Shown in pieces: positions 1 to 64,000 of a DNA stretch of 64,000 nt (position 1 is its first letter; every line of letters starts with the position of its first letter). The stretch is taken from positions 62,001 through 126,000 of the forward strand of contig NZ_JACYXE010000005.1 of NCBI RefSeq assembly GCF_014857905.1, in the 5' to 3' direction. Both the position numbers and the translations under genes were made by a program. The stretch is from Agilicoccus flavus. GTDB lineage: Bacteria > Actinomycetota > Actinomycetes > Actinomycetales > Dermatophilaceae. The notes beneath the pieces were generated by a model that was not told the DNA's origin, searched no databases, and saw only the letters and a program-made list of their open reading frames with translations.

Positions 1-1287
1 CGGTTGCTCACCGGCACCGTCCCCGACGGGGTGACGACGTACGCGCAGGCGTACTCCGGCCACCAGTTCGGCATGTACTCGCCGCGGCTCGGCGACGGGA
101 GGGCGGTGCTGCTCGGCGAGGTGATCGACGCGGCGGGGCGGCGGCGCGACCTGCACCTCAAGGGCTCGGGGCGGACGCCGTTCGCGCGGGGCGGCGACGG
201 GAAGGCCGTCCTCGGGCCGATGCTGCGCGAGTACGTCATGGGCGAGGCGATGCACGCTCTCGGCATCCCGACGACGCGGGCGCTGGCCGTCACCACGACC
301 GGGGAGCAGGTCTTCCGCGACGGTCGGATGCTGCCCGGCGCGGTGCTCGCGCGGGTCGCCTCGAGCCACCTGAGGGTCGGCACCTTCCAGTTCGCGGCGG
401 CCACCGGGGGCCCGCCCCTCGTGCGAGACCTCGCCGACCACGCCATCGCCCGCCACCACCCGGGCGCCGCGGACGCGAGCAACCCCTACCTCGATCTCTT
501 CGCCCGCGTCGTCCGGGCCCAGGCCGAGCTGGTGGCGCGGTGGATGCTCGTCGGGTTCGTCCACGGCGTGATGAACACCGACAACATGACGATCTCGGGC
601 GAGACGATCGACTACGGCCCGTGTGCGTTCGTCGACGCCGCCGACCCGGCCGCCGTCTTCAGCTCCATCGACCACGGCGGCCGGTACGCCTACGGGCAGC
701 AGCCGGCCGTCGCGCAGTGGAACCTCGCCCGACTCGCGGAGACGCTCCTGCCGCTCGTCGACACCGACGAGCAGGCCGCGGTCGAGGCGGCCACCGGGGT
801 CCTCACCGCGTTCGCGCCGGCCTACGACGAGGCCGTTTCTCGGGGCATGGCCGCCAAGCTCGGCGTGGCCCCCGGCGAGTCGACCCGCGCCCTCGTCACC
901 GACCTGCTGCCCCTGCTGGCGGAGGGCCGCGTCGACCACACGGGCTTCTTCCGCGCGCTGGCCGCCGGCGACGCGCGGACGCTGTTCCCGGCCGGACTGA
1001 CCGATCGGTTCGACGCCTGGGCCGCGCGCCGCGAGGCGCTGCTGCGGGGCGGCGGCACCGACGGCGAGAGCGTCGCGGCCGCGATGAACCGGGTCAATCC
1101 CGTGTACATCCCGCGGAACCACCGGGTCGAGGAGGCGCTCGAGGCGGCCGTGGGCGGTGACCTCGACCCGGTGCAGCGCCTCGTCGACGCCGTGTCCCAC
1201 CCCTTCGACGAACGCCCCGAGTACGCCGACCTCGCCGGGCCCGCGCCCGCCGACGCGATGCCGCACGTCACGTACTGCGGGACCTGA
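1..1287 (+). CDS. selO: SelO-family protein adenylyltransferase, 3' part
   Basis: This is a SelO (YdiU/UPF0061) pseudokinase-fold enzyme, a family known to transfer AMP from ATP to Ser/Thr/Tyr of target proteins and linked to redox stress. The frame is open to the first base of the window, so the start lies upstream and about 428 codons are seen. Family hallmarks are visible: [16 protein letters not shown] at about residues 19-34, [16 protein letters not shown] at about 57-72, and the metal/nucleotide-binding stretch HGVMNTDNM at about 189-197 followed by DYGPCAFVD. The C-terminus ends in YCGT, a cysteine-containing tail in the position where other family members have a Cys or selenocysteine. 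It is followed by a 180-bp gap and helR on the same strand. Function is from the family. Confidence 0.95.
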
Positions 1288-1383
1288 CGCTCCTCCGCAC
1301 CCCCTCGCTCCGTCCGGCGTCCCGGGCCGCGACGACGACCCGCCCCCTGCCGACGGGCCGGGTGGGAGCCGGCGGGCCCTGGG

Positions 1384-1389
1384 TAGACT
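1384..1389 (+). promoter_or_regulatory. candidate -10 box for helR
   Basis: TAGACT fits the actinobacterial TANNNT -10 consensus and lies 78 nt before the GTG of helR, in the only non-coding stretch between selO and helR. No convincing -35 was seen. I looked for the rifamycin-associated element described upstream of some helR genes and did not find it. Confidence 0.35.
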
Positions 1390-1466
1390 TGATTCTCCCC
1401 TCTTCGCGCCATCGCTCGATCCGTGACGCGGCGCGAGGACTCCATCGAACGACGACAGGCGGTTTC

Positions 1467-3686
1467 GTGACGACCGACGAGCGCACCCCCGGCACCGGAG
1501 ACGACCTGCTGGCCCGGGAGATCGCCATCGAGCAGGCTCACGTGGACCGGGTGTACGCCGAGCTCGTCAAGGCGGGGCGACGGGCCGAACTCGTCGCCGT
1601 GGAAGGGCTCTCGCGCGGCCGGACCGACCGGACGGGCGACGTCCGCGACGAGGAGATCACCGGCCTCTTCGAGCGCGACGCGTTGATGTTCAACGCGAGC
1701 CGCCGCCGGCACGCCCTCGACCGGCAGTACGAGGGCCTCGTCTTCGGGCGGCTCGACCTCGACCACGCCGACGGCTCGACCGGCGAGGACCGCGAGGCCC
1801 GCTACATCGGCCGCCTCGGGGTCCGCGACGACGAGTACGAGCCGCTCGTCATCGACTGGCGCGCACCCGCCGCCGCCCCCTTCTACCGCGCGACCCCCGT
1901 CGAGCCGCTCGGGGTGCTGCGTCGCCGCGTGCTGCGCTGCCTCGGGGAGAGGGTCGTCGGCCTCGAGGACGACCTCATGGTCGCGGAGGCCCCCGACGAT
2001 CTCGTCGTCCTCGGCGAGGGCGCGCTGCTCGCCGCCCTCGGTCGCAGCCGTTCGGGGCGGATGCGCGACATCGTCGCGACGATCCAGGCCCACCAGGACG
2101 AGGCGATCCGCGCCCCTGCCCGCGGCGTCACCTTCATCACGGGCGGGCCCGGCACCGGCAAGACCGTCGTCGCCCTCCACCGCGCCGCCTACCTGCTCTA
2201 CTCCGACCGGCGTCGCTTCGAAGGCGGCGGGATCCTCGTCGTCGGCCCGTCGGCGGCGTACACGGCCTACATCGAGCGGGTGCTGCCCTCCCTCGGCGAG
2301 GACTCGGTCACGCTGCGCTCGGTCGGCGACGTCGTGGAGTCGATCACCACGGCCCGCCTCGACCCGCCGGACGTGGCCCGCCTCAAGGGGTCGCTCGCGA
2401 TCCGCCGCGTCCTCGCCCGCGCGTCCCGCGACGCGATCCCCGGCGCGCCCACCCAGTTGCGGACGTTCATCGCCGGCCGCCCGATCCACCTCACGTCACG
2501 CGACCTCGACCGCGTGCGCTCCCAGGTGCTCCGCCGCCAGCAGCGCAACGCATCCGGACCGGCGCTGGAGCAGGCCCTCGCCGAGGCCGCGTGGCGCCAG
2601 GTGCACGAGGGCGAGAAGGCCGACTTCCTCGAGGCGTTCGCCGCCTCCCGCGAGGTCGAGTCGTTCCTGCGCACGTGGGGTCGGGGCGTCGATCCCCGCG
2701 AGGTGCTGCTCTGGCTGGGCGACCCCGAGCGCGCCCGCTCCTACTGCGCCGGCGTGTTCGAACCCGCGCAGGCCGACGCCCTGAGCGCGTCCGTGCGCGC
2801 GGCCGTCTCGGCGAGTTCGTGGTCGGTGGCCGACGCCGCCCTCGTCGACGACCTCGCCGCCCGCCTCGGACCCATCCGCGTCGAGAAGGAGGAGCGCGGC
2901 TTCTACGAGGTGGACGAGCTCGACGACGCCCTCGGCGAGGTCTCCGAGCTCGGCCACGCGACGAGCGCCCGCACGGGCCGCCGCCTCGGGCAGACGAGCC
3001 ACGGCACCCCGACCGGCATGGACGCCCTGCTGCGGACCCCGATGGAGCCGCCGTCGGAGTACGCGCACGTCCTCGTCGACGAGGCCCAGGACCTCTCCCC
3101 CATGCAGTGGCGGATGATCGGGCGGCGCGGCCGCTGGGCGTCGTGGACCGTCGTCGGCGACGCCGCGCAGGCGTCCTGGCCCGACGCAGCCGAGGCCGAC
3201 GCCGCGCGCGACGAGGCGTTCGGCTCCCTGCCGCGCCGCTCGTTCCACATGAGCACGAACTACCGCAACGCGCGCGAGATCTTCGAGCACGCCGCCCGCG
3301 TCATCACCGCCGTCATGCCCGACGCGGACATCCCCGACGCCGTGCGCGAGTCGGGCGTCGACCCGATCGACGAGGTCGTCGGCGCCGCTCGCCTCGTCGA
3401 GGAGACCCGGGCCGCGGTCGAGACGTTGCGCAGCGAGGTGGAGGGCGCCATCGCCGTCGTCGCCCCCGCGGCGTGGCGGTCGGCGCTGGCCGACCTCGAC
3501 GAGGGCGAGACGCGGCCCGACGCGCGCGTCAGCGTCGTCGACCCTCTCTCGACCAAGGGGCTGGAGTACGACGCGACCGTCGTCGTCGACCCCGACGAGA
3601 TCGTCGCCGAGTCCCCCGGCGGCGCGCGCGTGCTCTACGTCGTCCTCACCCGCGCCGCGCACCGGATGATCGTGCTCCGGCCCTGA
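1467..3686 (+). CDS. helR: HelD/HelR-type RNA polymerase-associated UvrD-like ATPase
   Basis: This is an SF1 helicase-like ATPase of the HelD family. In actinobacteria, HelD/HelR removes stalled or rifamycin-bound RNA polymerase from DNA. The 739-residue product has an N-terminal coiled-coil arm (AREIAIEQAHVDRVYAEL) and the family signature ARYIGRLGVRDDEYEPLVID at about residues 111-130. It also has a Walker A motif GGPGTGKT at about 227, a Walker B-type DEAQDLSP at about 537 and a C-terminal motif STKGLEYD at about 695. I start it at the GTG at 1467 because the homologous N-terminal arm begins there. An upstream in-frame GTG would add 35 unlike residues. The next gene is convergent. Family identity is firm; a role in rifamycin tolerance is inferred from characterised relatives. 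Confidence 0.88.
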   Translation: MTTDERTPGTGDDLLAREIAIEQAHVDRVYAELVKAGRRAELVAVEGLSRGRTDRTGDVRDEEITGLFERDALMFNASRRRHALDRQYEGLVFGRLDLDHADGSTGEDREARYIGRLGVRDDEYEPLVIDWRAPAAAPFYRATPVEPLGVLRRRVLRCLGERVVGLEDDLMVAEAPDDLVVLGEGALLAALGRSRSGRMRDIVATIQAHQDEAIRAPARGVTFITGGPGTGKTVVALHRAAYLLYSDRRRFEGGGILVVGPSAAYTAYIERVLPSLGEDSVTLRSVGDVVESITTARLDPPDVARLKGSLAIRRVLARASRDAIPGAPTQLRTFIAGRPIHLTSRDLDRVRSQVLRRQQRNASGPALEQALAEAAWRQVHEGEKADFLEAFAASREVESFLRTWGRGVDPREVLLWLGDPERARSYCAGVFEPAQADALSASVRAAVSASSWSVADAALVDDLAARLGPIRVEKEERGFYEVDELDDALGEVSELGHATSARTGRRLGQTSHGTPTGMDALLRTPMEPPSEYAHVLVDEAQDLSPMQWRMIGRRGRWASWTVVGDAAQASWPDAAEADAARDEAFGSLPRRSFHMSTNYRNAREIFEHAARVITAVMPDADIPDAVRESGVDPIDEVVGAARLVEETRAAVETLRSEVEGAIAVVAPAAWRSALADLDEGETRPDARVSVVDPLSTKGLEYDATVVVDPDEIVAESPGGARVLYVVLTRAAHRMIVLRP

Positions 3687-3750
3687 GCGTCAGGGCCGGG
3701 TGTTGGGCCGACGCAACCCGAGCTCTCGCGCGAGGCGATGCCGTCGATCG

Positions 3751-3854
3751 AAGAACCGTACGGACGACATCGATCCGACGCCGCTCCGTATCGGGCCTGC
3801 TCAGAGCGTCGGCCCTCCGGCGGGGGGCCCGTCGATGTCGTCGGTACGGTTCTT
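3751..3854. repeat. 104-bp palindromic element, copy 1
   Basis: Two 24-bp arms (3751-3774 and 3831-3854) form an inverted repeat with 22 of 24 positions matching around a 56-bp spacer. The core of the left arm is CCGTACGGACGACATCGA. It lies in the 212-bp gap between two convergent genes. A second copy with the same arm length and the same spacer length is at 33960-34063. It could be a MITE/REP-like element or a long-loop transcription stop; there is no T-tract and no ORF inside. Confidence 0.8.
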
Positions 3855-3898
3855 GGCGCTCCGCGACCCGGGCCCCGGTGATGATCCCTCGCGACCGA

Positions 3899-4746
3899 TC
3901 AGCAGGACGGTAGGCCGCGAAAGACGTACCCGCGGGCCGCGAGCACGGGCAGGACCTGGCCCAACGCGGCGACCGACTGGGAGCGTTCCCCGCCGCCGTC
4001 GTGCAGGAGCACGATCTTGCCGGGGCCCGCGTCGCGCAGGATCGAGGCGACGACGGCGGGGGTGCCGGGGCGGGCCCAGTCCTTCGTGTCGTCGTCCCAC
4101 ATGGCCACGGACTTGCCGAGCCGGGAGGCGACGAGGGTCACCTTCGCGTCGACGAACCCGCCGGGCGGGCGCACGCAGCGCGTGGACAGCCCGAGCGCGG
4201 CGTCGGTGTCGGCGAGCTCCCTCGACACCACCGCGGCCTGCTTCCCCGTCAACCACGGGTGCGTGTACGTGTGGTTCCCGATGAGGTGGCCCTGCGCCCG
4301 CACGCTCCGGGCGAGCGCCGGGAACCGCGTGACCTCCTGGCCCACCTGGAAGAACGTGGCCTGGGCCGGTGCGCGGTGAGCAGCCGCAGCACGGCCGGCG
4401 TCCAGGTGGGGTCGGGCCCGTCGTCGAACGTCAGGTAGAGGATCGGCCGGCCGCTCGCGTCGTGCGTCGGCGGACGGCCGCCCGCCGACGACGGCGGGAC
4501 GGCGGGGGTGGTCGACGGTCGACGCGTCGCGGGCGGGGTGCTCGGCTCCGCCTCGGGTGGCGCGGCGGGCTCGTCGGTGGGCGCGGCGGTCACGGTCACG
4601 GTGGGCCGCGGGAGACCGGGCGCGGTGGCGATGCCGAGGGGCAGCCCGAGGGCGGACCCGCCGTGGCGCCAGGCGTCGACGACCGGGCCGACGACGGCGA
4701 CGGCCAGCACGATGGCGACGGAGGCCACGATCTTCCAGACCCGCAC
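3899..4746 (-). pseudogene. polysaccharide deacetylase (NodB domain), frameshifted
   Basis: The reading frame from the GTG at 4746 encodes an N-terminal membrane anchor (MRVWKIVASVAIVLAVAVVG) and a Pro/Thr/Ala-rich linker. It then gives the first NodB motif TFDDGPDP and runs LRLLTAHRP before going out of frame. The adjacent frame resumes with ATFFQVGQEV and holds the remaining NodB motifs: HTYTHPWLT, RPPGG, AMWDDDTKDW and LLHDGG, ending at 3899. One missing base near 4363-4369 (a GGGCCGG run on the plus strand) accounts for the break; one more G/C pair would restore a continuous 283-residue extracellular Zn-dependent deacetylase acting on N-acetylated cell-wall sugars. It could be a true recent mutation or a sequence error. 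An AGGGG sequence supports the GTG start. Confidence 0.85.
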
Positions 4747-4823
4747 CCGACACCCCTGCCATCGTCCCCCGTTGCCGAGGTCCTATCGGCAGCTCGGTCC
4801 GCGAACGTGAGCGGAACGACGAC

Positions 4824-4858
4824 CGCGCGGCCCCGCAATCTCCTTGCGAGGCCGCGCG
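4824..4858. terminator. hairpin terminator after lysS
   Basis: Arms 4824-4838 and 4844-4858 pair almost perfectly (CGCGCGGCC / GGCCGCGCG core) around a short loop. It lies just downstream of the lysS stop on the minus strand and upstream of the deacetylase. Confidence 0.6.
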
Positions 4859-4882
4859 TTTCGGGCGGTGGGTCGCGGCGGG

Positions 4883-6670
4883 TCAGCCGCGGCCGAGGAG
4901 TGGCCGCACCCGCTCGGGGCCGATGCACAACAGCAGCGTCGGGATGCGTGGGCCGGTGTCCGAGCCGATGAGCAGGCGATACAGGAGTGCGAACAGCGAC
5001 CGCTGGGCCGCCTTGACTTCGGGCGGCAGCTTCTTCTCGTCGACGGGCAGGCCGGCCCGCAGCTTGGGCACCCCGTAGACCAGCGTGGTGAGCCCGTCGA
5101 GCGACCAGTCGTCCTCGAGGTGGTCGAGCAGCAGGTCGAGGGCGGCGCGGTCGTCGGCCGACAGCGCGTCGAGAGCGTCGACGTCGGGCTCGGCCCGCAC
5201 GCGGATGCGGTCCTCGTCGGGCACGTAGGTGTCGATCCACTCGACGGCCCGGTCGAAGCGGGGCCGGACGTCGTCGAGGGTCTCGACGTGCGGGTCCACG
5301 GTGCGCAGGATCCGCAGCGACTGCTCCTCGTCGGCGCCGGTGATGTCGACGACCGAGGCGATGGCCCGGAACGGCACCGGCCGCGGGGTGAGCGGCAGGT
5401 CCTCCGACGCCGTGCGCACGGAGCGGGCGTGGGCGGCGAGGTCCCCCGGCTGGGCCGCCTGGGTACCCACCTTGCGGCCGAGGGCGTCCCACTCGTCGTA
5501 GAGCCGTTGGATCTCGGCGTCGAGGGCGACGGTGAACGACTGGTTGGGCCGGCGCCGCACGTACAACCAGCGCAGCAGCGGCGCCTCCATGACGCGCAAC
5601 GCGTCGCCGGGGGTGGGCACGCCGCCACGGCTGGAGCTCATCTTCGCCATGCCGCTGATGCCGACGAACGCGTACATCGGGCCGATGGGTTGCCGGCCCC
5701 CGAAGATCTCCTCGACGAGCTGCCCCCCGACGACGAAGCTCGACCCCGGCGACTGGTGGTCGACGCCGGAGGGCTCGAAGTCGACGCCCTCGCGGGCCCA
5801 CCGCATCGGCCAGTCGACCTTCCACACGAGCTTGCCGCGGAAGTCGGAGTCGAGGCGCATCGACTCGGTGACCTGCTCACCTCCGGGGCCCGTCGCGACG
5901 TACGTCAGCTCCGTCGTGTCGTCGTCGTAGGACAGCACGCGGGTCTCGTCGGTGCCGAAGGCGAGGCTGTAGGGCTTGAACGGGAAGTACCCGCCGCCCG
6001 TCGTGCCGTCGTCCTCCTGCGCTGCTCCCGAGCCCTCCTCGGCGAGATCCGAGGCGGCGGCGCTCTCGGCGTCGAGGGCGGGACGCGAGGTACCGGCGGG
6101 CGGGGCCGAGGTCTTCTTCTTCGTCCGGTACCGGTCGAGGACGGCGTCGATGTCGGCGCGGCGGGCCATCGCGTGCAGCACCTCGTCGCGGTACGCGCCG
6201 GAGGTGTACATCTGCGTCTGCGAGATCCCTCGGAAGCGGACACCCAGCTCGTTCAGGGCGTCGACCATCGCCGCCTTGAAGTGCTCCGCCCAGTTCGCGT
6301 GCGGGCTGCCCGCGGGGGCGGGGACGGAGGTCAGCGGCTTGCCGATGTGCTCCGCCCAGCTCGCGTCGACGCCGGGGACCCCGGCGGGCACCTTGCGGAA
6401 GCGGTCGTAGTCGTCCCAGCTGATGAGGTGCTCGACGGCCCGGCCGCGGCGGGCGATCTCGTCGGCGACGAGGTGCGGGACCATGACCTCCCGCAGGTTG
6501 CCCAGGTGGATGGGGCCCGACGGGCTCAGGCCCGACGCGCACACGATAGGGCGGTCCTGCCCCGCTGCCGCGCGACGCCGATCCGCTTCGGCGACGACCT
6601 CGTCGGCGAGCCGGGCCACCCAATCGGCCTCGCCCTGCTGCGTCGCTTCCCGTGCTCGTGCTGCTGCCAC
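4883..6670 (-). CDS. lysS: lysyl-tRNA synthetase, class I
   Basis: This cytoplasmic enzyme charges tRNA-Lys with lysine using ATP. The 595-residue protein is of the class I (archaeal-type) LysRS family rather than the usual bacterial class II enzyme. The class I nucleotide-binding signature is seen as PSGPIHLGNLREV at about residues 49-61 (HLGN replaces HIGH). The second signature is KMSSSRGG at about 342. Class I LysRS occurs in a subset of bacteria, including several actinobacteria. The GTG start is 7 nt after the purA stop, so the two genes probably share a transcript. A hairpin follows the stop. Confidence 0.95.
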   Translation of the reverse strand: MAAARAREATQQGEADWVARLADEVVAEADRRRAAAGQDRPIVCASGLSPSGPIHLGNLREVMVPHLVADEIARRGRAVEHLISWDDYDRFRKVPAGVPGVDASWAEHIGKPLTSVPAPAGSPHANWAEHFKAAMVDALNELGVRFRGISQTQMYTSGAYRDEVLHAMARRADIDAVLDRYRTKKKTSAPPAGTSRPALDAESAAASDLAEEGSGAAQEDDGTTGGGYFPFKPYSLAFGTDETRVLSYDDDTTELTYVATGPGGEQVTESMRLDSDFRGKLVWKVDWPMRWAREGVDFEPSGVDHQSPGSSFVVGGQLVEEIFGGRQPIGPMYAFVGISGMAKMSSSRGGVPTPGDALRVMEAPLLRWLYVRRRPNQSFTVALDAEIQRLYDEWDALGRKVGTQAAQPGDLAAHARSVRTASEDLPLTPRPVPFRAIASVVDITGADEEQSLRILRTVDPHVETLDDVRPRFDRAVEWIDTYVPDEDRIRVRAEPDVDALDALSADDRAALDLLLDHLEDDWSLDGLTTLVYGVPKLRAGLPVDEKKLPPEVKAAQRSLFALLYRLLIGSDTGPRIPTLLLCIGPERVRPLLGRG

Positions 6671-6677
6671 CGAACGC

Positions 6678-7976
<1,299 letters not shown>

Positions 7977-8352
7977 CTACTCTCCACCTCGTCGTCGTCC
8001 GCCCCCGGGCATCCCGGACGCGGACCTGCCGCGGTCGGGTCCGCGACGGACATGCCGCGAGCCCCGGAGCGCCGAACGCTCGGGACTCGCCGCCGCCCAC
8101 CCTATCGAATCGTCCCTGTGCTGGTCCCGTGCCGGCCGGCGGCCCCCGGCGGGCCCGGATCCCGAGGTGCGTGACCTGAGGCGTCGCCGGGTTGAGAATG
8201 GTTGGCGGGGAAGGACTTTCCGGCGCCTGTAGGGCCCTCAGGTCGGGCGCCGGCCGGCCGACAAGGACGACGGAGGACCAGTGCGCGCCGACCCGGCCGC
8301 GCCCCACCATCACGCCCGGCCCGAGCAGTGCGCCGGGAGAAGGAAGGTCAGA

Positions 8353-8934
8353 ATGACGCAGCCTCGCACGGCCCGGATCGCGGGCCTGGGCACGATCGCC
8401 CTCGCGGCGGTGTTCCTCGGCGCCTGCGGAACGAACGCCCCGACGTCGAGCGGGTCGGTGGCTCCGGCGGCGAGCCCCTCCGCGACGAGCACCAGCGCCT
8501 CGCCGCAGCCCACGGCCTCGGGCGAGGCGCCCGAGACGAGCGAGGCCTCCGAGACGGGCTCGTCGAGCGGTGCCGCCGCGACCGCGACCCCGGGCGGGTC
8601 GGCGTCGAAGGCGCCCTCGGCCACCTCGGGCGGCGTGAGCGGCGGCGGCAAGGCCGCCGGCCTGCCGACCGACGCCGGCGACTACGGCGACGAGCTCGTC
8701 GCGGCCTGGGAGGGCGGCGACAAGGCCACCATCGCGTCCCACGCGGCCCCGAAGGCCGCCGCCGCGCTCGGCGCCGCGAAGGCCGGGTCGGGCATGCTGC
8801 GGGTCGCCTGCGAGGGCGACATGTGCAGCTACGCCGACGAGGCCGGGCGCCGCGTGACGCTGACGTTCGACCGGGCCAAGGTCGAGGCCGGCGCCGCCCA
8901 CGCGGTGGTGTCCGCCAAGGTGTCCGCCGCCTGA
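8353..8934 (+). CDS. putative secreted lipoprotein, Ser/Ala/Thr-rich
   Basis: A 193-residue product starts MTQPRTARIAGLGTIALAAV and has a type II signal peptide with lipobox LGAC at about residues 20-23, so it should be lipid-anchored outside the membrane. Residues 25-100 are low-complexity Ser/Thr/Ala/Pro/Glu, typical of a wall-spanning linker. The last 85 residues form a small conserved-looking domain with two Cys (VACEGDMCSY), which may form a disulfide. I do not recognise its family. The ATG at 8353 has a strong AAGGAAGG upstream; an in-frame GTG at 8281 would bury the signal peptide. It is divergent from purA and convergent with the DUF3151 gene. Confidence 0.75.
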   Translation: MTQPRTARIAGLGTIALAAVFLGACGTNAPTSSGSVAPAASPSATSTSASPQPTASGEAPETSEASETGSSSGAAATATPGGSASKAPSATSGGVSGGGKAAGLPTDAGDYGDELVAAWEGGDKATIASHAAPKAAAALGAAKAGSGMLRVACEGDMCSYADEAGRRVTLTFDRAKVEAGAAHAVVSAKVSAA

Positions 8935-8976
8935 CCGACCCACCCGCACCGGCCGGGGTCCACCCCGGCGCCCCGG

Positions 8977-9022
8977 ACGACGAAACGGCTCCCCCGCTCG
9001 TGCGGTGGGAGCCGTTCGTCGT
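8977..9022. terminator. bidirectional hairpin terminator
   Basis: The arms 8977-8993 and 9007-9022 (ACGACGAAACGGCTCCC and its near-complement with one bulged A) form a strong hairpin between two convergent genes, the lipoprotein and DUF3151. Confidence 0.75.
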
Positions 9023-9049
9023 GCCTGGTCGACGTCGCGCTCGGTCGAC

Positions 9050-9460
9050 TCAGAGGCCGAGCGCCTCGGCCGCTTCGCGGCTGGAGTCGCGCAGAAACGC
9101 CGAGCAGCGCTGCTGCTCGTCGGTCTCGCCGATCTCGCCCGCCGCGCGGGACAGCGCGGCCAGGCTGCGCAGGAACCCGCGGTTGGGCTCGTGCGACCAC
9201 GGCACCGGTCCCTGCCCGCGCCAGCCCGCCTTGCGGAGCTGGTCGAGCGCGCGGTGGTAGCCGGTGCGCGCGTACGCGTACGCCTCGACGGTGGACCCCG
9301 CGGTCAGCGCGTCCTGGGCGAGCACCGCCCACGCCAACGACGAGACCGGGTGGCGGGCCGCGACCTCGGCCGGGTCCTGACCGGCCTCGAGCAGCTCCGC
9401 GGCCGGGTCCTCCGGCAGCAGCGTCTCCGGGATGCCGAGCAGGTTGTCGCCCGAGGTCAC
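9050..9460 (-). CDS. DUF3151 family protein
   Basis: The 136-residue protein begins VTSGDNLLGIPETLLPEDPA and contains VSSLAWAVLAQDAL and YARTGYHRALDQLRKAGWRG, the core of DUF3151. This actinobacterial family of unknown function is habitually found beside fructose-bisphosphate aldolase. Its helical pattern resembles TPR-like repeats. The GTG start overlaps the fba stop by 4 nt (GTGA), so it is translationally coupled to fba and likely works in the same context. No catalytic motif is evident. Confidence 0.85.
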   Translation of the reverse strand: MTSGDNLLGIPETLLPEDPAAELLEAGQDPAEVAARHPVSSLAWAVLAQDALTAGSTVEAYAYARTGYHRALDQLRKAGWRGQGPVPWSHEPNRGFLRSLAALSRAAGEIGETDEQQRCSAFLRDSSREAAEALGL

Positions 9461-10482
9461 CGGTGCGTGCCCGCGCTGCGCAGGTTCTCGCAGGCCTCGA
9501 CGACGCGGGCCGCCATGCCCGCCTCGGCCTCCTTGCCCCACGAGCGGGGGTCGTACTTCTTCTTGTTGCCGACCTCGCCGTCGATCTTCAGGACGCCGTC
9601 GTAGTTCTGCAACATGTAGCCCACGACGGGGCGCGTGAACGCGTACTGCGTGTCGGTGTCGACGTTCATCTTGACGACGCCGTAGTCGACCGCCGCGGCG
9701 ATCTCCTCGGGCAGGGAGCCCGAGCCGCCGTGGAAGACGAGGTGGAACGGCTTGTCGGTGTCGGTGCCGAACTCCTGGCGCACCGCGTCCTGCGCGGCCT
9801 TGAGCACCTCGGGGCGCAGCTTGACGTTGCCGGGCTTGTAGACGCCGTGCACGTTGCCGAACGTGAGCGCCGTCATGTAGTAGCCGTTCTCGCCGGTGCC
9901 GAGGGCCTTGGCGGTGGCGATGGCGTCCTCCGGGGTCGAGTAGAGCTTCTCGTTGATCTCGGCCTCGACGCCGTCCTCCTCGCCACCGACGACGCCGATC
10001 TCGACCTCGAGCACGACCTTGGCGGCCGCGCACTTCTCGAGCAGCTCCTGCGCGATGGAGAGGTTCTCCTCCAGCGGCACGGCCGAGCCGTCCCACATGT
10101 GCGAGTTGAAGATCGGCACGCCGGTCTTCTCGACCTGCTGGCGCGACAGCTCGAGCAGCGGGCGGACGAAGCCGTCGAGCTTGTCCTTCGGGCAGTGGTC
10201 GGTGTGCAGCGCGATGTTGACGTCGTAGTTCTTGGCGACCTCGCGGGCGTACGCCGCGAGCGCGAGCGACCCGGTGACCATGTCCTTGATCGTGGCGCCG
10301 GAGGCGTACTCGGCGCCGCCGGTCGAGACCTGGATGATGCCGTCGGACCCCGCCTCGGCGAAGCCGCGGATGGCGGCGGTGATCGTCTGGCTGGAGGTGA
10401 TGTTGATGGCCGGGTAGGCGAAGGCGCCGGACTTCGCCCGGTCGAGCATGTCGGCGTAGACCTCGGGGGTTGCGATGGGCAC
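9457..10482 (-). CDS. fbaA: class II fructose-bisphosphate aldolase
   Basis: This zinc-dependent glycolytic/gluconeogenic enzyme interconverts fructose 1,6-bisphosphate with DHAP and glyceraldehyde 3-phosphate. The 341-residue length matches the class IIA family. Conserved sites are visible: AINITSSQT near residue 25, the catalytic/zinc region ALHTDHCPKDKLDG near 93, EVEIGVVGGEEDGV near 170, the zinc-ligand histidine in FGNVHGVYKPGN near 223, and VFHGGSGS near 262. The GTG start has AGAGGAG five bases upstream. The gene is the first of an fba-DUF3151 operon read from the divergent region at 10.5-10.97 kb. Confidence 0.97.
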   Translation of the reverse strand: MPIATPEVYADMLDRAKSGAFAYPAINITSSQTITAAIRGFAEAGSDGIIQVSTGGAEYASGATIKDMVTGSLALAAYAREVAKNYDVNIALHTDHCPKDKLDGFVRPLLELSRQQVEKTGVPIFNSHMWDGSAVPLEENLSIAQELLEKCAAAKVVLEVEIGVVGGEEDGVEAEINEKLYSTPEDAIATAKALGTGENGYYMTALTFGNVHGVYKPGNVKLRPEVLKAAQDAVRQEFGTDTDKPFHLVFHGGSGSLPEEIAAAVDYGVVKMNVDTDTQYAFTRPVVGYMLQNYDGVLKIDGEVGNKKKYDPRSWGKEAEAGMAARVVEACENLRSAGTHR

Positions 10483-10595
10483 TGCGACTCCTCTTCTGCG
10501 TCGGGTTCACGGGACGGTCGCGCCGGGCCGATCGGCGGCCACACTCGTGCGTGCGCCCGCGGAGCGGCCCTGCGGCACGGACCTGGATCACCGCC

Positions 10596-10601
10596 ATCCT
10601 A
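10596..10601 (-). promoter_or_regulatory. candidate -10 box for fbaA
   Basis: TAGGAT read on the minus strand fits TANNNT and lies about 115 nt upstream of the fba start in the divergent intergenic region. No clear -35 was seen. Confidence 0.35.
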
Positions 10602-10740
10602 TGACCCTGCCCCGTTCGGCAGCCCGGGAGCGAGGTCCCGTCCGGGATGCGGCCCCGAGGGTCCGGAGGCGGCGAGGCGCCGGCGACCCGGCCCCGCGGT
10701 AGGTTCGACGGGCCCGGCTGCCCGCTTCGGTGATGGTCGG

Positions 10741-10887
10741 AGCGGCGAACGCAGGCGAGCTTGCGAGCCGCAGTGAGCGCGACAACAAGCACCAGCGGCG
10801 AACGCAGGCGAGCTTGCGAGCCGCAGTGAGCGCGACAACAAGCACCAGCGGCGAACGCAGGCGAGCTTGCGAGCCACAACAAGTACC
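10741..10887 (+). repeat. 53-bp tandem repeat, three copies
   Basis: Two near-identical 53-bp units (10741-10793, 10794-10846) are followed by a 41-bp third copy that lacks 12 bp. The unit begins AGCGGCGAACGCAGGCGAGC and contains CTTGCGAGCCGCAGTGAGCG. It fills part of the 486-bp divergent region between fbaA and the GH32 gene. A related copy lies inside a coding region at 20933-20969. Confidence 0.9.
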
Positions 10888-10968
10888 AGCGGCCGGTGCC
10901 CTCGCCCGCCGGTTCCCGGCTCCGCAGGCGCGGCCGTCTGCCAGGACCGAATCCACCAGAAAGGCGCC

Positions 10969-12264
10969 ATGCCCCGCCAACCCGCCCTCCCGAGCTACCA
11001 CCTCCGGCCGCGCCGCGGGTGGCTCAACGACCCCAACGGGATGACGTACCGCGACGGGCGGTGGCACGTCTTCTACCAGCACAACCCCGCCGCTGCGGTC
11101 CACGGCGACATCCACTGGGGTCACGCCTCCAGCGACGACCTCGTCACGTGGCGCGAGCACCCGGTCGCCTTCGGCCCCGATCCCGACGGACCCGACCGGG
11201 CCGGCTGCTGGAGCGGTGTCTTCGTCGACGCACCCGAGCCCGGCCCCTTCGTCGCCTACAGCGGGGTGGTCGACGAGACGTATGCGAGCACGACCGTGCT
11301 GCGGCGCGCCCTCGACGAGAACCTCGACACGTGGAGCGCGCCGTGGACCGTGGCCACGACCCCGGCCTCCGACGGGCCCGACGGGGTCGCCGTCATGCGC
11401 GACCCGTTCGTGTTCACGTACGGCGGGCGGCGGTGGGCGCTGCACGGGGCGGGCCTGACCGACGGGACGCCGGCGGTGCTCCTGTGCTGCGCCGACGACC
11501 TCGAGGCGTGGACGTACGAGGGGCTGTGGTTCCTCGGGCGCGACCGGCCCGACCTCGTCGGGGAGTGGACGGCCGACATCTACGAGTGCCCCCAGCTCGC
11601 GTTCGTCGACGGGCGGGCCGTGCTCGTCGTCTCGACCCAGCTCGAGGGGCGGCTCGAGCACGTCGTCGCCGTCGTCGGCGACCTCGTCGACGACGCGGAC
11701 CGCCCCGGGTACCCGGCCTTCCGCGCCGCCGCCGCGCAGCTCCTCGACGTCGGAAGCGTCTGTTACGCGCCGCAGGTCGCGACCGACCACCGCGGTGCGT
11801 GGCACCTCGGCTGGGTGCGCCAGGAGGGGGTGCGCGCCGACGACACCGCACCCGAGGAGGACCTCGTCGCCGGCTGCCTGACCCTGCCCCGGCGGATGCG
11901 CGTCGGCGGCGATCGCGTCGTCGTCACCCGCGATCCCGCGACCGACGCGCTCGTGGCCGACAGCGTCGACGGGGCCGACGAGCTGGTCCCGGGCGAGCAC
12001 GACCTGCCCGCCGCGGCGATGGTGCGGACCCTCGGGGGCGCCCTGCTCTCCGAGGAGGGCGAGATCGTCCTCCCCGACGTGCCCGCCGAGGTGTGGGTCG
12101 ACGGCGAGGTCGTCGAGGTCTACCCCGCGCAGGCCGACGGCACCGGCCCCGGGCCCCACGTGCCCGCGACCCACCGCCACGTCGCCACGGCGAGGTGGCG
12201 GCTGCGGGTGCCCGAGGGCGGAGCGGCGCGGCTGCGACCCGTGCGGGTGCCGGCTCGAGACTGA
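10969..12264 (+). CDS. GH32 beta-fructosidase / sucrose-6-phosphate hydrolase
   Basis: Glycoside hydrolase family 32 enzymes cleave beta-fructofuranosyl bonds in sucrose, sucrose-6-phosphate or fructans. The 431-residue protein carries the family signatures. WLNDPNG at about residues 17-23 holds the nucleophile Asp, MRDPF at about 143 the transition-state stabiliser, and YECPQL at about 204 the acid/base Glu. There is no signal peptide, so it is probably cytoplasmic, acting on imported sucrose or its phosphate. No sugar transporter lies beside it, so the true substrate is open. The ATG at 10969 has GAAAGG upstream. The repeat array lies just before it. Confidence 0.93.
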   Translation: MPRQPALPSYHLRPRRGWLNDPNGMTYRDGRWHVFYQHNPAAAVHGDIHWGHASSDDLVTWREHPVAFGPDPDGPDRAGCWSGVFVDAPEPGPFVAYSGVVDETYASTTVLRRALDENLDTWSAPWTVATTPASDGPDGVAVMRDPFVFTYGGRRWALHGAGLTDGTPAVLLCCADDLEAWTYEGLWFLGRDRPDLVGEWTADIYECPQLAFVDGRAVLVVSTQLEGRLEHVVAVVGDLVDDADRPGYPAFRAAAAQLLDVGSVCYAPQVATDHRGAWHLGWVRQEGVRADDTAPEEDLVAGCLTLPRRMRVGGDRVVVTRDPATDALVADSVDGADELVPGEHDLPAAAMVRTLGGALLSEEGEIVLPDVPAEVWVDGEVVEVYPAQADGTGPGPHVPATHRHVATARWRLRVPEGGAARLRPVRVPARD

Positions 12265-12326
12265 CGCAACGGCGGATCGGGGCGCCTCGGCGCCGCCCGA
12301 CCGGGCCCGTCCCGCCGGCGCGGGGC

Positions 12327-13004
12327 CTAGGTGGGCCGGCCGGACGGGCCGGGGCCCTGGCCGAACACGTGCGCGCGGACCCAGGCGTGCATGGCGATCG
12401 CGGCGGCGGCGCCGGCGTTCATCGAACGCGTGGAGCCGAACTGCGCGATGTCGAGCACGGCGGCGGCGCCGGCGCGCGCCTCCTCGGACAGGCCGGGGCC
12501 CTCCTGTCCGAAGAGCAGGAGGCAGCGGCGCGGCAGCGGGTACGTCTCGAGGGGCACGGATCCGGGCACGTTATCGACCCCGAGCACCGGCATCCCGGAG
12601 CCGTCGTCGCCGGGCTGCCCGGCCGCCCAGTCGAGGAGGTCGGCGACGGTCGGATGGTGGAGTTCGTGCTGGTAGCGGTCGGTGACCATGGCGCCACGGC
12701 GGTTCCAGCGCCGCCGGCCGACGACGTGGAACGCGGCGACGTTGAACGCGTTCGCCGTCCGCACGACCGAGCCGACGTTGAAGTCGTGCTCCCAGTTCTC
12801 CACGCCGACATGCAGCTCGTGCCGGCGGGTGTCGAGGTCGGCGACGATCGCGTCGTGCCGCCAGTACCGGTAGGCGTCGACGACGTTGCGCCGGTCTCCG
12901 GCGGCGAGCAACTCGGGGTCGAGTCGTGGATCGTCGGGCCCGGGCCCGGTCCAGGGTCCGACCCCCACCTGCCGCGGCGGCGGGACCTGCGACGAACCGG
13001 TCAC
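12327..13004 (-). CDS. TrmH/SpoU-family RNA 2'-O-methyltransferase
   Basis: This SPOUT-fold enzyme transfers a methyl group from SAM to a ribose 2'-OH of tRNA or rRNA. The three family motifs are present in order. NVGSVVRTANAF is motif 1, with the catalytic Arg; LLLFGQEGPGLS is motif 2; and STRSMNAGAAAAIAMHAWV is motif 3, forming the trefoil knot. The start is uncertain: GTG at 13004 is chosen, while GTG codons at 13037 and 12968 are in frame, and none has a clear ribosome binding site. It is divergent from dedA. The exact RNA target cannot be told from sequence. Confidence 0.9.
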   Translation of the reverse strand: MTGSSQVPPPRQVGVGPWTGPGPDDPRLDPELLAAGDRRNVVDAYRYWRHDAIVADLDTRRHELHVGVENWEHDFNVGSVVRTANAFNVAAFHVVGRRRWNRRGAMVTDRYQHELHHPTVADLLDWAAGQPGDDGSGMPVLGVDNVPGSVPLETYPLPRRCLLLFGQEGPGLSEEARAGAAAVLDIAQFGSTRSMNAGAAAAIAMHAWVRAHVFGQGPGPSGRPT

Positions 13005-13054
13005 GTCGGTCGCCCACGCAGCGGTCGACGCAGGCACCTCCGACGTGGGTGACG

Positions 13055-13060
13055 TACCGT
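13055..13060 (+). promoter_or_regulatory. -10 box of leaderless dedA transcript
   Basis: TACCGT is followed by exactly 7 nt and then the GTG at 13068, the spacing expected if transcription starts at the start codon. No ribosome binding site precedes the GTG. Confidence 0.55.
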
Positions 13061-13067
13061 CACGCCC

Positions 13068-13754
13068 GTGATGACACCGCCCACCATCGACTGGTTGGAC
13101 CCGCAGTACCTGCTCGGCCGATTCGGAACCGGCTTCTTCTGGGTCAGCACCGCCATCGTCTTCATCGAGTGCGGCCTCCTGTTCCCGCTGTTGCCCGGGG
13201 ACTCGCTGCTCTTCGCCGTCGGCATGTTCGTCCGCCGCGGCGACGTCTCCCTCGACATCGTGACGGCCTGCGTCCTCCTGTCCGTGGGCGCCTTCCTGGG
13301 CAACATCGTCGGATACGAGATCGGGCGAGCGCTGGGCACCCCGCTCTACAGCCGCGACGGACGGTTCCTCAAGCGCACGTACTTCGACCAGACCAACGCG
13401 TTCTTCGACAAGCACGGTAACAAGGCCCTGGTCCTCGGTCGGTTCGTGCCGATCGTGCGCACCTTCGTCACCGTGGTCGCGGGCGTGGGCCGCATGGACC
13501 GCCGCCGGTTCTTCACGTGGAGCGCGGTCGGCGCCGTGCTCTGGGCCACGGGCGTCACGTTGATCGGGTACTTCCTCGGCGGCATCGCCTTCATCCACGA
13601 CCACCTCGAGTCGGCGATCCTGGCGATCGTGCTCGTCTCGGTGCTCCCGATGGTCGTCGAGTTCCTGCTCCACCGGCGTCGCACCCGGGCGATCGTGGCG
13701 GAGACCGTCACCGCCGGTCACGACATCATCGAGAGCCACGCCCACGAGGACTGA
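13068..13754 (+). CDS. DedA-family membrane protein
   Basis: DedA/VTT-domain proteins are inner-membrane proteins; several members flip phospholipids or undecaprenyl phosphate. The 228-residue protein has family motifs GLLFPLLPGDSLLF at about 40-53 (E/PGD re-entrant region) and GRFVPIVRTFVTVVAGVGRM at about 125-144, with the conserved Arg and Pro. It has several hydrophobic spans, including IAFIHDHLESAILAIVLV. The GTG at 13068 is favoured by the leaderless promoter; an ATG follows as codon 2. It is divergent from the trmH-like gene and convergent with pyrE. Confidence 0.93.
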   Translation: MMTPPTIDWLDPQYLLGRFGTGFFWVSTAIVFIECGLLFPLLPGDSLLFAVGMFVRRGDVSLDIVTACVLLSVGAFLGNIVGYEIGRALGTPLYSRDGRFLKRTYFDQTNAFFDKHGNKALVLGRFVPIVRTFVTVVAGVGRMDRRRFFTWSAVGAVLWATGVTLIGYFLGGIAFIHDHLESAILAIVLVSVLPMVVEFLLHRRRTRAIVAETVTAGHDIIESHAHED

Positions 13755-13793
13755 GTCGCCGGGGGCCCGCCGCTCGCGGACGGGCCGACTCAG
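13751..13793. terminator. convergent hairpin between dedA and pyrE
   Basis: CTGAGTC pairs with GACTCAG, and GGCCCG with CGGGCC, separated by a small bulge. The structure spans both stop codons. Confidence 0.5.
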
Positions 13794-14350
13794 GACAGGC
13801 CGAGGTCGGACAGGCCGAAGGCGTACCGGTAGGGCACGCCCTGCGCCTCGATCTTCTCGCCGGCACCGGAGGACCGGTCGGCGATGACGGCGACGGCGAC
13901 CACCTCCGCGCCGGCCTCGCGGCACGCCTGCACGGCCGTGAGCGGCGACCCACCGGTCGTCGACGTGTCCTCGACGACGAGCACGCGGCGGCCCGAGATC
14001 GACGGCCCCTCGATGCGCTGCTGGAGGCCGTGCGCCTTCTCGGCCTTGCGGACGACGAAGGCGTCGAGCCGGTCACCCGCCGCGGCGGCGGCGTGCAGCA
14101 TCGCGGTCGCCACGGGGTCGGCGCCCATCGTCAGGCCCCCCACCGCATCGACGCGCAGGTCGGCGACGAGGTCGCGCATGACGCGCCCCACGAGCGGGGC
14201 CGCCTCGCCGTCGAGGGTGATGCGGCGCAGGTCGACGTAGTAGTCGGCCTCCTTCCCCGAGGACAGGGTCACCCGGCCGTGCACGACGGCCTTGGCCTTG
14301 ACGAGCTCGAGCAGGCGGGAACGGTCGGCGGCGGTGTCGAAGTCGGTCAC
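13790..14350 (-). CDS. pyrE: orotate phosphoribosyltransferase
   Basis: PyrE converts orotate and PRPP to OMP in pyrimidine synthesis. The 186-residue protein has VTLSSGKEADYYVDLRRITL near the N-terminus, the VVRKAEKAHG loop near 99-108 and the PRPP-binding motif VLVVEDTSTTGGS near 122-134. Length is within the family range. It starts with GTG and shows a leaderless promoter arrangement. The gene is alone, not in a pyr operon. Confidence 0.95.
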   Translation of the reverse strand: MTDFDTAADRSRLLELVKAKAVVHGRVTLSSGKEADYYVDLRRITLDGEAAPLVGRVMRDLVADLRVDAVGGLTMGADPVATAMLHAAAAAGDRLDAFVVRKAEKAHGLQQRIEGPSISGRRVLVVEDTSTTGGSPLTAVQACREAGAEVVAVAVIADRSSGAGEKIEAQGVPYRYAFGLSDLGLS

Positions 14351-14357
14351 GCGCGAC

Positions 14358-14363
14358 AGCCTA
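14358..14363 (-). promoter_or_regulatory. -10 box of leaderless pyrE transcript
   Basis: On the minus strand TAGGCT is followed by 7 nt (GTCGCGC) and then the GTG start of pyrE. Confidence 0.55.
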
Positions 14364-14470
14364 TCCAGCGCACCAGGGCACGGATCGCCGCGCGGAGCCG
14401 GGCCGGACGAGCAGGGTCGCGCCCGGGGTGGCGCCGGGCCGCTGTCGGTGGCGTGTGGTCGGATCAGGAC

Positions 14471-15298
14471 ATGAACCGCATCGCCGACCTCTCACCCCTG
14501 CGCCCGAACCGTGCCGACCGACTGCGGCAGGTGGGGGTGACGGTCGCCGAGATCGCCTGCCTGTTCGGGACCCTCGTCGGCACGGGCGTCATCGGGACAC
14601 GGGTCGCGGAGAGCTCGGGCGGCAGCCTGTCCGCCGACGCGACCCGGATCGCGCCGGCGGGACCGGCGTTCTCGATCTGGTCGGTCATCTACCTCGGGCT
14701 CTTCGCCTACACCGTGTGGCAGTGGCTGCCCGGGCGCGCGGCCGACGTGCGGGCCCGCCGCACCGGCTGGCTCGTGGCGGCGTCCATGCTGCTCAACGCG
14801 GCCTGGCTGCTCGTCACCCAGGTCGGGTGGCTGTGGGTGAGCGTCCTCGTCATCCTCGCCCTCGCCGTCGTGCTCGGCGCGGTCCACGTCCGGCTCGTCG
14901 AGCTGCCTCGCGGCGACGCCCTCACCCGCGTCGTCGTCGACGGCACGCTCGGGCTCTACCTCGGCTGGGTGGCGGTCGCGACCTGCGCGAACATCACCGC
15001 GACGCTGGTGGCCTCCGGCGTCCGCTTCTCGGACGGGGTCGCCGACCTCGCCGCCGTCGTCGTCCTCGCGGTGGCCGCGGGTCTGGGCGTGCTCTTCGCC
15101 CGGACGTTCGGGGGGCGCCTGAGCATCGCCGCGGCGATGGCGTGGGGCCTGGCGTGGATCGCCGTCGGGCGCCTCACCGACGCGCCGGCCTCGACGGCCA
15201 CCGCCGTCGCCGCGATCATCGCCGCCCTCGTCGTCGTCGGGGCCGCCCTGCGCGCGCGGCGCGGCACCGTCGACCGCACCGCCACGGCCACCGCCTGA
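14471..15298 (+). CDS. TspO/MBR-like tryptophan-rich membrane protein
   Basis: A 275-residue polytopic membrane protein with about seven hydrophobic spans. GPAFSIWSVIYLGLFAYTVW near residues 60-79 resembles the PxWxFxPVWxxLY region of TspO-like proteins. Longer proteins of this kind are often named tryptophan-rich sensory proteins in actinobacteria. TspO members bind porphyrins or other hydrophobic ligands; no such role is demonstrated here. The ATG at 14471 is preceded by AGGAC. Neighbours are pyrE (divergent) and an oxidoreductase (convergent), which give no functional hint. Confidence 0.65.
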   Translation: MNRIADLSPLRPNRADRLRQVGVTVAEIACLFGTLVGTGVIGTRVAESSGGSLSADATRIAPAGPAFSIWSVIYLGLFAYTVWQWLPGRAADVRARRTGWLVAASMLLNAAWLLVTQVGWLWVSVLVILALAVVLGAVHVRLVELPRGDALTRVVVDGTLGLYLGWVAVATCANITATLVASGVRFSDGVADLAAVVVLAVAAGLGVLFARTFGGRLSIAAAMAWGLAWIAVGRLTDAPASTATAVAAIIAALVVVGAALRARRGTVDRTATATA

Positions 15299-15309
15299 GG
15301 CGACGACGG

Positions 15310-15341
15310 CCGCGGGTGCCGCGCCGGCGCCCGGCCCGCGG
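15310..15341. terminator. possible convergent terminator
   Basis: CCGCGGG (15310-15316) can pair with CCCGCGG (15335-15341) in the short gap between two convergent genes. The stem is short and in GC-rich DNA, so support is modest. Confidence 0.35.
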
Positions 15342-16187
15342 TCAGGACTGCTCGGCGAGGAGCTGCGCGAAGGTGCGCGGCGGGGCGCCGGTGAGGCGCT
15401 CGACGGTGTCGGTCACCTCGGCGAGCTCGCCGGAGGCGATCGCGGTGTACGTCGAGACCCACGCGTCGACCTGCCAATCCGGCGCGCCGTACCCCGCGCG
15501 GGAGGCGTAGGCCTCCTCGACCGTCTCGGGCACGTAGCGGGCCGGGCGCCCGGTCACCTCGCGCATCGTCGCCGCGATGTCGTCCAGGCTCAGCGCCTGC
15601 GGGCCGGTGAGGTCGTACGTCGCGCCCGCGTGCGCGGCCGGGTCGGCGAGCACCGCCGCGGCCGCGCGGGCGACGTCGGCGATCGCGACCGCCGTCACCC
15701 GCCCGTCGCCCGCGGGCCCGCGCAGCACCCCGTCCTCGTCGGCGAACAGGGGGAACACGTCGAGGTAGAAGTCGTCGCGCAGGAACGTCGTGGTCATGCC
15801 CGAGGCGCGCAGGTGCTCCTCGGTGGCGCCGTGGTCGCGCGCCAGGGTGAACGTCGCGTCCGGGCCGGCGCCGAGGAAGGACGTGTAGACGACGTGCCCC
15901 ACACCGGCGGCGGCCGCGGCGTCGATGACGGCGCGGTGCTGGGCGAGTCGCTTCTCGTCCTCGGCCGCGGACACGAGGAAGAGCACGTCGAGCCCGGTCA
16001 GGGCCTCGCGGGTGGCCGGCGAGTCCTCGTAGACGGCGCGGGCGACCTCGGCTCCGGGCAGCTCCGGGGCGCGCGACGGATCGCGGACGAGCAGGCGCGT
16101 GGGCGTCCCGGCGTCGGCGAGGAGCCGGGCGACCCTGCCCCCGAGGCGGCCCGTGGCACCGGTGACCCCGATCCGCGCGGCGCTCAT
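15342..16187 (-). CDS. NmrA-like NAD(P)-binding protein
   Basis: An atypical short-chain dehydrogenase/reductase of 281 residues. The Rossmann motif GVTGATGRLGGRVARLL is at about residues 7-23, and VLFLVSAAEDEKR at about 70. The C-terminal half has an NmrA/quinone-oxidoreductase-like pattern (YDLTGPQALSLDDIAATM). Relatives act as NAD(P)H:quinone oxidoreductases or redox sensors. The ATG start overlaps the stop of the upstream SDR by 4 nt, so the two are co-translated. The substrate is unknown. Confidence 0.8.
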   Translation of the reverse strand: MSAARIGVTGATGRLGGRVARLLADAGTPTRLLVRDPSRAPELPGAEVARAVYEDSPATREALTGLDVLFLVSAAEDEKRLAQHRAVIDAAAAAGVGHVVYTSFLGAGPDATFTLARDHGATEEHLRASGMTTTFLRDDFYLDVFPLFADEDGVLRGPAGDGRVTAVAIADVARAAAAVLADPAAHAGATYDLTGPQALSLDDIAATMREVTGRPARYVPETVEEAYASRAGYGAPDWQVDAWVSTYTAIASGELAEVTDTVERLTGAPPRTFAQLLAEQS

Positions 16188-16987
16188 CGGTCGGCCTTCC
16201 CGGCGGCGCGGGCGGGCCGTCTCCGGCGCGCGAGGGCCGAGGAGACCCGGGCGACGACGGGCCGCGGTGTCGCGCCGAGGACCCCGACGAGGGCGCGGTA
16301 CGGCCGCCCCGGCACACTGATCGCCCGGCGTCGCCGCAGGTCGGCCAGGGCGTCGGCCACGACCTTCTCGGCGTCGAGCCACATCGAGTTCGGCAGGTGC
16401 GACATGGTCATGTCGGCACGATCGTGGAACTCGGTGCGGGTGAAACCGGGGCAGACTGCGGTGACGGCCACGCCGCGGGGCGCGAGTTCCTGGGCCAGGC
16501 CCTCCGAGAAGACCGTCTCCCACGCCTTGGCGGCCGAGTACGTGCCCATGGCCACGAAGCTCGCGACCGACGACACCGTGAGGATGCCGCCGTGCCCCCG
16601 TGCGGCCATCGCGCGCCCCGCCGCGTGCGAGAGCACGAGGGTGGCGCGGCACATGACGTCGAGCATCCGCTCCTCCTCCGCGACGTCGGAGTCGAGGAAG
16701 CCGGTCCGCAGACCGAAGCCGGCGTTGTTGACGAGGAGGTCGACCGGCCCGGTCGGCCCGTCGCCCGCGACGCGGCGCGCGACCCGCTCCACGTCGTCGC
16801 GGTCGGCGAGGTCGGCGGGCAGGACCTCGGTGCGGATGCCGTGGGCGGCCTCCAGTGCGGTGGCGAGCTCCCGCAGCCGAGCCTCCGTCCGCGCCACGAG
16901 GACGAGGTCGTGGCCGGTGGCCGCGAGCTGGCGGGCGAACTCGGCGCCGAGGCCGGCGCTTGCGCCGGTGACGAGGGCGGTGGTCAT
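16184..16987 (-). CDS. short-chain dehydrogenase/reductase
   Basis: A classical SDR of 267 residues. TGASAGLGAEFARQLA at about 7-22 binds NAD(P), LVNNAGFG is at about 83-90, and the catalytic Ser (VSSVASF) and YSAAK are near 135 and 149. The C-terminal stretch after the CPGFTRTEFHD motif and the basic Arg-rich tail resemble DltE/YqjQ-type reductases. A CAGGCT-N7-ATG arrangement hints at a leaderless transcript. It is the first gene of a two-gene unit with the NmrA-like protein. Confidence 0.85.
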   Translation of the reverse strand: MTTALVTGASAGLGAEFARQLAATGHDLVLVARTEARLRELATALEAAHGIRTEVLPADLADRDDVERVARRVAGDGPTGPVDLLVNNAGFGLRTGFLDSDVAEEERMLDVMCRATLVLSHAAGRAMAARGHGGILTVSSVASFVAMGTYSAAKAWETVFSEGLAQELAPRGVAVTAVCPGFTRTEFHDRADMTMSHLPNSMWLDAEKVVADALADLRRRRAISVPGRPYRALVGVLGATPRPVVARVSSALARRRRPARAAGKADR

Positions 16988-17084
16988 GACGACCAGCCTG
17001 GCACGAGCGCGGACCGGACGACCCTCCGACCTCGCTGTGCTCGCCGTGCTCGCCGTGGCCGGTCCGGCGCGCCGGTCCGACGCG

Positions 17085-18536
17085 TCAGTCCGGCCACTCC
17101 GGCGTGGCGGCCGGGCCGCGCGCCTGCTCGTACCAGCGGGCGACGCCCAGCAGGCGCACGTCGTCGAAGCGGCGCCCTGCGAGCTGGACCCCGACGGGCC
17201 GGCCGTCGGGCAGGAACCCCGCGTTGACCGTCGCCGCCGGCTGCTCCGAGACGTTGTACGGCGCCGTGTAGGCGATGTGGTCGAGGGCGGTGGCCGGGTC
17301 GTTCGTCGGGCCGTGGTGGTGGGCCGGGAACGCGGCGACGGGCGCGATCGGCGAGAGCACGACGTCGTAGGGCGCGGTCGCCGCGCTCGTCGCCGCCCGC
17401 ATCGCCTGGACCACCTGATAGGCGTCCATGACGTCCGAGCCGGTGAGGTGGGCGGCGCCGGCGGCCCACGCCTCGATGTAGGGCAGCACCCGGGCTCGGG
17501 CCGCGGGGGCCAGGCGTTGCAGGTCCAGCCACGAGCGGGCGCGCAGGAAGCGGTCGAGGGCGGCGAGGTGCCCGGCCCCGATGATCGGGGCGATCTCCTC
17601 GACCCGCGCGCCGGCCCGCGCGAACCTCTCCCCGACCGCGGCGACGACCGCGGCCACGGCGGGGTCGGTGGGCATCCCGCAGCCCGCCGTGGCGTGGAGA
17701 CCCACCCGCAGTCCGGCGACGTCGGCCTCCCGCAGCGGCGCCTCCCGCACGGACGACCACGTGCCCAGCCGGACGACGTGGGCGAGAGCGGTGACGTCCC
17801 GGGCCTCGGGGGTCGGCCCGTGCGGGTCGGGCGCCGCGAGCACCTCCATGGCGAGCGCCACGTCGTCGACGGTGCGGGCCAGCGGGCCGACGACCCGCCC
17901 GAGGTAGGGCGGGTCGACGGGCACGAGGCCGTACGTGGGCTTGAGGGACGCGAGCCCGGTCCACCCGGCCGGGAGCCGGATCGAGCCGCCGATGTCGGAA
18001 CCCACGTGGATCGGGCCGTAGCGTCCCGCGGCGGCGGCCGCCGACCCGGCGCTGGACCCGCCCACGGTCCATCCCGCGTCCCACGGCGAGCGCGTCACGC
18101 CGTGCAGGCTCGACACCCCCGAGGAGAGCATTCCGTAATCGGGCATGACGGTCTTGCCGATCCGCACGGCGCCGGCGGCGGCGGTGAGCAGCGCGGCCGG
18201 CCCGTCCACGGTCTCCGGCGGCGCACCCGCCTTCGCCGCGGTGCCGGCGGGCAGGGATGCGCCGACGGTCGCGATGTTCTCCTTGAGCGTGATCGGGACC
18301 CCGTCGAGCGGACCCGCCGGCCGCCCCTCCGCCCACCGACGGTCGCTGTGGCGGGCCGCCTCACGCGCGGTCTCGTCCTCGCGGACGTAGAGGGCGTTGA
18401 GGGTGGGCTCGCGGGCGTCGATCCGGCGCAGGACGGCCTCGAGCACCTCGGTGGGCGTGAACCGGGCCTCGGCGTACCCGCGGACGAGCTCGATGGCGGT
18501 GGCCGACACCAGGTCGTCGGCGGCAGCGGCGTTCAT
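17085..18536 (-). CDS. amidase-signature hydrolase
   Basis: An amidase-signature family enzyme of 483 residues. The Ser-cisSer-Lys triad is visible: Lys in ITLKENI at about 83, and the serines in GSDIGGSIRLPA and the GGSSAGSAAAAA signature at about 150-180. It hydrolyses carboxylic amides, but the substrate is not predictable. It lacks GatB/GatC neighbours and the GatA-specific context, so it is more likely a stand-alone amidase than a tRNA amidotransferase subunit. It is divergent from the small gene at 18603. Confidence 0.9.
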   Translation of the reverse strand: MNAAAADDLVSATAIELVRGYAEARFTPTEVLEAVLRRIDAREPTLNALYVREDETAREAARHSDRRWAEGRPAGPLDGVPITLKENIATVGASLPAGTAAKAGAPPETVDGPAALLTAAAGAVRIGKTVMPDYGMLSSGVSSLHGVTRSPWDAGWTVGGSSAGSAAAAAGRYGPIHVGSDIGGSIRLPAGWTGLASLKPTYGLVPVDPPYLGRVVGPLARTVDDVALAMEVLAAPDPHGPTPEARDVTALAHVVRLGTWSSVREAPLREADVAGLRVGLHATAGCGMPTDPAVAAVVAAVGERFARAGARVEEIAPIIGAGHLAALDRFLRARSWLDLQRLAPAARARVLPYIEAWAAGAAHLTGSDVMDAYQVVQAMRAATSAATAPYDVVLSPIAPVAAFPAHHHGPTNDPATALDHIAYTAPYNVSEQPAATVNAGFLPDGRPVGVQLAGRRFDDVRLLGVARWYEQARGPAATPEWPD

Positions 18537-18602
18537 CTGGTCATCGTGTCACCGGCGCCCTGCCCCACCCCGATCGCGCGGCGGCGATGACACGATGCGT
18601 CC

Positions 18603-18905
18603 ATGACCGAGTACCAGATCATGTCGTGGCGCGACCTGCCCTCCATGCTCACCGTCCGCGACGGCGACGAGACGCGGAAGGTCTCGCTCGCCCCGCGCTT
18701 CCAGGAGGCCATCGACGAGGCGGCGATGCGCCTCGGGGCCACGGGGTCCGGCGACTACCTCGACGGGTGGGCCCGCGGCGAGTGGACCCCCACCGAGGGC
18801 GACGTCACCGAGGCCGCCGAGCGGCTCTCCGCCGAGCTGGAGGCCCGCTGGGACCAGGGCGCCCTCGACGCCTACCTCGACGACCTCGGCCCGGCCTCGG
18901 CCTGA
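18603..18905 (+). CDS. small conserved protein, Pfam virulence_fact-like
   Basis: A 100-residue acidic soluble protein starting MTEYQIMSWRDLPSML, with SLAPRFQEAIDEAAMRLG in the middle and GDYLDGWARGEW. The pattern matches the small family annotated as virulence factor in Pfam, whose members occur widely in non-pathogens and have no known biochemical function. There is no signal peptide or membrane span. A short gap separates it from the amidase, which is divergent. Confidence 0.7.
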   Translation: MTEYQIMSWRDLPSMLTVRDGDETRKVSLAPRFQEAIDEAAMRLGATGSGDYLDGWARGEWTPTEGDVTEAAERLSAELEARWDQGALDAYLDDLGPASA

Positions 18906-19054
18906 GGGCGCCACATCGTGGTCCGTGCCCGTCACGCTCGCCCGGGCCGTTCGTGCGGCACGGGCGAGCGGGAACGGCCCGGGTGAGCGGCGGGTCGGGT
19001 CGGCCGCGGCGCCGGCGGCCGGAACGGGGACGAGACGGTGTCGGTGGCGGCTCC

Positions 19055-19060
19055 TAGGGT
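19055..19060 (+). promoter_or_regulatory. -10 box of leaderless xthA transcript
   Basis: TAGGGT, then 7 nt, then GTG at 19068. This arrangement decides the start codon of the exonuclease gene. Confidence 0.6.
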
Positions 19061-19067
19061 GTGGAGC

Positions 19068-19862
19068 GTGCGCATTGCTACGTGGAACTGCAACTCGATC
19101 CGATCCCGCGTCGACCGGGCCGTCGCCCTGCTCGAGCGGCACGACCTCGACGTGCTCGCCCTGCAGGAGACCAAGTGCAAGGACGAGCAGTTCCCCCTGC
19201 AGCGGTTCACCGACGCCGGGTACGAGGTCGCCATGCACGGCTTCTCGCAGTGGAACGGCGTCGCGATCGTCTCGCGGGTGGGGCTGGCCGACGTGAGCGT
19301 GGGCTTCGAGGGGATGCCGACGTTCGGCGAGCCCGACGCCGCCGCCGAGGCCCGCGCGCTCGGCGCGACGTGCGGCGGCGTGCGCCTGTGGTCGCTGTAC
19401 GTGCCCAACGGCCGCGAGCTCGGGCATCCGCACCTCGCGTACAAGCTCGCCTGGCTCGACGCGCTGCGGGCGGCGGGGTCGTCGTGGCTCGCCGCCGACC
19501 CCGACCTGCCGGTCGCGCTCATGGGTGACTGGAACGTCGCCCCCACCGACGACGACGTGTGGTCGACCGAGTTCTTCGAGGGCAAGACGCACGTGTCGCC
19601 GCCGGAGCGGGAGGCGTTCCGGGGGGTCGTCGACGCCGGATTCGCCGACGTGGTGCGGCCCTTCACGCCCGGGCCGGGGGTCTTCACGTACTGGGACTAC
19701 ACGCAGTTGCGGTTCCCGAAGAAGCAGGGGATGCGCATCGACTTCTGCCTGGGCTCGCCGGCGTTCGCGTCTCGCGTCGGCGGGGCGTTCATCGACCGCG
19801 AGGAGCGCAAGGGCAAGGGCGCGAGCGATCACGCGCCCGTCGTCGTCGAGCTGCAGCCGTGA
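19068..19862 (+). CDS. xthA: exodeoxyribonuclease III (AP endonuclease)
   Basis: ExoIII cuts DNA at abasic sites and removes 3' blocks in base-excision repair, using Mg2+. The 264-residue protein begins VRIATWNCNSIRSRV. It has the Mg-binding Glu in LALQETKCKDEQFP near 33, GDWNVAPTDDDVW near 150, DYTQLRFPKKQGMRIDFCL near 208 and the catalytic SDHAPVVVEL at the C-terminus. The GTG start is supported by the TAGGGT-N7-GTG arrangement. The next gene begins inside its stop codon. Confidence 0.95.
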   Translation: MRIATWNCNSIRSRVDRAVALLERHDLDVLALQETKCKDEQFPLQRFTDAGYEVAMHGFSQWNGVAIVSRVGLADVSVGFEGMPTFGEPDAAAEARALGATCGGVRLWSLYVPNGRELGHPHLAYKLAWLDALRAAGSSWLAADPDLPVALMGDWNVAPTDDDVWSTEFFEGKTHVSPPEREAFRGVVDAGFADVVRPFTPGPGVFTYWDYTQLRFPKKQGMRIDFCLGSPAFASRVGGAFIDREERKGKGASDHAPVVVELQP

Positions 19863-20716
19863 CCGGGGCCGGGCGCGGTCGCCTCCTGGGCGGGGCGCGG
19901 GCGGTGCGCGATCGCGTCATCGAGAGCGCCGAGAAGGGCATCTCGGAGGGCACCGAGGGCGGTCCCGAGGGCGACGACCGCGGTCCGCTCGTCCTCGTCA
20001 CGGGCGCGACCGGCGGGGTGGGCGGCGGCATCGTCGAGGCGTTCGTCTCGGCGGGCGCCCGGGTCGTGCTCGCCCATCGTGGGTCGCCCGACCGGGTCCG
20101 GGAGCTGGCCGACGCGCACGGCGAGGCCGTCGCGGGCGTCGTCCGCGCCGACCTGACGATCGAGGCCGACCGGGAGCGTCTCGTCGCCGAGTGCGAGGCG
20201 CTCGGCGGGGTCGAGGCGGCCGTGCTGGCCGCCGGGGTGCAGCCGGTGACGCCCCTGCGAGAGCTGAGGGCCGAGGACGTGCGGGCGATGTTCGAGGCCA
20301 ACGTCGTCGCGACGTTCGACCTCACCCGGCTGCTGGCCGGGCCGATGACGGCGCGCGGCGGCGGAGCGATCGTCGCGATCGCCTCGGTGGAGGGCCACCG
20401 CCCCGCCGTCGGTCACGCCCACTACGCGGCCGCCAAGGCGGCCCTGCTCATGCACGCCCGCGCCGCGGCGCTGGAGCTCGGGGCCGCGGGGATCCGCATC
20501 AACACCGTCTCGCCGGGCCTCGTGGACGACGGCGGCCTCGCCGACCGGTGGCCGGAGGGCCTCGCGAGCTGGACCGAGGCGGTGCCCCTGCGCCGCCCGG
20601 CCACGCCGCTGGACGTCGGTCAGGCGTGTGTCTTCCTCGCCTCCGACGCGGCGTCGTTCGTCACCGGCACCGACCTCGTCGTCGACGGCGGGATGTCGGC
20701 CGTCCCGGCCTGGTGA
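19859..20716 (+). CDS. short-chain dehydrogenase/reductase (FabG-like)
   Basis: A 285-residue SDR with an N-terminal extension of about 40 residues. The NAD(P) motif is VTGATGGVGGGI at about 45, followed by the catalytic Ser in IASVEGHRP, the YAAAKAAL motif at about 187, and the C-terminal FVTGTDLVVDGGMS typical of FabG-like oxidoreductases. The GTG start overlaps the xthA stop (GTGA), giving translational coupling, although a DNA repair enzyme and an SDR have no obvious shared job. Substrate unknown. Confidence 0.85.
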   Translation: MTGAGRGRLLGGARAVRDRVIESAEKGISEGTEGGPEGDDRGPLVLVTGATGGVGGGIVEAFVSAGARVVLAHRGSPDRVRELADAHGEAVAGVVRADLTIEADRERLVAECEALGGVEAAVLAAGVQPVTPLRELRAEDVRAMFEANVVATFDLTRLLAGPMTARGGGAIVAIASVEGHRPAVGHAHYAAAKAALLMHARAAALELGAAGIRINTVSPGLVDDGGLADRWPEGLASWTEAVPLRRPATPLDVGQACVFLASDAASFVTGTDLVVDGGMSAVPAW

Positions 20717-20905
20717 GTCCCGCGTACGCCCCGCGGGCGCCGAGCTGCACCGCCGGCGGGCCGTTCGGCGCAGTCCACCGCGCGACACGCCGCCGGCCGT
20801 GGGCCGCACACCGCGTGATGCACAGTGAACGGGCGCGTCACCGTGCGCGCATCCGCGACGGCGCCCTCACCGGCGTCGGGAGGACCCACGAGCAGGGAGA
20901 ACGGC

Positions 20906-22306
20906 ATGGACGTGAGCGCGACCGAGGGTTCCGAGCGGCGAACGCAGGCGAGCTCGCGAGCCGCAGTCGGCGCGACCGAGGATTCGGGTCGGCGCATCGT
21001 CGGCGGTCACGTGGTGACCATGGACGGCGCGGGTGGCGGAGCCGGCACCGTCCTCGCCGACGGCGAGGTGGCGTGGGACGCGGTGGGCACGTTGACCTAC
21101 GTCGGCCCGGCGCGCGGGCCGGCGGGGGCGGGTGACGTCGACGCCACCGGCTGCGTGGTCCTGCCCGGTCTCGTCAACGCCCACACCCACTCGGGCATGT
21201 CGATGCTGCGCGGCTACTCCGACGACTGCGACCTGCAGACCTGGCTGGGGCACGTGCGCGATTTCGAGGTCGGCATGAGCGCCCGCGACGTCGCTTCCGG
21301 GCTGCGCCTCGCCCTCCTGGAGATGGTGACGACCGGGACGACCGCGTTCGCCGACATGTACCACTGGGACGCCGACCTGCTGGCGATCGTCGCCGACGCG
21401 GGGCTGCGCGTCGTCGCCGCACCGGCGGTGTTCGACTACGACGACGTCGGCTACCCCGGCGCCGCCGGGCCGGACGGCACCGGCGTGCTCGCCGCGACGG
21501 AGGACCTCGCGCGGGAGTTCGCGGGCGACGACCACGTGCGCCTCGCCTTCGGCCCGCACGCGCCGTACACGTGCAGCCCGGAGCTCTACGCCGACGTCGC
21601 CCGTCGGGCCGCCCGGCTCGGGATCGGGGTGCACACGCACCTGTCCGAGACGCGCCACGAGGTCGACGTCTGCCGGGAGCGATTCGGGGTGACCCCGATC
21701 GCGCACGTCGAGCGGCTCGGGCTGTTCGAGGTCCCCGTCCACGTCGCGCACGCCGTGCACGCCACCCCGGAGGACGTGGCGATCCTCGCCGCGCGCGGGG
21801 CGAGCGTGTCGCACAACCCGGTGAGCAACCTCAAGCTCGGGGCGGGGGTGGCCCCGCTCGTCGCGCTGCGCGATGCCGGTGTGCCGCTCGCCCTGGGCAC
21901 CGACTCGGCGGCCAGCAACAACACCCTCGACCTGTTCGAGGAGATCAAGACGGCCCCTCTGCTGCAGCGCGGCGTGGCCGCGAGCCCCGACGTCGTGCTC
22001 GGTAGCGAGGCGCTGGCGTGGGCGACCACGGGCGGCGCGCGTGCCCTGGGTTTCGATCGTGCGGGCGCGTTGGAGGTCGGGAAGTGGGCGGACGTCGTGG
22101 TGGTCCGCGCCGACGGCCCGGCCGCGACGCCCCTGTACGACCCGGTCTCGTTCCTCGCCTTCGCGGCCCGGGGCTCGGACGTGCGCGACGTCGTCGTCGG
22201 CGGCCGCACCCTCGTACGGGACGGGCGGGCGCTCACCCTCGACGAGGACGCGATCCTCGACGCCGTCGCCCGCGCCGGCTACCGCCGCGCCCACGACGCG
22301 TCCTGA
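20906..22306 (+). CDS. amidohydrolase, MTA/SAH deaminase-like
   Basis: A metal-dependent TRZ/ATZ-family amidohydrolase of 466 residues, close in layout to 5'-methylthioadenosine/S-adenosylhomocysteine deaminases. It has the HTHSGMSMLRG metal-binding motif at about 92-102, HTHLSETRHEVD at about 243, HAVHATPED at about 280, VSHNPVSNLKLG near 304 and GTDSAASNNTLDLFEEIK near 331. It hydrolyses an amino group or a ring C-N bond of a purine, pyrimidine or triazine-type substrate. The ATG at 20906 has AGGGAGA five bases upstream. Residues about 10-22 (ERRTQASSRAA) are encoded by a copy of a repeat that is intergenic elsewhere, so the N-terminus appears to have been extended by repeat insertion. Confidence 0.85.
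   Translation: MDVSATEGSERRTQASSRAAVGATEDSGRRIVGGHVVTMDGAGGGAGTVLADGEVAWDAVGTLTYVGPARGPAGAGDVDATGCVVLPGLVNAHTHSGMSMLRGYSDDCDLQTWLGHVRDFEVGMSARDVASGLRLALLEMVTTGTTAFADMYHWDADLLAIVADAGLRVVAAPAVFDYDDVGYPGAAGPDGTGVLAATEDLAREFAGDDHVRLAFGPHAPYTCSPELYADVARRAARLGIGVHTHLSETRHEVDVCRERFGVTPIAHVERLGLFEVPVHVAHAVHATPEDVAILAARGASVSHNPVSNLKLGAGVAPLVALRDAGVPLALGTDSAASNNTLDLFEEIKTAPLLQRGVAASPDVVLGSEALAWATTGGARALGFDRAGALEVGKWADVVVVRADGPAATPLYDPVSFLAFAARGSDVRDVVVGGRTLVRDGRALTLDEDAILDAVARAGYRRAHDAS
20933..20969 (+). repeat. copy of the 53-bp repeat inside a coding region
   Basis: GAGCGGCGAACGCAGGCGAG, then CTCGCGAGCCGCAGT, matches the unit of the array at 10741-10887 almost base for base. It is read in frame as part of the amidohydrolase N-terminus. 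The phrase GCGCGACCGAGG flanks it on both sides (20916 and 20970), which may be a target duplication or part of a second unit. Confidence 0.8.
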
Positions 22307-22319
22307 CCGACCGGTCCAC

Positions 22320-22960
22320 ACACCCCATCTCTTGGGCCCCGGCCACCCCGGCCCGGTCACCCGGTTCGGACCCGATCGACCTCCGACACTCGATGCACCA
22401 CGTCGACGATGACGGCCCGCCGAGCAGCCGGGCGGCACGGCCGACGTCGCCCTGACGTGCCGACACCACGGCGGACCCGCCCCACCGCAGAAAGACCCGC
22501 CCCACCGCAGCACAACGTTGCCCGCGATCGTCGACGCCGCCGCTCGCTCCCGACCCGACCCGGCCATCCGGTCCGCACCCGACCGACCTCCGACACTCGA
22601 CGCACCACATCGACGAGGGCGGCTCGCCGAGCAGCCAGGCGGCACGGCTGACGTCGCCTTTCCTTGCCCGACGCCGCGGCGGACCCGCCCCACCGCAGAA
22701 AGACCCGCCCCACCGCAGCACATCGTCGCCCGCGATCGTCGACGCCGCCGCCCACTCCCGACCCGACCCGGCCATCCGGTCCACGCCCGATCACCCTCCG
22801 ACTCTGGACGCGCACGTCGACGAGGACGGCAAGCCGGTGCAGCCGGGCGGCACGGCTGACGTCGCCTTTCCTTGCCCGACGCCGCGGCGGACCCGCCCCC
22901 GGCCCCAGGACAGCGTTGCCCGCGATCGTCGACGTCGCCACCCACTCCCCCCATCGGTGC
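22320..22960. repeat. three imperfect ~208-bp tandem repeats, non-coding
   Basis: Landmarks recur with a period of 207-208 bp: CTCCGACACT at 22381 and 22588 and its variant at 22796, and CCCGCGATCG at 22521, 22729 and, with a shorter third unit, 22919. Inside the units a 20-bp module (GACCCGCCCCACCGCAG plus 3) is itself doubled. The frames opened by the repeat change from unit to unit, so I see no gene here. It begins right after the amidohydrolase stop. Confidence 0.85.
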
Positions 22961-23173
22961 GCGCACGGCCACGACCTCACCCCCCACGGCTCCTGACCGA
23001 CTCGAGGAGCGACTCGGCCCCGACGCATCGGGCCCGGTTCACGTGCCGCGGGGGCTGCGCCACCCGCTCCGACCGAGCCCGTCCCGTCCCGGCGCGGACG
23101 GCGCCCGACACCTCCGCGACCATCGAGCGCAGCGCGCATCACGACGGGCCCGACAGTCAGGGCGGTCGAGGCA

Positions 23174-23291
23174 GGGAGTTTTCACGACAACTGCACTGCC
23201 AATGCTCGACGCTCCCACGTCGATGCTGGTCAGGGGCCCGGCTGATCCGCGACTCACCCATTGGCAGTGCAGTTCGCGTGAAAACTCTCCC
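23174..23291. repeat. 118-bp element with long inverted arms
   Basis: The left arm 23174-23204 and right arm 23259-23291 pair over about 31 bp with one 2-nt insertion and one mismatch pair. The arms contain GTTTTCACG and AACTGCACTGCCAATG, markedly richer in A/T than the surroundings. The spacer is 54 bp. No ORF is inside. It may be a MITE or a structured RNA gene. Confidence 0.8.
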
Positions 23292-23350
23292 GCCGGGTCG
23301 CCCGTTCGGGCCGCGGCCTCCCCCGCTCCCACCCCGAGCCGGCGCCCGGG

Positions 23351-23414
23351 TGGTGAGATGTCACTCGCTACCGTGCCCTCGCGCCGATCGACGGTCATTC
23401 GTGCGATCTCACCA
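23351..23414. repeat. 64-bp palindromic element, copy 1
   Basis: TGGTGAGAT at the left end pairs with ATCTCACCA at the right end. A related copy starts 113 bp further on at 23464. Confidence 0.7.
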
Positions 23415-23463
23415 GGCGTCACCGCGCCCCGGTGAACTTCCTCCACCCGCGCCGGCGTCCGGA

Positions 23464-23527
23464 TGGTGAGATATCACTCGGTACCGGACCCGTGCGCCCG
23501 AGCGTCGGTCACTCGCGCGATCTCACG
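23464..23527. repeat. 64-bp palindromic element, copy 2
   Basis: TGGTGAGATATCACTCGGTA at the left and GCGATCTCACGA at the right repeat the plan of the copy at 23351. The right arm overlaps the stop codon of the GNAT-cupin gene, so the hairpin could end its transcript. Confidence 0.7.
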
Positions 23528-24491
23528 ATGTGGTGGGGGTGAGGTCCCTGATCCGGGACTCCGCCGCCGGGTAGCGGGCGACGAGCGCGGCGCGGTCGCC
23601 CAGCTCGAAGCCGGACCAGTCGAACGGCGGGGACATCGTCGTCCCGATCAGGGTCCGGTCCCCGAGAGGCGACGAGCCCTGCCACGTGCCGGCCGGGACC
23701 ACCACGCACGGCCGCTGGCCGGCGGTGACGTCCGGCCCGAGGACCGGTTCCCGCACGCCGCCGTCGGCGTCCAGGAGCAGCAGCCGCAGCGGCGCTCCCG
23801 CGTAGTGGTGGTAGACCTCGGTCGCGGCGAGCCGGTGCATCGCCGAGCACTCCCCCCGCTCGAGCAGGTAGTAGATGGCGGACATGTGCTCGTCGAGGTG
23901 ATGGCGGGCGAAACGTCCCCCCTCGTGCGGCAGCGGCTCGAGGCCGAGGTCGGCGACGATGCGGTCGACGTCGGACCCGCTGGACACCGCCGGGGAGCCG
24001 ACCGGCCGCTCCCAGAGCGTGACGACGGAGCGCACCCCTTCCGTCTCGTACGGCCGCACCTCCCCGGTCGGCCGATAGCCGCACGCGTGCCAGAACGGTT
24101 CGGCGCCGGCCGCGTTCGCGGCCACGACGCCGAGCCGCATGGTCGTCGCGCCCCACCGGCGAGCCAGCCGCACCAGGTCCTCGTGCAGGGCGCGCCCCGT
24201 CCCGCGCCCCTGCCGGTCGCCGCGGACCAGCAGCAGCCCCACGTAGGCGACGCCCGTGCGGGGGAACCCTCGGACGAGGTCCGCGACACCGACGAGCTCT
24301 CCGCCCTCGAACCGCCCGAGGACCACCTTGGCGTCGGCGTCAACACCCGGGGGCCGCGACTCGAAGAGCTCCCGCACATCGGCCTCGGTCTGGCCACGGC
24401 CCGAGAGGCGCGCGACGTAGTCCGGCGTCGCGGCGAACAGCTCCGCCACGGCCGCCCGGTCCGCGAGCCCGAGGTGCCTCACCGTCATCAC
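23523..24491 (-). CDS. GNAT acetyltransferase - cupin_5 fusion protein
   Basis: A 322-residue two-domain protein. Residues 1-165 form a GNAT N-acetyltransferase with the acetyl-CoA loop VRGDRQGRGTGRALHEDLVR at about 88-107 and FWHACGYRPTGEVR at about 134. Residues about 175-322 form a cupin_5 (DUF985) domain, seen as RIVADLGLEPLPHEGGRFAR, SAIYYLLERGECSAMHRL, EVYHHYAGAPLRLLLL and PPFDWSGFELGD. Each part is a recognised stand-alone family; the fusion is unusual. A small-molecule acetylation coupled with binding or isomerisation of a sugar-like ligand is a guess only. Repeats lie on both sides of the gene. Confidence 0.85.
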   Translation of the reverse strand: MMTVRHLGLADRAAVAELFAATPDYVARLSGRGQTEADVRELFESRPPGVDADAKVVLGRFEGGELVGVADLVRGFPRTGVAYVGLLLVRGDRQGRGTGRALHEDLVRLARRWGATTMRLGVVAANAAGAEPFWHACGYRPTGEVRPYETEGVRSVVTLWERPVGSPAVSSGSDVDRIVADLGLEPLPHEGGRFARHHLDEHMSAIYYLLERGECSAMHRLAATEVYHHYAGAPLRLLLLDADGGVREPVLGPDVTAGQRPCVVVPAGTWQGSSPLGDRTLIGTTMSPPFDWSGFELGDRAALVARYPAAESRIRDLTPTTS

Positions 24492-24609
24492 GTCACGCTA
24501 GCGCCGCCCGGACCCCGGCCCGCCGCCGGAGGACTGCGAACCGGACGGCACGAGGCCGACGCCGTCACGACGGCCCGACCGCCTCGGGGCGCGAGTGAGG
24601 GGGCGCACC

Positions 24610-25065
24610 GCCCCGCTTCCAGCGGCGAACCGGTGATCACCCTCACCCGGTCGGACGACACGCACCGGTGGCCGCCGCCGACGGGCGAGACGGGCGAACC
24701 GCCTCCGTTTCGGCCCCGAGCCGGTGACCACCCCCACGCGGTCGGACGACACGCACCGGTGGCCACCGCCGACGCGTGAGACGGGCGAACCGCCTCCGTT
24801 TCGGCCCCGAGCCGATGTTCACCCTTACGCGGTCGGACGACAGGCGCCGGTGGCCACCGCCGACGCGCGAGACGGGTGAACCGCCTCCCCTCCGGCGGCG
24901 AGCCGGTGTTCGCCCTCACCCGGTCGGACGACAGGCGCCGGTGGCCGCCGCCGACGCGCGAGACGGGCGAAACGCCCCGCATCCGGCAGCGAACCGGTCA
25001 TCACCCTCACCGGTCGGACGACGGGCGCCGGTGGCCGCCGCCGCGACGAGACGTCGGCCGGCGTG
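24610..25065. repeat. five-copy 91-bp tandem repeat array
   Basis: The landmark CGGTCGGACGACA (or close variants) recurs at 24648, 24739, 24830, 24921 and 25011, a period of 91, 91, 91 and 90 bp. Each unit contains CGGTGGCCACCG, a perfect 12-bp palindrome, or the variant CGGTGGCCGCCG. The period is not a multiple of three and no consistent frame is kept, so it is not coding. It fills the gap between the GNAT-cupin gene and the thiamine operon leader. The non-repeat part at 24492-24609 shows nothing else. Confidence 0.88.
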
Positions 25066-25117
25066 AGAAACGAGTGGCTCCGACCTGATGCCAGGGCCGG
25101 ACGTGGCGCCCAGGCCC

Positions 25118-25123
25118 TAGAGT
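25118..25123 (+). promoter_or_regulatory. candidate -10 box of the thiamine operon
   Basis: TAGAGT lies about 10 bp before the start of the TPP riboswitch, the position expected if the transcript begins with the aptamer. Confidence 0.5.
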
Positions 25124-25129
25124 GGCTTC

Positions 25130-25200
25130 GACGCGGGGTGCCGGTCGCCGGCTGAGAACACACCCGTCGAACCTGATCTAGTTCGAACTAGCGAAGGGAC
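25130..25200 (+). promoter_or_regulatory. TPP riboswitch (THI element)
   Basis: The conserved aptamer pieces appear in order: GGGGTGCC (25135-25142), GGCTGAGAACACACCC (25150-25165) and GAACCTGATCTAGTTCGAAC followed by TAGCGAAGGGA. The 3' strand GAAGGGA is also the Shine-Dalgarno sequence for thiM, 7 nt before the ATG, so ligand binding should block translation of the operon directly. No separate terminator is seen. Confidence 0.95.
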
Positions 25201-25205
25201 GTCAC

Positions 25206-26027
25206 ATGTCGACGCCATCCCCTGCCTCAGCCGTCACGCCCGAGGCGATCGCGGCCGCCCTGGCCGCCCTGCGCGAGGGCAGCCCGCTCGTGCAGTGCCT
25301 GACGAACACCGTGGTGACGAACTGGACGGCGAACGTCCTGCTCGCCGCGGGCGCGGCGCCGGCGATGATCGACAACGAGCGCGAGGCGGCGGGGTTCGCG
25401 GGTGTCGCGAGCGGGGTCCTCGTCAACCTCGGCACCCTCCAGCCCGACACCGTGGCGGGCATGTTCCAGGCGGTCCACGGCGCCGACGGGGCGGGCACGC
25501 CCTGGGTGCTCGACCCGGTCGGTGCCGGCGCCGGCCTGCCGTGGCGCACCGACGTGGCGCGTGACCTCGTCGACGAGGGCGCGCCGGCGATCGTCCGCGG
25601 CAACGCGTCCGAGATCCTCGGCCTCACCGGCGGGCAGGGCGGGCGCGGGGTCGACAGCTCCGACCCCGTCGAGGCGGCCCTCGACGCGGGTGCGGGCCTC
25701 GCCCGCGAGCGCGGGTGCGTCGTCGCGATCAGCGGCCCGGTCGACCACCTCACCGACGGCGAGACCACGGTCCGCCTCGCCAACGGCCACCCGTGGCTCA
25801 CCGCCGTCACGGGCGTCGGGTGCAGCCTCGGCGGGCTCATGGCCGGGTTCGCCGGCGTCGTCGACGCCCCGCTCGTCGCGGCCGCCGCCGCGACGAGCCT
25901 GCTGTGCGTCGCCGCCGAGGACGCCGCCGAGGCCGCCACCGGGCCGGGATCGTTCGCCGTGGGCCTGCTCGACCGCCTCCACACCCTGAGCCCGGACGAG
26001 CTCGCCGCACGCGTCCGCCTCTCGTGA
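25206..26027 (+). CDS. thiM: hydroxyethylthiazole kinase
   Basis: ThiM phosphorylates the thiazole moiety 4-methyl-5-(2-hydroxyethyl)thiazole with ATP in thiamine salvage. The 273-residue ribokinase-fold protein shows [20 protein letters not shown] at about 28-47, LDPVGAGAG at about 100, and the catalytic/anion-hole region [19 protein letters not shown] near 199-217, all typical of ThiM. It is the first gene under the TPP riboswitch and its stop overlaps thiE by 4 nt. Confidence 0.96.
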
Positions 26028-26836
26028 CCGGCCCGGCGACACCTCGCACCCGGGACGACGCCGCGGCGCAGACGTCGGCCCGACGCCCGGGCGGGCGCCC
26101 CGTCGACCCGTCGATCTACCTCGTCACCGACACCGCCCTGTGCGGAGAGGTCGGGGTCGCCGAGACGGCGCGCTCAGCCGTCGAGGGCGGGGTGAGCCTC
26201 GTGCAGCTGCGCGATCCGGCGGCCGGCGACGCCGAGCTCGTCACGCTCGGCCGGGACCTCGTGGCCGCGCTGGCCGGGACGGGGGTGCCGGTCGTCGTCA
26301 ACGACCGGGTCGACCTCGTCGCGGCCATCGGCGCCCAGGGCGCCCACGTCGGCCAGGGCGACACCCCCGTTGAGGAGGCGCGGGACATCCTCGGCGACGA
26401 GGGCCTGCTCGGCCTGTCGGTCCACACGGACGCCGAGCTCGACGCGGCGCTCGCCCTGCCTCCGGGCACGATCGATCTCCTCGGTATCGGACCCCTGCGG
26501 GCGACGCGGAGCAAGCTCGATCACGAGCCCGTGCGCGGCCTGGGCCACCTCGGGCACCTCGCGGCCCGGTCCCCGTGGCCGTGCGTCGCCATCGGCGGCG
26601 TGGGGGCGGCCGACGCGGCCGACCTGCGCACCGCCGGCATCGCCGGCATGGCCGTCGTCAGCGCGATCTGCGGTCGGCCCGACCCGCGCTCGGCGGCCGC
26701 GGCGCTGCACGCGGCGTGGACCGCTGCCGGCCGGAACGAGCCGGGCGAGGTCGCCCCGTCCCGTGAGGGCCCGCCCACCCCGCGCGCAGCCTGGACCCCC
26801 GCCCGCCGCAGCGAGCCACGCAAGGTCACGTCGTGA
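26024..26836 (+). CDS. thiE: thiamine phosphate synthase
   Basis: ThiE joins HMP-PP and thiazole phosphate to form thiamine phosphate. The 270-residue protein has [10 protein letters not shown] at about 31-40, [17 protein letters not shown] at about 57-73, [20 protein letters not shown] at about 89-108, [14 protein letters not shown] near 155 and [15 protein letters not shown] near 190. The GTG start overlaps the thiM stop. The last ~35 residues (after HAAWTAAG) lie outside the family fold and are encoded by a 68-76 bp tandem repeat that continues past the stop, so the C-terminus has probably been lengthened by repeat expansion. Confidence 0.94.
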
Positions 26837-26935
26837 GACCCGCCGACCCCCGCGCACCCTGGACCGCCATCCGCCGCCGACAACCAGGCGAGGTCGCGCC
26901 GTGAGACCCACCGACCCCCGACCGACGAGGAGACG
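26715..26935 (+). repeat. three-unit repeat spanning the thiE stop
   Basis: TGGAC-anchored units start at 26716, 26792 and 26860 and share GCGAGGTCGC / GTGAGACCC and CCGACCCCC phrases. The first unit and most of the second are coding (thiE tail); the rest fills the gap before thiD. The units are diverged. Confidence 0.65.
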
Positions 26936-26938
26936 CCC

Positions 26939-27808
26939 ATGACGGAGATCGACCCACGGCCCGACGCGGCGACCGGCCCACCCCCCTCGGTCCTGTCCAT
27001 CGCCGGCAGCGACCCATCCGGCGGCGCCGGCATCCAGGCCGACCTCAAGACCTTCTCGGCCCTGGGCGCCTACGGCATGGCCGCGATCACGGCGCTGACC
27101 GCACAGAACACGCGCGGGGTGAGCGGCGTGCACGTCGTGCCGGCCGCGTTCGTGCTCGACCAGGTCGAGGCGATCCTCGACGACGTGCGGGTCGACGCCA
27201 TCAAGCTCGGGATGCTCGCGAACGCCCGGATCGCGCGCGCGGTGGGCGAGGTGCTCGACCGGCTGGGCACCGGACCCGACGAGCGCGGCGCTCCGTACGT
27301 CGTCCTCGACCCGGTCATGGTCGCGACGTCCGGCGACCGCCTCCTCGACGAGGACGCGGCGCAGGCCGTGCGCGAGCTCATGCCGCGCGCGAGCATCGTC
27401 ACCCCCAACCTCGCCGAGACCGCGGTCCTGCTCGACGCCGACCCCGCCACCGACCTCGACGGGTTGCGCGAGCAGGCGCAGGCCCTGCGGGCGGCGGGCG
27501 CGCACCGCGTGCTCGCCAAGGGCGGGCACCTGCGCGGCGGCGGCGCGACGGACGTGTTCGCCGACGAACACGGCGTCGTCGACCTGCGCGGGCGCCGCGT
27601 CGACGCGCGGACCACCCACGGCACCGGCTGCACCCTGTCATCGGCGCTCGCCGCCCTGCGCCCGCGGCGCGGCGACTGGGCCACGACCTGCACCGACGCG
27701 AAGGTGTGGCTGACCGACGCCATCGAGGCCGGGCCCGGCCTCCACATCGGGCGCGGCGAGGGCCACGGACCCGTCCACCACTTCCACGCCCTCTGGGGGG
27801 ACCGATGA
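26939..27808 (+). CDS. thiD: bifunctional HMP kinase / HMP-P kinase
   Basis: ThiD phosphorylates hydroxymethylpyrimidine twice to HMP-PP. The 289-residue ribokinase-fold protein has the typical VLSIAGSDPSGGAGIQADLK at about 18-37, TALTAQNTRGVSGVHVVP near 51, DAIKLGMLANA near 87, VLDPVMVATSGDRLLDEDA near 121 and the catalytic THGTGCTLSSALAA near 223. The ATG has GAGGAG six bases upstream. Its stop overlaps tenA (ATGA). Confidence 0.96.
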   Translation: MTEIDPRPDAATGPPPSVLSIAGSDPSGGAGIQADLKTFSALGAYGMAAITALTAQNTRGVSGVHVVPAAFVLDQVEAILDDVRVDAIKLGMLANARIARAVGEVLDRLGTGPDERGAPYVVLDPVMVATSGDRLLDEDAAQAVRELMPRASIVTPNLAETAVLLDADPATDLDGLREQAQALRAAGAHRVLAKGGHLRGGGATDVFADEHGVVDLRGRRVDARTTHGTGCTLSSALAALRPRRGDWATTCTDAKVWLTDAIEAGPGLHIGRGEGHGPVHHFHALWGDR

Positions 27809-28545
27809 ACGACTCGACCCTGACGCGACCGGCGCTCGTCGACCCCGGTGACGCCGCAGACCCCGGTGACGCCGCAGACTCCGCCGGCGGCGGCCCCCGC
27901 TTCACCGACGAGGCGTGGGCCGCGACGGCCGGCCTCCGGGCCGCGATCGACGCCCTGCCCTTCCTGTCGGAGCTGCGCGACGGCACCCTGCCCGAGGCGA
28001 CGTTCCGGCACTATATGACCCAGGACGCCCTCTACCTCGCCCGGTACGGCCGGGCCCTCGCGTTCGCGGCGGCGCAGAGCCCGTCGACGGACGAGCTCGT
28101 CTTCTTCGCCGAGCGGGCGCGCGACTGCATCGTCGTCGAGCGGGAGCTGCACGCGGCGCGGATCACCGACCCCGACGGGGCCGCGCTCTCACCGACGTGC
28201 GCGGCGTACTCGTCCTACCTGCTCTCGCTCGCCGGCGAGGGCTGCTACCCGGTCCTCGTCGCGGGCGTGCTGCCCTGCTTCTGGATCTACGACGACGTGG
28301 GCACGCGCCTGAGGGCCGACGTCGACGATCTCGGCGCCCACCCGTTCGGCGACTGGATCGGCACGTACGGCGACCCGGTCTTCGCCGAGCAGACCCGGCA
28401 GGCCCGGGACATCGCCGACGCCGCCGCGCGGGCCGCCTCGCCGGCCGTCCGGGCGCGGATGCTCGAGGCGTTCGTCGCCGCGAGCCGGTACGAGTGGATG
28501 TTCTGGGACGCCGCGTACCGGCTCGAGGGGTGGCCCGTCGGCTGA
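27805..28545 (+). CDS. tenA: TenA-family thiaminase II / aminopyrimidine hydrolase
   Basis: TenA proteins hydrolyse thiamine breakdown products such as aminomethyl-HMP to HMP for salvage. The 246-residue helical protein has FLSELRDGTLPEATFRHYMT at about 53-72, followed by QDALYLARYGRAL and the conserved pocket Cys in YSSYLLSLAGEGCYPVLVA near 143. The family glutamate is seen in WIGTYGDPVFAEQ. It is the last gene of the riboswitch-controlled operon thiM-thiE-thiD-tenA; thiC and thiG are not here, so the operon mainly supports salvage. Residues 14-25 include a small direct repeat (DPGDAA twice). Confidence 0.9.
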   Translation: MNDSTLTRPALVDPGDAADPGDAADSAGGGPRFTDEAWAATAGLRAAIDALPFLSELRDGTLPEATFRHYMTQDALYLARYGRALAFAAAQSPSTDELVFFAERARDCIVVERELHAARITDPDGAALSPTCAAYSSYLLSLAGEGCYPVLVAGVLPCFWIYDDVGTRLRADVDDLGAHPFGDWIGTYGDPVFAEQTRQARDIADAAARAASPAVRARMLEAFVAASRYEWMFWDAAYRLEGWPVG

Positions 28546-28562
28546 GGCCGGCGCCGGCTCAG
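28541..28562. terminator. short convergent palindrome after tenA
   Basis: CTGAGGCCGGCGCCGGCTCAG is nearly self-complementary and contains the stop codons of both convergent genes. Confidence 0.4.
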
Positions 28563-29491
28563 TCCGCGACCACGCCCGTCCAGCCGGTGGCCGCGCGGCC
28601 GGCGTAGCGGATGTCGGCGCCCGACTGGTCGTTGCCGTTCGCGTCGAGGTACACGCGGACGTCGCCCGCGCGGGTGATGCCCACGAGGGGGCGCGCGGAG
28701 CCGGTCGAGCACTCGCCGACGGCGACGTGGGAGAACACCTGCCACCCCTTCGCCGCGAGCCGGCGGCTGCTCACCTTCGTGGGCGTCGCGCGCGGCACGA
28801 CGTAGGCGACGAGCCCGCCGGAGCGGTTGGCGCCGACGAGGTCGTCGGCGGCCTTCCCGCCGGGCAGCTTCCACCAGCCCGCGTAGCCCAGGGACGTGAC
28901 GCCGCTCCAGCCGCGCGTGGCGACCGTGCCCGCGCCGACCGGGCGATGGTCGGCGCCGACCGTGTAGCGCTTGAGCCCGCCCGTCGTCGTCAGGCCGTAG
29001 AGGTAGGGGCCGGCGTAGGTGAGCGAGCGGATCGACCCCCAGCCGCGGGAGAGGACCGCGTCGGTCAGGCTCAGGCGGCCTCCGGCGGCGGTCCGGTCGA
29101 CGACGGACACGAGGTGCAGGGCGCCGGCGCGGTCGATGGCGTAGTGCCGGTCGATCGAGACGCCCGCGCTCGACGACGTGCCGAGGTAGACGACGGCCGT
29201 GGGCGTGTACGCGAGCTTGACGCCCATCGGGTACAGGGCACCCTTGGCGCCGCGCACGGCGCCGAGCGCGAGCGACCCGTCGGGGCGGACGACGGTCACG
29301 GCCGTCCGGCACGTGGCCGGGACGGGCACGGCCGCCGCGGCGGCGGGGCGTGCGGCCGCGACCGGCGCGGCCGGCGCCGCGGAGGCGGCGGGGCTCGGCG
29401 CGGCGCCGAACGTGAGCGCCCCGGCGAGCAGGGCGGGGACGACGTGGGCGACGCGGCGGGCGGCGGCGCGCGAGCGCAGGGGGAATGACAC
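28559..29491 (-). CDS. secreted protein with tachylectin-like repeats
   Basis: A 310-residue exported protein. It starts VSFPLRSRAAARRV, then a hydrophobic core LLAGALTFGAAP and an Ala/Pro-rich region consistent with a Sec signal peptide. The mature part contains repeated WGSIRSLTYAGPYLYGLTTT- and WSGVTSLGYAGWWKL-type blades, as in tachylectin-2-like beta-propellers, and ends with RVYLDANGNDQSGADIRY. Such propellers often bind sugars, but no ligand is known. The GTG at 29491 is preferred because GAGG precedes it by five bases; an upstream GTG at 29521 would add ten residues. The 5' region up to 29.6 kb is its leader. Confidence 0.75.
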   Translation of the reverse strand: MSFPLRSRAAARRVAHVVPALLAGALTFGAAPSPAASAAPAAPVAAARPAAAAAVPVPATCRTAVTVVRPDGSLALGAVRGAKGALYPMGVKLAYTPTAVVYLGTSSSAGVSIDRHYAIDRAGALHLVSVVDRTAAGGRLSLTDAVLSRGWGSIRSLTYAGPYLYGLTTTGGLKRYTVGADHRPVGAGTVATRGWSGVTSLGYAGWWKLPGGKAADDLVGANRSGGLVAYVVPRATPTKVSSRRLAAKGWQVFSHVAVGECSTGSARPLVGITRAGDVRVYLDANGNDQSGADIRYAGRAATGWTGVVAD

Positions 29492-29759
29492 GGGGGCCTC
29501 GACTTCGGTGAACGGCGACACGGATACGGACGGATCGCTCGCACGCCGGGAGGTCGGTCGGTCCGGTCGAGGCGCCCCCGCATCCTCGGCCGCTCCCGCG
29601 GGTCATGATCCAGGCAGCAGGGTAGACGCCCCGACCGCCGCGTGGGTACGCCGGATCGATACATCGCGCGAGAGGCGTTGCCGTGCACGTGTTCCCACCG
29701 AGACCCCTTCGCGCGACCGGGTCCGCCGCACCCTGCTGGAGGCACCCGGGCCGTCGTCC

Positions 29760-30237
29760 GTCACGCGATGCCGCGTCGCGGTCGTCACGCTTCTCGCCGC
29801 CCCCCCTCGTCGGCTGTTCCGGGTCCCCGGGACCCCCGACGGGTCGCCCGTCGACCAGTCCCCCGGAGTGTTCGCCCACCCGGGATGCGCCGGCGCCGCC
29901 GGAGGCCGGCCGCGTCGGCATCACCCGCGGGTCGGGGACGGCAGACACCTTCATCGGTTCGTTCCGGGGGCCGGACGACGTGTCGTCGTTCGAGGCCAGG
30001 GACGACGGGACCAGGGTCGCGAAGGTCCCGGTCCGGGTGGGGCGTCGCGTTCTGCCCACGATCGACGTCGTCGGCGTGGCGGGCACCGTGGGCACGGGGC
30101 GGGTCGACCTGGCCCCCACGACCTCGGGGATCCCGGGGCCGGGGCCGACCGGGTTCACCGTGCCCGGGCCCGGCTGTCGGGAGGTCTCGCTCCGCGACGA
30201 CCCCCGGGTTCGAGTCGTCGTCTCCGTCGCCCGGTGA
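29760..30237 (+). pseudogene. putative lipoprotein gene, apparently frameshifted
   Basis: From about 29880 to the stop at 30235-30237 the frame has strong coding character (G/C in almost every third position) and gives a domain with TADTFIGSFRGPDDVSSFEA and PTIDVVGVAGTVGTGRVDL. Just upstream, this frame reads PPLVGCSGSPGPP, a lipobox, while the adjacent frame reads TRCRVAVVTLLAA, a signal-peptide core. The two join if the run of seven C at 29790-29796 had six. No ATG/GTG/TTG precedes the signal core in its frame, so a second lesion at the start is likely. I read it as a decayed or mis-sequenced secreted lipoprotein of unknown family. Confidence 0.5.
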
Positions 30238-30340
30238 CACGGGCTCCGGGCCGCACGAGCGAGCGGGGCAGCCCGGCGCGCGGGACGTCCGCGTCGGTGC
30301 GGCCCTTCGCGTCGGTGCGGTGCGGCGGGCCCGGAACGCG

Positions 30341-30377
30341 GAGAAGCTGCCCGCCGGGTCCCGGCGGGCAGCTTCTC
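30341..30377. terminator. strong hairpin terminator downstream of clpB
   Basis: A perfect 17-bp stem (GAGAAGCTGCCCGCCGG and its complement) with a 3-nt loop lies between clpB and the convergent lipoprotein remnant. Confidence 0.85.
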
Positions 30378-30414
30378 TGTGGAGCGTCGGTCACGCAGCG
30401 TCGGTCGAACGCAG

Positions 30415-33042
<2,628 letters not shown>

Positions 33043-33098
33043 GGTGGGGCGGCTCCTGGTCCGTCGGAATGATGTCTGCTCAGGACAACCGGCTCGAA

Positions 33099-33119
33099 GT
33101 TGCGTCTATTCCGCTCAAC
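33099..33119. promoter_or_regulatory. HAIR-like HspR binding site upstream of clpB
   Basis: GTTGCGT-CTATTCC-GCTCAAC resembles the HspR operator CTTGAGT-N7-ACTCAAG, with 5 of 7 matches in each half and the exact 7-bp spacing. It lies 57-77 bp upstream of the clpB start, and clpB is a typical HspR target in actinobacteria. Confidence 0.5.
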
Positions 33120-33150
33120 TCTGGGTCATCCGCCCTGCTCATCGAACGCA

Positions 33151-33186
33151 CGCCGCCCCCTGACACCGGGGTGGCAGGGGGCGGCG
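33151..33186. terminator. hairpin terminator
   Basis: CGCCGCCCCCTG pairs perfectly with CAGGGGGCGGCG around a 12-nt loop, just downstream of the stop of the small membrane protein gene on the minus strand. Confidence 0.75.
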
Positions 33187-33204
33187 CATCGCTGGGGGAA
33201 CCGG

Positions 33205-33813
33205 TCAGATGCCGCCGTCGCGGCGACGCTCGGCGGCCCGGCGGACCTCCTCCTCGCGGGTCAGGCCCGACCCGCCGGCCTCGCGCAGGCCGCCGGAGTG
33301 GGCGCCGCGGTCGTAGGTGCCGTCCTCGCGGGCCCCGTGGCCGATCCGGTCGTCGTCGCGACCCACGACGCGCTCCTCGTGGCGCAGGTCCCGCTCGTCG
33401 CGGCCCACGGCGTGGTCGTCGCGGCGCAGGTCGTGGTCGCCGCGACCCACCGCGCGGTCGTCGTGGCCGACGGCGCGCTCGTCGTGACGGTCGGCGGCGC
33501 GGTCCTTCTTCGCCAGCTCGGCGCGCGTCTTCTCGAGCTCCTTCTCCTGCGCCCGCTGCTGCTTCTCGAGGTCGCGGCGCTCGCGGTGGGTGCGGTAGCG
33601 GCGCTTGCCGGCCGACGTCATGAGCCAGATGCCCAGCAGCAGGAGCAGCACGGCCGCCGCACCCATGAGCATCATGGTCAGCGGGGTCAGGGAGAGCGTG
33701 TTGTTGAACATCTCGACGGTCGAGGCCTGCGCCCCCGCTGAGGACGCCACCCAGAGGCCGGCTCCGGCGACGATGAGGGCGATGAGGATGAGCAGGACGC
33801 CGAGGACGGCCAT
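33205..33813 (-). CDS. membrane protein with charged heptapeptide-repeat tail
   Basis: A 202-residue protein with two membrane spans (AVLGVLLILIALIVAGAGLW and LTMMLMGAAAVLLLLLGIWL) separated by a short loop, followed by a basic coiled-coil segment (KRRYRTHRERRDLEKQQRAQ). The tail then carries about seven tandem seven-residue units of the type D-E/D-R-A-V-G-R/H (for example DERAVGH, DDRAVGR, DDHAVGR, DERDLRH, EERVVGR). The layout of two spans plus cytoplasmic coiled coil is like LapA-domain proteins. Function unknown; the tail may bind nucleic acid or partner proteins. The ATG at 33813 is chosen because the first membrane span begins at once. Confidence 0.8.
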   Translation of the reverse strand: MAVLGVLLILIALIVAGAGLWVASSAGAQASTVEMFNNTLSLTPLTMMLMGAAAVLLLLLGIWLMTSAGKRRYRTHRERRDLEKQQRAQEKELEKTRAELAKKDRAADRHDERAVGHDDRAVGRGDHDLRRDDHAVGRDERDLRHEERVVGRDDDRIGHGAREDGTYDRGAHSGGLREAGGSGLTREEEVRRAAERRRDGGI

Positions 33814-33959
33814 GGCTACTCCTTCGTCGGTCCGGCCGAGGGCCGGCCGTGGTTGTGGGAGAGGTCGGGAACGCTGGGACAGTACCCATTCGACCCCCCG
33901 CCACTCCCCCGCACCCGCAGGCGCGCCGGACCACCCGGCCCGCGACGTCTCCCGGGAGG

Positions 33960-34063
33960 AAGATCCGTACGGACGACATCGACCGCGGCGCCGATCCCAT
34001 CGGCCCAGGTCACCGGGGTGCGAGTCCGCGCACACCGCGATCCATGTCGTCCGTACGGTTCTT
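33960..34063. repeat. 104-bp palindromic element, copy 2
   Basis: Arms 33960-33983 and 34040-34063 match in 21 of 24 positions as an inverted repeat with a 56-bp spacer. The arms share CCGTACGGACGACAT with the element at 3751-3854. It lies in the gap between gntK (whose stop is at 34095, minus strand) and the 33205-33813 gene. Confidence 0.8.
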
Positions 34064-34094
34064 CGATCCTCGGGACCGTCTCTCGGCCCGCCCG

Positions 34095-35639
34095 TCATCC
34101 GGCGAAGATCGTCACCGCCTCGGCGACGGACTCCGACAGGGCGACGACGCGGGATCGCAGCTCGCGGTAGGCGCGGACGTCGGCCTGCGAGGCGATCGTG
34201 GGTTCCGAGTCCTGCCCGGCGGGCAGGAGGGCGAGGCCGGCCAGCGGCGAGTCGGCGCGGCCGAGCCCGTACAGCGCGAGGGCCGCGGCGCCGAGGGCCG
34301 AGCCCTCCGCCCCACCGGTGACGGTCAGCGGCCGGGCGAGCGCGGAGGCGAGCACGACGCGCCACAGCGCGGAGCGGAACACCCCGCCCGTGGCGCGCAC
34401 GGACTCGACGGGGTGGACGGCGTCGAGGTCGTCGAGGATCGTCGACATCTGCAGCGCGACCCCCTCGATGGCGGCGCGCACGAAGTGGCCGCGGGTGTGC
34501 GAGCGGCGCACGCCGAGGTACGCGCCCGGCAGGTCGGGGTTCCACAGGGGGGCCCGCTCGGCGAGCAGGTACGGAAGCATGACGAGCCCGTCGCACCCGA
34601 CGGGCACGGAACGCGCCATCGACAGCAGCTCGGCGTCGACATGCGCGTCCTCCTGCCCCGCCCGCGCCTTGAGCAGGTCGCGAGCGAAGACGTCGCCGCA
34701 CCAGCGGACGACGACGCCGCCGTTGCTCACGGCGCCCCCGACGACCCACGTCTGCTCGGTGAGGGCGTAGCAGAACAGGCCGCCGCCGTGGTCGACGACC
34801 GGCCCGTCGACGGCCATCCGCAGCGCGCCGCTCGTGCCGAGGGAGAGCCCGACCACACCGGGCGTCAGCGCGCCGGTGCCGAGGTTGCCGAGGGGTCCGT
34901 CGCCGGCGCCGAGCACCACCCCCGTGGCCGTCGGCAGCCCGATGCGGGCGGCGACGGACCGGCTCAGCCCGAGCGCGGAGGTGGTCGGCAGCACGGGCGG
35001 GAGCTGCTCGTACTCGACGCCGGCGAGCTCGAGCGCGGTCGGGTTCCAGTCGCGGGTCGTCAGGTCGAGCAGGCCGGTGCCCGACGCGCACGACAGCTCG
35101 GTGGCGAGCGTGCCGGTCAGCGCCTGGATGATCCAGTCCTTGAGCCCGATCCAGCTCGTCACCTTCGCGCACAGCTCGGGCTCGTTCCGGCGGAACCACA
35201 TGAGCTTCGCCAGCGGCGAGAACGAGTGAACCGGCGTCCCCGACACGCGGTGCAGCTCGGCGGCGCGGGGGTCGGCGCGCAGCTCGCGGGCGATGTCGCC
35301 GGCCCGCGAGTCGGCCCACGTGAGCAGCGGCGTCAGGGGGCGACCGCCGGGCCCGAGGCCGATGAGCCCGTGCATCGCCGAGCTGAGCGAGATGGCGACG
35401 ACCTTCGCGCCGCCGGCCGCCTCCGCGGCCTCCGAGAGGGAGGCCATCACGGCGGCGAGCACGACCTGCGGGTCCTGCACCTCCCATCCGGGCTTGGGGT
35501 GCAGCAGCGGGTACTCGCGGACGACGGTGTGCCGCCAGGACGAGTCGATGCCGAACGCCGACGCCTTCGCGGCGGTCGTGCCGACGTCCAGGCCGATGAC
35601 GACCTCGGCGGGAGGCAGGACCACGTCGTCTTCGCTCAT
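34095..35639 (-). CDS. gntK: gluconokinase, FGGY family
   Basis: This FGGY carbohydrate kinase of 514 residues should phosphorylate D-gluconate to 6-phosphogluconate. It has the N-terminal phosphate loop VIGLDVGTTAAKASAF at about 14-29 and SSAMHGLIGLGPGGRPLTPL at about 83-102. The segments SGTPVHSFSPLAKLMWFRRN near 131 and SCASGTGLLDLTTRDWNPTA near 170 are characteristic of GntK-type FGGY kinases rather than xylulokinase. LSLGTSGALRMAVDGPV near 262 and TGGVFRSALWRVVLA near 421 follow. The ATG overlaps the uxuB stop by 4 nt, so it is the last gene of uxaC-uxuB-gntK. A gluconate kinase there makes sense if mannonate is converted to gluconate by the LarA homologue at 50168. Confidence 0.85.
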   Translation of the reverse strand: MSEDDVVLPPAEVVIGLDVGTTAAKASAFGIDSSWRHTVVREYPLLHPKPGWEVQDPQVVLAAVMASLSEAAEAAGGAKVVAISLSSAMHGLIGLGPGGRPLTPLLTWADSRAGDIARELRADPRAAELHRVSGTPVHSFSPLAKLMWFRRNEPELCAKVTSWIGLKDWIIQALTGTLATELSCASGTGLLDLTTRDWNPTALELAGVEYEQLPPVLPTTSALGLSRSVAARIGLPTATGVVLGAGDGPLGNLGTGALTPGVVGLSLGTSGALRMAVDGPVVDHGGGLFCYALTEQTWVVGGAVSNGGVVVRWCGDVFARDLLKARAGQEDAHVDAELLSMARSVPVGCDGLVMLPYLLAERAPLWNPDLPGAYLGVRRSHTRGHFVRAAIEGVALQMSTILDDLDAVHPVESVRATGGVFRSALWRVVLASALARPLTVTGGAEGSALGAAALALYGLGRADSPLAGLALLPAGQDSEPTIASQADVRAYRELRSRVVALSESVAEAVTIFAG

Positions 35640-37081
35640 GTCGCCGATTCTCTCCCGTTCAGCTCCTCCGCGAGGGCGAACACCTCCTGCGACAAGGCGC
35701 GCGCGTCCTCGCCGTCGAAGCCGAGGTGCGCGACGACCGCCGAGGCGGCCTGACGCAGCGGGCCCGCGACGAGCGGGGCGAGCGTGTCGGCCTTCGGGTC
35801 GGTCACGGGCGCGCCGACGCCGCGCAGGTGCAGCAGCCACGCGGCCACGACGCGGGAGGCCGCCGTCGTCGGCTCCCCCGCGGCGCGGGCGGCGCGCAGG
35901 ACGGGCACGATCCGGATGGGCAGCTTCTGGCTGCCGTCGGAGGCGATCTGCGCGAGCAGGTGGCGGATGCGCGGGTTCTCGTACCGCTCGACCAGGGCGG
36001 CGCGGTACGCGTTCACCTCGTCGGCTTGCAGATCGAGATGGCCGCCGGCGAGGTCCCACCACGCCTCGACCCACCCGCGCACCTGCGGGTCGGCGATCGC
36101 GTCCGCGACGGTCGCGTGGCCGAGGATCGTCGCCGCGTACGCCATGAGCGAGTGGGAGCCGTTGAGGAGCCACAGCTTGCGCGTCTCGAAGGGGGTGATG
36201 TCGTCGACGAAGCGGGCGCCCGCGTCCTCCCAGGCGGGCCGGCCCGCGGCGAACTCGCCCGCGAGCACCCACTCGGTGAACGGCTCGGTGACGACGAGGG
36301 CGGGGTCGTCGACGCCCCCGCCCTCACCGCCCCCCACGACGCCGGCCGCGTCTCCGTCCACCTCGCCGCCACTCGCGAGGGCCGCGCGGTCCTCGTCCGT
36401 CGTCCGCGGGGTGATCCGGTCGACCATCGTCGTCACGACGGCGATGTTCTCGTCGATCCACGCGGCGAGGTCCTCGTCGACCGCGTCGGCGAGGTCGAGG
36501 ACGACGGCGCGGACCATCTCGCCGTTGTCGGGCACGTTGTCGCACGGCACGAGGGTGATGGGGCCGGCGCCGGCGGCGCGGCGCGCGGCGAGCCCGGCCA
36601 CGAGGCGCCCCGGCGCGGTCCGCACGTCGGCGCGCGGGTCGGCGGCGAGCGCCTCGATGTCGGCGGCCACCTCGGGGTCGTCGCGGTCGAGGCCACCCTC
36701 GGGCCCGCGGCGGTAGCCGGCCTCGGTGATGGTGCTCGTGACGAGGACGACCGCCGGGTCGGCGAGGTGGCCGCGCCACGCCTCGAGGTCGTCGCCGGGA
36801 TGGACGGCGGACAGCGACGAGATCACCTCGGTCCGGTCGCCGTCGGCCGCGCGGATCGCGAGGGTGTAGAGGCCGTCGGAGGGGGCGAGGTCCTCCGCGA
36901 CGGCCGGGGAGCGGCCCGTGAACGCGGCGATGCCCCACTCGCCGGCGTCGCCGGCGTGCTGCGTGTACCAGGCCTGGTGGGCGCGGAAGAAGTTGCCGGC
37001 GCCGAGGTGGACGTGGCGGACGGGGGCGGCGCGGCGGCCGTCGGTGGCGCGGGACAGGCGGCGGGACGTCGTGGGGCTCAC
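35636..37081 (-). CDS. uxuB: fructuronate reductase (mannitol dehydrogenase family)
   Basis: This NAD-dependent polyol dehydrogenase family enzyme of 481 residues is expected to reduce D-fructuronate to D-mannonate. Motifs are the nucleotide-binding HLGAGNFFRAHQAWYTQHAG at about 25-44, VPCDNVPDNGEMVRAVV near 178-194, MVDRITPRTTDED near 220, and the catalytic Lys/Asn/His region ETRKLWLLNGSHSLMAYA near 295-312. A Gly/Asp/Glu-rich insertion (GGEVDGDAAGVVGGGEGGG) at about 238-256 is unusual for the family. The GTG start overlaps the uxaC stop (GTGA), and the stop overlaps gntK. The uxaC partner supports the fructuronate assignment over mannitol. Confidence 0.88.
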   Translation of the reverse strand: MSPTTSRRLSRATDGRRAAPVRHVHLGAGNFFRAHQAWYTQHAGDAGEWGIAAFTGRSPAVAEDLAPSDGLYTLAIRAADGDRTEVISSLSAVHPGDDLEAWRGHLADPAVVLVTSTITEAGYRRGPEGGLDRDDPEVAADIEALAADPRADVRTAPGRLVAGLAARRAAGAGPITLVPCDNVPDNGEMVRAVVLDLADAVDEDLAAWIDENIAVVTTMVDRITPRTTDEDRAALASGGEVDGDAAGVVGGGEGGGVDDPALVVTEPFTEWVLAGEFAAGRPAWEDAGARFVDDITPFETRKLWLLNGSHSLMAYAATILGHATVADAIADPQVRGWVEAWWDLAGGHLDLQADEVNAYRAALVERYENPRIRHLLAQIASDGSQKLPIRIVPVLRAARAAGEPTTAASRVVAAWLLHLRGVGAPVTDPKADTLAPLVAGPLRQAASAVVAHLGFDGEDARALSQEVFALAEELNGRESAT

Positions 37082-38490
37082 AGCTTGAACACCTTTCGGG
37101 GCTGGTCAACGACGAGGGCGCGGGCGATGTCGGCGGCCTCGTCCTCGGCGAGTCGGTGGTCGACGACGAGTTCGGCGAGGTGTCCGGCGTCGAGGCGCCT
37201 CGCCATGTCGTGCCGGGCGGGGATGGAGCAGAACGCGCGGGTGTCGTCGATGAACCCGCTCGTGCGGGTGAACCCGGCCGACTCGGTGACGGCCCGGCGG
37301 AAGCGGCGGATCGCGTCGGGCGCGTCGATGAACCACCACGGCGCGCCGACGTACAGGGCGGGGTAGAACCCGGCGAGCGGGCCGAGCTCCCGGGAGTACA
37401 CGGTCTCGTCGATGGTGAACACGACGAGTTTCAGGTTCGGATGCGTGCCGTACCGCGCCAGCAGCGGCTGCAGGGCCCGGGTGGCCTCGACGGCCGTGGG
37501 GATGTCGACGCCGACGTCCGCGCCGTACGCCTCGAACGTCCCGGGATGGTGGTTGCGGGCGACGGCCGGGTGCAGCGTCATCGTCAGCCCGTCGTCGCAG
37601 CTCATCCGCGCCATCTCGGCGAGCATGTGCCGCTGCAGGGCGCGGTGCTGCGCGGGGGTCGCGCTCCCGGCGCGGGCGGCGGCGTAGACCCGCCGCACCT
37701 CGGCGTCGTCGAGGACGTCGGTGCGCAGGTCGGCGTGGGAGTGGTCGGTCGAGACGGCGCCGTGGGCCCGGAAGTGGGCGCGGCGGTTCTCCATGGCGGT
37801 GACCCAGCCGGCCCAGTCGCCGGTGTCCGCGCCGGCCGCCTTGGCGAGGGCGTCGGTGAGCGCGTTCCAGTCGGGGCGGCCGGGCTCGAGGAACCGATCG
37901 GGTCGGAACGTCGGCGCGACCCGGGTGCGCACGGCCGGGTCGGCGGCGATGGCCGCGTGGTCGGCGAGGTCGCCGAGCGGGTCGTCGGTCGTCGCGAGGA
38001 CCTCGATGTCGAACGCCTCGAGCAGCGCCCGCGGCCGGCTCTCGGGGCGGGCGATCCAGGCGGCGATCCGGTCGTAGAGGCGGTCGGCGTTGTCGGCGTC
38101 CGGGCGTTCGTCGATGCCGAAGATGCCGGCGAACTCGTCCTCCAGCCAGTACCGGACCGGCGTCCCCGCGTACACGCCCCAGTGCTCGCAGAGCAGCCGG
38201 AAGGCGCGCCGGGAGGCGGCCTCGTCGAGGTCGCCCTGCCCGACGCCGAGGTCGGCCAGAGGCACCCCCGAGGCGTGCATGAGCCGGTTGACGTAGTGGT
38301 CGGGGGTGATGAGCAGCGACGTCGGGTCGCGGAACGGGGTGTCGTGGGCGATCCAAGCCGGCGGCACGTGCCCGTGCGGGGAGATGATCGGCAGGTCGCG
38401 CACGTGCTCGTACAAGCGCCGCGCCACCTCCCGCGTGCCGGGGTCGGGCGGCAGGAGCCGGTCGGGGTGGAGCGTCAGCGGAGCCGTCAT
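37078..38490 (-). CDS. uxaC: glucuronate isomerase
   Basis: UxaC isomerises D-glucuronate to D-fructuronate (and galacturonate to tagaturonate). The 470-residue amidohydrolase-superfamily protein has the metal-binding ISPHGHVPPAWIA at about 36-48, DPTSLLITPDHYVNRLMHA near 55, YWLEDEFAGIFGI near 113, EVLATTDDP near 168 and SGFIDDTRAFCSIPARHDMA near 424, all typical of UxaC. The ATG at 38490 is chosen; another in-frame ATG lies 9 nt upstream. It is the first gene of the uxaC-uxuB-gntK unit, each junction a 4-nt overlap, with a GGCAAC direct repeat 41 bp upstream. Confidence 0.95.
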   Translation of the reverse strand: MTAPLTLHPDRLLPPDPGTREVARRLYEHVRDLPIISPHGHVPPAWIAHDTPFRDPTSLLITPDHYVNRLMHASGVPLADLGVGQGDLDEAASRRAFRLLCEHWGVYAGTPVRYWLEDEFAGIFGIDERPDADNADRLYDRIAAWIARPESRPRALLEAFDIEVLATTDDPLGDLADHAAIAADPAVRTRVAPTFRPDRFLEPGRPDWNALTDALAKAAGADTGDWAGWVTAMENRRAHFRAHGAVSTDHSHADLRTDVLDDAEVRRVYAAARAGSATPAQHRALQRHMLAEMARMSCDDGLTMTLHPAVARNHHPGTFEAYGADVGVDIPTAVEATRALQPLLARYGTHPNLKLVVFTIDETVYSRELGPLAGFYPALYVGAPWWFIDAPDAIRRFRRAVTESAGFTRTSGFIDDTRAFCSIPARHDMARRLDAGHLAELVVDHRLAEDEAADIARALVVDQPRKVFKL

Positions 38491-38530
38491 GCCCCGCATC
38501 GTCGTCGGCGGGCGTCGGCGCGGCCAATCG

Positions 38531-38546
38531 GTTGCCGGATGTTGCG
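38531..38546. promoter_or_regulatory. GGCAAC direct-repeat operator, uxaC operon
   Basis: GTTGCC-GGAT-GTTGCG on the plus strand, i.e. CGCAAC-N4-GGCAAC read towards uxaC, with a 10-bp period. The adjacent CAATCGGTTG (38525-38534) is also a LacI-type palindrome. Four other sites of the same plan occur upstream of sugar-acid genes. The remaining 38547-38827 holds nothing else I recognise. Confidence 0.65.
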
Positions 38547-38827
38547 GCGTCACCGGCGCGCGCTCAGGCCCCTGCCGTGGTCCCACTCGACTCGGGATCC
38601 GGGGCGGCGAGGGGTCCCGCCACGACGCCCCTCCTGCCGATCCGCCTGTCGCGGAGCGGGATCCGCCATGCAGGACAACCGACCAAGTTTTTCTGGACGA
38701 AAGACTGATACAGCCGTCCTGGACGCCGATGAGAGGGGTGTCCGGCGGGAACCGACCCAGCGGAACGCGACACCGAGCACGACCCGGAGGCAGGGGGCTT
38801 CCGGTGACACCGAACAGGGGACACACC

Positions 38828-39157
38828 ATGAACGCCACCGCGACCACCACGACCACCGTCACCAACACCGTCACCACTCAGGCCGAGCTCCTGGCCCTCA
38901 TGTCCTTCGGAGCCCCGGAGCTGGTCTCGCGGGAGTGGGCCGACGCCCGCGCCCTCGAGTACGTCATGGCCTCCGGCTGCTGCGCGACCTGCCTGTCCGA
39001 CGGCGCCGGCCCGCTGCCGGGCGACGACGCCGCCGACCTGGCCGCCTGCCCCACGTGCGGCGAGCGCTCGGTCGAGTGGACGCTGGCCCAGGAGATCGAC
39101 GAGCGCGTCGCCGCCCTCGCCGGCCTCAGCGCCCTCGACGCGGCCCTGCAGGCCTGA
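38828..39157 (+). CDS. small protein with paired CxxC motifs
   Basis: A 109-residue protein starting with a Thr-rich stretch (MNATATTTTTVTNTVTTQ). Two cysteine clusters, CCATC at about 51-55 and CPTC at about 78-81, could form a zinc ribbon. The rest is acidic and probably helical. I do not recognise the family. The ATG has AGGGG upstream and a strong terminator follows, so it looks like a real single-gene transcript. It lies between the uxaC promoter region and the isomerase/dehydrogenase operon. Confidence 0.7.
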   Translation: MNATATTTTTVTNTVTTQAELLALMSFGAPELVSREWADARALEYVMASGCCATCLSDGAGPLPGDDAADLAACPTCGERSVEWTLAQEIDERVAALAGLSALDAALQA

Positions 39158-39190
39158 GCGCGAGCCGCGCCGAGACGGGCGCGCGACGCC

Positions 39191-39245
39191 GAAAGGCCCC
39201 GCCGAACAACCGAGCCAGGGGGACGGTCGATCGGCGGGGCCTTTC
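39191..39245. terminator. hairpin terminator
   Basis: GAAAGGCCCCGCCG (39191-39204) pairs perfectly with CGGCGGGGCCTTTC (39232-39245), closely following the small CxxC gene. The stretch from 39246 to 39492 shows no further gene. Confidence 0.75.
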
Positions 39246-39492
39246 CGCCGTCATGGGGGACCCCGCCCTCGTCGACGTGACGCGGAGCGGCGCTCGGCCT
39301 CGTCCCCGGCCCGGGCCTCGGGGTCAGATCGGGGCAGGGGCGGGCACCGAACACGACCGAACAGCGCTCACCGCGACACGGGGAGCAGGTCGATGTCGCA
39401 CCTGGGACCCGTGGCCCGGAACAGGCCTCCCCCGTCACGCCGACGGCGACTCTGTCGCGGCGACCCGATCGACGCTCGGGCCGCACGCGGGT

Positions 39493-39508
39493 GGCAACTC
39501 GTGGCAAC
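39493..39508 (+). promoter_or_regulatory. GGCAAC direct-repeat operator, isomerase/dehydrogenase operon
   Basis: GGCAAC-TCGT-GGCAAC, 40 bp upstream of the first ATG of the four-gene operon. Both half-sites are perfect. Confidence 0.7.
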
Positions 39509-39548
39509 CCCTCCCCCGGGCGGGCCGAGCCGTGATGACGTGGCGAGC

Positions 39549-40391
39549 ATGTGGACCCTGTCCGGCTTCGCCGACGAGATCGATCCCGACTTCGCGACCC
39601 AGTGCGCGCACGTGCGCGACCTGGGGCTGAGTCACCTCGAGTTCCGCAGCGCGTGGGGGGTGAACGTCCTCGACCTCGACGCCGAGCAGCGGGCCCGGGC
39701 GCGCGGCATCCTCGCCGAGCACGGGCTGGCCGTCAGCTCGATCGGCTCCCCCATCGGCAAGATCGGCATCACCGAGGCGTTCGAGCCCCACCTGGCGCGC
39801 TTCCGCCACTGCCTCGACGTGGCGGAGGAGTTCGAGGCCCCCTTCATCCGGCTCTTCTCCTTCTTCGTGCCCGAGGGCGACGACCCGGCCTCGCATCGCG
39901 ACGAGGTGATCGCCCGGTCGCGGGCCTTCGCGCAGGCCACGCACGACCACCCCTACGGGTCGCGGGTGACGCTGCTGCACGAGAACGAGAAGGAGATCTA
40001 CGGGGACACCCCCGTGCGCTGCCTCGACCTCATCGAGAGAGTCGCCGACCCGGCCTACCGCCTCACCTGGGACCCGGCGAACTTCGTCCAGGTGGGCGTG
40101 GCCCGCCCGTTCGACGAGGGGTACGCGGCCCTGCGCCCGCACGTCGTCTACCTGCAGCTCAAGGACGCCGTGGCCGGCTCCGGCGAGGTCGTCCCCTCCG
40201 GGGAGGGCGACGGTCAGGTCCGCGAGACGATCCGCGCCCTGGCCGCCGACGGCTTCGACGGCTTCCTCTCGCTCGAACCGCACCTCGCCACCCAGGACAG
40301 CTTCGGCGGGTTCTCGGGCGCCGACGAGTGGAGCCGCGCCCACGCCGCGCTCGTCGGCATCCTGCGCGAGGAAGGGATCGAGTACCGATGA
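39549..40391 (+). CDS. sugar phosphate isomerase/epimerase-like TIM barrel
   Basis: An AP-endonuclease-2-fold TIM barrel protein of 280 residues, the family of sugar isomerases, epimerases and keto-sugar dehydratases. It starts MWTLSGFADEIDPDF, with GLSHLEFRSAWG near 28-39 and metal ligands expected in LLHENEKEIYGDT near 143, LTWDPANFVQVG near 171, VVYLQLKDAV near 195 and FLSLEPHLA near 233. It starts the four-gene operon and overlaps the next gene by 4 nt (ATGA). The substrate is unknown; being paired with a Gfo/Idh/MocA dehydrogenase suggests action on an oxidised (keto) sugar or glycoside. Confidence 0.85.
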   Translation: MWTLSGFADEIDPDFATQCAHVRDLGLSHLEFRSAWGVNVLDLDAEQRARARGILAEHGLAVSSIGSPIGKIGITEAFEPHLARFRHCLDVAEEFEAPFIRLFSFFVPEGDDPASHRDEVIARSRAFAQATHDHPYGSRVTLLHENEKEIYGDTPVRCLDLIERVADPAYRLTWDPANFVQVGVARPFDEGYAALRPHVVYLQLKDAVAGSGEVVPSGEGDGQVRETIRALAADGFDGFLSLEPHLATQDSFGGFSGADEWSRAHAALVGILREEGIEYR

Positions 40392-41467
40392 GCACCCCCA
40401 CCCTGACCATCGTCGGCGCCGGCGTCATCGGCCGGCACCACGGCAACGTCGTCGACGAACTGGGCGGCGCGATCGAGCTGGCCGCCGTCGTCGACCCCGT
40501 CGAGGAGCGGGCGGAGCAGGTCGCGGGCCCGCGCGGCGCGCGCACCTTCCCCGACCTGCGCAGCGCCCTGGAGCAGGCGCAGACCGACCTCGTCGCCGTC
40601 TGCACCCCCACCGGCACGCACGGCGAGCTGACGATCCAGGCACTGCGCGCCGGGCGCGACGTCGTCGTCGAGAAGCCCGCCGAGATCACCCCGGCCAAGA
40701 TCGACGAGGTCATCGCCGCGCGCGACGAGAGCGGCGGGTTCGTCTCCGTCATCAGCCAGCACCGCTTCGACCCCTCGACGCGGCTGCTCCTCGACCGGAT
40801 CGCCGCCGGGGAGCTCGGCACCCTCGTCTCGGGGATCGCCTCGATCGACTGGTACCGCAGCCAGGGATACTACGACTCGGGGAACTGGCGCGGCACGTGG
40901 GAGCTCGACGGCGGCGGCGCCCTCATGAACCAGGGCGTGCACACCGTCGATCTCCTCGTGGCCGCGTTCGGGCGCCCGGTCGAGGTCACGGCCTACACGG
41001 CCACCCTCGCGCACGAGCGGATCGAGGTGGAGGACACCGCCGTCGGGGTCGTCCGCTTCGAGTCCGGCGCGCTCGGCGTGTTGCACGCGACGACGGCCGT
41101 GTACCCCGGCCTGTCGGCGCGGCTGCACGTCCACGGCTCGCGCGGCAGCGCGGTCATCGACGACGACGCGCTCACCTTCCTGCACGTGACGCCGGCGGGC
41201 GTCGACCTCGACGGCCCCGACTACGGCGGCAGCCGGGCCGGCAACCAGGCGGCCGACCACCCGGAGGCGTCCTCGCCGCCGCCGCGCGCCGCGGGCGCCG
41301 ACCCCTCCGCCCTGTCGCAGGCCCACGTGTGGCAGTACGAGAACATCCTCGCGGCCCGCCGCGGCGAGGAACCGCTCGTCGTCGGCCTCGAGGAGAACCG
41401 GCGCAGCGTGGCCCTCATCTGCGGGGTCTACGAGAGCGCCCGCACCGGCGCGCCGGTGCGGCTGTGA
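40388..41467 (+). CDS. Gfo/Idh/MocA-family oxidoreductase 1
   Basis: A 359-residue NAD(P)-dependent sugar or inositol dehydrogenase. The Rossmann motif is IVGAGVIGRHHGNVV near 8-22, AVCTPTGTHGEL near 76-87, and the EKP motif in VVVEKPAEITPAKI near 96, typical of the family. The substrate domain has GNWRGTWELDGGGALMNQGV near 165-184, with HTVDLL. A low-complexity insertion (DHPEASSPPPRAAGADPS) lies near residues 290-310. The gene is coupled on both sides by 4-nt overlaps. Confidence 0.9.
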   Translation: MSTPTLTIVGAGVIGRHHGNVVDELGGAIELAAVVDPVEERAEQVAGPRGARTFPDLRSALEQAQTDLVAVCTPTGTHGELTIQALRAGRDVVVEKPAEITPAKIDEVIAARDESGGFVSVISQHRFDPSTRLLLDRIAAGELGTLVSGIASIDWYRSQGYYDSGNWRGTWELDGGGALMNQGVHTVDLLVAAFGRPVEVTAYTATLAHERIEVEDTAVGVVRFESGALGVLHATTAVYPGLSARLHVHGSRGSAVIDDDALTFLHVTPAGVDLDGPDYGGSRAGNQAADHPEASSPPPRAAGADPSALSQAHVWQYENILAARRGEEPLVVGLEENRRSVALICGVYESARTGAPVRL

Positions 41468-42375
41468 GCGCCGCCGCACGGGTGGCCGTCAACCCCATCC
41501 CGTACTGGGCGCGCCCCGACGGCGTCGACAAGCGGCCCGAGGTGTTCGAGGAGGCGTTCGAGGACTACCGACGCATCGGCATCCGGGCCGTCAAGGCCGA
41601 CGTGCCCGACGGGATGTCGGCGGCGCGCTACCGCGAGTGGATCGGGTCGTACGGCCTGGAGCCCGCGATCAGCACCGTCATGGCACCGCTGCGCGACGAG
41701 GACCCGGCCGGTGGCGCGGGCACCGACGCGGCGCCGGCCCCCGGCGGGGCCGACCGCCTCCGCCGGTTCGCGGCCGACCAGCTCGAACTCGGCAACACCG
41801 CGACGATGGTCATCGCCCCCATGACGCCCGACCGGACCGCCGCTCCCCCGTCGACCCGCGGCGCCGACCTCGACGCCCGCCGGATCGAGGCGACCACCCG
41901 CGGGCTCGCGGCCGTGTGCGACGTCCTGCGCGGCGAGGGCCTCTTCCCCGCCCTGCACCAGCACGTCGGGAGCCTCGTCGAGTCCGAGGCCGAGACCCGC
42001 CACGTGCTGGAGACCCTCGGGGCGGAGCGGATCGGGTTCGCCCCCGACTCCGGCCACCTCGCCTGGGCGGGCGCCGACCCCGCCGCCCTCGTGGGCGAGT
42101 ACGCCGACCGGGTCGTGGGAGTGCACGTCAAGGACGTCTTCCCCGACCACCTCGGCGGGACTCCGACGCTGGACTACCACGCCGTCGGCGCCACGCGGCG
42201 GCTCTGGGCCGAGCCGGGCCTCGGGGTCGTCGACCTCACCGCCTTCCTCGCCGCCCTGCCCGCGGGCTTCGACGGCGACATCATGATCGAGGTCGACGTG
42301 CCCAGCGTCGAGAGCCGGTACGAGTCGGCGCGCATGGCCCACGAGTGGGCCGTCGCCCGATTGGGGGCCGCGTGA
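41464..42375 (+). CDS. sugar isomerase/epimerase-like TIM barrel 2 (IolE-like)
   Basis: A second AP-endonuclease-2-fold protein of 303 residues, reminiscent of inosose dehydratases. It has VAVNPIPYWARPDGVDKRP at about 8-26, ALHQHVGSLVESEAET near 161 (metal-binding His/Glu region), IGFAPDSGHLAWAGADP near 187, VVGVHVKDVFPDHLG near 219 and DIMIEVDVPSVES near 273. The GTG start and the stop each overlap a neighbour by 4 nt. The context suggests it acts in the same catabolic route as the first isomerase. Substrate unknown. Confidence 0.85.
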   Translation: MSAAARVAVNPIPYWARPDGVDKRPEVFEEAFEDYRRIGIRAVKADVPDGMSAARYREWIGSYGLEPAISTVMAPLRDEDPAGGAGTDAAPAPGGADRLRRFAADQLELGNTATMVIAPMTPDRTAAPPSTRGADLDARRIEATTRGLAAVCDVLRGEGLFPALHQHVGSLVESEAETRHVLETLGAERIGFAPDSGHLAWAGADPAALVGEYADRVVGVHVKDVFPDHLGGTPTLDYHAVGATRRLWAEPGLGVVDLTAFLAALPAGFDGDIMIEVDVPSVESRYESARMAHEWAVARLGAA

Positions 42376-43613
42376 GCCCCGGGCGGCCGGATCCCGCCTC
42401 GGGTCCCGCCGGCGCGCCCGGTACCACACCCACCGAGGAGGGCGTCGCCGGCGACGCGGACGCCCCGGCCACGTCCGGCGCCGGACCGATCGGTCGGACC
42501 GGGCGGTCCGTGGACGACCGCTCCGAGGCGGCCGCCGGCGTGCCGACCGATCGGTCGAAGCAGCCCGCGCCGTCGGCGGCGAGGTCGACGCACCCCCGGC
42601 GCCGCGTCGCGGTCGTCGGCCTCGGGGACATCAGCGCCCTGCACCTTGCGGCGATCGCCGACCTGCCCGACGCCGATCTCGTCGCCGTGTGCGACACGGA
42701 CGCGGCCCGGTGCGCCGAGGTCGCGGAGCGGCTCGGCGTGCCGGGGTTCGCCTCCCACGGCGAACTCCTCGAGCGGGTCCGCCCCGACGTCGTCCACGTG
42801 TGCACCCCGCACGCGACCCACGGACTCGTCGGGACGGACGCGCTGGCGGCGGGCGCGCACGTGCTCACCGAGAAGCCCCTCGACGCCACCCTCGCGGCCG
42901 CGCGCGCGTTCGCGGACGCGGCCCGGGCGGCCTACGCGTCGGCGGGGAGGAAGACCGGCGTGTGCCTCCAGAACCGGTACAACGCGACGACCCTCGCGCT
43001 GCGCGACGCGCTCGCCTCGGGCGAGTTCGGGTCACCGGTCGGGGCGCGGGCCGGGCTCTGGTGGCACCGCACCCCGGAGTACTACGCCGCCGCGCCGTGG
43101 CGCGGGACGTGGGCCGGGTCGGGCGGCGGCGTGCTCATGAACCAAGCGATCCACACGATCGACCTCCTGGGCCTCCTCCTCGGCCCCCCGCTCGAGGTGG
43201 CCGGCCACGCGGCCACCTACGGGCTGCCCGTGGAGGTCGAGGACACGGCGGCGATGTCGCTGCTCCACCCGGGCGGGCTGCGCAGCACCCTGACCGCCAC
43301 CAACCTGCACGCCTCGAACGCGCCCGTGCTCCTCGAGGTGGGCACGACCCGCGGCGCGCTGCGGATCGACGACGGCACCCTGACCTGGCACCCGGCCGCG
43401 GCCGGTGCGGCGATCGAGCTCGCGGCCGAGCCAGCCGTCGACGGCGCGCGGGCCTACTGGGGCGCCTCGCACGGCGCCCTCATCGTCGACTTCCACGCCC
43501 GGCTCGCCGACCCCGAGCCGTTCTGGATCGACCCCGACGCGGCCCTGCCCTCCCTGGCCGCCCTGCGCGAGGTCTACGCCGCCTCGGGGCTCATCGACCC
43601 CCGGGACCGGTGA
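42372..43613 (+). CDS. Gfo/Idh/MocA-family oxidoreductase 2
   Basis: A 413-residue oxidoreductase. The first ~75 residues are Pro/Ala/Gly-rich and probably disordered, so the true start may be later, though the GTG overlaps the previous stop in the same way as the other junctions. The Rossmann motif VAVVGLGDISALHLAAIADL is at about 77-96, then VCTPHATHGLVG near 142 and the EKP motif in VLTEKPLDATLAA near 163. WRGTWAGSGGGVLMNQAIHT follows near 244. It resembles the first dehydrogenase of the operon but is clearly distinct. Its end overlaps the convergent DUF4188 gene by 23 nt. Confidence 0.88.
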   Translation: MSPGRPDPASGPAGAPGTTPTEEGVAGDADAPATSGAGPIGRTGRSVDDRSEAAAGVPTDRSKQPAPSAARSTHPRRRVAVVGLGDISALHLAAIADLPDADLVAVCDTDAARCAEVAERLGVPGFASHGELLERVRPDVVHVCTPHATHGLVGTDALAAGAHVLTEKPLDATLAAARAFADAARAAYASAGRKTGVCLQNRYNATTLALRDALASGEFGSPVGARAGLWWHRTPEYYAAAPWRGTWAGSGGGVLMNQAIHTIDLLGLLLGPPLEVAGHAATYGLPVEVEDTAAMSLLHPGGLRSTLTATNLHASNAPVLLEVGTTRGALRIDDGTLTWHPAAAGAAIELAAEPAVDGARAYWGASHGALIVDFHARLADPEPFWIDPDAALPSLAALREVYAASGLIDPRDR

Positions 43614-44148
43614 CGGCGCCGGCCGCCAGCCGTTCGCGGGCGTCGCGGCCGCGGCGGCCCGCCTCGATCGTGCCCGTGGCGGCGGCGAGCCCGGTGCGGG
43701 CGCCCTGACCGTAGAATGTCTCGACGCCGCCGGGCGGCACGACGAACGTCTCGTGCCAGATGCCCACGGCCCCGGGGTGGGTGCGGGCGGCCCGGTTGAA
43801 GGCGCGCCAGGCGGGCAGGTGCGCGTGGTCGGCGGCGTGCGCGTAGCGGTAGAGGTCCTCGACGCTGCGCCAGTACTGCACGACCCACGGCCCGGACCCG
43901 CCCACCAGGGTCGAGGCCCCGAGGAAGCCGAGGTCGTCGGCCTCGCCGCGCGCGGCCGCCGCCTTGTTGCGGGACAGCTCCGCGATCATCCTCGGCATGG
44001 CGACGAAGACGGGCCACCACAGGTCGGGGCGGTGCGGCTTGCGTATCGTCATCCCGATGTGGAAGACGACGAGCCCGCCGTCGTGCGCGTGCGTGGCGGG
44101 GGCGTGCGGGGCGGCGTCGGGGCTGCGCTGCGGGGACTGAGCGGACAC
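43591..44148 (-). CDS. DUF4188 family protein
   Basis: A 185-residue protein with GLVVFHIGMTIRKPHRPDLW near residues 25-44, GGSGPWVVQYWRSVEDLYRY near 83-102 and VGIWHETFVVPPGGVETFY near 127. These are hallmarks of DUF4188, a dimeric ferredoxin-like-fold family related to small monooxygenases and chlorite-dismutase-like proteins; no activity is established. AGGAGGAG precedes the GTG. It is divergent from a MerR regulator and has a MerR-type promoter with a 20-bp spacer, so it is probably the regulator's target. Confidence 0.8.
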   Translation of the reverse strand: MSAQSPQRSPDAAPHAPATHAHDGGLVVFHIGMTIRKPHRPDLWWPVFVAMPRMIAELSRNKAAAARGEADDLGFLGASTLVGGSGPWVVQYWRSVEDLYRYAHAADHAHLPAWRAFNRAARTHPGAVGIWHETFVVPPGGVETFYGQGARTGLAAATGTIEAGRRGRDARERLAAGAVTGPGGR

Positions 44149-44165
44149 GGTCGACTCCTCCTACT

Positions 44166-44207
44166 GGATACTGTGACTATCCAATCTTGGGTAGCGGTAC
44201 TATCCAA
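44166..44207. promoter_or_regulatory. MerR-type divergent promoter/operator
   Basis: Towards the DUF4188 gene, TTGGAT (44207-44202) and GATAGT (44181-44176) are 20 bp apart, the overlong spacing typical of MerR-controlled promoters. The inverted repeat TATCCAA-TC-TTGGGTA (44178-44193) lies at the -10 side of the spacer. A second inverted repeat, GGATA-N7-TATCC (44166-44182), overlaps it. On the other strand TACTAT (44198-44203) may be the -10 of merR. Confidence 0.6.
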
Positions 44208-44226
44208 TGTCAAGGGGTGATGACCG

Positions 44227-44865
44227 ATGCGGATCTCTGCGCTGGCGGAGGCGACGGGCGTGAGTGTCGCGACGCTGAAGTACTACCTGCGGGAGGGGCT
44301 GCTCCACCCGGGAGCGGTCCGCTCCCGGACCCAGGCCGACTACGACGAAACCCACGTCGAGCGGGTCCGGCTCGTCCGCGCGCTCGGCGACGTCGGCGGC
44401 CTCGACCTCGCGACGATCCGACGGGTGCTCGCGACCATCGCGGAGCCCGACGTCGAACGCGTCGGGATCCTCGGGGCGGCCCAGCGGTCCCTGCTCGGCG
44501 AGGCGTTCGTCGAGATCGACGACGCCCCCGGCGAGCTCGACCCCGACTCGCCGTCGCGCGCCCGACGTTTCGCCGCCGCGCGCGGCTGGCGCATCGACCC
44601 CCGCGACCCCGTCCTCGACGACCTCGACGCCGCCTGGGACGCGTGCGACGCCGCCGGCATCGGCGTGGACGAGGCCCGCATGTCGGCCTACGCCGACGCC
44701 ACCGAGACCGTCGCCGAGGTCGACGTCGCCTCCGTCCCGCGCGAACCCGCCGCCGCGGTCCGGCAGGTCGTCCTCGGGACCGTCCTCGTCGACCCTGTCC
44801 TCGCCGCGCTGCGCCGCCTCGCCCACCAGCACGTGGCCGTCAGCCGCGAGACGCCGCCGTCCTGA
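44227..44865 (+). CDS. MerR-family transcriptional regulator
   Basis: A 212-residue regulator with an N-terminal MerR winged-helix domain: MRISALAEATGVSVATLKYY at 1-20, then LREGLLHPGAV and VERVRLVRALGDVGGLDLAT at about 43-62. The C-terminal part has no clear effector-domain signature and no metal-binding cysteine cluster. It is divergent from DUF4188 and the shared gap contains a MerR-type operator, so it likely controls that gene and itself. AAGGGG precedes the ATG. Confidence 0.88.
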   Translation: MRISALAEATGVSVATLKYYLREGLLHPGAVRSRTQADYDETHVERVRLVRALGDVGGLDLATIRRVLATIAEPDVERVGILGAAQRSLLGEAFVEIDDAPGELDPDSPSRARRFAAARGWRIDPRDPVLDDLDAAWDACDAAGIGVDEARMSAYADATETVAEVDVASVPREPAAAVRQVVLGTVLVDPVLAALRRLAHQHVAVSRETPPS

Positions 44866-46341
<1,476 letters not shown>

Positions 46342-46354
46342 GGGCGGGTCCGGA

Positions 46355-46383
46355 CCTCCCGGCCGCCGGGACCGCCCGGGAGG
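46355..46383. terminator. weak hairpin after gdhA
   Basis: CCTCCCGG (46355-46362) can pair with CCGGGAGG (46376-46383) just after the gdhA stop. Confidence 0.4.
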
Positions 46384-46478
46384 AGGGGCCCCGACAGGCC
46401 CCGACCGGCCCGGGCCGGCCCGGCAAGCCCCCCGAAGCTGCGTGACGTCCGCGCGCACCCCGGAACGTGCGGCCGGGG

Positions 46479-46853
46479 TCAGTTCCCCCGGAGGCGGTCG
46501 AGGCGGCGGCGGTCGCGCTTGGTGGGGCGGCCGGCGCCGCGCTCGCGGGCGGCGACGACGGCGGGCCGCTCCTCCCGCGGCGGGGGCGGGGGCGACTCGT
46601 CGAGGTAGGCCGCGGCCGCGATCGGGGCACCGACGCGCTTGGTGAGCAGGGTGCGCGCGACGAGGATGCGCGGGTAGGGCCCGCCCGTCACGGTCACCCG
46701 GTCGCCCACCCGCACGGGCGCCGACGCCTTGACGCCCGCGCCGCCGATGCGCACGTGACCCGCCCGGCAGGCGGCGGTGGCCTGCGACCGGCTCTTGAAG
46801 ACGCGCACCGACCACAACCACACGTCGACGCGCACGCTGCCCGGTTCGGTCAT
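46479..46853 (-). CDS. S4-domain RNA-binding protein (Hsp15/RqcP-like)
   Basis: A 124-residue protein with a single S4 RNA-binding domain: [20 protein letters not shown] at about 7-26, [20 protein letters not shown], then [11 protein letters not shown]. Related Hsp15/RqcP proteins bind 50S subunits carrying stalled peptidyl-tRNA and help recycle them. The C-terminus is Pro-rich and then strongly basic ([16 protein letters not shown]), suiting RNA binding. A TACGCT box 6 nt before the ATG suggests a leaderless transcript. It is divergent from katE. Confidence 0.85.
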
Positions 46854-46981
46854 CGTCCCAGCGTAGGAGGCCCCCGCGCCCGCGCCGACGACGCGCCCCC
46901 GGCCTAGCCTGGAGGCAAGGACGGCACAGACTCGTCGCCGCCCGCCCGTGCTCGACACCCCCAGCGCCGGAGGAACAACAC

Positions 46982-49063
<2,082 letters not shown>

Positions 49064-49100
49064 CCTGATCACGCGCGCGGTCTGCTGCGATCGCACGACC

Positions 49101-49137
49101 CACCGGGGCGGCCTCCACGACGGAGGCCGCCCCGGTG
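49101..49137. terminator. strong hairpin terminator after katE
   Basis: CACCGGGGCGGCCTCC pairs perfectly with GGAGGCCGCCCCGGTG around a 5-nt loop. Confidence 0.85.
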
Positions 49138-49199
49138 GCGTTCCCGGGCCCGTCCCGGCGCCCCGTCCCAGCGACCCGTCCCGGGAGCAGAGTTCGGGC

Positions 49200-49230
49200 T
49201 TGACCCTCACGCGACGTGATGGCCCACGGT
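49200..49230 (+). promoter_or_regulatory. MerR-type autoregulated promoter
   Basis: TTGACC (49200-49205) and CACGGT (49225-49230) are 19 bp apart, and the spacer holds TCACG-CGA-CGTGA, an inverted repeat as bound by TipA-like regulators. The -10 is only 6 nt from the ATG, so the transcript is probably leaderless. Confidence 0.6.
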
Positions 49231-49236
49231 AGAGCC

Positions 49237-50019
49237 ATGACCGAGACGAACGGCGACCAGGACGCGTGGACCGTGGGGCAGGTGGCGGAGCGGTTCGGGG
49301 TGACCCGGCGCACGCTGCACCACTACGACGAGATCGGTCTCGTCGTCCCCGGCGAGCGCAGCCGGTCGGGCTACCGGCTCTACACGGCGGCGGACCGGAC
49401 CCGCCTGCAGCACGTCGTCGTGTACCGGCGCCTCGAGTTCGGGCTGGACGTCATCGCGCGTCTGCTCGACGAGCCCGAGGACGTCGCGGCGCACCTGCGT
49501 CGCCAGCGCGCCGCGGTCATGTCCAGAGTCGAGGAGCTGCGCGGGCTGCTCGGCGCCATCGACGACGCATTGGAGACGACCATGACCGACCAGAGCATGA
49601 CCCCTGCCCAGCTCAAGGAGCTCTTCGGGGACTCCTTCGACGAGAGCTACCAGGCCGAGGCGCAGGAGCGCTGGGGCGACACCGACGCGTGGGCCCAGAG
49701 CCAGGAACGGCAGCGCAGGTGGACCAAGGCCGACTGGCAGCGCATCAAGGACGACACCGACGCCCTCGAGGCCGACGTCGCCGACGCGCTCGACCGCGGG
49801 GTGCCCGTCGACTCGGACGAGGCGGCGGCGCTCGCGGAGCGGCACCTGGCCTCGATCCGGGTCCACTACGACTGCGGGCACGAGATGCAGCGGAACATCG
49901 CGGCGATGTACGTCGACGACCCGCGGTTCGCCGCGCACTACGACGCGCGACGGCCCGGCCTGGGCGTCTACCTGCGCGACATCATCGCGGCCAACGCCGC
50001 GCGGCACGGCGTCGCCTGA
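49237..50019 (+). CDS. MerR-family regulator with TipAS ligand domain
   Basis: A 260-residue TipAL-like activator. The N-terminal MerR domain is WTVGQVAERFGVTRRTLHHY at about 10-29, followed by DEIGLVVPGERSRSGYRLY and a coiled-coil linker (LRRQRAAVMSRVEELRGLLG). The C-terminal TipAS domain has MTPAQLKELFGDSFDESYQA near 117-136 and ends with HEMQRNIAAMYVDDPRFAAH near 220. TipAS domains bind thiopeptide antibiotics or other drugs and switch on multidrug-resistance genes. The operator in its own promoter indicates autoregulation. The ATG at 49237 is chosen over one 21 nt upstream because it fits the promoter. Confidence 0.92.
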   Translation: MTETNGDQDAWTVGQVAERFGVTRRTLHHYDEIGLVVPGERSRSGYRLYTAADRTRLQHVVVYRRLEFGLDVIARLLDEPEDVAAHLRRQRAAVMSRVEELRGLLGAIDDALETTMTDQSMTPAQLKELFGDSFDESYQAEAQERWGDTDAWAQSQERQRRWTKADWQRIKDDTDALEADVADALDRGVPVDSDEAAALAERHLASIRVHYDCGHEMQRNIAAMYVDDPRFAAHYDARRPGLGVYLRDIIAANAARHGVA

Positions 50020-50040
50020 CGCGTCGACCGTGTCGGCCGA

Positions 50041-50067
50041 CCGGCCGGACCTTCGAGGTCCGGCCGG
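50041..50067. terminator. hairpin terminator after the TipAS regulator
   Basis: CCGGCCGGACCT pairs with AGGTCCGGCCGG around a TCG loop. Confidence 0.75.
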
Positions 50068-50113
50068 CCGGTCGTCGTGCCGGCCTCCGGCGTCACCGCG
50101 GGCCGACCTGCGC

Positions 50114-50129
50114 GCCAACCCGCGGCAAC
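50114..50129 (+). promoter_or_regulatory. GGCAAC direct-repeat operator, larA homologue
   Basis: GCCAAC-CCGC-GGCAAC, 38 bp upstream of the ATG at 50168; one mismatch in the first half-site. Confidence 0.6.
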
Positions 50130-50167
50130 GCCTTGCCCGCGCGGCCGGCCCGTGGCTGACTGGCGCC

Positions 50168-51490
50168 ATGAGCGACGCGAGCATCCCGTGCACCCTGGTC
50201 GGCGGCCCCCACGAGCACGTGTCGGCGGAGGCGCTCGACGTCCTCGTCGCTGGGTCGCTGGCCGGGCTCGACCTCGACGGAAAGAGGGTGTGCCTCGTCG
50301 TCCCCGACGGGACCCGGTCGTGCCCGCTGCCGCTGCTGGTGGGCACGCTGCACCGTCACCTGCACGAGCGCGTCGCCGAGCTCACGGCGGTCATCGCCCT
50401 CGGCACCCACTCCTACATGGAGCCCGACGAGATCGACCGGCTGTTCGGCGTCGGCGGCACCGCCCCCGACGGCTCGCCGCAGCCGGCGACGCTCGCCGAC
50501 GCCTACCCCGGGATGCGGGTCGTCAACCACGAGTGGGCCGACCCCGCGCAGCTCGTGCAGGTCGGGCGCATCGAGGCCGACCGCATCCACGAGCTGTCGG
50601 GAGGGCGGCTGCGCCGCGGGGCCGACATCGTCATCAACCGGCACGTCGTCGAGGCCGACGTCTCGATCGTCGTCGGGCCGGTGTTCCCGCACGAGGTCGT
50701 CGGCATCTCGGGCGGCAACAAGTACTTCATCCCCGGCGTCGCCAGCCAGGAGTTCATCGACATGACCCACTGGGTCGGGGCGCTCATCACGAGCTACGAC
50801 ATCATCGGCACGACCGGGATCACCCCGGTGCGGGCCATGATCGACGAGGGCTCCGCGCTCATCCCCACGCAGCGGCTCGCCCTGTGCTGCGTCGTCGAGT
50901 CGGGGACCGGCGAGCTGGAGGCCGCCGCGTTCGGCACGACGCAGGACGCGTGGGCCGCGACGGCGCAGATCGCCGCGCAGACGCACGTCACCTACGTCGA
51001 CGAGCCGTTCCGGCGCGTGCTGGCGGTCATGCCGACGCGCTACGAGGACATCTGGACCGCCGCGAAGGGCTTCTACAAGACCGAACCGGCCGTCGCCGAC
51101 GGCGGCGAGGTCGTCATCTACGCCCCGCACATCACCGAGGTCTCCGAGACCCACCCCGAGATCTACGAGATCGGCTACCACTGCCGCGACTACTTCGTGG
51201 CCCAGTGGGAGGCGTTCGAGCACATCCACTGGGGCGTCCTCGCCCACTCCACGCACATGCGCGGGCAGGGCACCTACGACGCCGCGACGGGGCAGGAACG
51301 CGCGCGCATCGGGGTCACGCTCGCGACCGCCATCCCCCGCGAGACGTGCGAGCGGATCGGCGTCGGCTACCGCGACCCGGCCGACATCGACGTCGACGCG
51401 TGGCGCGCCGAACCGGACGTGACGGTCATCGACAACGCCGGCGAGATCCTCTTCCGCGTCCGGGACACATCGGCCCCGTCCACCTCGTGA
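50168..51490 (+). CDS. LarA-superfamily nickel-dependent hydroxyacid epimerase
   Basis: A 440-residue LarA homologue. LarA enzymes carry a nickel-pincer nucleotide (NPN) cofactor bound to a lysine and invert the alpha-carbon of 2-hydroxyacids by hydride transfer. The DxTR motif is seen in VVPDGTRSCPLP near 43-54, a catalytic His in ALGTHSYMEPDEI near 78-90, and the cofactor-binding Lys region VVGISGGNKYFIPGVASQEF near 178-197. LarA homologues vary in substrate, and D-gluconate 2-epimerase is one known activity. Here the operator, UxaC, UxuB and GntK nearby, and larE/larB at 59-61 kb point to D-mannonate/D-gluconate epimerisation (inferred). Lactate racemisation is the alternative. Confidence 0.88.
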   Translation: MSDASIPCTLVGGPHEHVSAEALDVLVAGSLAGLDLDGKRVCLVVPDGTRSCPLPLLVGTLHRHLHERVAELTAVIALGTHSYMEPDEIDRLFGVGGTAPDGSPQPATLADAYPGMRVVNHEWADPAQLVQVGRIEADRIHELSGGRLRRGADIVINRHVVEADVSIVVGPVFPHEVVGISGGNKYFIPGVASQEFIDMTHWVGALITSYDIIGTTGITPVRAMIDEGSALIPTQRLALCCVVESGTGELEAAAFGTTQDAWAATAQIAAQTHVTYVDEPFRRVLAVMPTRYEDIWTAAKGFYKTEPAVADGGEVVIYAPHITEVSETHPEIYEIGYHCRDYFVAQWEAFEHIHWGVLAHSTHMRGQGTYDAATGQERARIGVTLATAIPRETCERIGVGYRDPADIDVDAWRAEPDVTVIDNAGEILFRVRDTSAPSTS

Positions 51491-51542
51491 GAGGTCGTTT
51501 CTTCCCGCCGAGCGCGCGCGCCGGCCGGGACGACGTGTCGTC

Positions 51543-52568
51543 TCACGACGTGGCTCGGGGGGCGGCCGGCGTGGCGGTCGACTCGCGCACCACGAGGCGC
51601 GTGGGGACGACGACCGGGTCGGGGCGCTCCCACGTCGCGCCCCGGTGCAGCGCGATGACGTTGCGGACGGCGGCCTGGCCGAGGGACTCCAGGGGCGCGC
51701 CGACCGTCGTCAGGCCGGGCGTGATGAGGTCGGCCGCGAAGATGTCGTCGAAGCCGACGACGCTCACGTCGCGCGGCACCTCCACGCCCAGCCGCGCGAG
51801 GCCGCGGATGATGCCGATGGCGACGAGGTCGTTGTAGGCGAGCACCGCCCCGAGCCCCCGCTCCACGACCGCCTGCGCCGCCGCCTCCCCACCCTCGACG
51901 AACGGCCGGAACGGGCCGAGGCGGACGTCGGCGATCTCGAGCTCGTGGCACGCCTCCCGCACGGCCCGCCAGCGGGTCCCGTCCGCCCACGACGCCTCCG
52001 GGCCGGCCGCGTACCCGATGCGCGTGTGCCCGAGGGTGGCGAGGTGCTCGACGGCGCGGCGCACCCCGCGGGCCGTGTCGGGCACGACCGACGGGAGGCC
52101 GGACACGTGCCGGTTGAGCACGACGACGGGCAGCGTCTTGCCGATCGTGCGCAGGTCGGTGTCCGAGAGGCGAGAGCTCGTGATGACGAGACCGTCGACG
52201 AGGGGCAGGGTGCGCTCGAGCATCTGCCGCTCGATCTCGTCCGACTCCTGCGCGTCGGCGAGAAGCATCGTGAACCCCGCCGCGGCGGCGGCGTGCTCGG
52301 CCCCGCGGATGATCGGGAAGTACACGGGATTGGCGACGTCGGAGATCGCGAGCGCGATCGTGTCGGTCCGCCGCGCGCGCTCGAACCGCTCGACGGTCTC
52401 GCTGCGATACCCGAGCCGGTCGGCGACCTCCCGGATCGACCGCGCCGTCCGGGAACTGACCCGGCCGGGCCGGCTGAAGGCCCGCGACACCGTCGACGCG
52501 CTCACACCCGCCTCGCGCGCGACGTCGTAGATCGTCACGCGCGCCGTCCCACCGGGAGCCGCAGGCAT
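51543..52568 (-). CDS. LacI-family transcriptional regulator
   Basis: A 341-residue regulator with the LacI helix-turn-helix VTIYDVAREAGVSASTVSRA at about 11-30, hinge region, and a periplasmic-binding-like effector domain (IALAISDVANPVYFPIIRGA near 66, VVGFDDIFAADLITPGLTTV near 279). It lies between the larA homologue and the glucuronide transporter and is the only sugar-type regulator in the window, so it is the natural candidate to control the glucuronide genes. Whether it binds the GGCAAC direct repeats or the CAATCGGTTG palindrome is unknown. A TATAGT-N7-ATG arrangement marks a leaderless start. Confidence 0.93.
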   Translation of the reverse strand: MPAAPGGTARVTIYDVAREAGVSASTVSRAFSRPGRVSSRTARSIREVADRLGYRSETVERFERARRTDTIALAISDVANPVYFPIIRGAEHAAAAAGFTMLLADAQESDEIERQMLERTLPLVDGLVITSSRLSDTDLRTIGKTLPVVVLNRHVSGLPSVVPDTARGVRRAVEHLATLGHTRIGYAAGPEASWADGTRWRAVREACHELEIADVRLGPFRPFVEGGEAAAQAVVERGLGAVLAYNDLVAIGIIRGLARLGVEVPRDVSVVGFDDIFAADLITPGLTTVGAPLESLGQAAVRNVIALHRGATWERPDPVVVPTRLVVRESTATPAAPRATS

Positions 52569-52575
52569 GGTGGCG

Positions 52576-52581
52576 ACTATA
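52576..52581 (-). promoter_or_regulatory. -10 box of leaderless lacI-family gene
   Basis: TATAGT on the minus strand, then 7 nt (CGCCACC), then the ATG at 52568. Confidence 0.65.
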
Positions 52582-52618
52582 GGGCCGCCCCGCCCCCGCG
52601 CCCGGGCCGGAACGCCGG

Positions 52619-52660
52619 CGACCCGGCCGGGCGCCTCCAGGGGAGGGCCCGGCCGGGTCG
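52619..52660. terminator. hairpin terminator after the transporter gene
   Basis: CGACCCGGCCGGGC (52619-52632) pairs perfectly with GCCCGGCCGGGTCG (52647-52660), separating the transporter stop from the lacI promoter. Confidence 0.8.
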
Positions 52661-52677
52661 GATCGTGCCGGCTGCGC

Positions 52678-54204
52678 TCAGACCTGCGGCGCGTCGACGA
52701 TCTTCCCGTCACCGCCGATGAGGTGCCCGGTCTGCGCCTTGCGCGTCTCCGTCTCGTTGCGGATGCGGCGGAACACGTCGTCGGTCAGGGGGTACTTCCA
52801 GAAGACGAGCATCGCGATGACCGCGACGATGGCGGGGATGAGGCCGATCGTGCCCTTGATGGCGAGCATCGCCGACTCGGGCTGCTCGGGGGCGCCGGCG
52901 ACGTATCCGGCGATGTAGAGCATCCACCCGCCGATGAGGCCGCCCAGGCTCTGCGTGAGCTTGCGGGTGAAGGAGTAGAGCGCGTACGTCGCACCCTCGG
53001 TGCGGTGCCCGTTCTTCCACTCGCCGTACTCGACCGTGTCGGCCTCGAGACCGAACATGGCGACGTTGATGATGCCGGCGCCCACGCCCTTGATCGCGAG
53101 GAAGAGGAGCGCCAGGAAGATCGCGCCGACGGGGGTCAAGAAGAGCGCGACCCCGCCGACGACGGTGAACACGCCGCAGTACTGGAACAGGTTCTTCTTG
53201 CCGAACCTTTCGATGAACCAGGGCAGGAACGGGGTGACCGCGAGCTGCACACCGGAGTTCACGAGGACGATCCACGTCGCGTAGGAGGTGTCGCCGAGGA
53301 AGTACCGCGCGTAGTAGGCGGAGATGGGGCCCACGGCGTAGACGCCGGTGAGGTAGAAAAGGCTCGCCAGGCAGAGGATCTGGAGGGGCCGGTTCGCCTT
53401 GAGGGCGCCGAAGGTCTCCCGCAGCGTCACCCGCGCCTCGGTGCGGACGACGGCCTCCTTGCAGTTGAGGAAGACCATGAGGAAGCACAGGCTGCCGAGC
53501 AGCACGAACCACAGGGTGATCTGGGTGAAGACGCCCTGCATGTCGGCCTGGAGCTGCGCGAGCTGCGCCTGCGCCGCGGCGTCCCCCGCCTTGGCCGGTC
53601 CGGCGACCGACTTGATCTGGTTCTGGATCGCCGCGATGCGCGGCGCGATGACGGCCGTGAGGAACACCCCGGCGGCGGCGCCGCCCCACAGGCGCCAGGC
53701 GACGAGCTTCCCGCGCTCCTTGACGGACTGCGTCATCGCCGACGCGAGCGAGCCGTAGGGGATGTTGACCATCGAGTAGAAGAACCCGAGCAGCGCGTAC
53801 GTGAGGTAGGCGTACAGCAGGGCCGGTCCCTGGTTGCCGTTCCACGCCTGTTCCTTCAGCCCGTCCGGCACGTAGAACGTGAGGAACGACAGGAACATCA
53901 GGGGGACGGCGCAGAAGAGGATGAAGGGGCGGAACTTGCCCCACCGGGTCATCGTCCGGTCGACGATGCGCCCCGCGATGAGATCGGCGAACGCGTCCCA
54001 GAGGCGCACGACGAAGAACATCGTGCCGATGGCAGCAGCGCCGAGCCCCGCCACGTCGGTGTAGTAGAAGAGCAGCCAGGTGACGGTCAGGTTGAACGCC
54101 AGGTTGCACCCGAAGTCGCCCAGCATGTAGCTGAAGAGCGTCTTCGGGGTCATCTTCTTGAGCGCACCGTGGTCGTCACGTGGCGTTACGGCATCAGTAC
54201 TCAT
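52678..54204 (-). CDS. glucuronide/sugar:cation symporter (GPH family, GusB-like)
   Basis: A 508-residue, 12-span transporter of the glycoside-pentoside-hexuronide family. It starts MSTDAVTPRDDHGALKKMTP, then LFSYMLGDFGCNLAFNLTVT near 24-43, the family DxxxG/RxxxR loop GRIVDRTMTRWGKFRPFILF near 78-97 and NIPYGSLASAMTQSVKERGK near 156-175. The conserved FGLEADTVEYGEWKNGHRTE is near 382. A hydrophilic Ala/Gln-rich loop (AGDAAAQAQLAQLQADMQ) lies near 215-232. It is divergent from a beta-glucuronidase across two GGCAAC direct repeats, so glucuronides are the likely cargo. A hairpin follows its stop. Confidence 0.9.
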   Translation of the reverse strand: MSTDAVTPRDDHGALKKMTPKTLFSYMLGDFGCNLAFNLTVTWLLFYYTDVAGLGAAAIGTMFFVVRLWDAFADLIAGRIVDRTMTRWGKFRPFILFCAVPLMFLSFLTFYVPDGLKEQAWNGNQGPALLYAYLTYALLGFFYSMVNIPYGSLASAMTQSVKERGKLVAWRLWGGAAAGVFLTAVIAPRIAAIQNQIKSVAGPAKAGDAAAQAQLAQLQADMQGVFTQITLWFVLLGSLCFLMVFLNCKEAVVRTEARVTLRETFGALKANRPLQILCLASLFYLTGVYAVGPISAYYARYFLGDTSYATWIVLVNSGVQLAVTPFLPWFIERFGKKNLFQYCGVFTVVGGVALFLTPVGAIFLALLFLAIKGVGAGIINVAMFGLEADTVEYGEWKNGHRTEGATYALYSFTRKLTQSLGGLIGGWMLYIAGYVAGAPEQPESAMLAIKGTIGLIPAIVAVIAMLVFWKYPLTDDVFRRIRNETETRKAQTGHLIGGDGKIVDAPQV

Positions 54205-54279
54205 GGGGACCGTCCTCACGACAGGGGCATCGTTGCCTTGCGGGCCAGTCAAGGTCGCGGGCACCTGAGGCGACCACGT

Positions 54280-54295
54280 GTTGCCAGGAGTTGCC
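54280..54295 (-). promoter_or_regulatory. GGCAAC direct-repeat operator, transporter side
   Basis: GTTGCC-AGGA-GTTGCC on the plus strand, i.e. GGCAAC-TCCT-GGCAAC towards the transporter, 75 bp before its ATG. Both half-sites are perfect. Confidence 0.7.
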
Positions 54296-54334
54296 GGGGC
54301 GGGTCCGGACCCGACGCGCTCGCGGCCCCGCCCT

Positions 54335-54350
54335 GGCAACCCGCGGCAAC
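54335..54350 (+). promoter_or_regulatory. GGCAAC direct-repeat operator, glucuronidase side
   Basis: GGCAAC-CCGC-GGCAAC, 96 bp before the glucuronidase ATG. It faces the opposite way from the site at 54280, so each divergent promoter has its own copy. Confidence 0.7.
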
Positions 54351-54446
54351 CCCTGGGCAGGGCGGGCGCGCGGAGACGAGAGTGGCGCCCGACGCACCAT
54401 CGCCCGCCGCAACCGCCACCGTCGCTCGACGTCGAGAGGACCCGCC

Positions 54447-56252
54447 ATGCTCCGCCCCCAGGACAGCGCCACCCGTGAACGCAAGAACCTCGACGGAGTG
54501 TGGGACTTCCGCCTCGACACCGGCGCCGTCGGGCGCGACGAGCGCTGGTTCGCCGCCCCGCTCGACGACGCGCGCCCGATGGCCGTGCCCGCGAGCTTCA
54601 ACGACCTCGTCACGGACTCGAAGACGCGCGAGTTCTTCGGCGACATCTGGTACCAGCGCACCGTCCGCGTCCCGCGCGGCTGGGCCGGTGAGCGGATCCT
54701 CGTCCACCTCGAGTCGGCGACGCATCGGGCGACGGTGTGGGTCGACGACGTCGAGGTCGTCTCGCACGAGGGCGGCTACCTGCCCTTCGAGGCCGACGTC
54801 ACCGACCACGTGACCGCCGGGAGCGAGTTCCGGCTCACCGTCTGCGTGAACAACACCCTGTCGTTCCGCTCCATCCCGCCGGGCGTCATCGAGGACACCC
54901 CTGCCGGCCGCACGCAGCTCTACTGGCACGACTTCTTCAACTACGCCGGCCTGCACCGGAGCGTCTGGCTGTCCGCGGTCCCCGCCGACCGCGTCGACGA
55001 CGTCACGGTCGTCACCGGGTTCGCCGACGACGCGCGCACCACCGGGACGGTCGACGTCACGGTCGCGACCACCGGCGACGGCGGCGACGTCGAGCTCGTC
55101 CTGCGCGACCCCGCGGGCCGCACGACGGCGATGGCGACCGCACCCGTGACGGCCGGCCCGACCCGGCTCGAGGTGCCGGACGTGCACCCGTGGGGCATCG
55201 GGGACGGATACCTCTACGACCTCGAGGTGCGCCTGCTCGGCGAGGGGGGCGACCTGCTCGACAGCTCGCACCTCAAGGTCGGCGTGCGGACGTTCGAGGT
55301 CGACGGCACGCGGCTGCTGCTCAACGGGGAGCCGGTGCACCTCACGGGCTTCGGCATGCACGAGGACCACGTCACGGTCGGCAAGAAGCACGACCCGGCG
55401 CTGATGATCCGCGACTTCGAGCTGCTCCGGTGGATCGGCGCGAACAGCTTCCGCACCTCCCACTACCCGTACAGCGAGGACGTCCTCGACCACGCCGACG
55501 CGGCCGGCGTCCTCGTCATCGACGAGACCCCGGCCGTCGGGCTCAACATGGGCCTCGGCGGCGGGATCTTCGGCGGGCAGGGGTACACCACCTTCTCCCC
55601 CGAGACGATCGGCGACGAGACCCGCGAGGTGCACGCGCAGGTCATCCGCGACCTCGTCGCCCGCGACAAGAACCACCCGAGCGTCGTCATCTGGTCGATC
55701 GCCAACGAGCCCGAGAGCGAGACCCAGGGCGCCGAGGACTACTTCCGGCCCCTCTTCGACGTCGCCCGCGAGGCGGACCCCACCCGCCCGGTCGGCTTCG
55801 TCAACGTCATGCTCGCGCCGCACGGGCAGTGCCGGGTCACCCAGTTCGCCGACCTCGTCATGCTCAACCGCTACTACGGCTGGTACGTCCACACCGGCGA
55901 CCTCGCCGGCGCCGAGCGCGCGATGCGTGAGGAGCTCGGGCTGTGGGCCGGCGACGGCAAGCCCGTGCTCATGACCGAGTACGGCGCCGACACCTACCCC
56001 GGCCTGCACCAACTGCCCGCGCGGCCGTGGAGCGAGGAGTACCAGACCGAGCTGCTCGACATGCACCACCGGGTCTTCGACGACATCGACGCGATCGTCG
56101 GGGAGCAGATGTGGAACTTCGCCGACTTCGCGACGACGTCGGGGATCATGCGGGTCGGCGGCAACAAGAAGGGCGCGTTCACCCGCGACCGCGAGCCCAA
56201 GGCCGTCGCCCACCTGCTCCGGCACCGCTGGACTGCGGGGCGCGACCAGTAG
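54447..56252 (+). CDS. uidA: beta-glucuronidase (GH2)
   Basis: This glycoside hydrolase family 2 enzyme of 601 residues releases glucuronate from beta-glucuronides. It begins MLRPQDSATRERKNLDGVWD and has the sugar-binding and immunoglobulin-like domains, then the TIM barrel. Catalytic residues are seen as the acid/base Glu in WSIANEPESE near 419 and the nucleophile in VLMTEYGADTYPG near 514. The glucuronidase-specific NKK motif that recognises the carboxylate is in VGGNKKGAFTRDREPKA near 573, which separates it from beta-galactosidases. There is no signal peptide, so it acts on imported glucuronides. GAGAGGA precedes the ATG. Confidence 0.95.
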   Translation: MLRPQDSATRERKNLDGVWDFRLDTGAVGRDERWFAAPLDDARPMAVPASFNDLVTDSKTREFFGDIWYQRTVRVPRGWAGERILVHLESATHRATVWVDDVEVVSHEGGYLPFEADVTDHVTAGSEFRLTVCVNNTLSFRSIPPGVIEDTPAGRTQLYWHDFFNYAGLHRSVWLSAVPADRVDDVTVVTGFADDARTTGTVDVTVATTGDGGDVELVLRDPAGRTTAMATAPVTAGPTRLEVPDVHPWGIGDGYLYDLEVRLLGEGGDLLDSSHLKVGVRTFEVDGTRLLLNGEPVHLTGFGMHEDHVTVGKKHDPALMIRDFELLRWIGANSFRTSHYPYSEDVLDHADAAGVLVIDETPAVGLNMGLGGGIFGGQGYTTFSPETIGDETREVHAQVIRDLVARDKNHPSVVIWSIANEPESETQGAEDYFRPLFDVAREADPTRPVGFVNVMLAPHGQCRVTQFADLVMLNRYYGWYVHTGDLAGAERAMREELGLWAGDGKPVLMTEYGADTYPGLHQLPARPWSEEYQTELLDMHHRVFDDIDAIVGEQMWNFADFATTSGIMRVGGNKKGAFTRDREPKAVAHLLRHRWTAGRDQ

Positions 56253-56255
56253 GGT
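56250..56255 (+). promoter_or_regulatory. -10 box overlapping the glucuronidase stop codon
   Basis: TAGGGT begins with the TAG stop of the glucuronidase gene; 7 nt later is the ATG at 56263 of the ATPase gene. This suggests an independent leaderless promoter for the defence-like module. Confidence 0.55.
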
Positions 56256-56262
56256 TTCGAGC

Positions 56263-57440
56263 ATGTCGGACACCTCGAGCTTCAACGTGCGCCGTCTGCA
56301 GCTCCGGCACTACCGCAGCATCGAGTCGTGCGACGTGCGCCTGGGTCCCTTCACCGTGCTCGTCGGTCCCAACGGGTCCGGGAAGTCGAACGTCGTCGAC
56401 AGCCTGCGGTTCGTGTCGCAGGCGCTCGACGAGAACCTCGACAACGCCCTGCGGGACCGGGGAGGCGTGAAAGAGGTCCGGCGTCGCTCCACGGGGCCTC
56501 CGACCCACTTCGGCCTCCGCTTCGAGGTGGGCACCGCCGATCTCGCCGCCACGTACGCCTTCCAGATCGGCGCGGTGCAGGGCGGCGACTACCGGGTGAC
56601 CCACGAGAGCTGTCGCGTCGAGACGACGGACGTCGGCAGTGAGCCGGTCGTGGTCGAGGTGCGCGACGGCGAGGTCGTCCGGTCGACCCTCGACGTCCTG
56701 CCCCGCGCCACCGACGACCGATTGTTCCTCGTCGCTCTTTCCGGCCTGCCGGAGTTCCGGCAGGTGTTCGACGGGCTCGCCGGGTGCAACGTCTACAACG
56801 TCAACCCTGACGTGATGCGCCACCCGCAGAAGCCCGACCCCGGCGATCTCCTGAACCGGGACGGGTCGAACATCGCCAGCGTCCTGGAGACCCTGCGCCG
56901 CACCGACCCCGCCCGCAAGGCCCGCGTCGAGGAGTACCTGCGCCAGATCGTGCCGGGGGTCGAATCCGTCGAGCGGCGCTCGATGGGGGCCTGGGAGACC
57001 CTGGAGTTCCGTCAGCAGGTGGCGGGTGCGCCGAGCCCGTGGACCTTCCAGGCGTCGTCCATGAGCGACGGCACCCTGCGCGCGCTCGGCGTCCTCGTCG
57101 CCCTCTTCGCCGCCGGAGACCGCCATCCGAGCCCCGTCGCTGTCGAGGAGCCCGAGGCCGCCCGGCGGCCGCGGGCGTGCTCCTGGACGCGCTTCGCGAT
57201 GCGAGCGAAACGCGGCAGGTCCTCGCCACGAGCCACAGCCCGGACCTGCTCGACTCGCTCGTCGACCCCGACGAGCTGCTCGCGGTGCGCGCGGACGGTG
57301 GCACGACGACCGTGGCCCGCCTCGACCCTGCCGGTCAGGACGTCACGCGGAGCGAGCTGTACACGGCGGGCGAGCTCCTGCGTGCCGACCAGCTCGTCCC
57401 CGACCGGGCCCAGCCGATCCAGACGGACCTGTTCGCATGA
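56263..57440 (+). pseudogene. AAA ATPase of an ATPase-DUF4276 pair, disrupted
   Basis: The first ~300 codons give an SMC/ABC-like AAA ATPase: RLQLRHYRSIESCDVRLGPF, Walker A VGPNGSGKSNVVDSL near 34-48, the signature-like SMSDGTLRALGVLVALFAAG near 266, and Walker B VAVEEPEA near 291-298. At 57160-57167 the frame breaks. The other frame continues AAGVLLDALRDASETRQVLA with the H-loop SHSPDLLDSL, to the stop at 57438-57440. Loss of 7 bases, about where relatives have A-L-H-P after EPEA, would explain it. Such ATPases pair with TOPRIM-like DUF4276 proteins in probable anti-phage systems. As read, the ATPase is inactive. Confidence 0.8.
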
Positions 57441-57874
57441 GCGCACCGGTGCGCATCACGTCGATCGTCGAGGGCTACGGCGAGGTCGCCGGCCTGCCGG
57501 TGCTGTTGCGGCGGCTCGCAGCCGAGCTGGGTCACTACCCCGACGTCTCGAAGCCCCATCGGATCAGGCGAACCGAGTTCGTCACCGGGGCCGTCGCCAA
57601 GGCGCATCGTCTGCAGCGGCAGCGCGCCGGGGCCGGCGGCATCGTCGTCGTGCTGTGCGACGCGGACGACGCCGAGGACGCCGAGTCGCCGCGGAACGCC
57701 AAGAAGCAGCTCGAGCAGGTCATGACCGAGTCGTACACGGAGACCATCCATCAACCCGCGTTCAGCGCCGTGATGGATCTGGAGGCGGCCCGCTCCCGCT
57801 CCCGCTCGTTCCGACGATTCTGCGATCGTCTCCACACCGCCCTGCAAGCCCTGCCCACCGACGAAAGGCCGTGA
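57437..57874 (+). CDS. DUF4276 family TOPRIM-like protein
   Basis: A 145-residue protein with ITSIVEGYGEVAGLPVLLRR near 7-26, IVVVLCDADDAEDAESPR near 68-85 and SRSFRRFCDRLHTALQALP near the C-terminus. The Glu of VEGYGE and the DAD acidic motif fit the TOPRIM-like fold of DUF4276, as in OLD-type nucleases. The ATG overlaps the ATPase stop (ATGA), so the two formed a translationally coupled module. With the ATPase broken, its activity is doubtful. It ends 4 nt before gnd. Confidence 0.8.
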   Translation: MSAPVRITSIVEGYGEVAGLPVLLRRLAAELGHYPDVSKPHRIRRTEFVTGAVAKAHRLQRQRAGAGGIVVVLCDADDAEDAESPRNAKKQLEQVMTESYTETIHQPAFSAVMDLEAARSRSRSFRRFCDRLHTALQALPTDERP

Positions 57875-57878
57875 CCCC

Positions 57879-59480
57879 ATGAGCACCGACGAACCCGGCA
57901 CCGGCGACGCGCCCGCGGCGGAGGAACCGCAGGCGGCGCCCGAGAGCCAGAGCGACCAGGAGAAGGCCGCCGCGACCGAGACCGGCGCCGACCACCGGGC
58001 CTCCCCCGCCCGGGAGGGCGACACCGGCACCGACGCGGGCGAGAGCGGCGAGCTCGCCCAGGTCGGCGTCGTCGGCATGGCCGTCATGGGCAGCAGCCTC
58101 GCGCGCAACATCGCCCGCCACGGCTACCGCGTGGCCCTGTTCAACCGGACGCACGCGCGCACCGAGAAGGTCGTCGCCGACCACGGCGGCGAGGGCAGCT
58201 TCGTGCCCGCCGAGAACCTCGAGGACTTCGTCGCCTCCCTCGAGCGGCCGCGCCGGATCATCATCATGGTCCAGGCCGGCAAGGGCACCGACGCGACGAT
58301 CGAGGCCCTCGTCCCCCTCCTGCAGGAGGGCGACATCGTCGTCGACGGCGGCAACGCCTTCTACGAGGACACGCGCCGCCGGGAGCGGGAGCTGCGCGAG
58401 CACGGCCTGCACTTCGTCGGGGCCGGCATCTCCGGCGGCGAGGTCGGCGCGCTCGAGGGGCCGTCGATCATGCCGGGCGGCTCGACGGAGTCGTACGAGG
58501 CGCTCGGCCCGATCCTCGAGGACATCTCGGCGCACGTCGGCGACGAGCCGTGCTGCGCCTACATCGGCACCGACGGCGCCGGGCACTTCGTCAAGATGGT
58601 GCACAACGGCATCGAGTACGCCGACATGCAGTTCATCGGCGAGGCGTACGAGCTGCTCAAGGCCGCCGGTCTGAGCACCGACGAGATGGCCGACGTCTTC
58701 GAGACGTGGAACACCGGCGACCTCGACTCCTACCTCATCGAGATCACCGCGCAGGTGCTGCGGCAGCGGGACGCGAGGACGGGCGAGCCGCTCGTCGACG
58801 TCATCGTCGACGCCGCCGGCATGAAGGGCACCGGTACGTGGACCGTGCAGAGCGCCCTGTCGCTCGGGGTGAGCGTCAACGCGATCGGCGAGGCCGTGTT
58901 CGCGCGCGCCGCGTCCTCCGACGCGCAACTGCGCACGGCCGCCCAGGGCGCGCTGTCGGGGCCGGACCGCTCGCTGCCCGACCTCGGCGACGGACGCGAC
59001 CAACTCGTCGACGACATCCGGCGGGCCCTGTGGAGCAGCAAGGTCGTCGCCTACGCCCAGGGGCTCGACCTCATCCGCTCCGCGGCGCAGGAGTACGGCT
59101 GGGACATCGACATCGCGCAGGTCGCGAAGATCTGGCGCGACGGCTGCATCATCCGGGCCAAGCTCCTCGAACGGATCCGCGGCGAGTACGCCGCGAACGA
59201 CCTGACGACGCTGCTCGAGGCCCCGAGCGTCAAGGCCGAGCTGGCCGACAGCCAGGACGCGTGGCGCCGGGTCGTCGCGCAGGCCGTCACGGCCGGCGTC
59301 CCGATCCCCGGTTTCTCGGGGGCCCTGGCCTACTACGACGCGATCCGCGCGCCGCGCGTCAACGCGGCGCTCACCCAGGGGTTGCGCGACTACTTCGGCG
59401 CGCACACCTACCGCCGCGTCGACGCCGACGGCTCGTTCCACACGCTGTGGTCGGGCGACCGGTCGGAGGTGTCGGTCTGA
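57879..59480 (+). CDS. gnd: 6-phosphogluconate dehydrogenase, decarboxylating
   Basis: Gnd oxidises 6-phosphogluconate to ribulose 5-phosphate and CO2 with NADP. The 533-residue protein has an unusual ~60-residue acidic, Ala/Glu-rich N-terminal extension before the Rossmann motif VGVVGMAVMGSSLARNIARH at about 62-81. FVGAGISGGEVGALEGPSIM near 180, FVKMVHNGIEYADMQFIGEA with catalytic Lys/His/Asn near 237, and NDLTTLLEAPSVKAEL near 445 are typical of the full-length enzyme. It is translationally linked to larE and larB, which is unexpected for an ordinary pentose-phosphate gene and suggests a shared pathway with the LarA homologue. Confidence 0.94.
   Translation: MSTDEPGTGDAPAAEEPQAAPESQSDQEKAAATETGADHRASPAREGDTGTDAGESGELAQVGVVGMAVMGSSLARNIARHGYRVALFNRTHARTEKVVADHGGEGSFVPAENLEDFVASLERPRRIIIMVQAGKGTDATIEALVPLLQEGDIVVDGGNAFYEDTRRRERELREHGLHFVGAGISGGEVGALEGPSIMPGGSTESYEALGPILEDISAHVGDEPCCAYIGTDGAGHFVKMVHNGIEYADMQFIGEAYELLKAAGLSTDEMADVFETWNTGDLDSYLIEITAQVLRQRDARTGEPLVDVIVDAAGMKGTGTWTVQSALSLGVSVNAIGEAVFARAASSDAQLRTAAQGALSGPDRSLPDLGDGRDQLVDDIRRALWSSKVVAYAQGLDLIRSAAQEYGWDIDIAQVAKIWRDGCIIRAKLLERIRGEYAANDLTTLLEAPSVKAELADSQDAWRRVVAQAVTAGVPIPGFSGALAYYDAIRAPRVNAALTQGLRDYFGAHTYRRVDADGSFHTLWSGDRSEVSV
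59465..59479 (+). promoter_or_regulatory. Shine-Dalgarno deciding a CTG start for larE
   Basis: GGAGG at 59465-59469, 7 nt spacer, then CTG at 59477 overlapping the gnd stop TGA. No ATG, GTG or TTG lies near in the larE frame; the nearest alternative is GTG at 59447. Confidence 0.6.
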
Positions 59481-60301
59481 GCGCCCTCCTGGACCGGGTC
59501 GCCGCCCACCTGCGCGGCGCGGGCCGGCTCGGCGTCGCCTACTCCGGCGGCGTCGACTCGGCCACGCTGCTCGCCGTCGCCGTCCGCACGCTCGGGGCCG
59601 ACCGGGTCGTCGCGCTGCTCGGGGTCTCGCCGAGCCTGCCGGCGCACGAACGGGCCGCCGCCCACGAGGTCGCCGCCGACCTCGGGGCGACGGTCGTCGA
59701 GGTGAGCACGCACGAGGGCGACAACCCCGCCTACGTCGCGAACGGCCCCGACCGCTGCTTCCACTGCAAGGACGAGCTGTTCACCGTCATCTCCCGCGAG
59801 GTCGTGGCCACCCACCGGCTCGACGCCGTGGCCTACGGCGAGAACGCCGACGACGCGCTCCGGCCCGATCGGCCGGGGGCCCAGGCCGCGACCGACCACC
59901 GCGTGCTGCGCCCCCTCGCCGACGCCGGCCTGAGCAAGGTCGACGTGCGGGCGCTCGCCCGCGAGCTGGGGTTGGGCGTCGCCGACAAGCCCGCGGCGCC
60001 GTGCCTCGCCTCCCGGATCCCGCACGGCGAGCCGGTGACGCCGGCCAAGCTCGCCCAGGTCGAGGCGGCCGAGGGCGTGCTGCGGGCGTGCGGGTTCACC
60101 GACGGGCGGGTCCGCCACCACGGCGACGTCGCCCGCCTCGAGCTGCCGGCCGCCGAGCTCGCCCGCGCCGCCGAGCCGGACGTCGCGGCGCGGCTCGTCG
60201 CCGGCGTGCGCGCGGCCGGGTTCCGGTTCGTCGCGCTCGATCTCGCCGGCATCCAGTCCGGCGCCTTCACCCTCCCCCTCGTCGACGTGACGCATGGGTG
60301 A
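59477..60301 (+). CDS. larE: ATP-dependent sacrificial sulfur transferase LarE
   Basis: LarE activates the pyridinium biscarboxylic acid mononucleotide with ATP and donates sulfur from its own cysteine (or an Fe-S cluster) to build the nickel-pincer cofactor of LarA. The ~274-residue protein has the PP-loop LGVAYSGGVDSATLL near 18-32, DRCFHCKDELF near 92-102, AVAYGENADD near 116 and PCLASRIPHGEPVTPAKL near 174-191. The last motif holds the sulfur-donating Cys. The likely start is a CTG (a GTG at 59447 is the alternative). It is coupled to gnd upstream and overlaps larB by 8 nt. Identity is strong; the link to the LarA homologue at 50 kb is inferred. Confidence 0.92.
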   Translation: MSALLDRVAAHLRGAGRLGVAYSGGVDSATLLAVAVRTLGADRVVALLGVSPSLPAHERAAAHEVAADLGATVVEVSTHEGDNPAYVANGPDRCFHCKDELFTVISREVVATHRLDAVAYGENADDALRPDRPGAQAATDHRVLRPLADAGLSKVDVRALARELGLGVADKPAAPCLASRIPHGEPVTPAKLAQVEAAEGVLRACGFTDGRVRHHGDVARLELPAAELARAAEPDVAARLVAGVRAAGFRFVALDLAGIQSGAFTLPLVDVTHG

Positions 60302-60977
60302 GGCGGCTCCCGGCGACCCGTCGCCCGGGATGCCGCCCGAGTTCGAGCTCGACGTCGACCGGTACGACCGGCGCGGCTACGCCGAGGCCGTCTACTGCGC
60401 GGGCAAGACGCCGGAGCAGGTGGGGGCCATCGCCGGGGCCGTGCGCGACGCCCCGGGAGCCACGCTGTTCACCCGCGCCGACCCGGAGCACGCGCGAGCC
60501 GTGCGGGCCGCCCTGCCGGGCGTCTTCGAGGACCCCGCCGCGCGCCTGCTCGCCTGGCCGCCGCAGCCCCCGGAGCCGACGGGCGGGCTCGTCGTCGTCG
60601 CGTGCGCCGGCACCTCCGACCTGCCGGTCGCGCGCGAGGCGTTCCACACCGTGCGCTACCTCGGGCGGCGGGCCGAGCTCGTCGCCGACGTCGGGGTCGC
60701 GGGCCTGTCCCGCATCCTCGACCGCGTCGCGGAGCTGCGACGCGCGCGGGCGATCGTCGTCGTCGCGGGCATGGACGGCGCGCTGCCGGGCGTCGTCGCC
60801 GGACTCGTCTCGGCGCCGGTCGTCGCGGTGCCGACGTCGGTCGGGTACGGCGCCGCGTTCGCCGGTCTCGCTCCCCTCCTGACGATGCTCAACGCGTGCG
60901 CCCCCGGCGTCGGCGTCGTCAACATCGACAACGGATACGGCGGCGGGCACCTCGCGGCGCAGATCGCCGCGCCCTGA
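60294..60977 (+). CDS. larB: nickel pincer cofactor biosynthesis protein LarB
   Basis: LarB carboxylates nicotinic acid adenine dinucleotide, the first step to the NPN cofactor, and is related to PurE. The 227-residue protein has EAVYCAGKTPEQVGAIAGAV near 36-55, VVVACAGTSDLPVAREAFHT near 103-122, DVGVAGLSRILDRV near 136, VAGMDGALPGVVAGL near 163 and VAVPTSVGYGAAFAGL near 181. VGVVNIDNGYGGGHLA follows near 208. These match LarB closely. LarC, the nickel insertase that completes the set, is not in the window. It overlaps larE by 8 nt, giving gnd-larE-larB. Confidence 0.93.
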   Translation: MGEAAPGDPSPGMPPEFELDVDRYDRRGYAEAVYCAGKTPEQVGAIAGAVRDAPGATLFTRADPEHARAVRAALPGVFEDPAARLLAWPPQPPEPTGGLVVVACAGTSDLPVAREAFHTVRYLGRRAELVADVGVAGLSRILDRVAELRRARAIVVVAGMDGALPGVVAGLVSAPVVAVPTSVGYGAAFAGLAPLLTMLNACAPGVGVVNIDNGYGGGHLAAQIAAP

Positions 60978-61009
60978 GCCGGTCGCCCTGCCCTCGCCGG
61001 TGAGGTCGA

Positions 61010-61684
61010 TCAGGCGGCCCCGGTCGGCGCGCCCGTCGGCACGAATCGCGTCGTCAGGGCTCGGGACCGGCCGGCGCGCAGGAGCCAGACCGAGGGGCCG
61101 ACGATGCCGCTCGCGAGCACGAGCAGGCCGACCTGCAGGGCCCACTCGGGAACGAACGCCCGCGAGGCGACGAGTGCTCCGCCGACCGCGTACGCGACGA
61201 GCGACCAACGCGGCACGGACCGTTCGGCGGCCATGGTCGCCGCGAAGGCGATCGTCGCGACGAGGAAGACGACAGAGGTGGCGATGAGCGCGATCCCGAG
61301 AGACCCCGACCGCAGCACTCCGATCTCGGCCACGGTGCGCCCCCCGAAGACGAGGTTGATGACGAACTCGACGCCCACGAGGAGTCCCAGGGCGGTGACG
61401 TTCGCGGCGTACGCGGCCACGCCCCAGCCCCCGGACCGATGGCCGGCCCGCAGGAAGAGACCGGTGACGAAGAGCAGGGCGAGGACTTCCGCCAACGGGG
61501 CGACGAGCTGGGTGGCGGGCACGAGCGGCAGGATTCCCGCGCGCTTGACGGTGTTGACGACGAGCACCGCCGCCGCGGCGAGCCCCGACAAGCGGGCCAG
61601 GGTGATGAGCGCGGGAGGAACGGCGGGTGTCGAGGGGACGACGCGAGGTGGCGGCGACACGTGGGTCGAGGGTGCGGTGAACAT
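61010..61684 (-). CDS. multi-span membrane protein
   Basis: A 224-residue integral membrane protein with about six hydrophobic spans (for example LIATSVVFLVATIAFAATMA and LQVGLLVLASGIVGPSVWLL). I do not recognise its family. It starts MFTAPSTHVSPPPRVVPSTP. It is divergent from a TetR regulator, and the shared region has a palindrome over its promoter, so it is probably repressed by that regulator. Such pairs often respond to membrane-active compounds. Confidence 0.75.
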   Translation of the reverse strand: MFTAPSTHVSPPPRVVPSTPAVPPALITLARLSGLAAAAVLVVNTVKRAGILPLVPATQLVAPLAEVLALLFVTGLFLRAGHRSGGWGVAAYAANVTALGLLVGVEFVINLVFGGRTVAEIGVLRSGSLGIALIATSVVFLVATIAFAATMAAERSVPRWSLVAYAVGGALVASRAFVPEWALQVGLLVLASGIVGPSVWLLRAGRSRALTTRFVPTGAPTGAA

Positions 61685-61699
61685 GCTGGCCTTCAAGAG

Positions 61700-61725
61700 A
61701 TAACGTTTGGTATAACCGACGTTAT
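61700..61725. promoter_or_regulatory. TetR-type operator palindrome
   Basis: ATAACGT (61700-61706) and ACGTTAT (61719-61725) form an inverted repeat with 12 bp between, in an unusually A/T-rich patch. It lies 16 bp upstream of the membrane protein start and overlaps its likely -10. Confidence 0.65.
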
Positions 61726-61814
61726 GAGTTGACCATGGCGCGATGCGGCCGCGCAAGAGGTTGCGGGGGCGTCGATAGGCTGAGCGAAGAGGAACTGACG
61801 CAGGCGGAGGGCAG

Positions 61815-62381
61815 GTGGCCGGGATGACGAGTGATGTCGCAGCGCCGACGATCCGGGAGCAGCTCATCGAGGGCGGGCTCGGTCACGTCCGCCGCGAGGG
61901 TGTCGGTGATCTCACGGTGCGCACCCTGGCCAAGGTGTCCGGCCGCTCGACGATGTGCGTCTACACGAAGTTCGGCGCCCGCTCGGCCCTCGTCACTGCG
62001 ATCTACGAGGCCGGAGGGAGTGAGTTGCTCGCCGCGCTGGATCGCTCCTCGCCGTCAGCCCTGCTCACGTCTTTGCGGCACTTCGCTCGGGACGAACACG
62101 GCCTCTGGGACCTACTGCTCGGCACGCCACCGGCGATCTCAGGCGTGGAGAAGCAGGCCCAGGTGGCGCTGCTGGCGGCGCTCGTCGACGCGCACGCGGA
62201 GGCGGCCCGTCGGGAGGCCGGAGCGGATGCCGACGTCGCCACGGAGGTGGACGCGACAACCGCCGCCCGCCTCCGTCTCGAGGTGGCCACCGCGCTGGGG
62301 CTCGTCGCCGTCGGCCTCGTCGACGACGACGACGCCTGGGCGGCGCTGCTCGCCCGCACCCCAGCCACGTCCTCGGGGTGA
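61815..62381 (+). CDS. TetR-family transcriptional regulator
   Basis: A 188-residue TetR-type regulator. The N-terminal helix-turn-helix is IREQLIEGGLGHVRREGVGD, then LTVRTLAKVSGRSTMCVYTK at about 36-55 and FGARSALVTAIYEAGGSELL. The C-terminal ligand-binding domain is generic. The start is a GTG at 61815 or an ATG three codons later; AGGTGG supports the latter and GGAGG the former. It is divergent from the membrane protein gene. Confidence 0.85.
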   Translation: MAGMTSDVAAPTIREQLIEGGLGHVRREGVGDLTVRTLAKVSGRSTMCVYTKFGARSALVTAIYEAGGSELLAALDRSSPSALLTSLRHFARDEHGLWDLLLGTPPAISGVEKQAQVALLAALVDAHAEAARREAGADADVATEVDATTAARLRLEVATALGLVAVGLVDDDDAWAALLARTPATSSG

Positions 62382-62424
62382 TCGGCCGCGCCGACGAGCT
62401 GCCGGACATCGGGATCGCCGCCCC

Positions 62425-62934
62425 TCAGGTCGACCGATCCGGCGGCGGCGCGTACCGGCGGATCGTGAGGTCGACGCACCACAGGGCCGTGATCACGAGG
62501 AACGCGCCGAGCGCGATCCACGACTCCGCCCCCATCGCCGGCGGGGTCCGCCGGTTGGCCGCGACCATCGCCACCTCCATGACGGTGAGGAACGCGCCGG
62601 TCATTGCGGCGAACAGGAGCATGTCGTCGAGGAAGCGCCGCCGGAACGCGGCGCGCCGCTGCGGGGCGAGCCAGTAGTCCTTGTGCGGGACGTTGACGAA
62701 CGTCCCCGACCCGGCCGTGCACACCCACCCCAGCGCCGGCAGCCCGAGCAGGATCAGCGCGCCGACGGCGAGGGTCGTCGCCACGTAGACCCCCCGGGAC
62801 GTCGACCCGTCGCCGGCGCCGGCCGCGTCGAAGTGCGAGACGACCTGCTCGGGGAGCTGCCCGAGCGACCAGAGCGCGACCCCGACGTAGGCCACGACGA
62901 CCAGCGCGTACAGCGCGACGACCCACCTGCGCAC
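62425..62934 (-). CDS. DUF1648-domain membrane protein
   Basis: A 169-residue protein with four membrane spans. The N-terminal part, with QLPEQVVSHFDAAGAGDGST near 26-45, is the DUF1648 motif found in SdpI-like immunity and signalling proteins, though the SdpI domain itself is absent. The GTG start has GGAGGTGGAGG closely upstream. Function unknown. Confidence 0.75.
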   Translation of the reverse strand: MRRWVVALYALVVVAYVGVALWSLGQLPEQVVSHFDAAGAGDGSTSRGVYVATTLAVGALILLGLPALGWVCTAGSGTFVNVPHKDYWLAPQRRAAFRRRFLDDMLLFAAMTGAFLTVMEVAMVAANRRTPPAMGAESWIALGAFLVITALWCVDLTIRRYAPPPDRST

Positions 62935-63110
62935 CCTCCACCTCCTCCCCGCTCGGCATCCTTAGACCAGGCTAGGAGACGGCGGAACGATCCGTCGGCT
63001 CACCCGGCGTCGATCGACGGCCCGGTTCCGCACCCTTGTGGGCGAGCGGGGGTCCGAGCGCGGCACCGAGCACAGGTCTGCCGTCGACGGTCCGCGGACG
63101 ACGGACCGCC

Positions 63111-63989
63111 TCAGGCCGTCCCGAGCCGCCGGGCCCGGACCGCCTCCGCCGGCGAGCCGGGGGTGGGCGCCCACCGGTTGATCCCGGCCTGCTGCGCCAG
63201 GCTCCACGCGTTCGTCGCGACCCAGTAGACGAGGATGCCGGCGGGCACCGCGCCGGCCCCGACGACGATGCCGAGCGCCGAGACCGCCGGGAGCATCCGC
63301 TGCACTGCGGCCATGCTCTCGGGAGCGTCCGCGAGGTTCAGGCCGGGCAGGACGAAGAACCGCTGCGTGACGTAGGTGAGGGCGGCCGCGGCGACGACGA
63401 GCGCCGCCATGGCCGCCAGCGTGCCCGGGCGGCCACCCGCGAGGGCCGCGGTCACGGTGTCGCCCAACGAGACTCCCCCGAGCCGGGCCGCGTCGGCCAG
63501 GCGGACCAGATCGGGTGTCATCGCGCCGACGCTCTCGTGGTGCGACACGGCGAGCAGGACGCGGTAGAGGGCGAACATCACCGGGATCTGGAGCAGCAGC
63601 GGCAGGCACCCGAGGCCGCCGGCGCCGTGCTCGCGGCGGACGGCGAGCATCTCCGCCCGGTAGGCGCGCATCGAGTCGACGTCGGTGCGGCCGCGGTACC
63701 GCTGCGCCAGGGCGGACAGGTGGGGTCGGGCGCGGGCCAGGGCCCGACCGGACCGGATCTGGTGGACGACGAGCGGGAGGGTCACCGCCCGGACGACGGC
63801 GACGAGGACGACGACGGCCGCGACCCACGCGAGGCCCGAGCCGGGCGCGAGGCCGAGCGAGGTGAGGGCCGTGTGGGCGGCGGCGAGGACGGACGAGACG
63901 GCGGACTCGAAGGGCGCGAGCACGGCCGTGAACGGGGTGAACGGGGCGGCAGACAGGGACACGAGGGACTCCGGACGAACGAGCGGCAC
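63111..63989 (-). CDS. YidC/Oxa1-family membrane insertase
   Basis: A 292-residue YidC/Oxa1-type protein that helps insert proteins into the cytoplasmic membrane. It has the conserved hydrophilic-groove Arg in LVVHQIRSGRALARARPHLS near 73-92, CLPLLLQIPVMFALYRVLLA near 128-147, and a final span AGILVYWVATNAWSLAQQAG near 248-267. The GTG at 63989 is 11 bp from the window end, so a longer N-terminus cannot be excluded. It is not next to rnpA/rpmH genes here, suggesting a second, accessory copy. Confidence 0.88.
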   Translation of the reverse strand: MPLVRPESLVSLSAAPFTPFTAVLAPFESAVSSVLAAAHTALTSLGLAPGSGLAWVAAVVVLVAVVRAVTLPLVVHQIRSGRALARARPHLSALAQRYRGRTDVDSMRAYRAEMLAVRREHGAGGLGCLPLLLQIPVMFALYRVLLAVSHHESVGAMTPDLVRLADAARLGGVSLGDTVTAALAGGRPGTLAAMAALVVAAAALTYVTQRFFVLPGLNLADAPESMAAVQRMLPAVSALGIVVGAGAVPAGILVYWVATNAWSLAQQAGINRWAPTPGSPAEAVRARRLGTA

Positions 63990-64000
63990 CGCGCCCGGCC

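Follow-up and report, generated by a model that had tools for sequence, protein, structure and literature searches.

Degradation of glucuronate by the isomerase (Ashwell) pathway proceeds through UxaC, UxuB, UxuA, KdgK and KdgA; this pathway and its ManD variant share their first two steps, UxaC and UxuB, with the locus described here, whereas the dehydratase and the KDPG aldolase have no match in the genome that carries it. A different fate of mannonate, namely its conversion to gluconate and entry into the pentose phosphate pathway, was proposed for Thermotoga in 2012 by Rodionova (as reported in PMC6978723 and PMC7583248), and the action of GntE1 and GntE2 on D-mannonate was shown in 2020 (PMC7583248). 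GntE2 of Thermotoga maritima (4NAR, LarAH20) is a proven mannonate/gluconate 2-epimerase of the LarA superfamily (PMC7583248), to which the protein described here also belongs (31% identity in a fold alignment), and in Thermotoga the epimerase gene lies between those for fructuronate reductase and gluconokinase (PMC6978723). Unlike that of Thermotoga, the present locus is a glucuronide locus that includes uidA, gnd, larE and larB, and it has a LacI-type regulator gene where Thermotoga has the GntR-type UxaR (PMC7953866). Thermotoga matched both UxuA and KDPG aldolase in our control searches and thus has other exits for mannonate, whereas the present genome matched neither.

An actinobacterial counterpart, GntE1 of Corynebacterium glutamicum (LarAH19), has D-mannonate epimerase activity, and its group occurs in a uronic-acid gene context (PMC7583248); in the C. 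glutamicum genome used as a control, UxaC and LarC had matches and Lar_N had none. The NCBIfam family NF052594 (nickel-dependent putative hexonate epimerase, group 18), whose members are 25-27% identical to the present LarA homologue, adjoins uxaC in other actinobacteria together with uxuB and, in part of the loci, with gntK, lacI, gnd, larE and larB. On a plasmid of Catenovulum, from another phylum, uxaC and TRAP genes accompany a run of gluconokinase, LarA (a member of this family), larC, larE and larB. Finally, Lactobacillus suebicus feeds the pentose phosphate pool through a similar series of uronate isomerase, fructuronate reductase, kinase, epimerase and 6-phosphogluconate dehydrogenase, but starts from galacturonate, phosphorylates first, and has no gene identified for its epimerase (PMC6978723). 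The concept of the pathway is therefore already known; what is new here is an actinobacterial glucuronide version, its coupling to cofactor genes, an operator-like word and the apparent repeated replacement of the dehydratase by an epimerase.

Gene content of the locus

The window, that is, the whole stretch of 64,000 nucleotides of Agilicoccus flavus DNA that was analysed (source genome of 4.23 Mb in 34 contigs, completeness rating 100%), holds all the genes named in the earlier note, as confirmed by domain and profile scans and by the open reading frames. Gene starts were picked by eye.

34095-35639, minus strand: FGGY-family kinase, probable gluconokinase (gntK); a mannonate kinase is also possible
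35636-37081, minus strand: uxuB, probable fructuronate reductase (mannonate oxidoreductase), with N- and C-terminal Mannitol_dh domains
37078-38490, minus strand: uxaC, glucuronate isomerase (NF002794, 525.8 bits, cut-off 387)
50168-51490, plus strand: larA homologue (Lar_N), probable D-mannonate/D-gluconate 2-epimerase (GntE-like), dependent on the nickel-pincer cofactor
51543-52568, minus strand: LacI-family regulator (lacI; LacI and Peripla_BP_3 domains), probable repressor of the regulon
52678-54204, minus strand: GPH-family symporter, probable glucuronide transporter (TIGR00792, 394.2 bits, above the cut-off of 231.35)
54447-56252, plus strand: uidA, beta-glucuronidase of family GH2 (NF007538, 828.6 bits, cut-off 544)
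57879-59480, plus strand: gnd, NADP-dependent 6-phosphogluconate dehydrogenase (NF006765, 695.4 bits, cut-off 413)
59477-60301, plus strand: larE, sacrificial sulfur transferase for the NPN cofactor (TIGR00268, 270.4 bits, cut-off 150)
60294-60977, plus strand: larB, NPN cofactor biosynthesis (NF033503, 261.4 bits, cut-off 175)
contig C30:129128-130393, minus strand, outside the window: larC, an open reading frame that passes both LarC models

Stop-start overlaps join uxaC to uxuB (37078-37081), uxuB to gntK (35636-35639, the kinase ATG overlapping the uxuB stop) and gnd to larE (59477-59480), as had been read from the sequence before, and larE and larB overlap by 8 nt. The larC gene, which the earlier note required to be elsewhere in the genome, was found 3.1 kb past the window end, and larB, larC and larE are thus all present by profile matches.

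Some assignments are less specific than others. The symporter scores 445.3 bits with the PRK09848 glucuronide transporter model, below its cut-off of 528, and for UxuB the NCBIfam fructuronate reductase and D-arabinitol dehydrogenase models tie at 245.1 bits, both under cut-off, the closest solved structures being 4IM7 YdfI (237.5 bits) and then mannitol dehydrogenase (220.8). The best NCBIfam model for the kinase is gntK_FGGY (361.7 bits with the longer open reading frame, below the cut-off of 648.55), and its closest solved structure is the gluconate kinase 3GBT, from a Lactobacillus, at 279 bits (runner-up 162.7). The GntK of E. coli belongs to a different kinase family. A second 6-phosphogluconate dehydrogenase match in the genome is an NAD-type enzyme.

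A distance of 11.7 kb separates uxaC from larA; it holds a TIM-barrel gene, two MerR-family genes, and genes for a catalase and a glutamate-type dehydrogenase. The interval from uidA to gnd contains a HEC-01-like defence pair, which is interrupted.

Proposed pathway and order of the steps

From this gene set we infer a route from glucuronides via mannonate and gluconate to the pentose phosphates, to which, taken as a whole, we give a probability of about 0.8. The GPH symporter would import glucuronides and UidA would cleave them; UxaC would convert D-glucuronate to D-fructuronate and UxuB the latter to D-mannonate. At this point the LarA/GntE-type nickel-pincer enzyme, in place of a mannonate dehydratase, would invert C2 to give D-gluconate, which the FGGY gluconokinase would phosphorylate for decarboxylation by Gnd to ribulose 5-phosphate, the NPN cofactor being supplied by the products of larE, larB and the nearby larC. 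Such a route would use NADH at UxuB and recover NADPH at Gnd, judging from the cofactor use described in PMC6978723, and would have no need of KDPG aldolase.

The gene set is equally compatible with the reverse order, in which the FGGY kinase phosphorylates D-mannonate and LarA epimerises 6-phosphomannonate to 6-phosphogluconate. Both activities are found in L. suebicus extracts, and the authors of that work suspect a gluconokinase-like kinase (PMC6978723); the similarity of the window kinase to 3GBT, at a score under the curated cut-off, would suit such an enzyme. Nevertheless, the characterised GntE-type relatives of LarA use unphosphorylated mannonate (PMC7583248) and E. coli GntK reportedly does not use mannonate (as cited in PMC6978723), and we regard this order as unlikely. 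It is similarly doubtful that the LarA homologues of the two distant clades described below are 6-phosphomannonate/6-phosphogluconate 2-epimerases and hence the missing genes for the L. suebicus activity, in which case nickel-pincer enzymes would act on a phosphorylated sugar acid.

Dehydratases and KDPG aldolase in the genome

The earlier note saw no UxuA in the window, and a search of the whole genome likewise gave no match. The enolase-superfamily dehydratase ManD, the strongest alternative for this step, had no match in the genome at 1e-100, and its model reached at most 65 bits, against a cut-off of 550, in the 8 of 11 MR_MLE stretches scanned (L120 in part); with no scanned stretch near the cut-off, this candidate was rejected. 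A glucarate dehydratase-like protein scores 726.9 bits (cut-off 828.7). KDPG aldolase (PF01081) gave no match in the genome, while the same search found it in 8 of 14 control genomes. This genome thus lacks matches to what the canonical glucuronate pathway requires, UxuA or ManD and a KDPG aldolase, and these absences, together with the presence of larC, support the earlier proposal that mannonate may be diverted to gluconate.

Association of larA with uxaC in relatives

Among 396 genomes of the order, LarA was found in 66 (43 LarA-I, 20 LarA-II; three left out as fragments or below 100 bits). UxaC occurs in 41 of the 43 LarA-I genomes and UxuA in none. Exclusion of ManD fails at the genome level, 23 of the 43 genomes holding ManD elsewhere, and holds only at the locus level: at the 30 LarA-I uxaC places among the matches listed, UxuA or ManD is never found within 20 kb (11.8 expected). 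The underlying table comprises 150 uxaC places among the matches listed, with UxuA counted where a match exceeded 100 bits (secondary fragments excluded) and ManD where it exceeded its cut-off.

In 80 named LarA-I loci, the neighbours include uxaC (53), uxuB (52), lacI (47), larE (32), larB (29), gnd (19) and gntK (17), and never uxuA. A divergent uxaC/larA pair is present in 39 of them, and this linkage favours the reading of LarA as a mannonate epimerase. A second clade, LarA-II, occupies the same slot in other genomes. The gene comparisons suggest that in several actinobacteria an epimerase route replaces the usual dehydratase. As to the linkage of uxaC and gntK, whose co-occurrence with a LarA homologue the earlier note proposed to check, gntK is present at 17 of 53 larA-type uxaC loci, whereas 26 dehydratase-type loci all lack it, as they do gnd, larE and larB (17, 25 and 22 of the 53, respectively). 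These 26 controls were hand-picked from 59 dehydratase places among the matches listed, leaving out one with none of the genes and one where UxuA, LarA-II, larE and larB occur together. The association of LarA with gntK/gnd (32/54 vs 0/26; Fisher test, 5e-8) is uncorrected for relatedness, since phylogenetically independent comparison yielded just five pairs, never opposed and never significant, which are too few; 80 of 88 rows were used, loci shorter than 14 kb being left out.

Operator-like word

A palindromic word recurs upstream of both uxaC and larA.

38523-38536, plus strand: GCCAATCGGTTGCC, an operator-like palindrome 32 nt upstream of uxaC (start as picked here), with one mismatch to GGCAANNNNTTGCC
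50124-50137, plus strand: GGCAACGCCTTGCC, an operator-like palindrome 30 nt upstream of larA (start as picked here); no other site in the window matches GGCAANNNNTTGCC exactly

The word is present in 21 of the 39 uxaC/larA intergenic regions, against a mean of 0.155 in mononucleotide shuffles, an enrichment measured on its discovery set because the word was first noticed as recurring in the palindrome list; palindromes in general show no excess in these regions (24 vs 25.7). The uxaC-uxuB-gntK genes and larA are probably both under the control of a LacI-type repressor.

The LarA-I clade may have additional roles, since 22 of the 80 loci have neither uxaC nor uxuB in the examined stretch (11 of these with the full 21 kb) and larA stands beside an FAD oxidase in two Kribbella loci. 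One may then ask whether the present LarA epimerises another sugar acid, such as an aldarate, or a hexonate derived from some other sugar, while an unrecognised dehydratase consumes mannonate. The KM of GntE1, 120 mM, led its authors to suspect another native substrate (PMC7583248), and the glucarate dehydratase-like protein and the TIM-barrel gene of unassigned role near uxaC could be seen in this light. However, larA is tied to uxaC by linkage, locus-level exclusion and the shared word, gntK and gnd accompany larA-type rather than dehydratase-type uxaC loci, and UxuA, ManD and KDPG aldolase are all without match, which makes this explanation very unlikely.

Mannonate epimerisation, in contrast, would account for a nickel-dependent enzyme sitting where other loci have mannonate dehydratase, accompanied by gluconokinase, 6-phosphogluconate dehydrogenase and cofactor genes. 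It would explain why sugar-acid loci contain genes for a nickel cofactor, place LarA groups without a settled native substrate (hexonate group 18) in a physiological setting, and convert what had been proposed chiefly for Thermotoga into a pattern testable in culturable actinobacteria.

Family and active-site residues of the LarA homologue

The LarA homologue is the single Lar_N match in the whole genome (84.8 bits, cut-off 23.3). Compared with solved structures, its closest characterised relative is a GntE by both sequence (4NAR, 190.3 bits; next 34.5) and fold (Foldseek, 4NAR at E 9.5e-41; next 4.8e-23), and all 19 Foldseek hits at E < 0.001 are LarA-family chains. It scores 145.8 bits with NF052594, short of the curated cut-off of 500. 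The catalytic and cofactor residues listed for LarA (R75, K184 and H200; D72, H108, H174 and K298; PMC7583248) were assigned by eye from the alignment to R50, K185 and H201 and to D47, H81, H175 and K300; all seven are kept, and they are invariant in 15 sequences. The E-V/S loop that follows the catalytic His in GntE-type enzymes is present (H175-E176-V177) and W296 matches the Trp of helix 11; for the A/V feature of helix 14, alignment by eye pairs N348 of GntE2 with G356, an approximate position. The protein is predicted to bind Ni-NPN and to invert C2 of D-mannonate/D-gluconate, and its greater closeness, among solved structures, to GntE2 than to lactate/malate racemases speaks for the earlier assignment as a mannonate epimerase. 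An ordinary lactate or malate racemase in an accidental position, as might be imagined from the common superfamily and from the frequent occurrence of lar genes near LarA, is extremely unlikely in view of the scores of such structures (at most 34.5 bits), the GntE-type loop and Trp, and the conserved uronate gene context.

For the sequence comparisons, set A1 comprised 14 of 29 LarA-I relatives fetched as loci (one left out for a stop at its end) and set A2 18 of the 80 named loci (one left out because its matched stretch contained a stop, two with trimmed ends). Nine LarA matches had been flagged for an internal TGA; selenocysteine was considered and rejected after re-alignment, which placed a stop in two sequences only (L005 and L019), in both cases right where the alignment ends.

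Gene content of the locus

The genes named in the earlier note were all recovered by domain and family searches, and reading of the sequence bore out the stop-start overlaps that it had described in uxaC-uxuB-kinase and gnd-larE-larB (gene starts picked by eye):

34095-35639, minus strand: FGGY kinase, top match gluconokinase (under the curated cut-off), 4-base overlap with uxuB
35636-37081, minus strand: uxuB, top match fructuronate reductase, tied with D-arabinitol dehydrogenase (under the curated cut-off)
37078-38490, minus strand: uxaC, 4-base overlap with uxuB
50168-51490: larA, facing lacI
51543-52568: lacI, following the GPH symporter gene
52678-54204: GPH symporter, divergent from uidA
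54447-56252: uidA, divergent from the symporter gene
57879-59480, plus strand: gnd, 4-base overlap with larE
59477-60301, plus strand: larE, overlapping gnd by four bases and larB by eight
60294-60977, plus strand: larB, 8-base overlap with larE

The finding is real, and its best supported reading is an epimerase route, in which the mannonate formed by UxaC and UxuB would be converted by the LarA homologue to gluconate, then phosphorylated and passed to Gnd. An AP_endonuc_2 TIM-barrel protein is also encoded at 39393-40391, with relatives near 12 of the best 80 loci of the window LarA clade (LarA-I) and near several loci of the mannonate dehydratase ManD.

Dehydratases and cofactor genes in the whole genome

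The lack of uxuA remarked in the window extends to the complete genome (4,231,031 bases, 34 contigs, listed as 100% complete), in which PF03786 found no match for this mannonate dehydratase (control positive in 5 of 14 genomes); KDPG aldolase (PF01081) had no match there either (control positive in 8 of 14). D-Mannonate can also be dehydrated by ManD, of the enolase superfamily, and MR_MLE stretches were therefore scanned: eight of the 11 in the genome reached 65 bits at most (cut-off 550), and no ManD was found in the genome at E 1e-100. The single Lar_N match of the genome is the window larA. The larC gene, predicted to lie outside the window, is found 3.1 kb past its end as the only LarC match, in an ORF passing both LarC models. 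There are two 6PGD matches, the window gnd and one of NAD type on contig 3, so that an additional role of the window gnd in the general pentose phosphate pathway is possible.

LarA-I and dehydratases across the order

Among 396 genomes of the order, the LarA query matches 66, with LarA-I (called at > 400 bits) in 43 of these, while UxaC matches 171, UxuA 60 (56 above its cut-off) and ManD, above cut-off, 126. UxaC is present in 41 of the 43 LarA-I genomes; UxuA is in none, the 60 UxuA-matching genomes including no LarA-I genome, and ManD occurs somewhere in 23. Within a 20-kb reach of 150 listed uxaC places we found LarA-I at 30, UxuA alone at 20, ManD alone at 34, both dehydratases at 4, LarA-II (a second, distant LarA clade) alone at 7, LarA-II with UxuA at 1, and none of them at 54. 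None of the 30 LarA-I places is shared with UxuA or ManD, against 11.8 expected if relatedness is ignored.

The best 80 of at least 584 confirmed relatives, from named genomes and with many loci ending at contig ends, have uxaC at 53 loci, uxuB at 52, lacI at 47, larE at 32, larB at 29, gnd at 19, gntK and uidA at 17 each, and UxuA at none. Divergent uxaC and larA, whose aligned parts lie 96-283 bases apart, are seen at 39 of these 80, and larA faces lacI at 36. Two observations count against the epimerase route: 22 of the 80 loci, 11 of them with the full 21 kb, have neither uxaC nor uxuB, and in two Kribbella loci (L073, L109) a divergent gene for a berberine-bridge-like FAD oxidase adjoins larA, so that another LarA-I substrate is possible there. 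Kribbella loci L068, L073, L084, L101, L109 and L110 each encode a LarA-I orthologue and have neither of these two genes within 21 kb. Locus L035, from a MAG labelled Acidobacteria, encodes a LarA-I protein 77% identical to that of the window and a UxaC that pairs with Ornithinimicrobium UxaC, reflecting either misbinning or transfer.

Returning to the epimerase route, gntK, gnd, larE and larB occur at 17, 17, 25 and 22 of the 53 LarA-I uxaC loci and at none of 26 dehydratase-linked uxaC loci (12 UxuA, 14 ManD) hand-picked from 59, a comparison with unequal flank lengths and window proteins as queries, so that distant gene forms may go unseen. In a quick, midpoint-rooted UxaC tree of 88 rows, 20 of these 26 dehydratase-linked UxaCs, together with those of five loci with LarA-II beside uxaC (L129-L133), fall among the LarA-I-linked rows. 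The tree needs 11 label changes where the minimum is 3, which suggests that the enzyme after UxuB has been swapped repeatedly, the independent pairs being too few for significance.

The LarA homologue

Among solved structures, the closest relative of the window LarA is 4NAR, the gluconate/mannonate epimerase GntE2 of T. maritima (190.3 bits, residues 39-432), followed by a lactate racemase at 34.5 bits. An AlphaFold2 model (19 input sequences, mean pLDDT 88.8) likewise retrieved 4NAR first (E 9.5e-41, TM 0.77, 31% identity) and a malate racemase second (E 4.8e-23). The cofactor-binding and catalytic residues given by PMC7583248 have counterparts in R50, K185, H201, D47, H81, H175 and K300, all of them unchanged across 15 sequences. 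Furthermore, the E-V pair directly after the catalytic histidine and W296 in helix 11 match the description of groups 18-20 in that paper. None of the five LarA-type models that the protein matched was passed, the NCBIfam hexonate-epimerase model giving 145.8 bits against a cut-off of 500.

LarA-II corresponds to the group-18 "putative hexonate epimerase" NF052594 and shares 25-27% identity with its window counterpart. It occurs in 20 genomes: 19 exceed the NF052594 cut-off, and in the other the gene is split across two frames. All 20 have UxaC, which lies < 20 kb from LarA-II in eight. L129-L133 have uxaC and uxuB in 5/5, gntK in 4/5, lacI in 3/5, and gnd and larE-larB in 2/5 each; a sixth locus, L134, also has UxuA, larE and larB, and two with LarA-II far from uxaC (L135, L136) showed no other queried gene. 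The split gene is that of L133 (G266 contig C1:3465094-3466304), whose genome also has UxuA and ManD. In another phylum, a Catenovulum adriaticum plasmid carries on one strand uxaC, a TRAP transporter, gluconokinase, a group-18 LarA (620.9 bits), larC, larE and larB, with no fructuronate reductase annotated in that stretch. The placing of NF052594-type genes by uxaC-uxuB (L129-L133) or in a gluconokinase-lar run (L170) gives context evidence for the hexonate substrate hypothesised for group 18 (PMC7583248).

Relation to the proposed pathway

The A. flavus locus is a new form of an already proposed pathway. Epimerisation of D-mannonate to D-gluconate was demonstrated for GntE1 of C. glutamicum and GntE2, with a uronic-acid gene context remarked for the GntE1 group (PMC7583248), and a eukaryotic GntE was added by PMC11770544; according to PMC6978723, the mannonate-gluconate route was put forward by Rodionova 2012, who noted homologues in Lactobacillus, Acidobacterium and Terriglobus; PMC6978723 itself describes an L. 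suebicus variant with phosphorylation first. In A. flavus, C2 may be inverted before or, less probably, after phosphorylation. Searches of open literature brought up no title on an actinobacterial version; most subscription papers fall outside that scope, so this is no proof of novelty. In a C. glutamicum genome used as control, UxaC and LarC gave matches but Lar_N and NF052594 did not, though GntE1 is reported from that species; a strain difference or a divergent sequence may account for this.

A shared operator-like word

The word GGCAANNNNTTGCC recurs in uxaC/larA intergenic regions, being present with at most one mismatch in 21 of 39 (shuffles: mean 0.155, maximum 2). At this stringency it occurs at three places in the window, against 0.67 expected:

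50124: exact, 30 nt before larA
38523: at most one mismatch, 32 nt before uxaC
52129: at most one mismatch, within lacI

With sites before both genes, larA and uxaC appear to be under common control despite the 11.7 kb separating them, and the sites may be bound by the neighbouring LacI protein. Two of ten ManD loci checked (L142, L164) have an exact site a short way before manD.

Finally, a HEC-01-like anti-phage pair (56263-57882 and 57437-57874) lies between uidA and gnd; HEC-01A matches at 384.2 bits (residues 1-314, model positions 1-313 of 399) and HEC-01B in pieces, and the AAA frame looks broken after about residue 300, overlapping the second gene in another frame.
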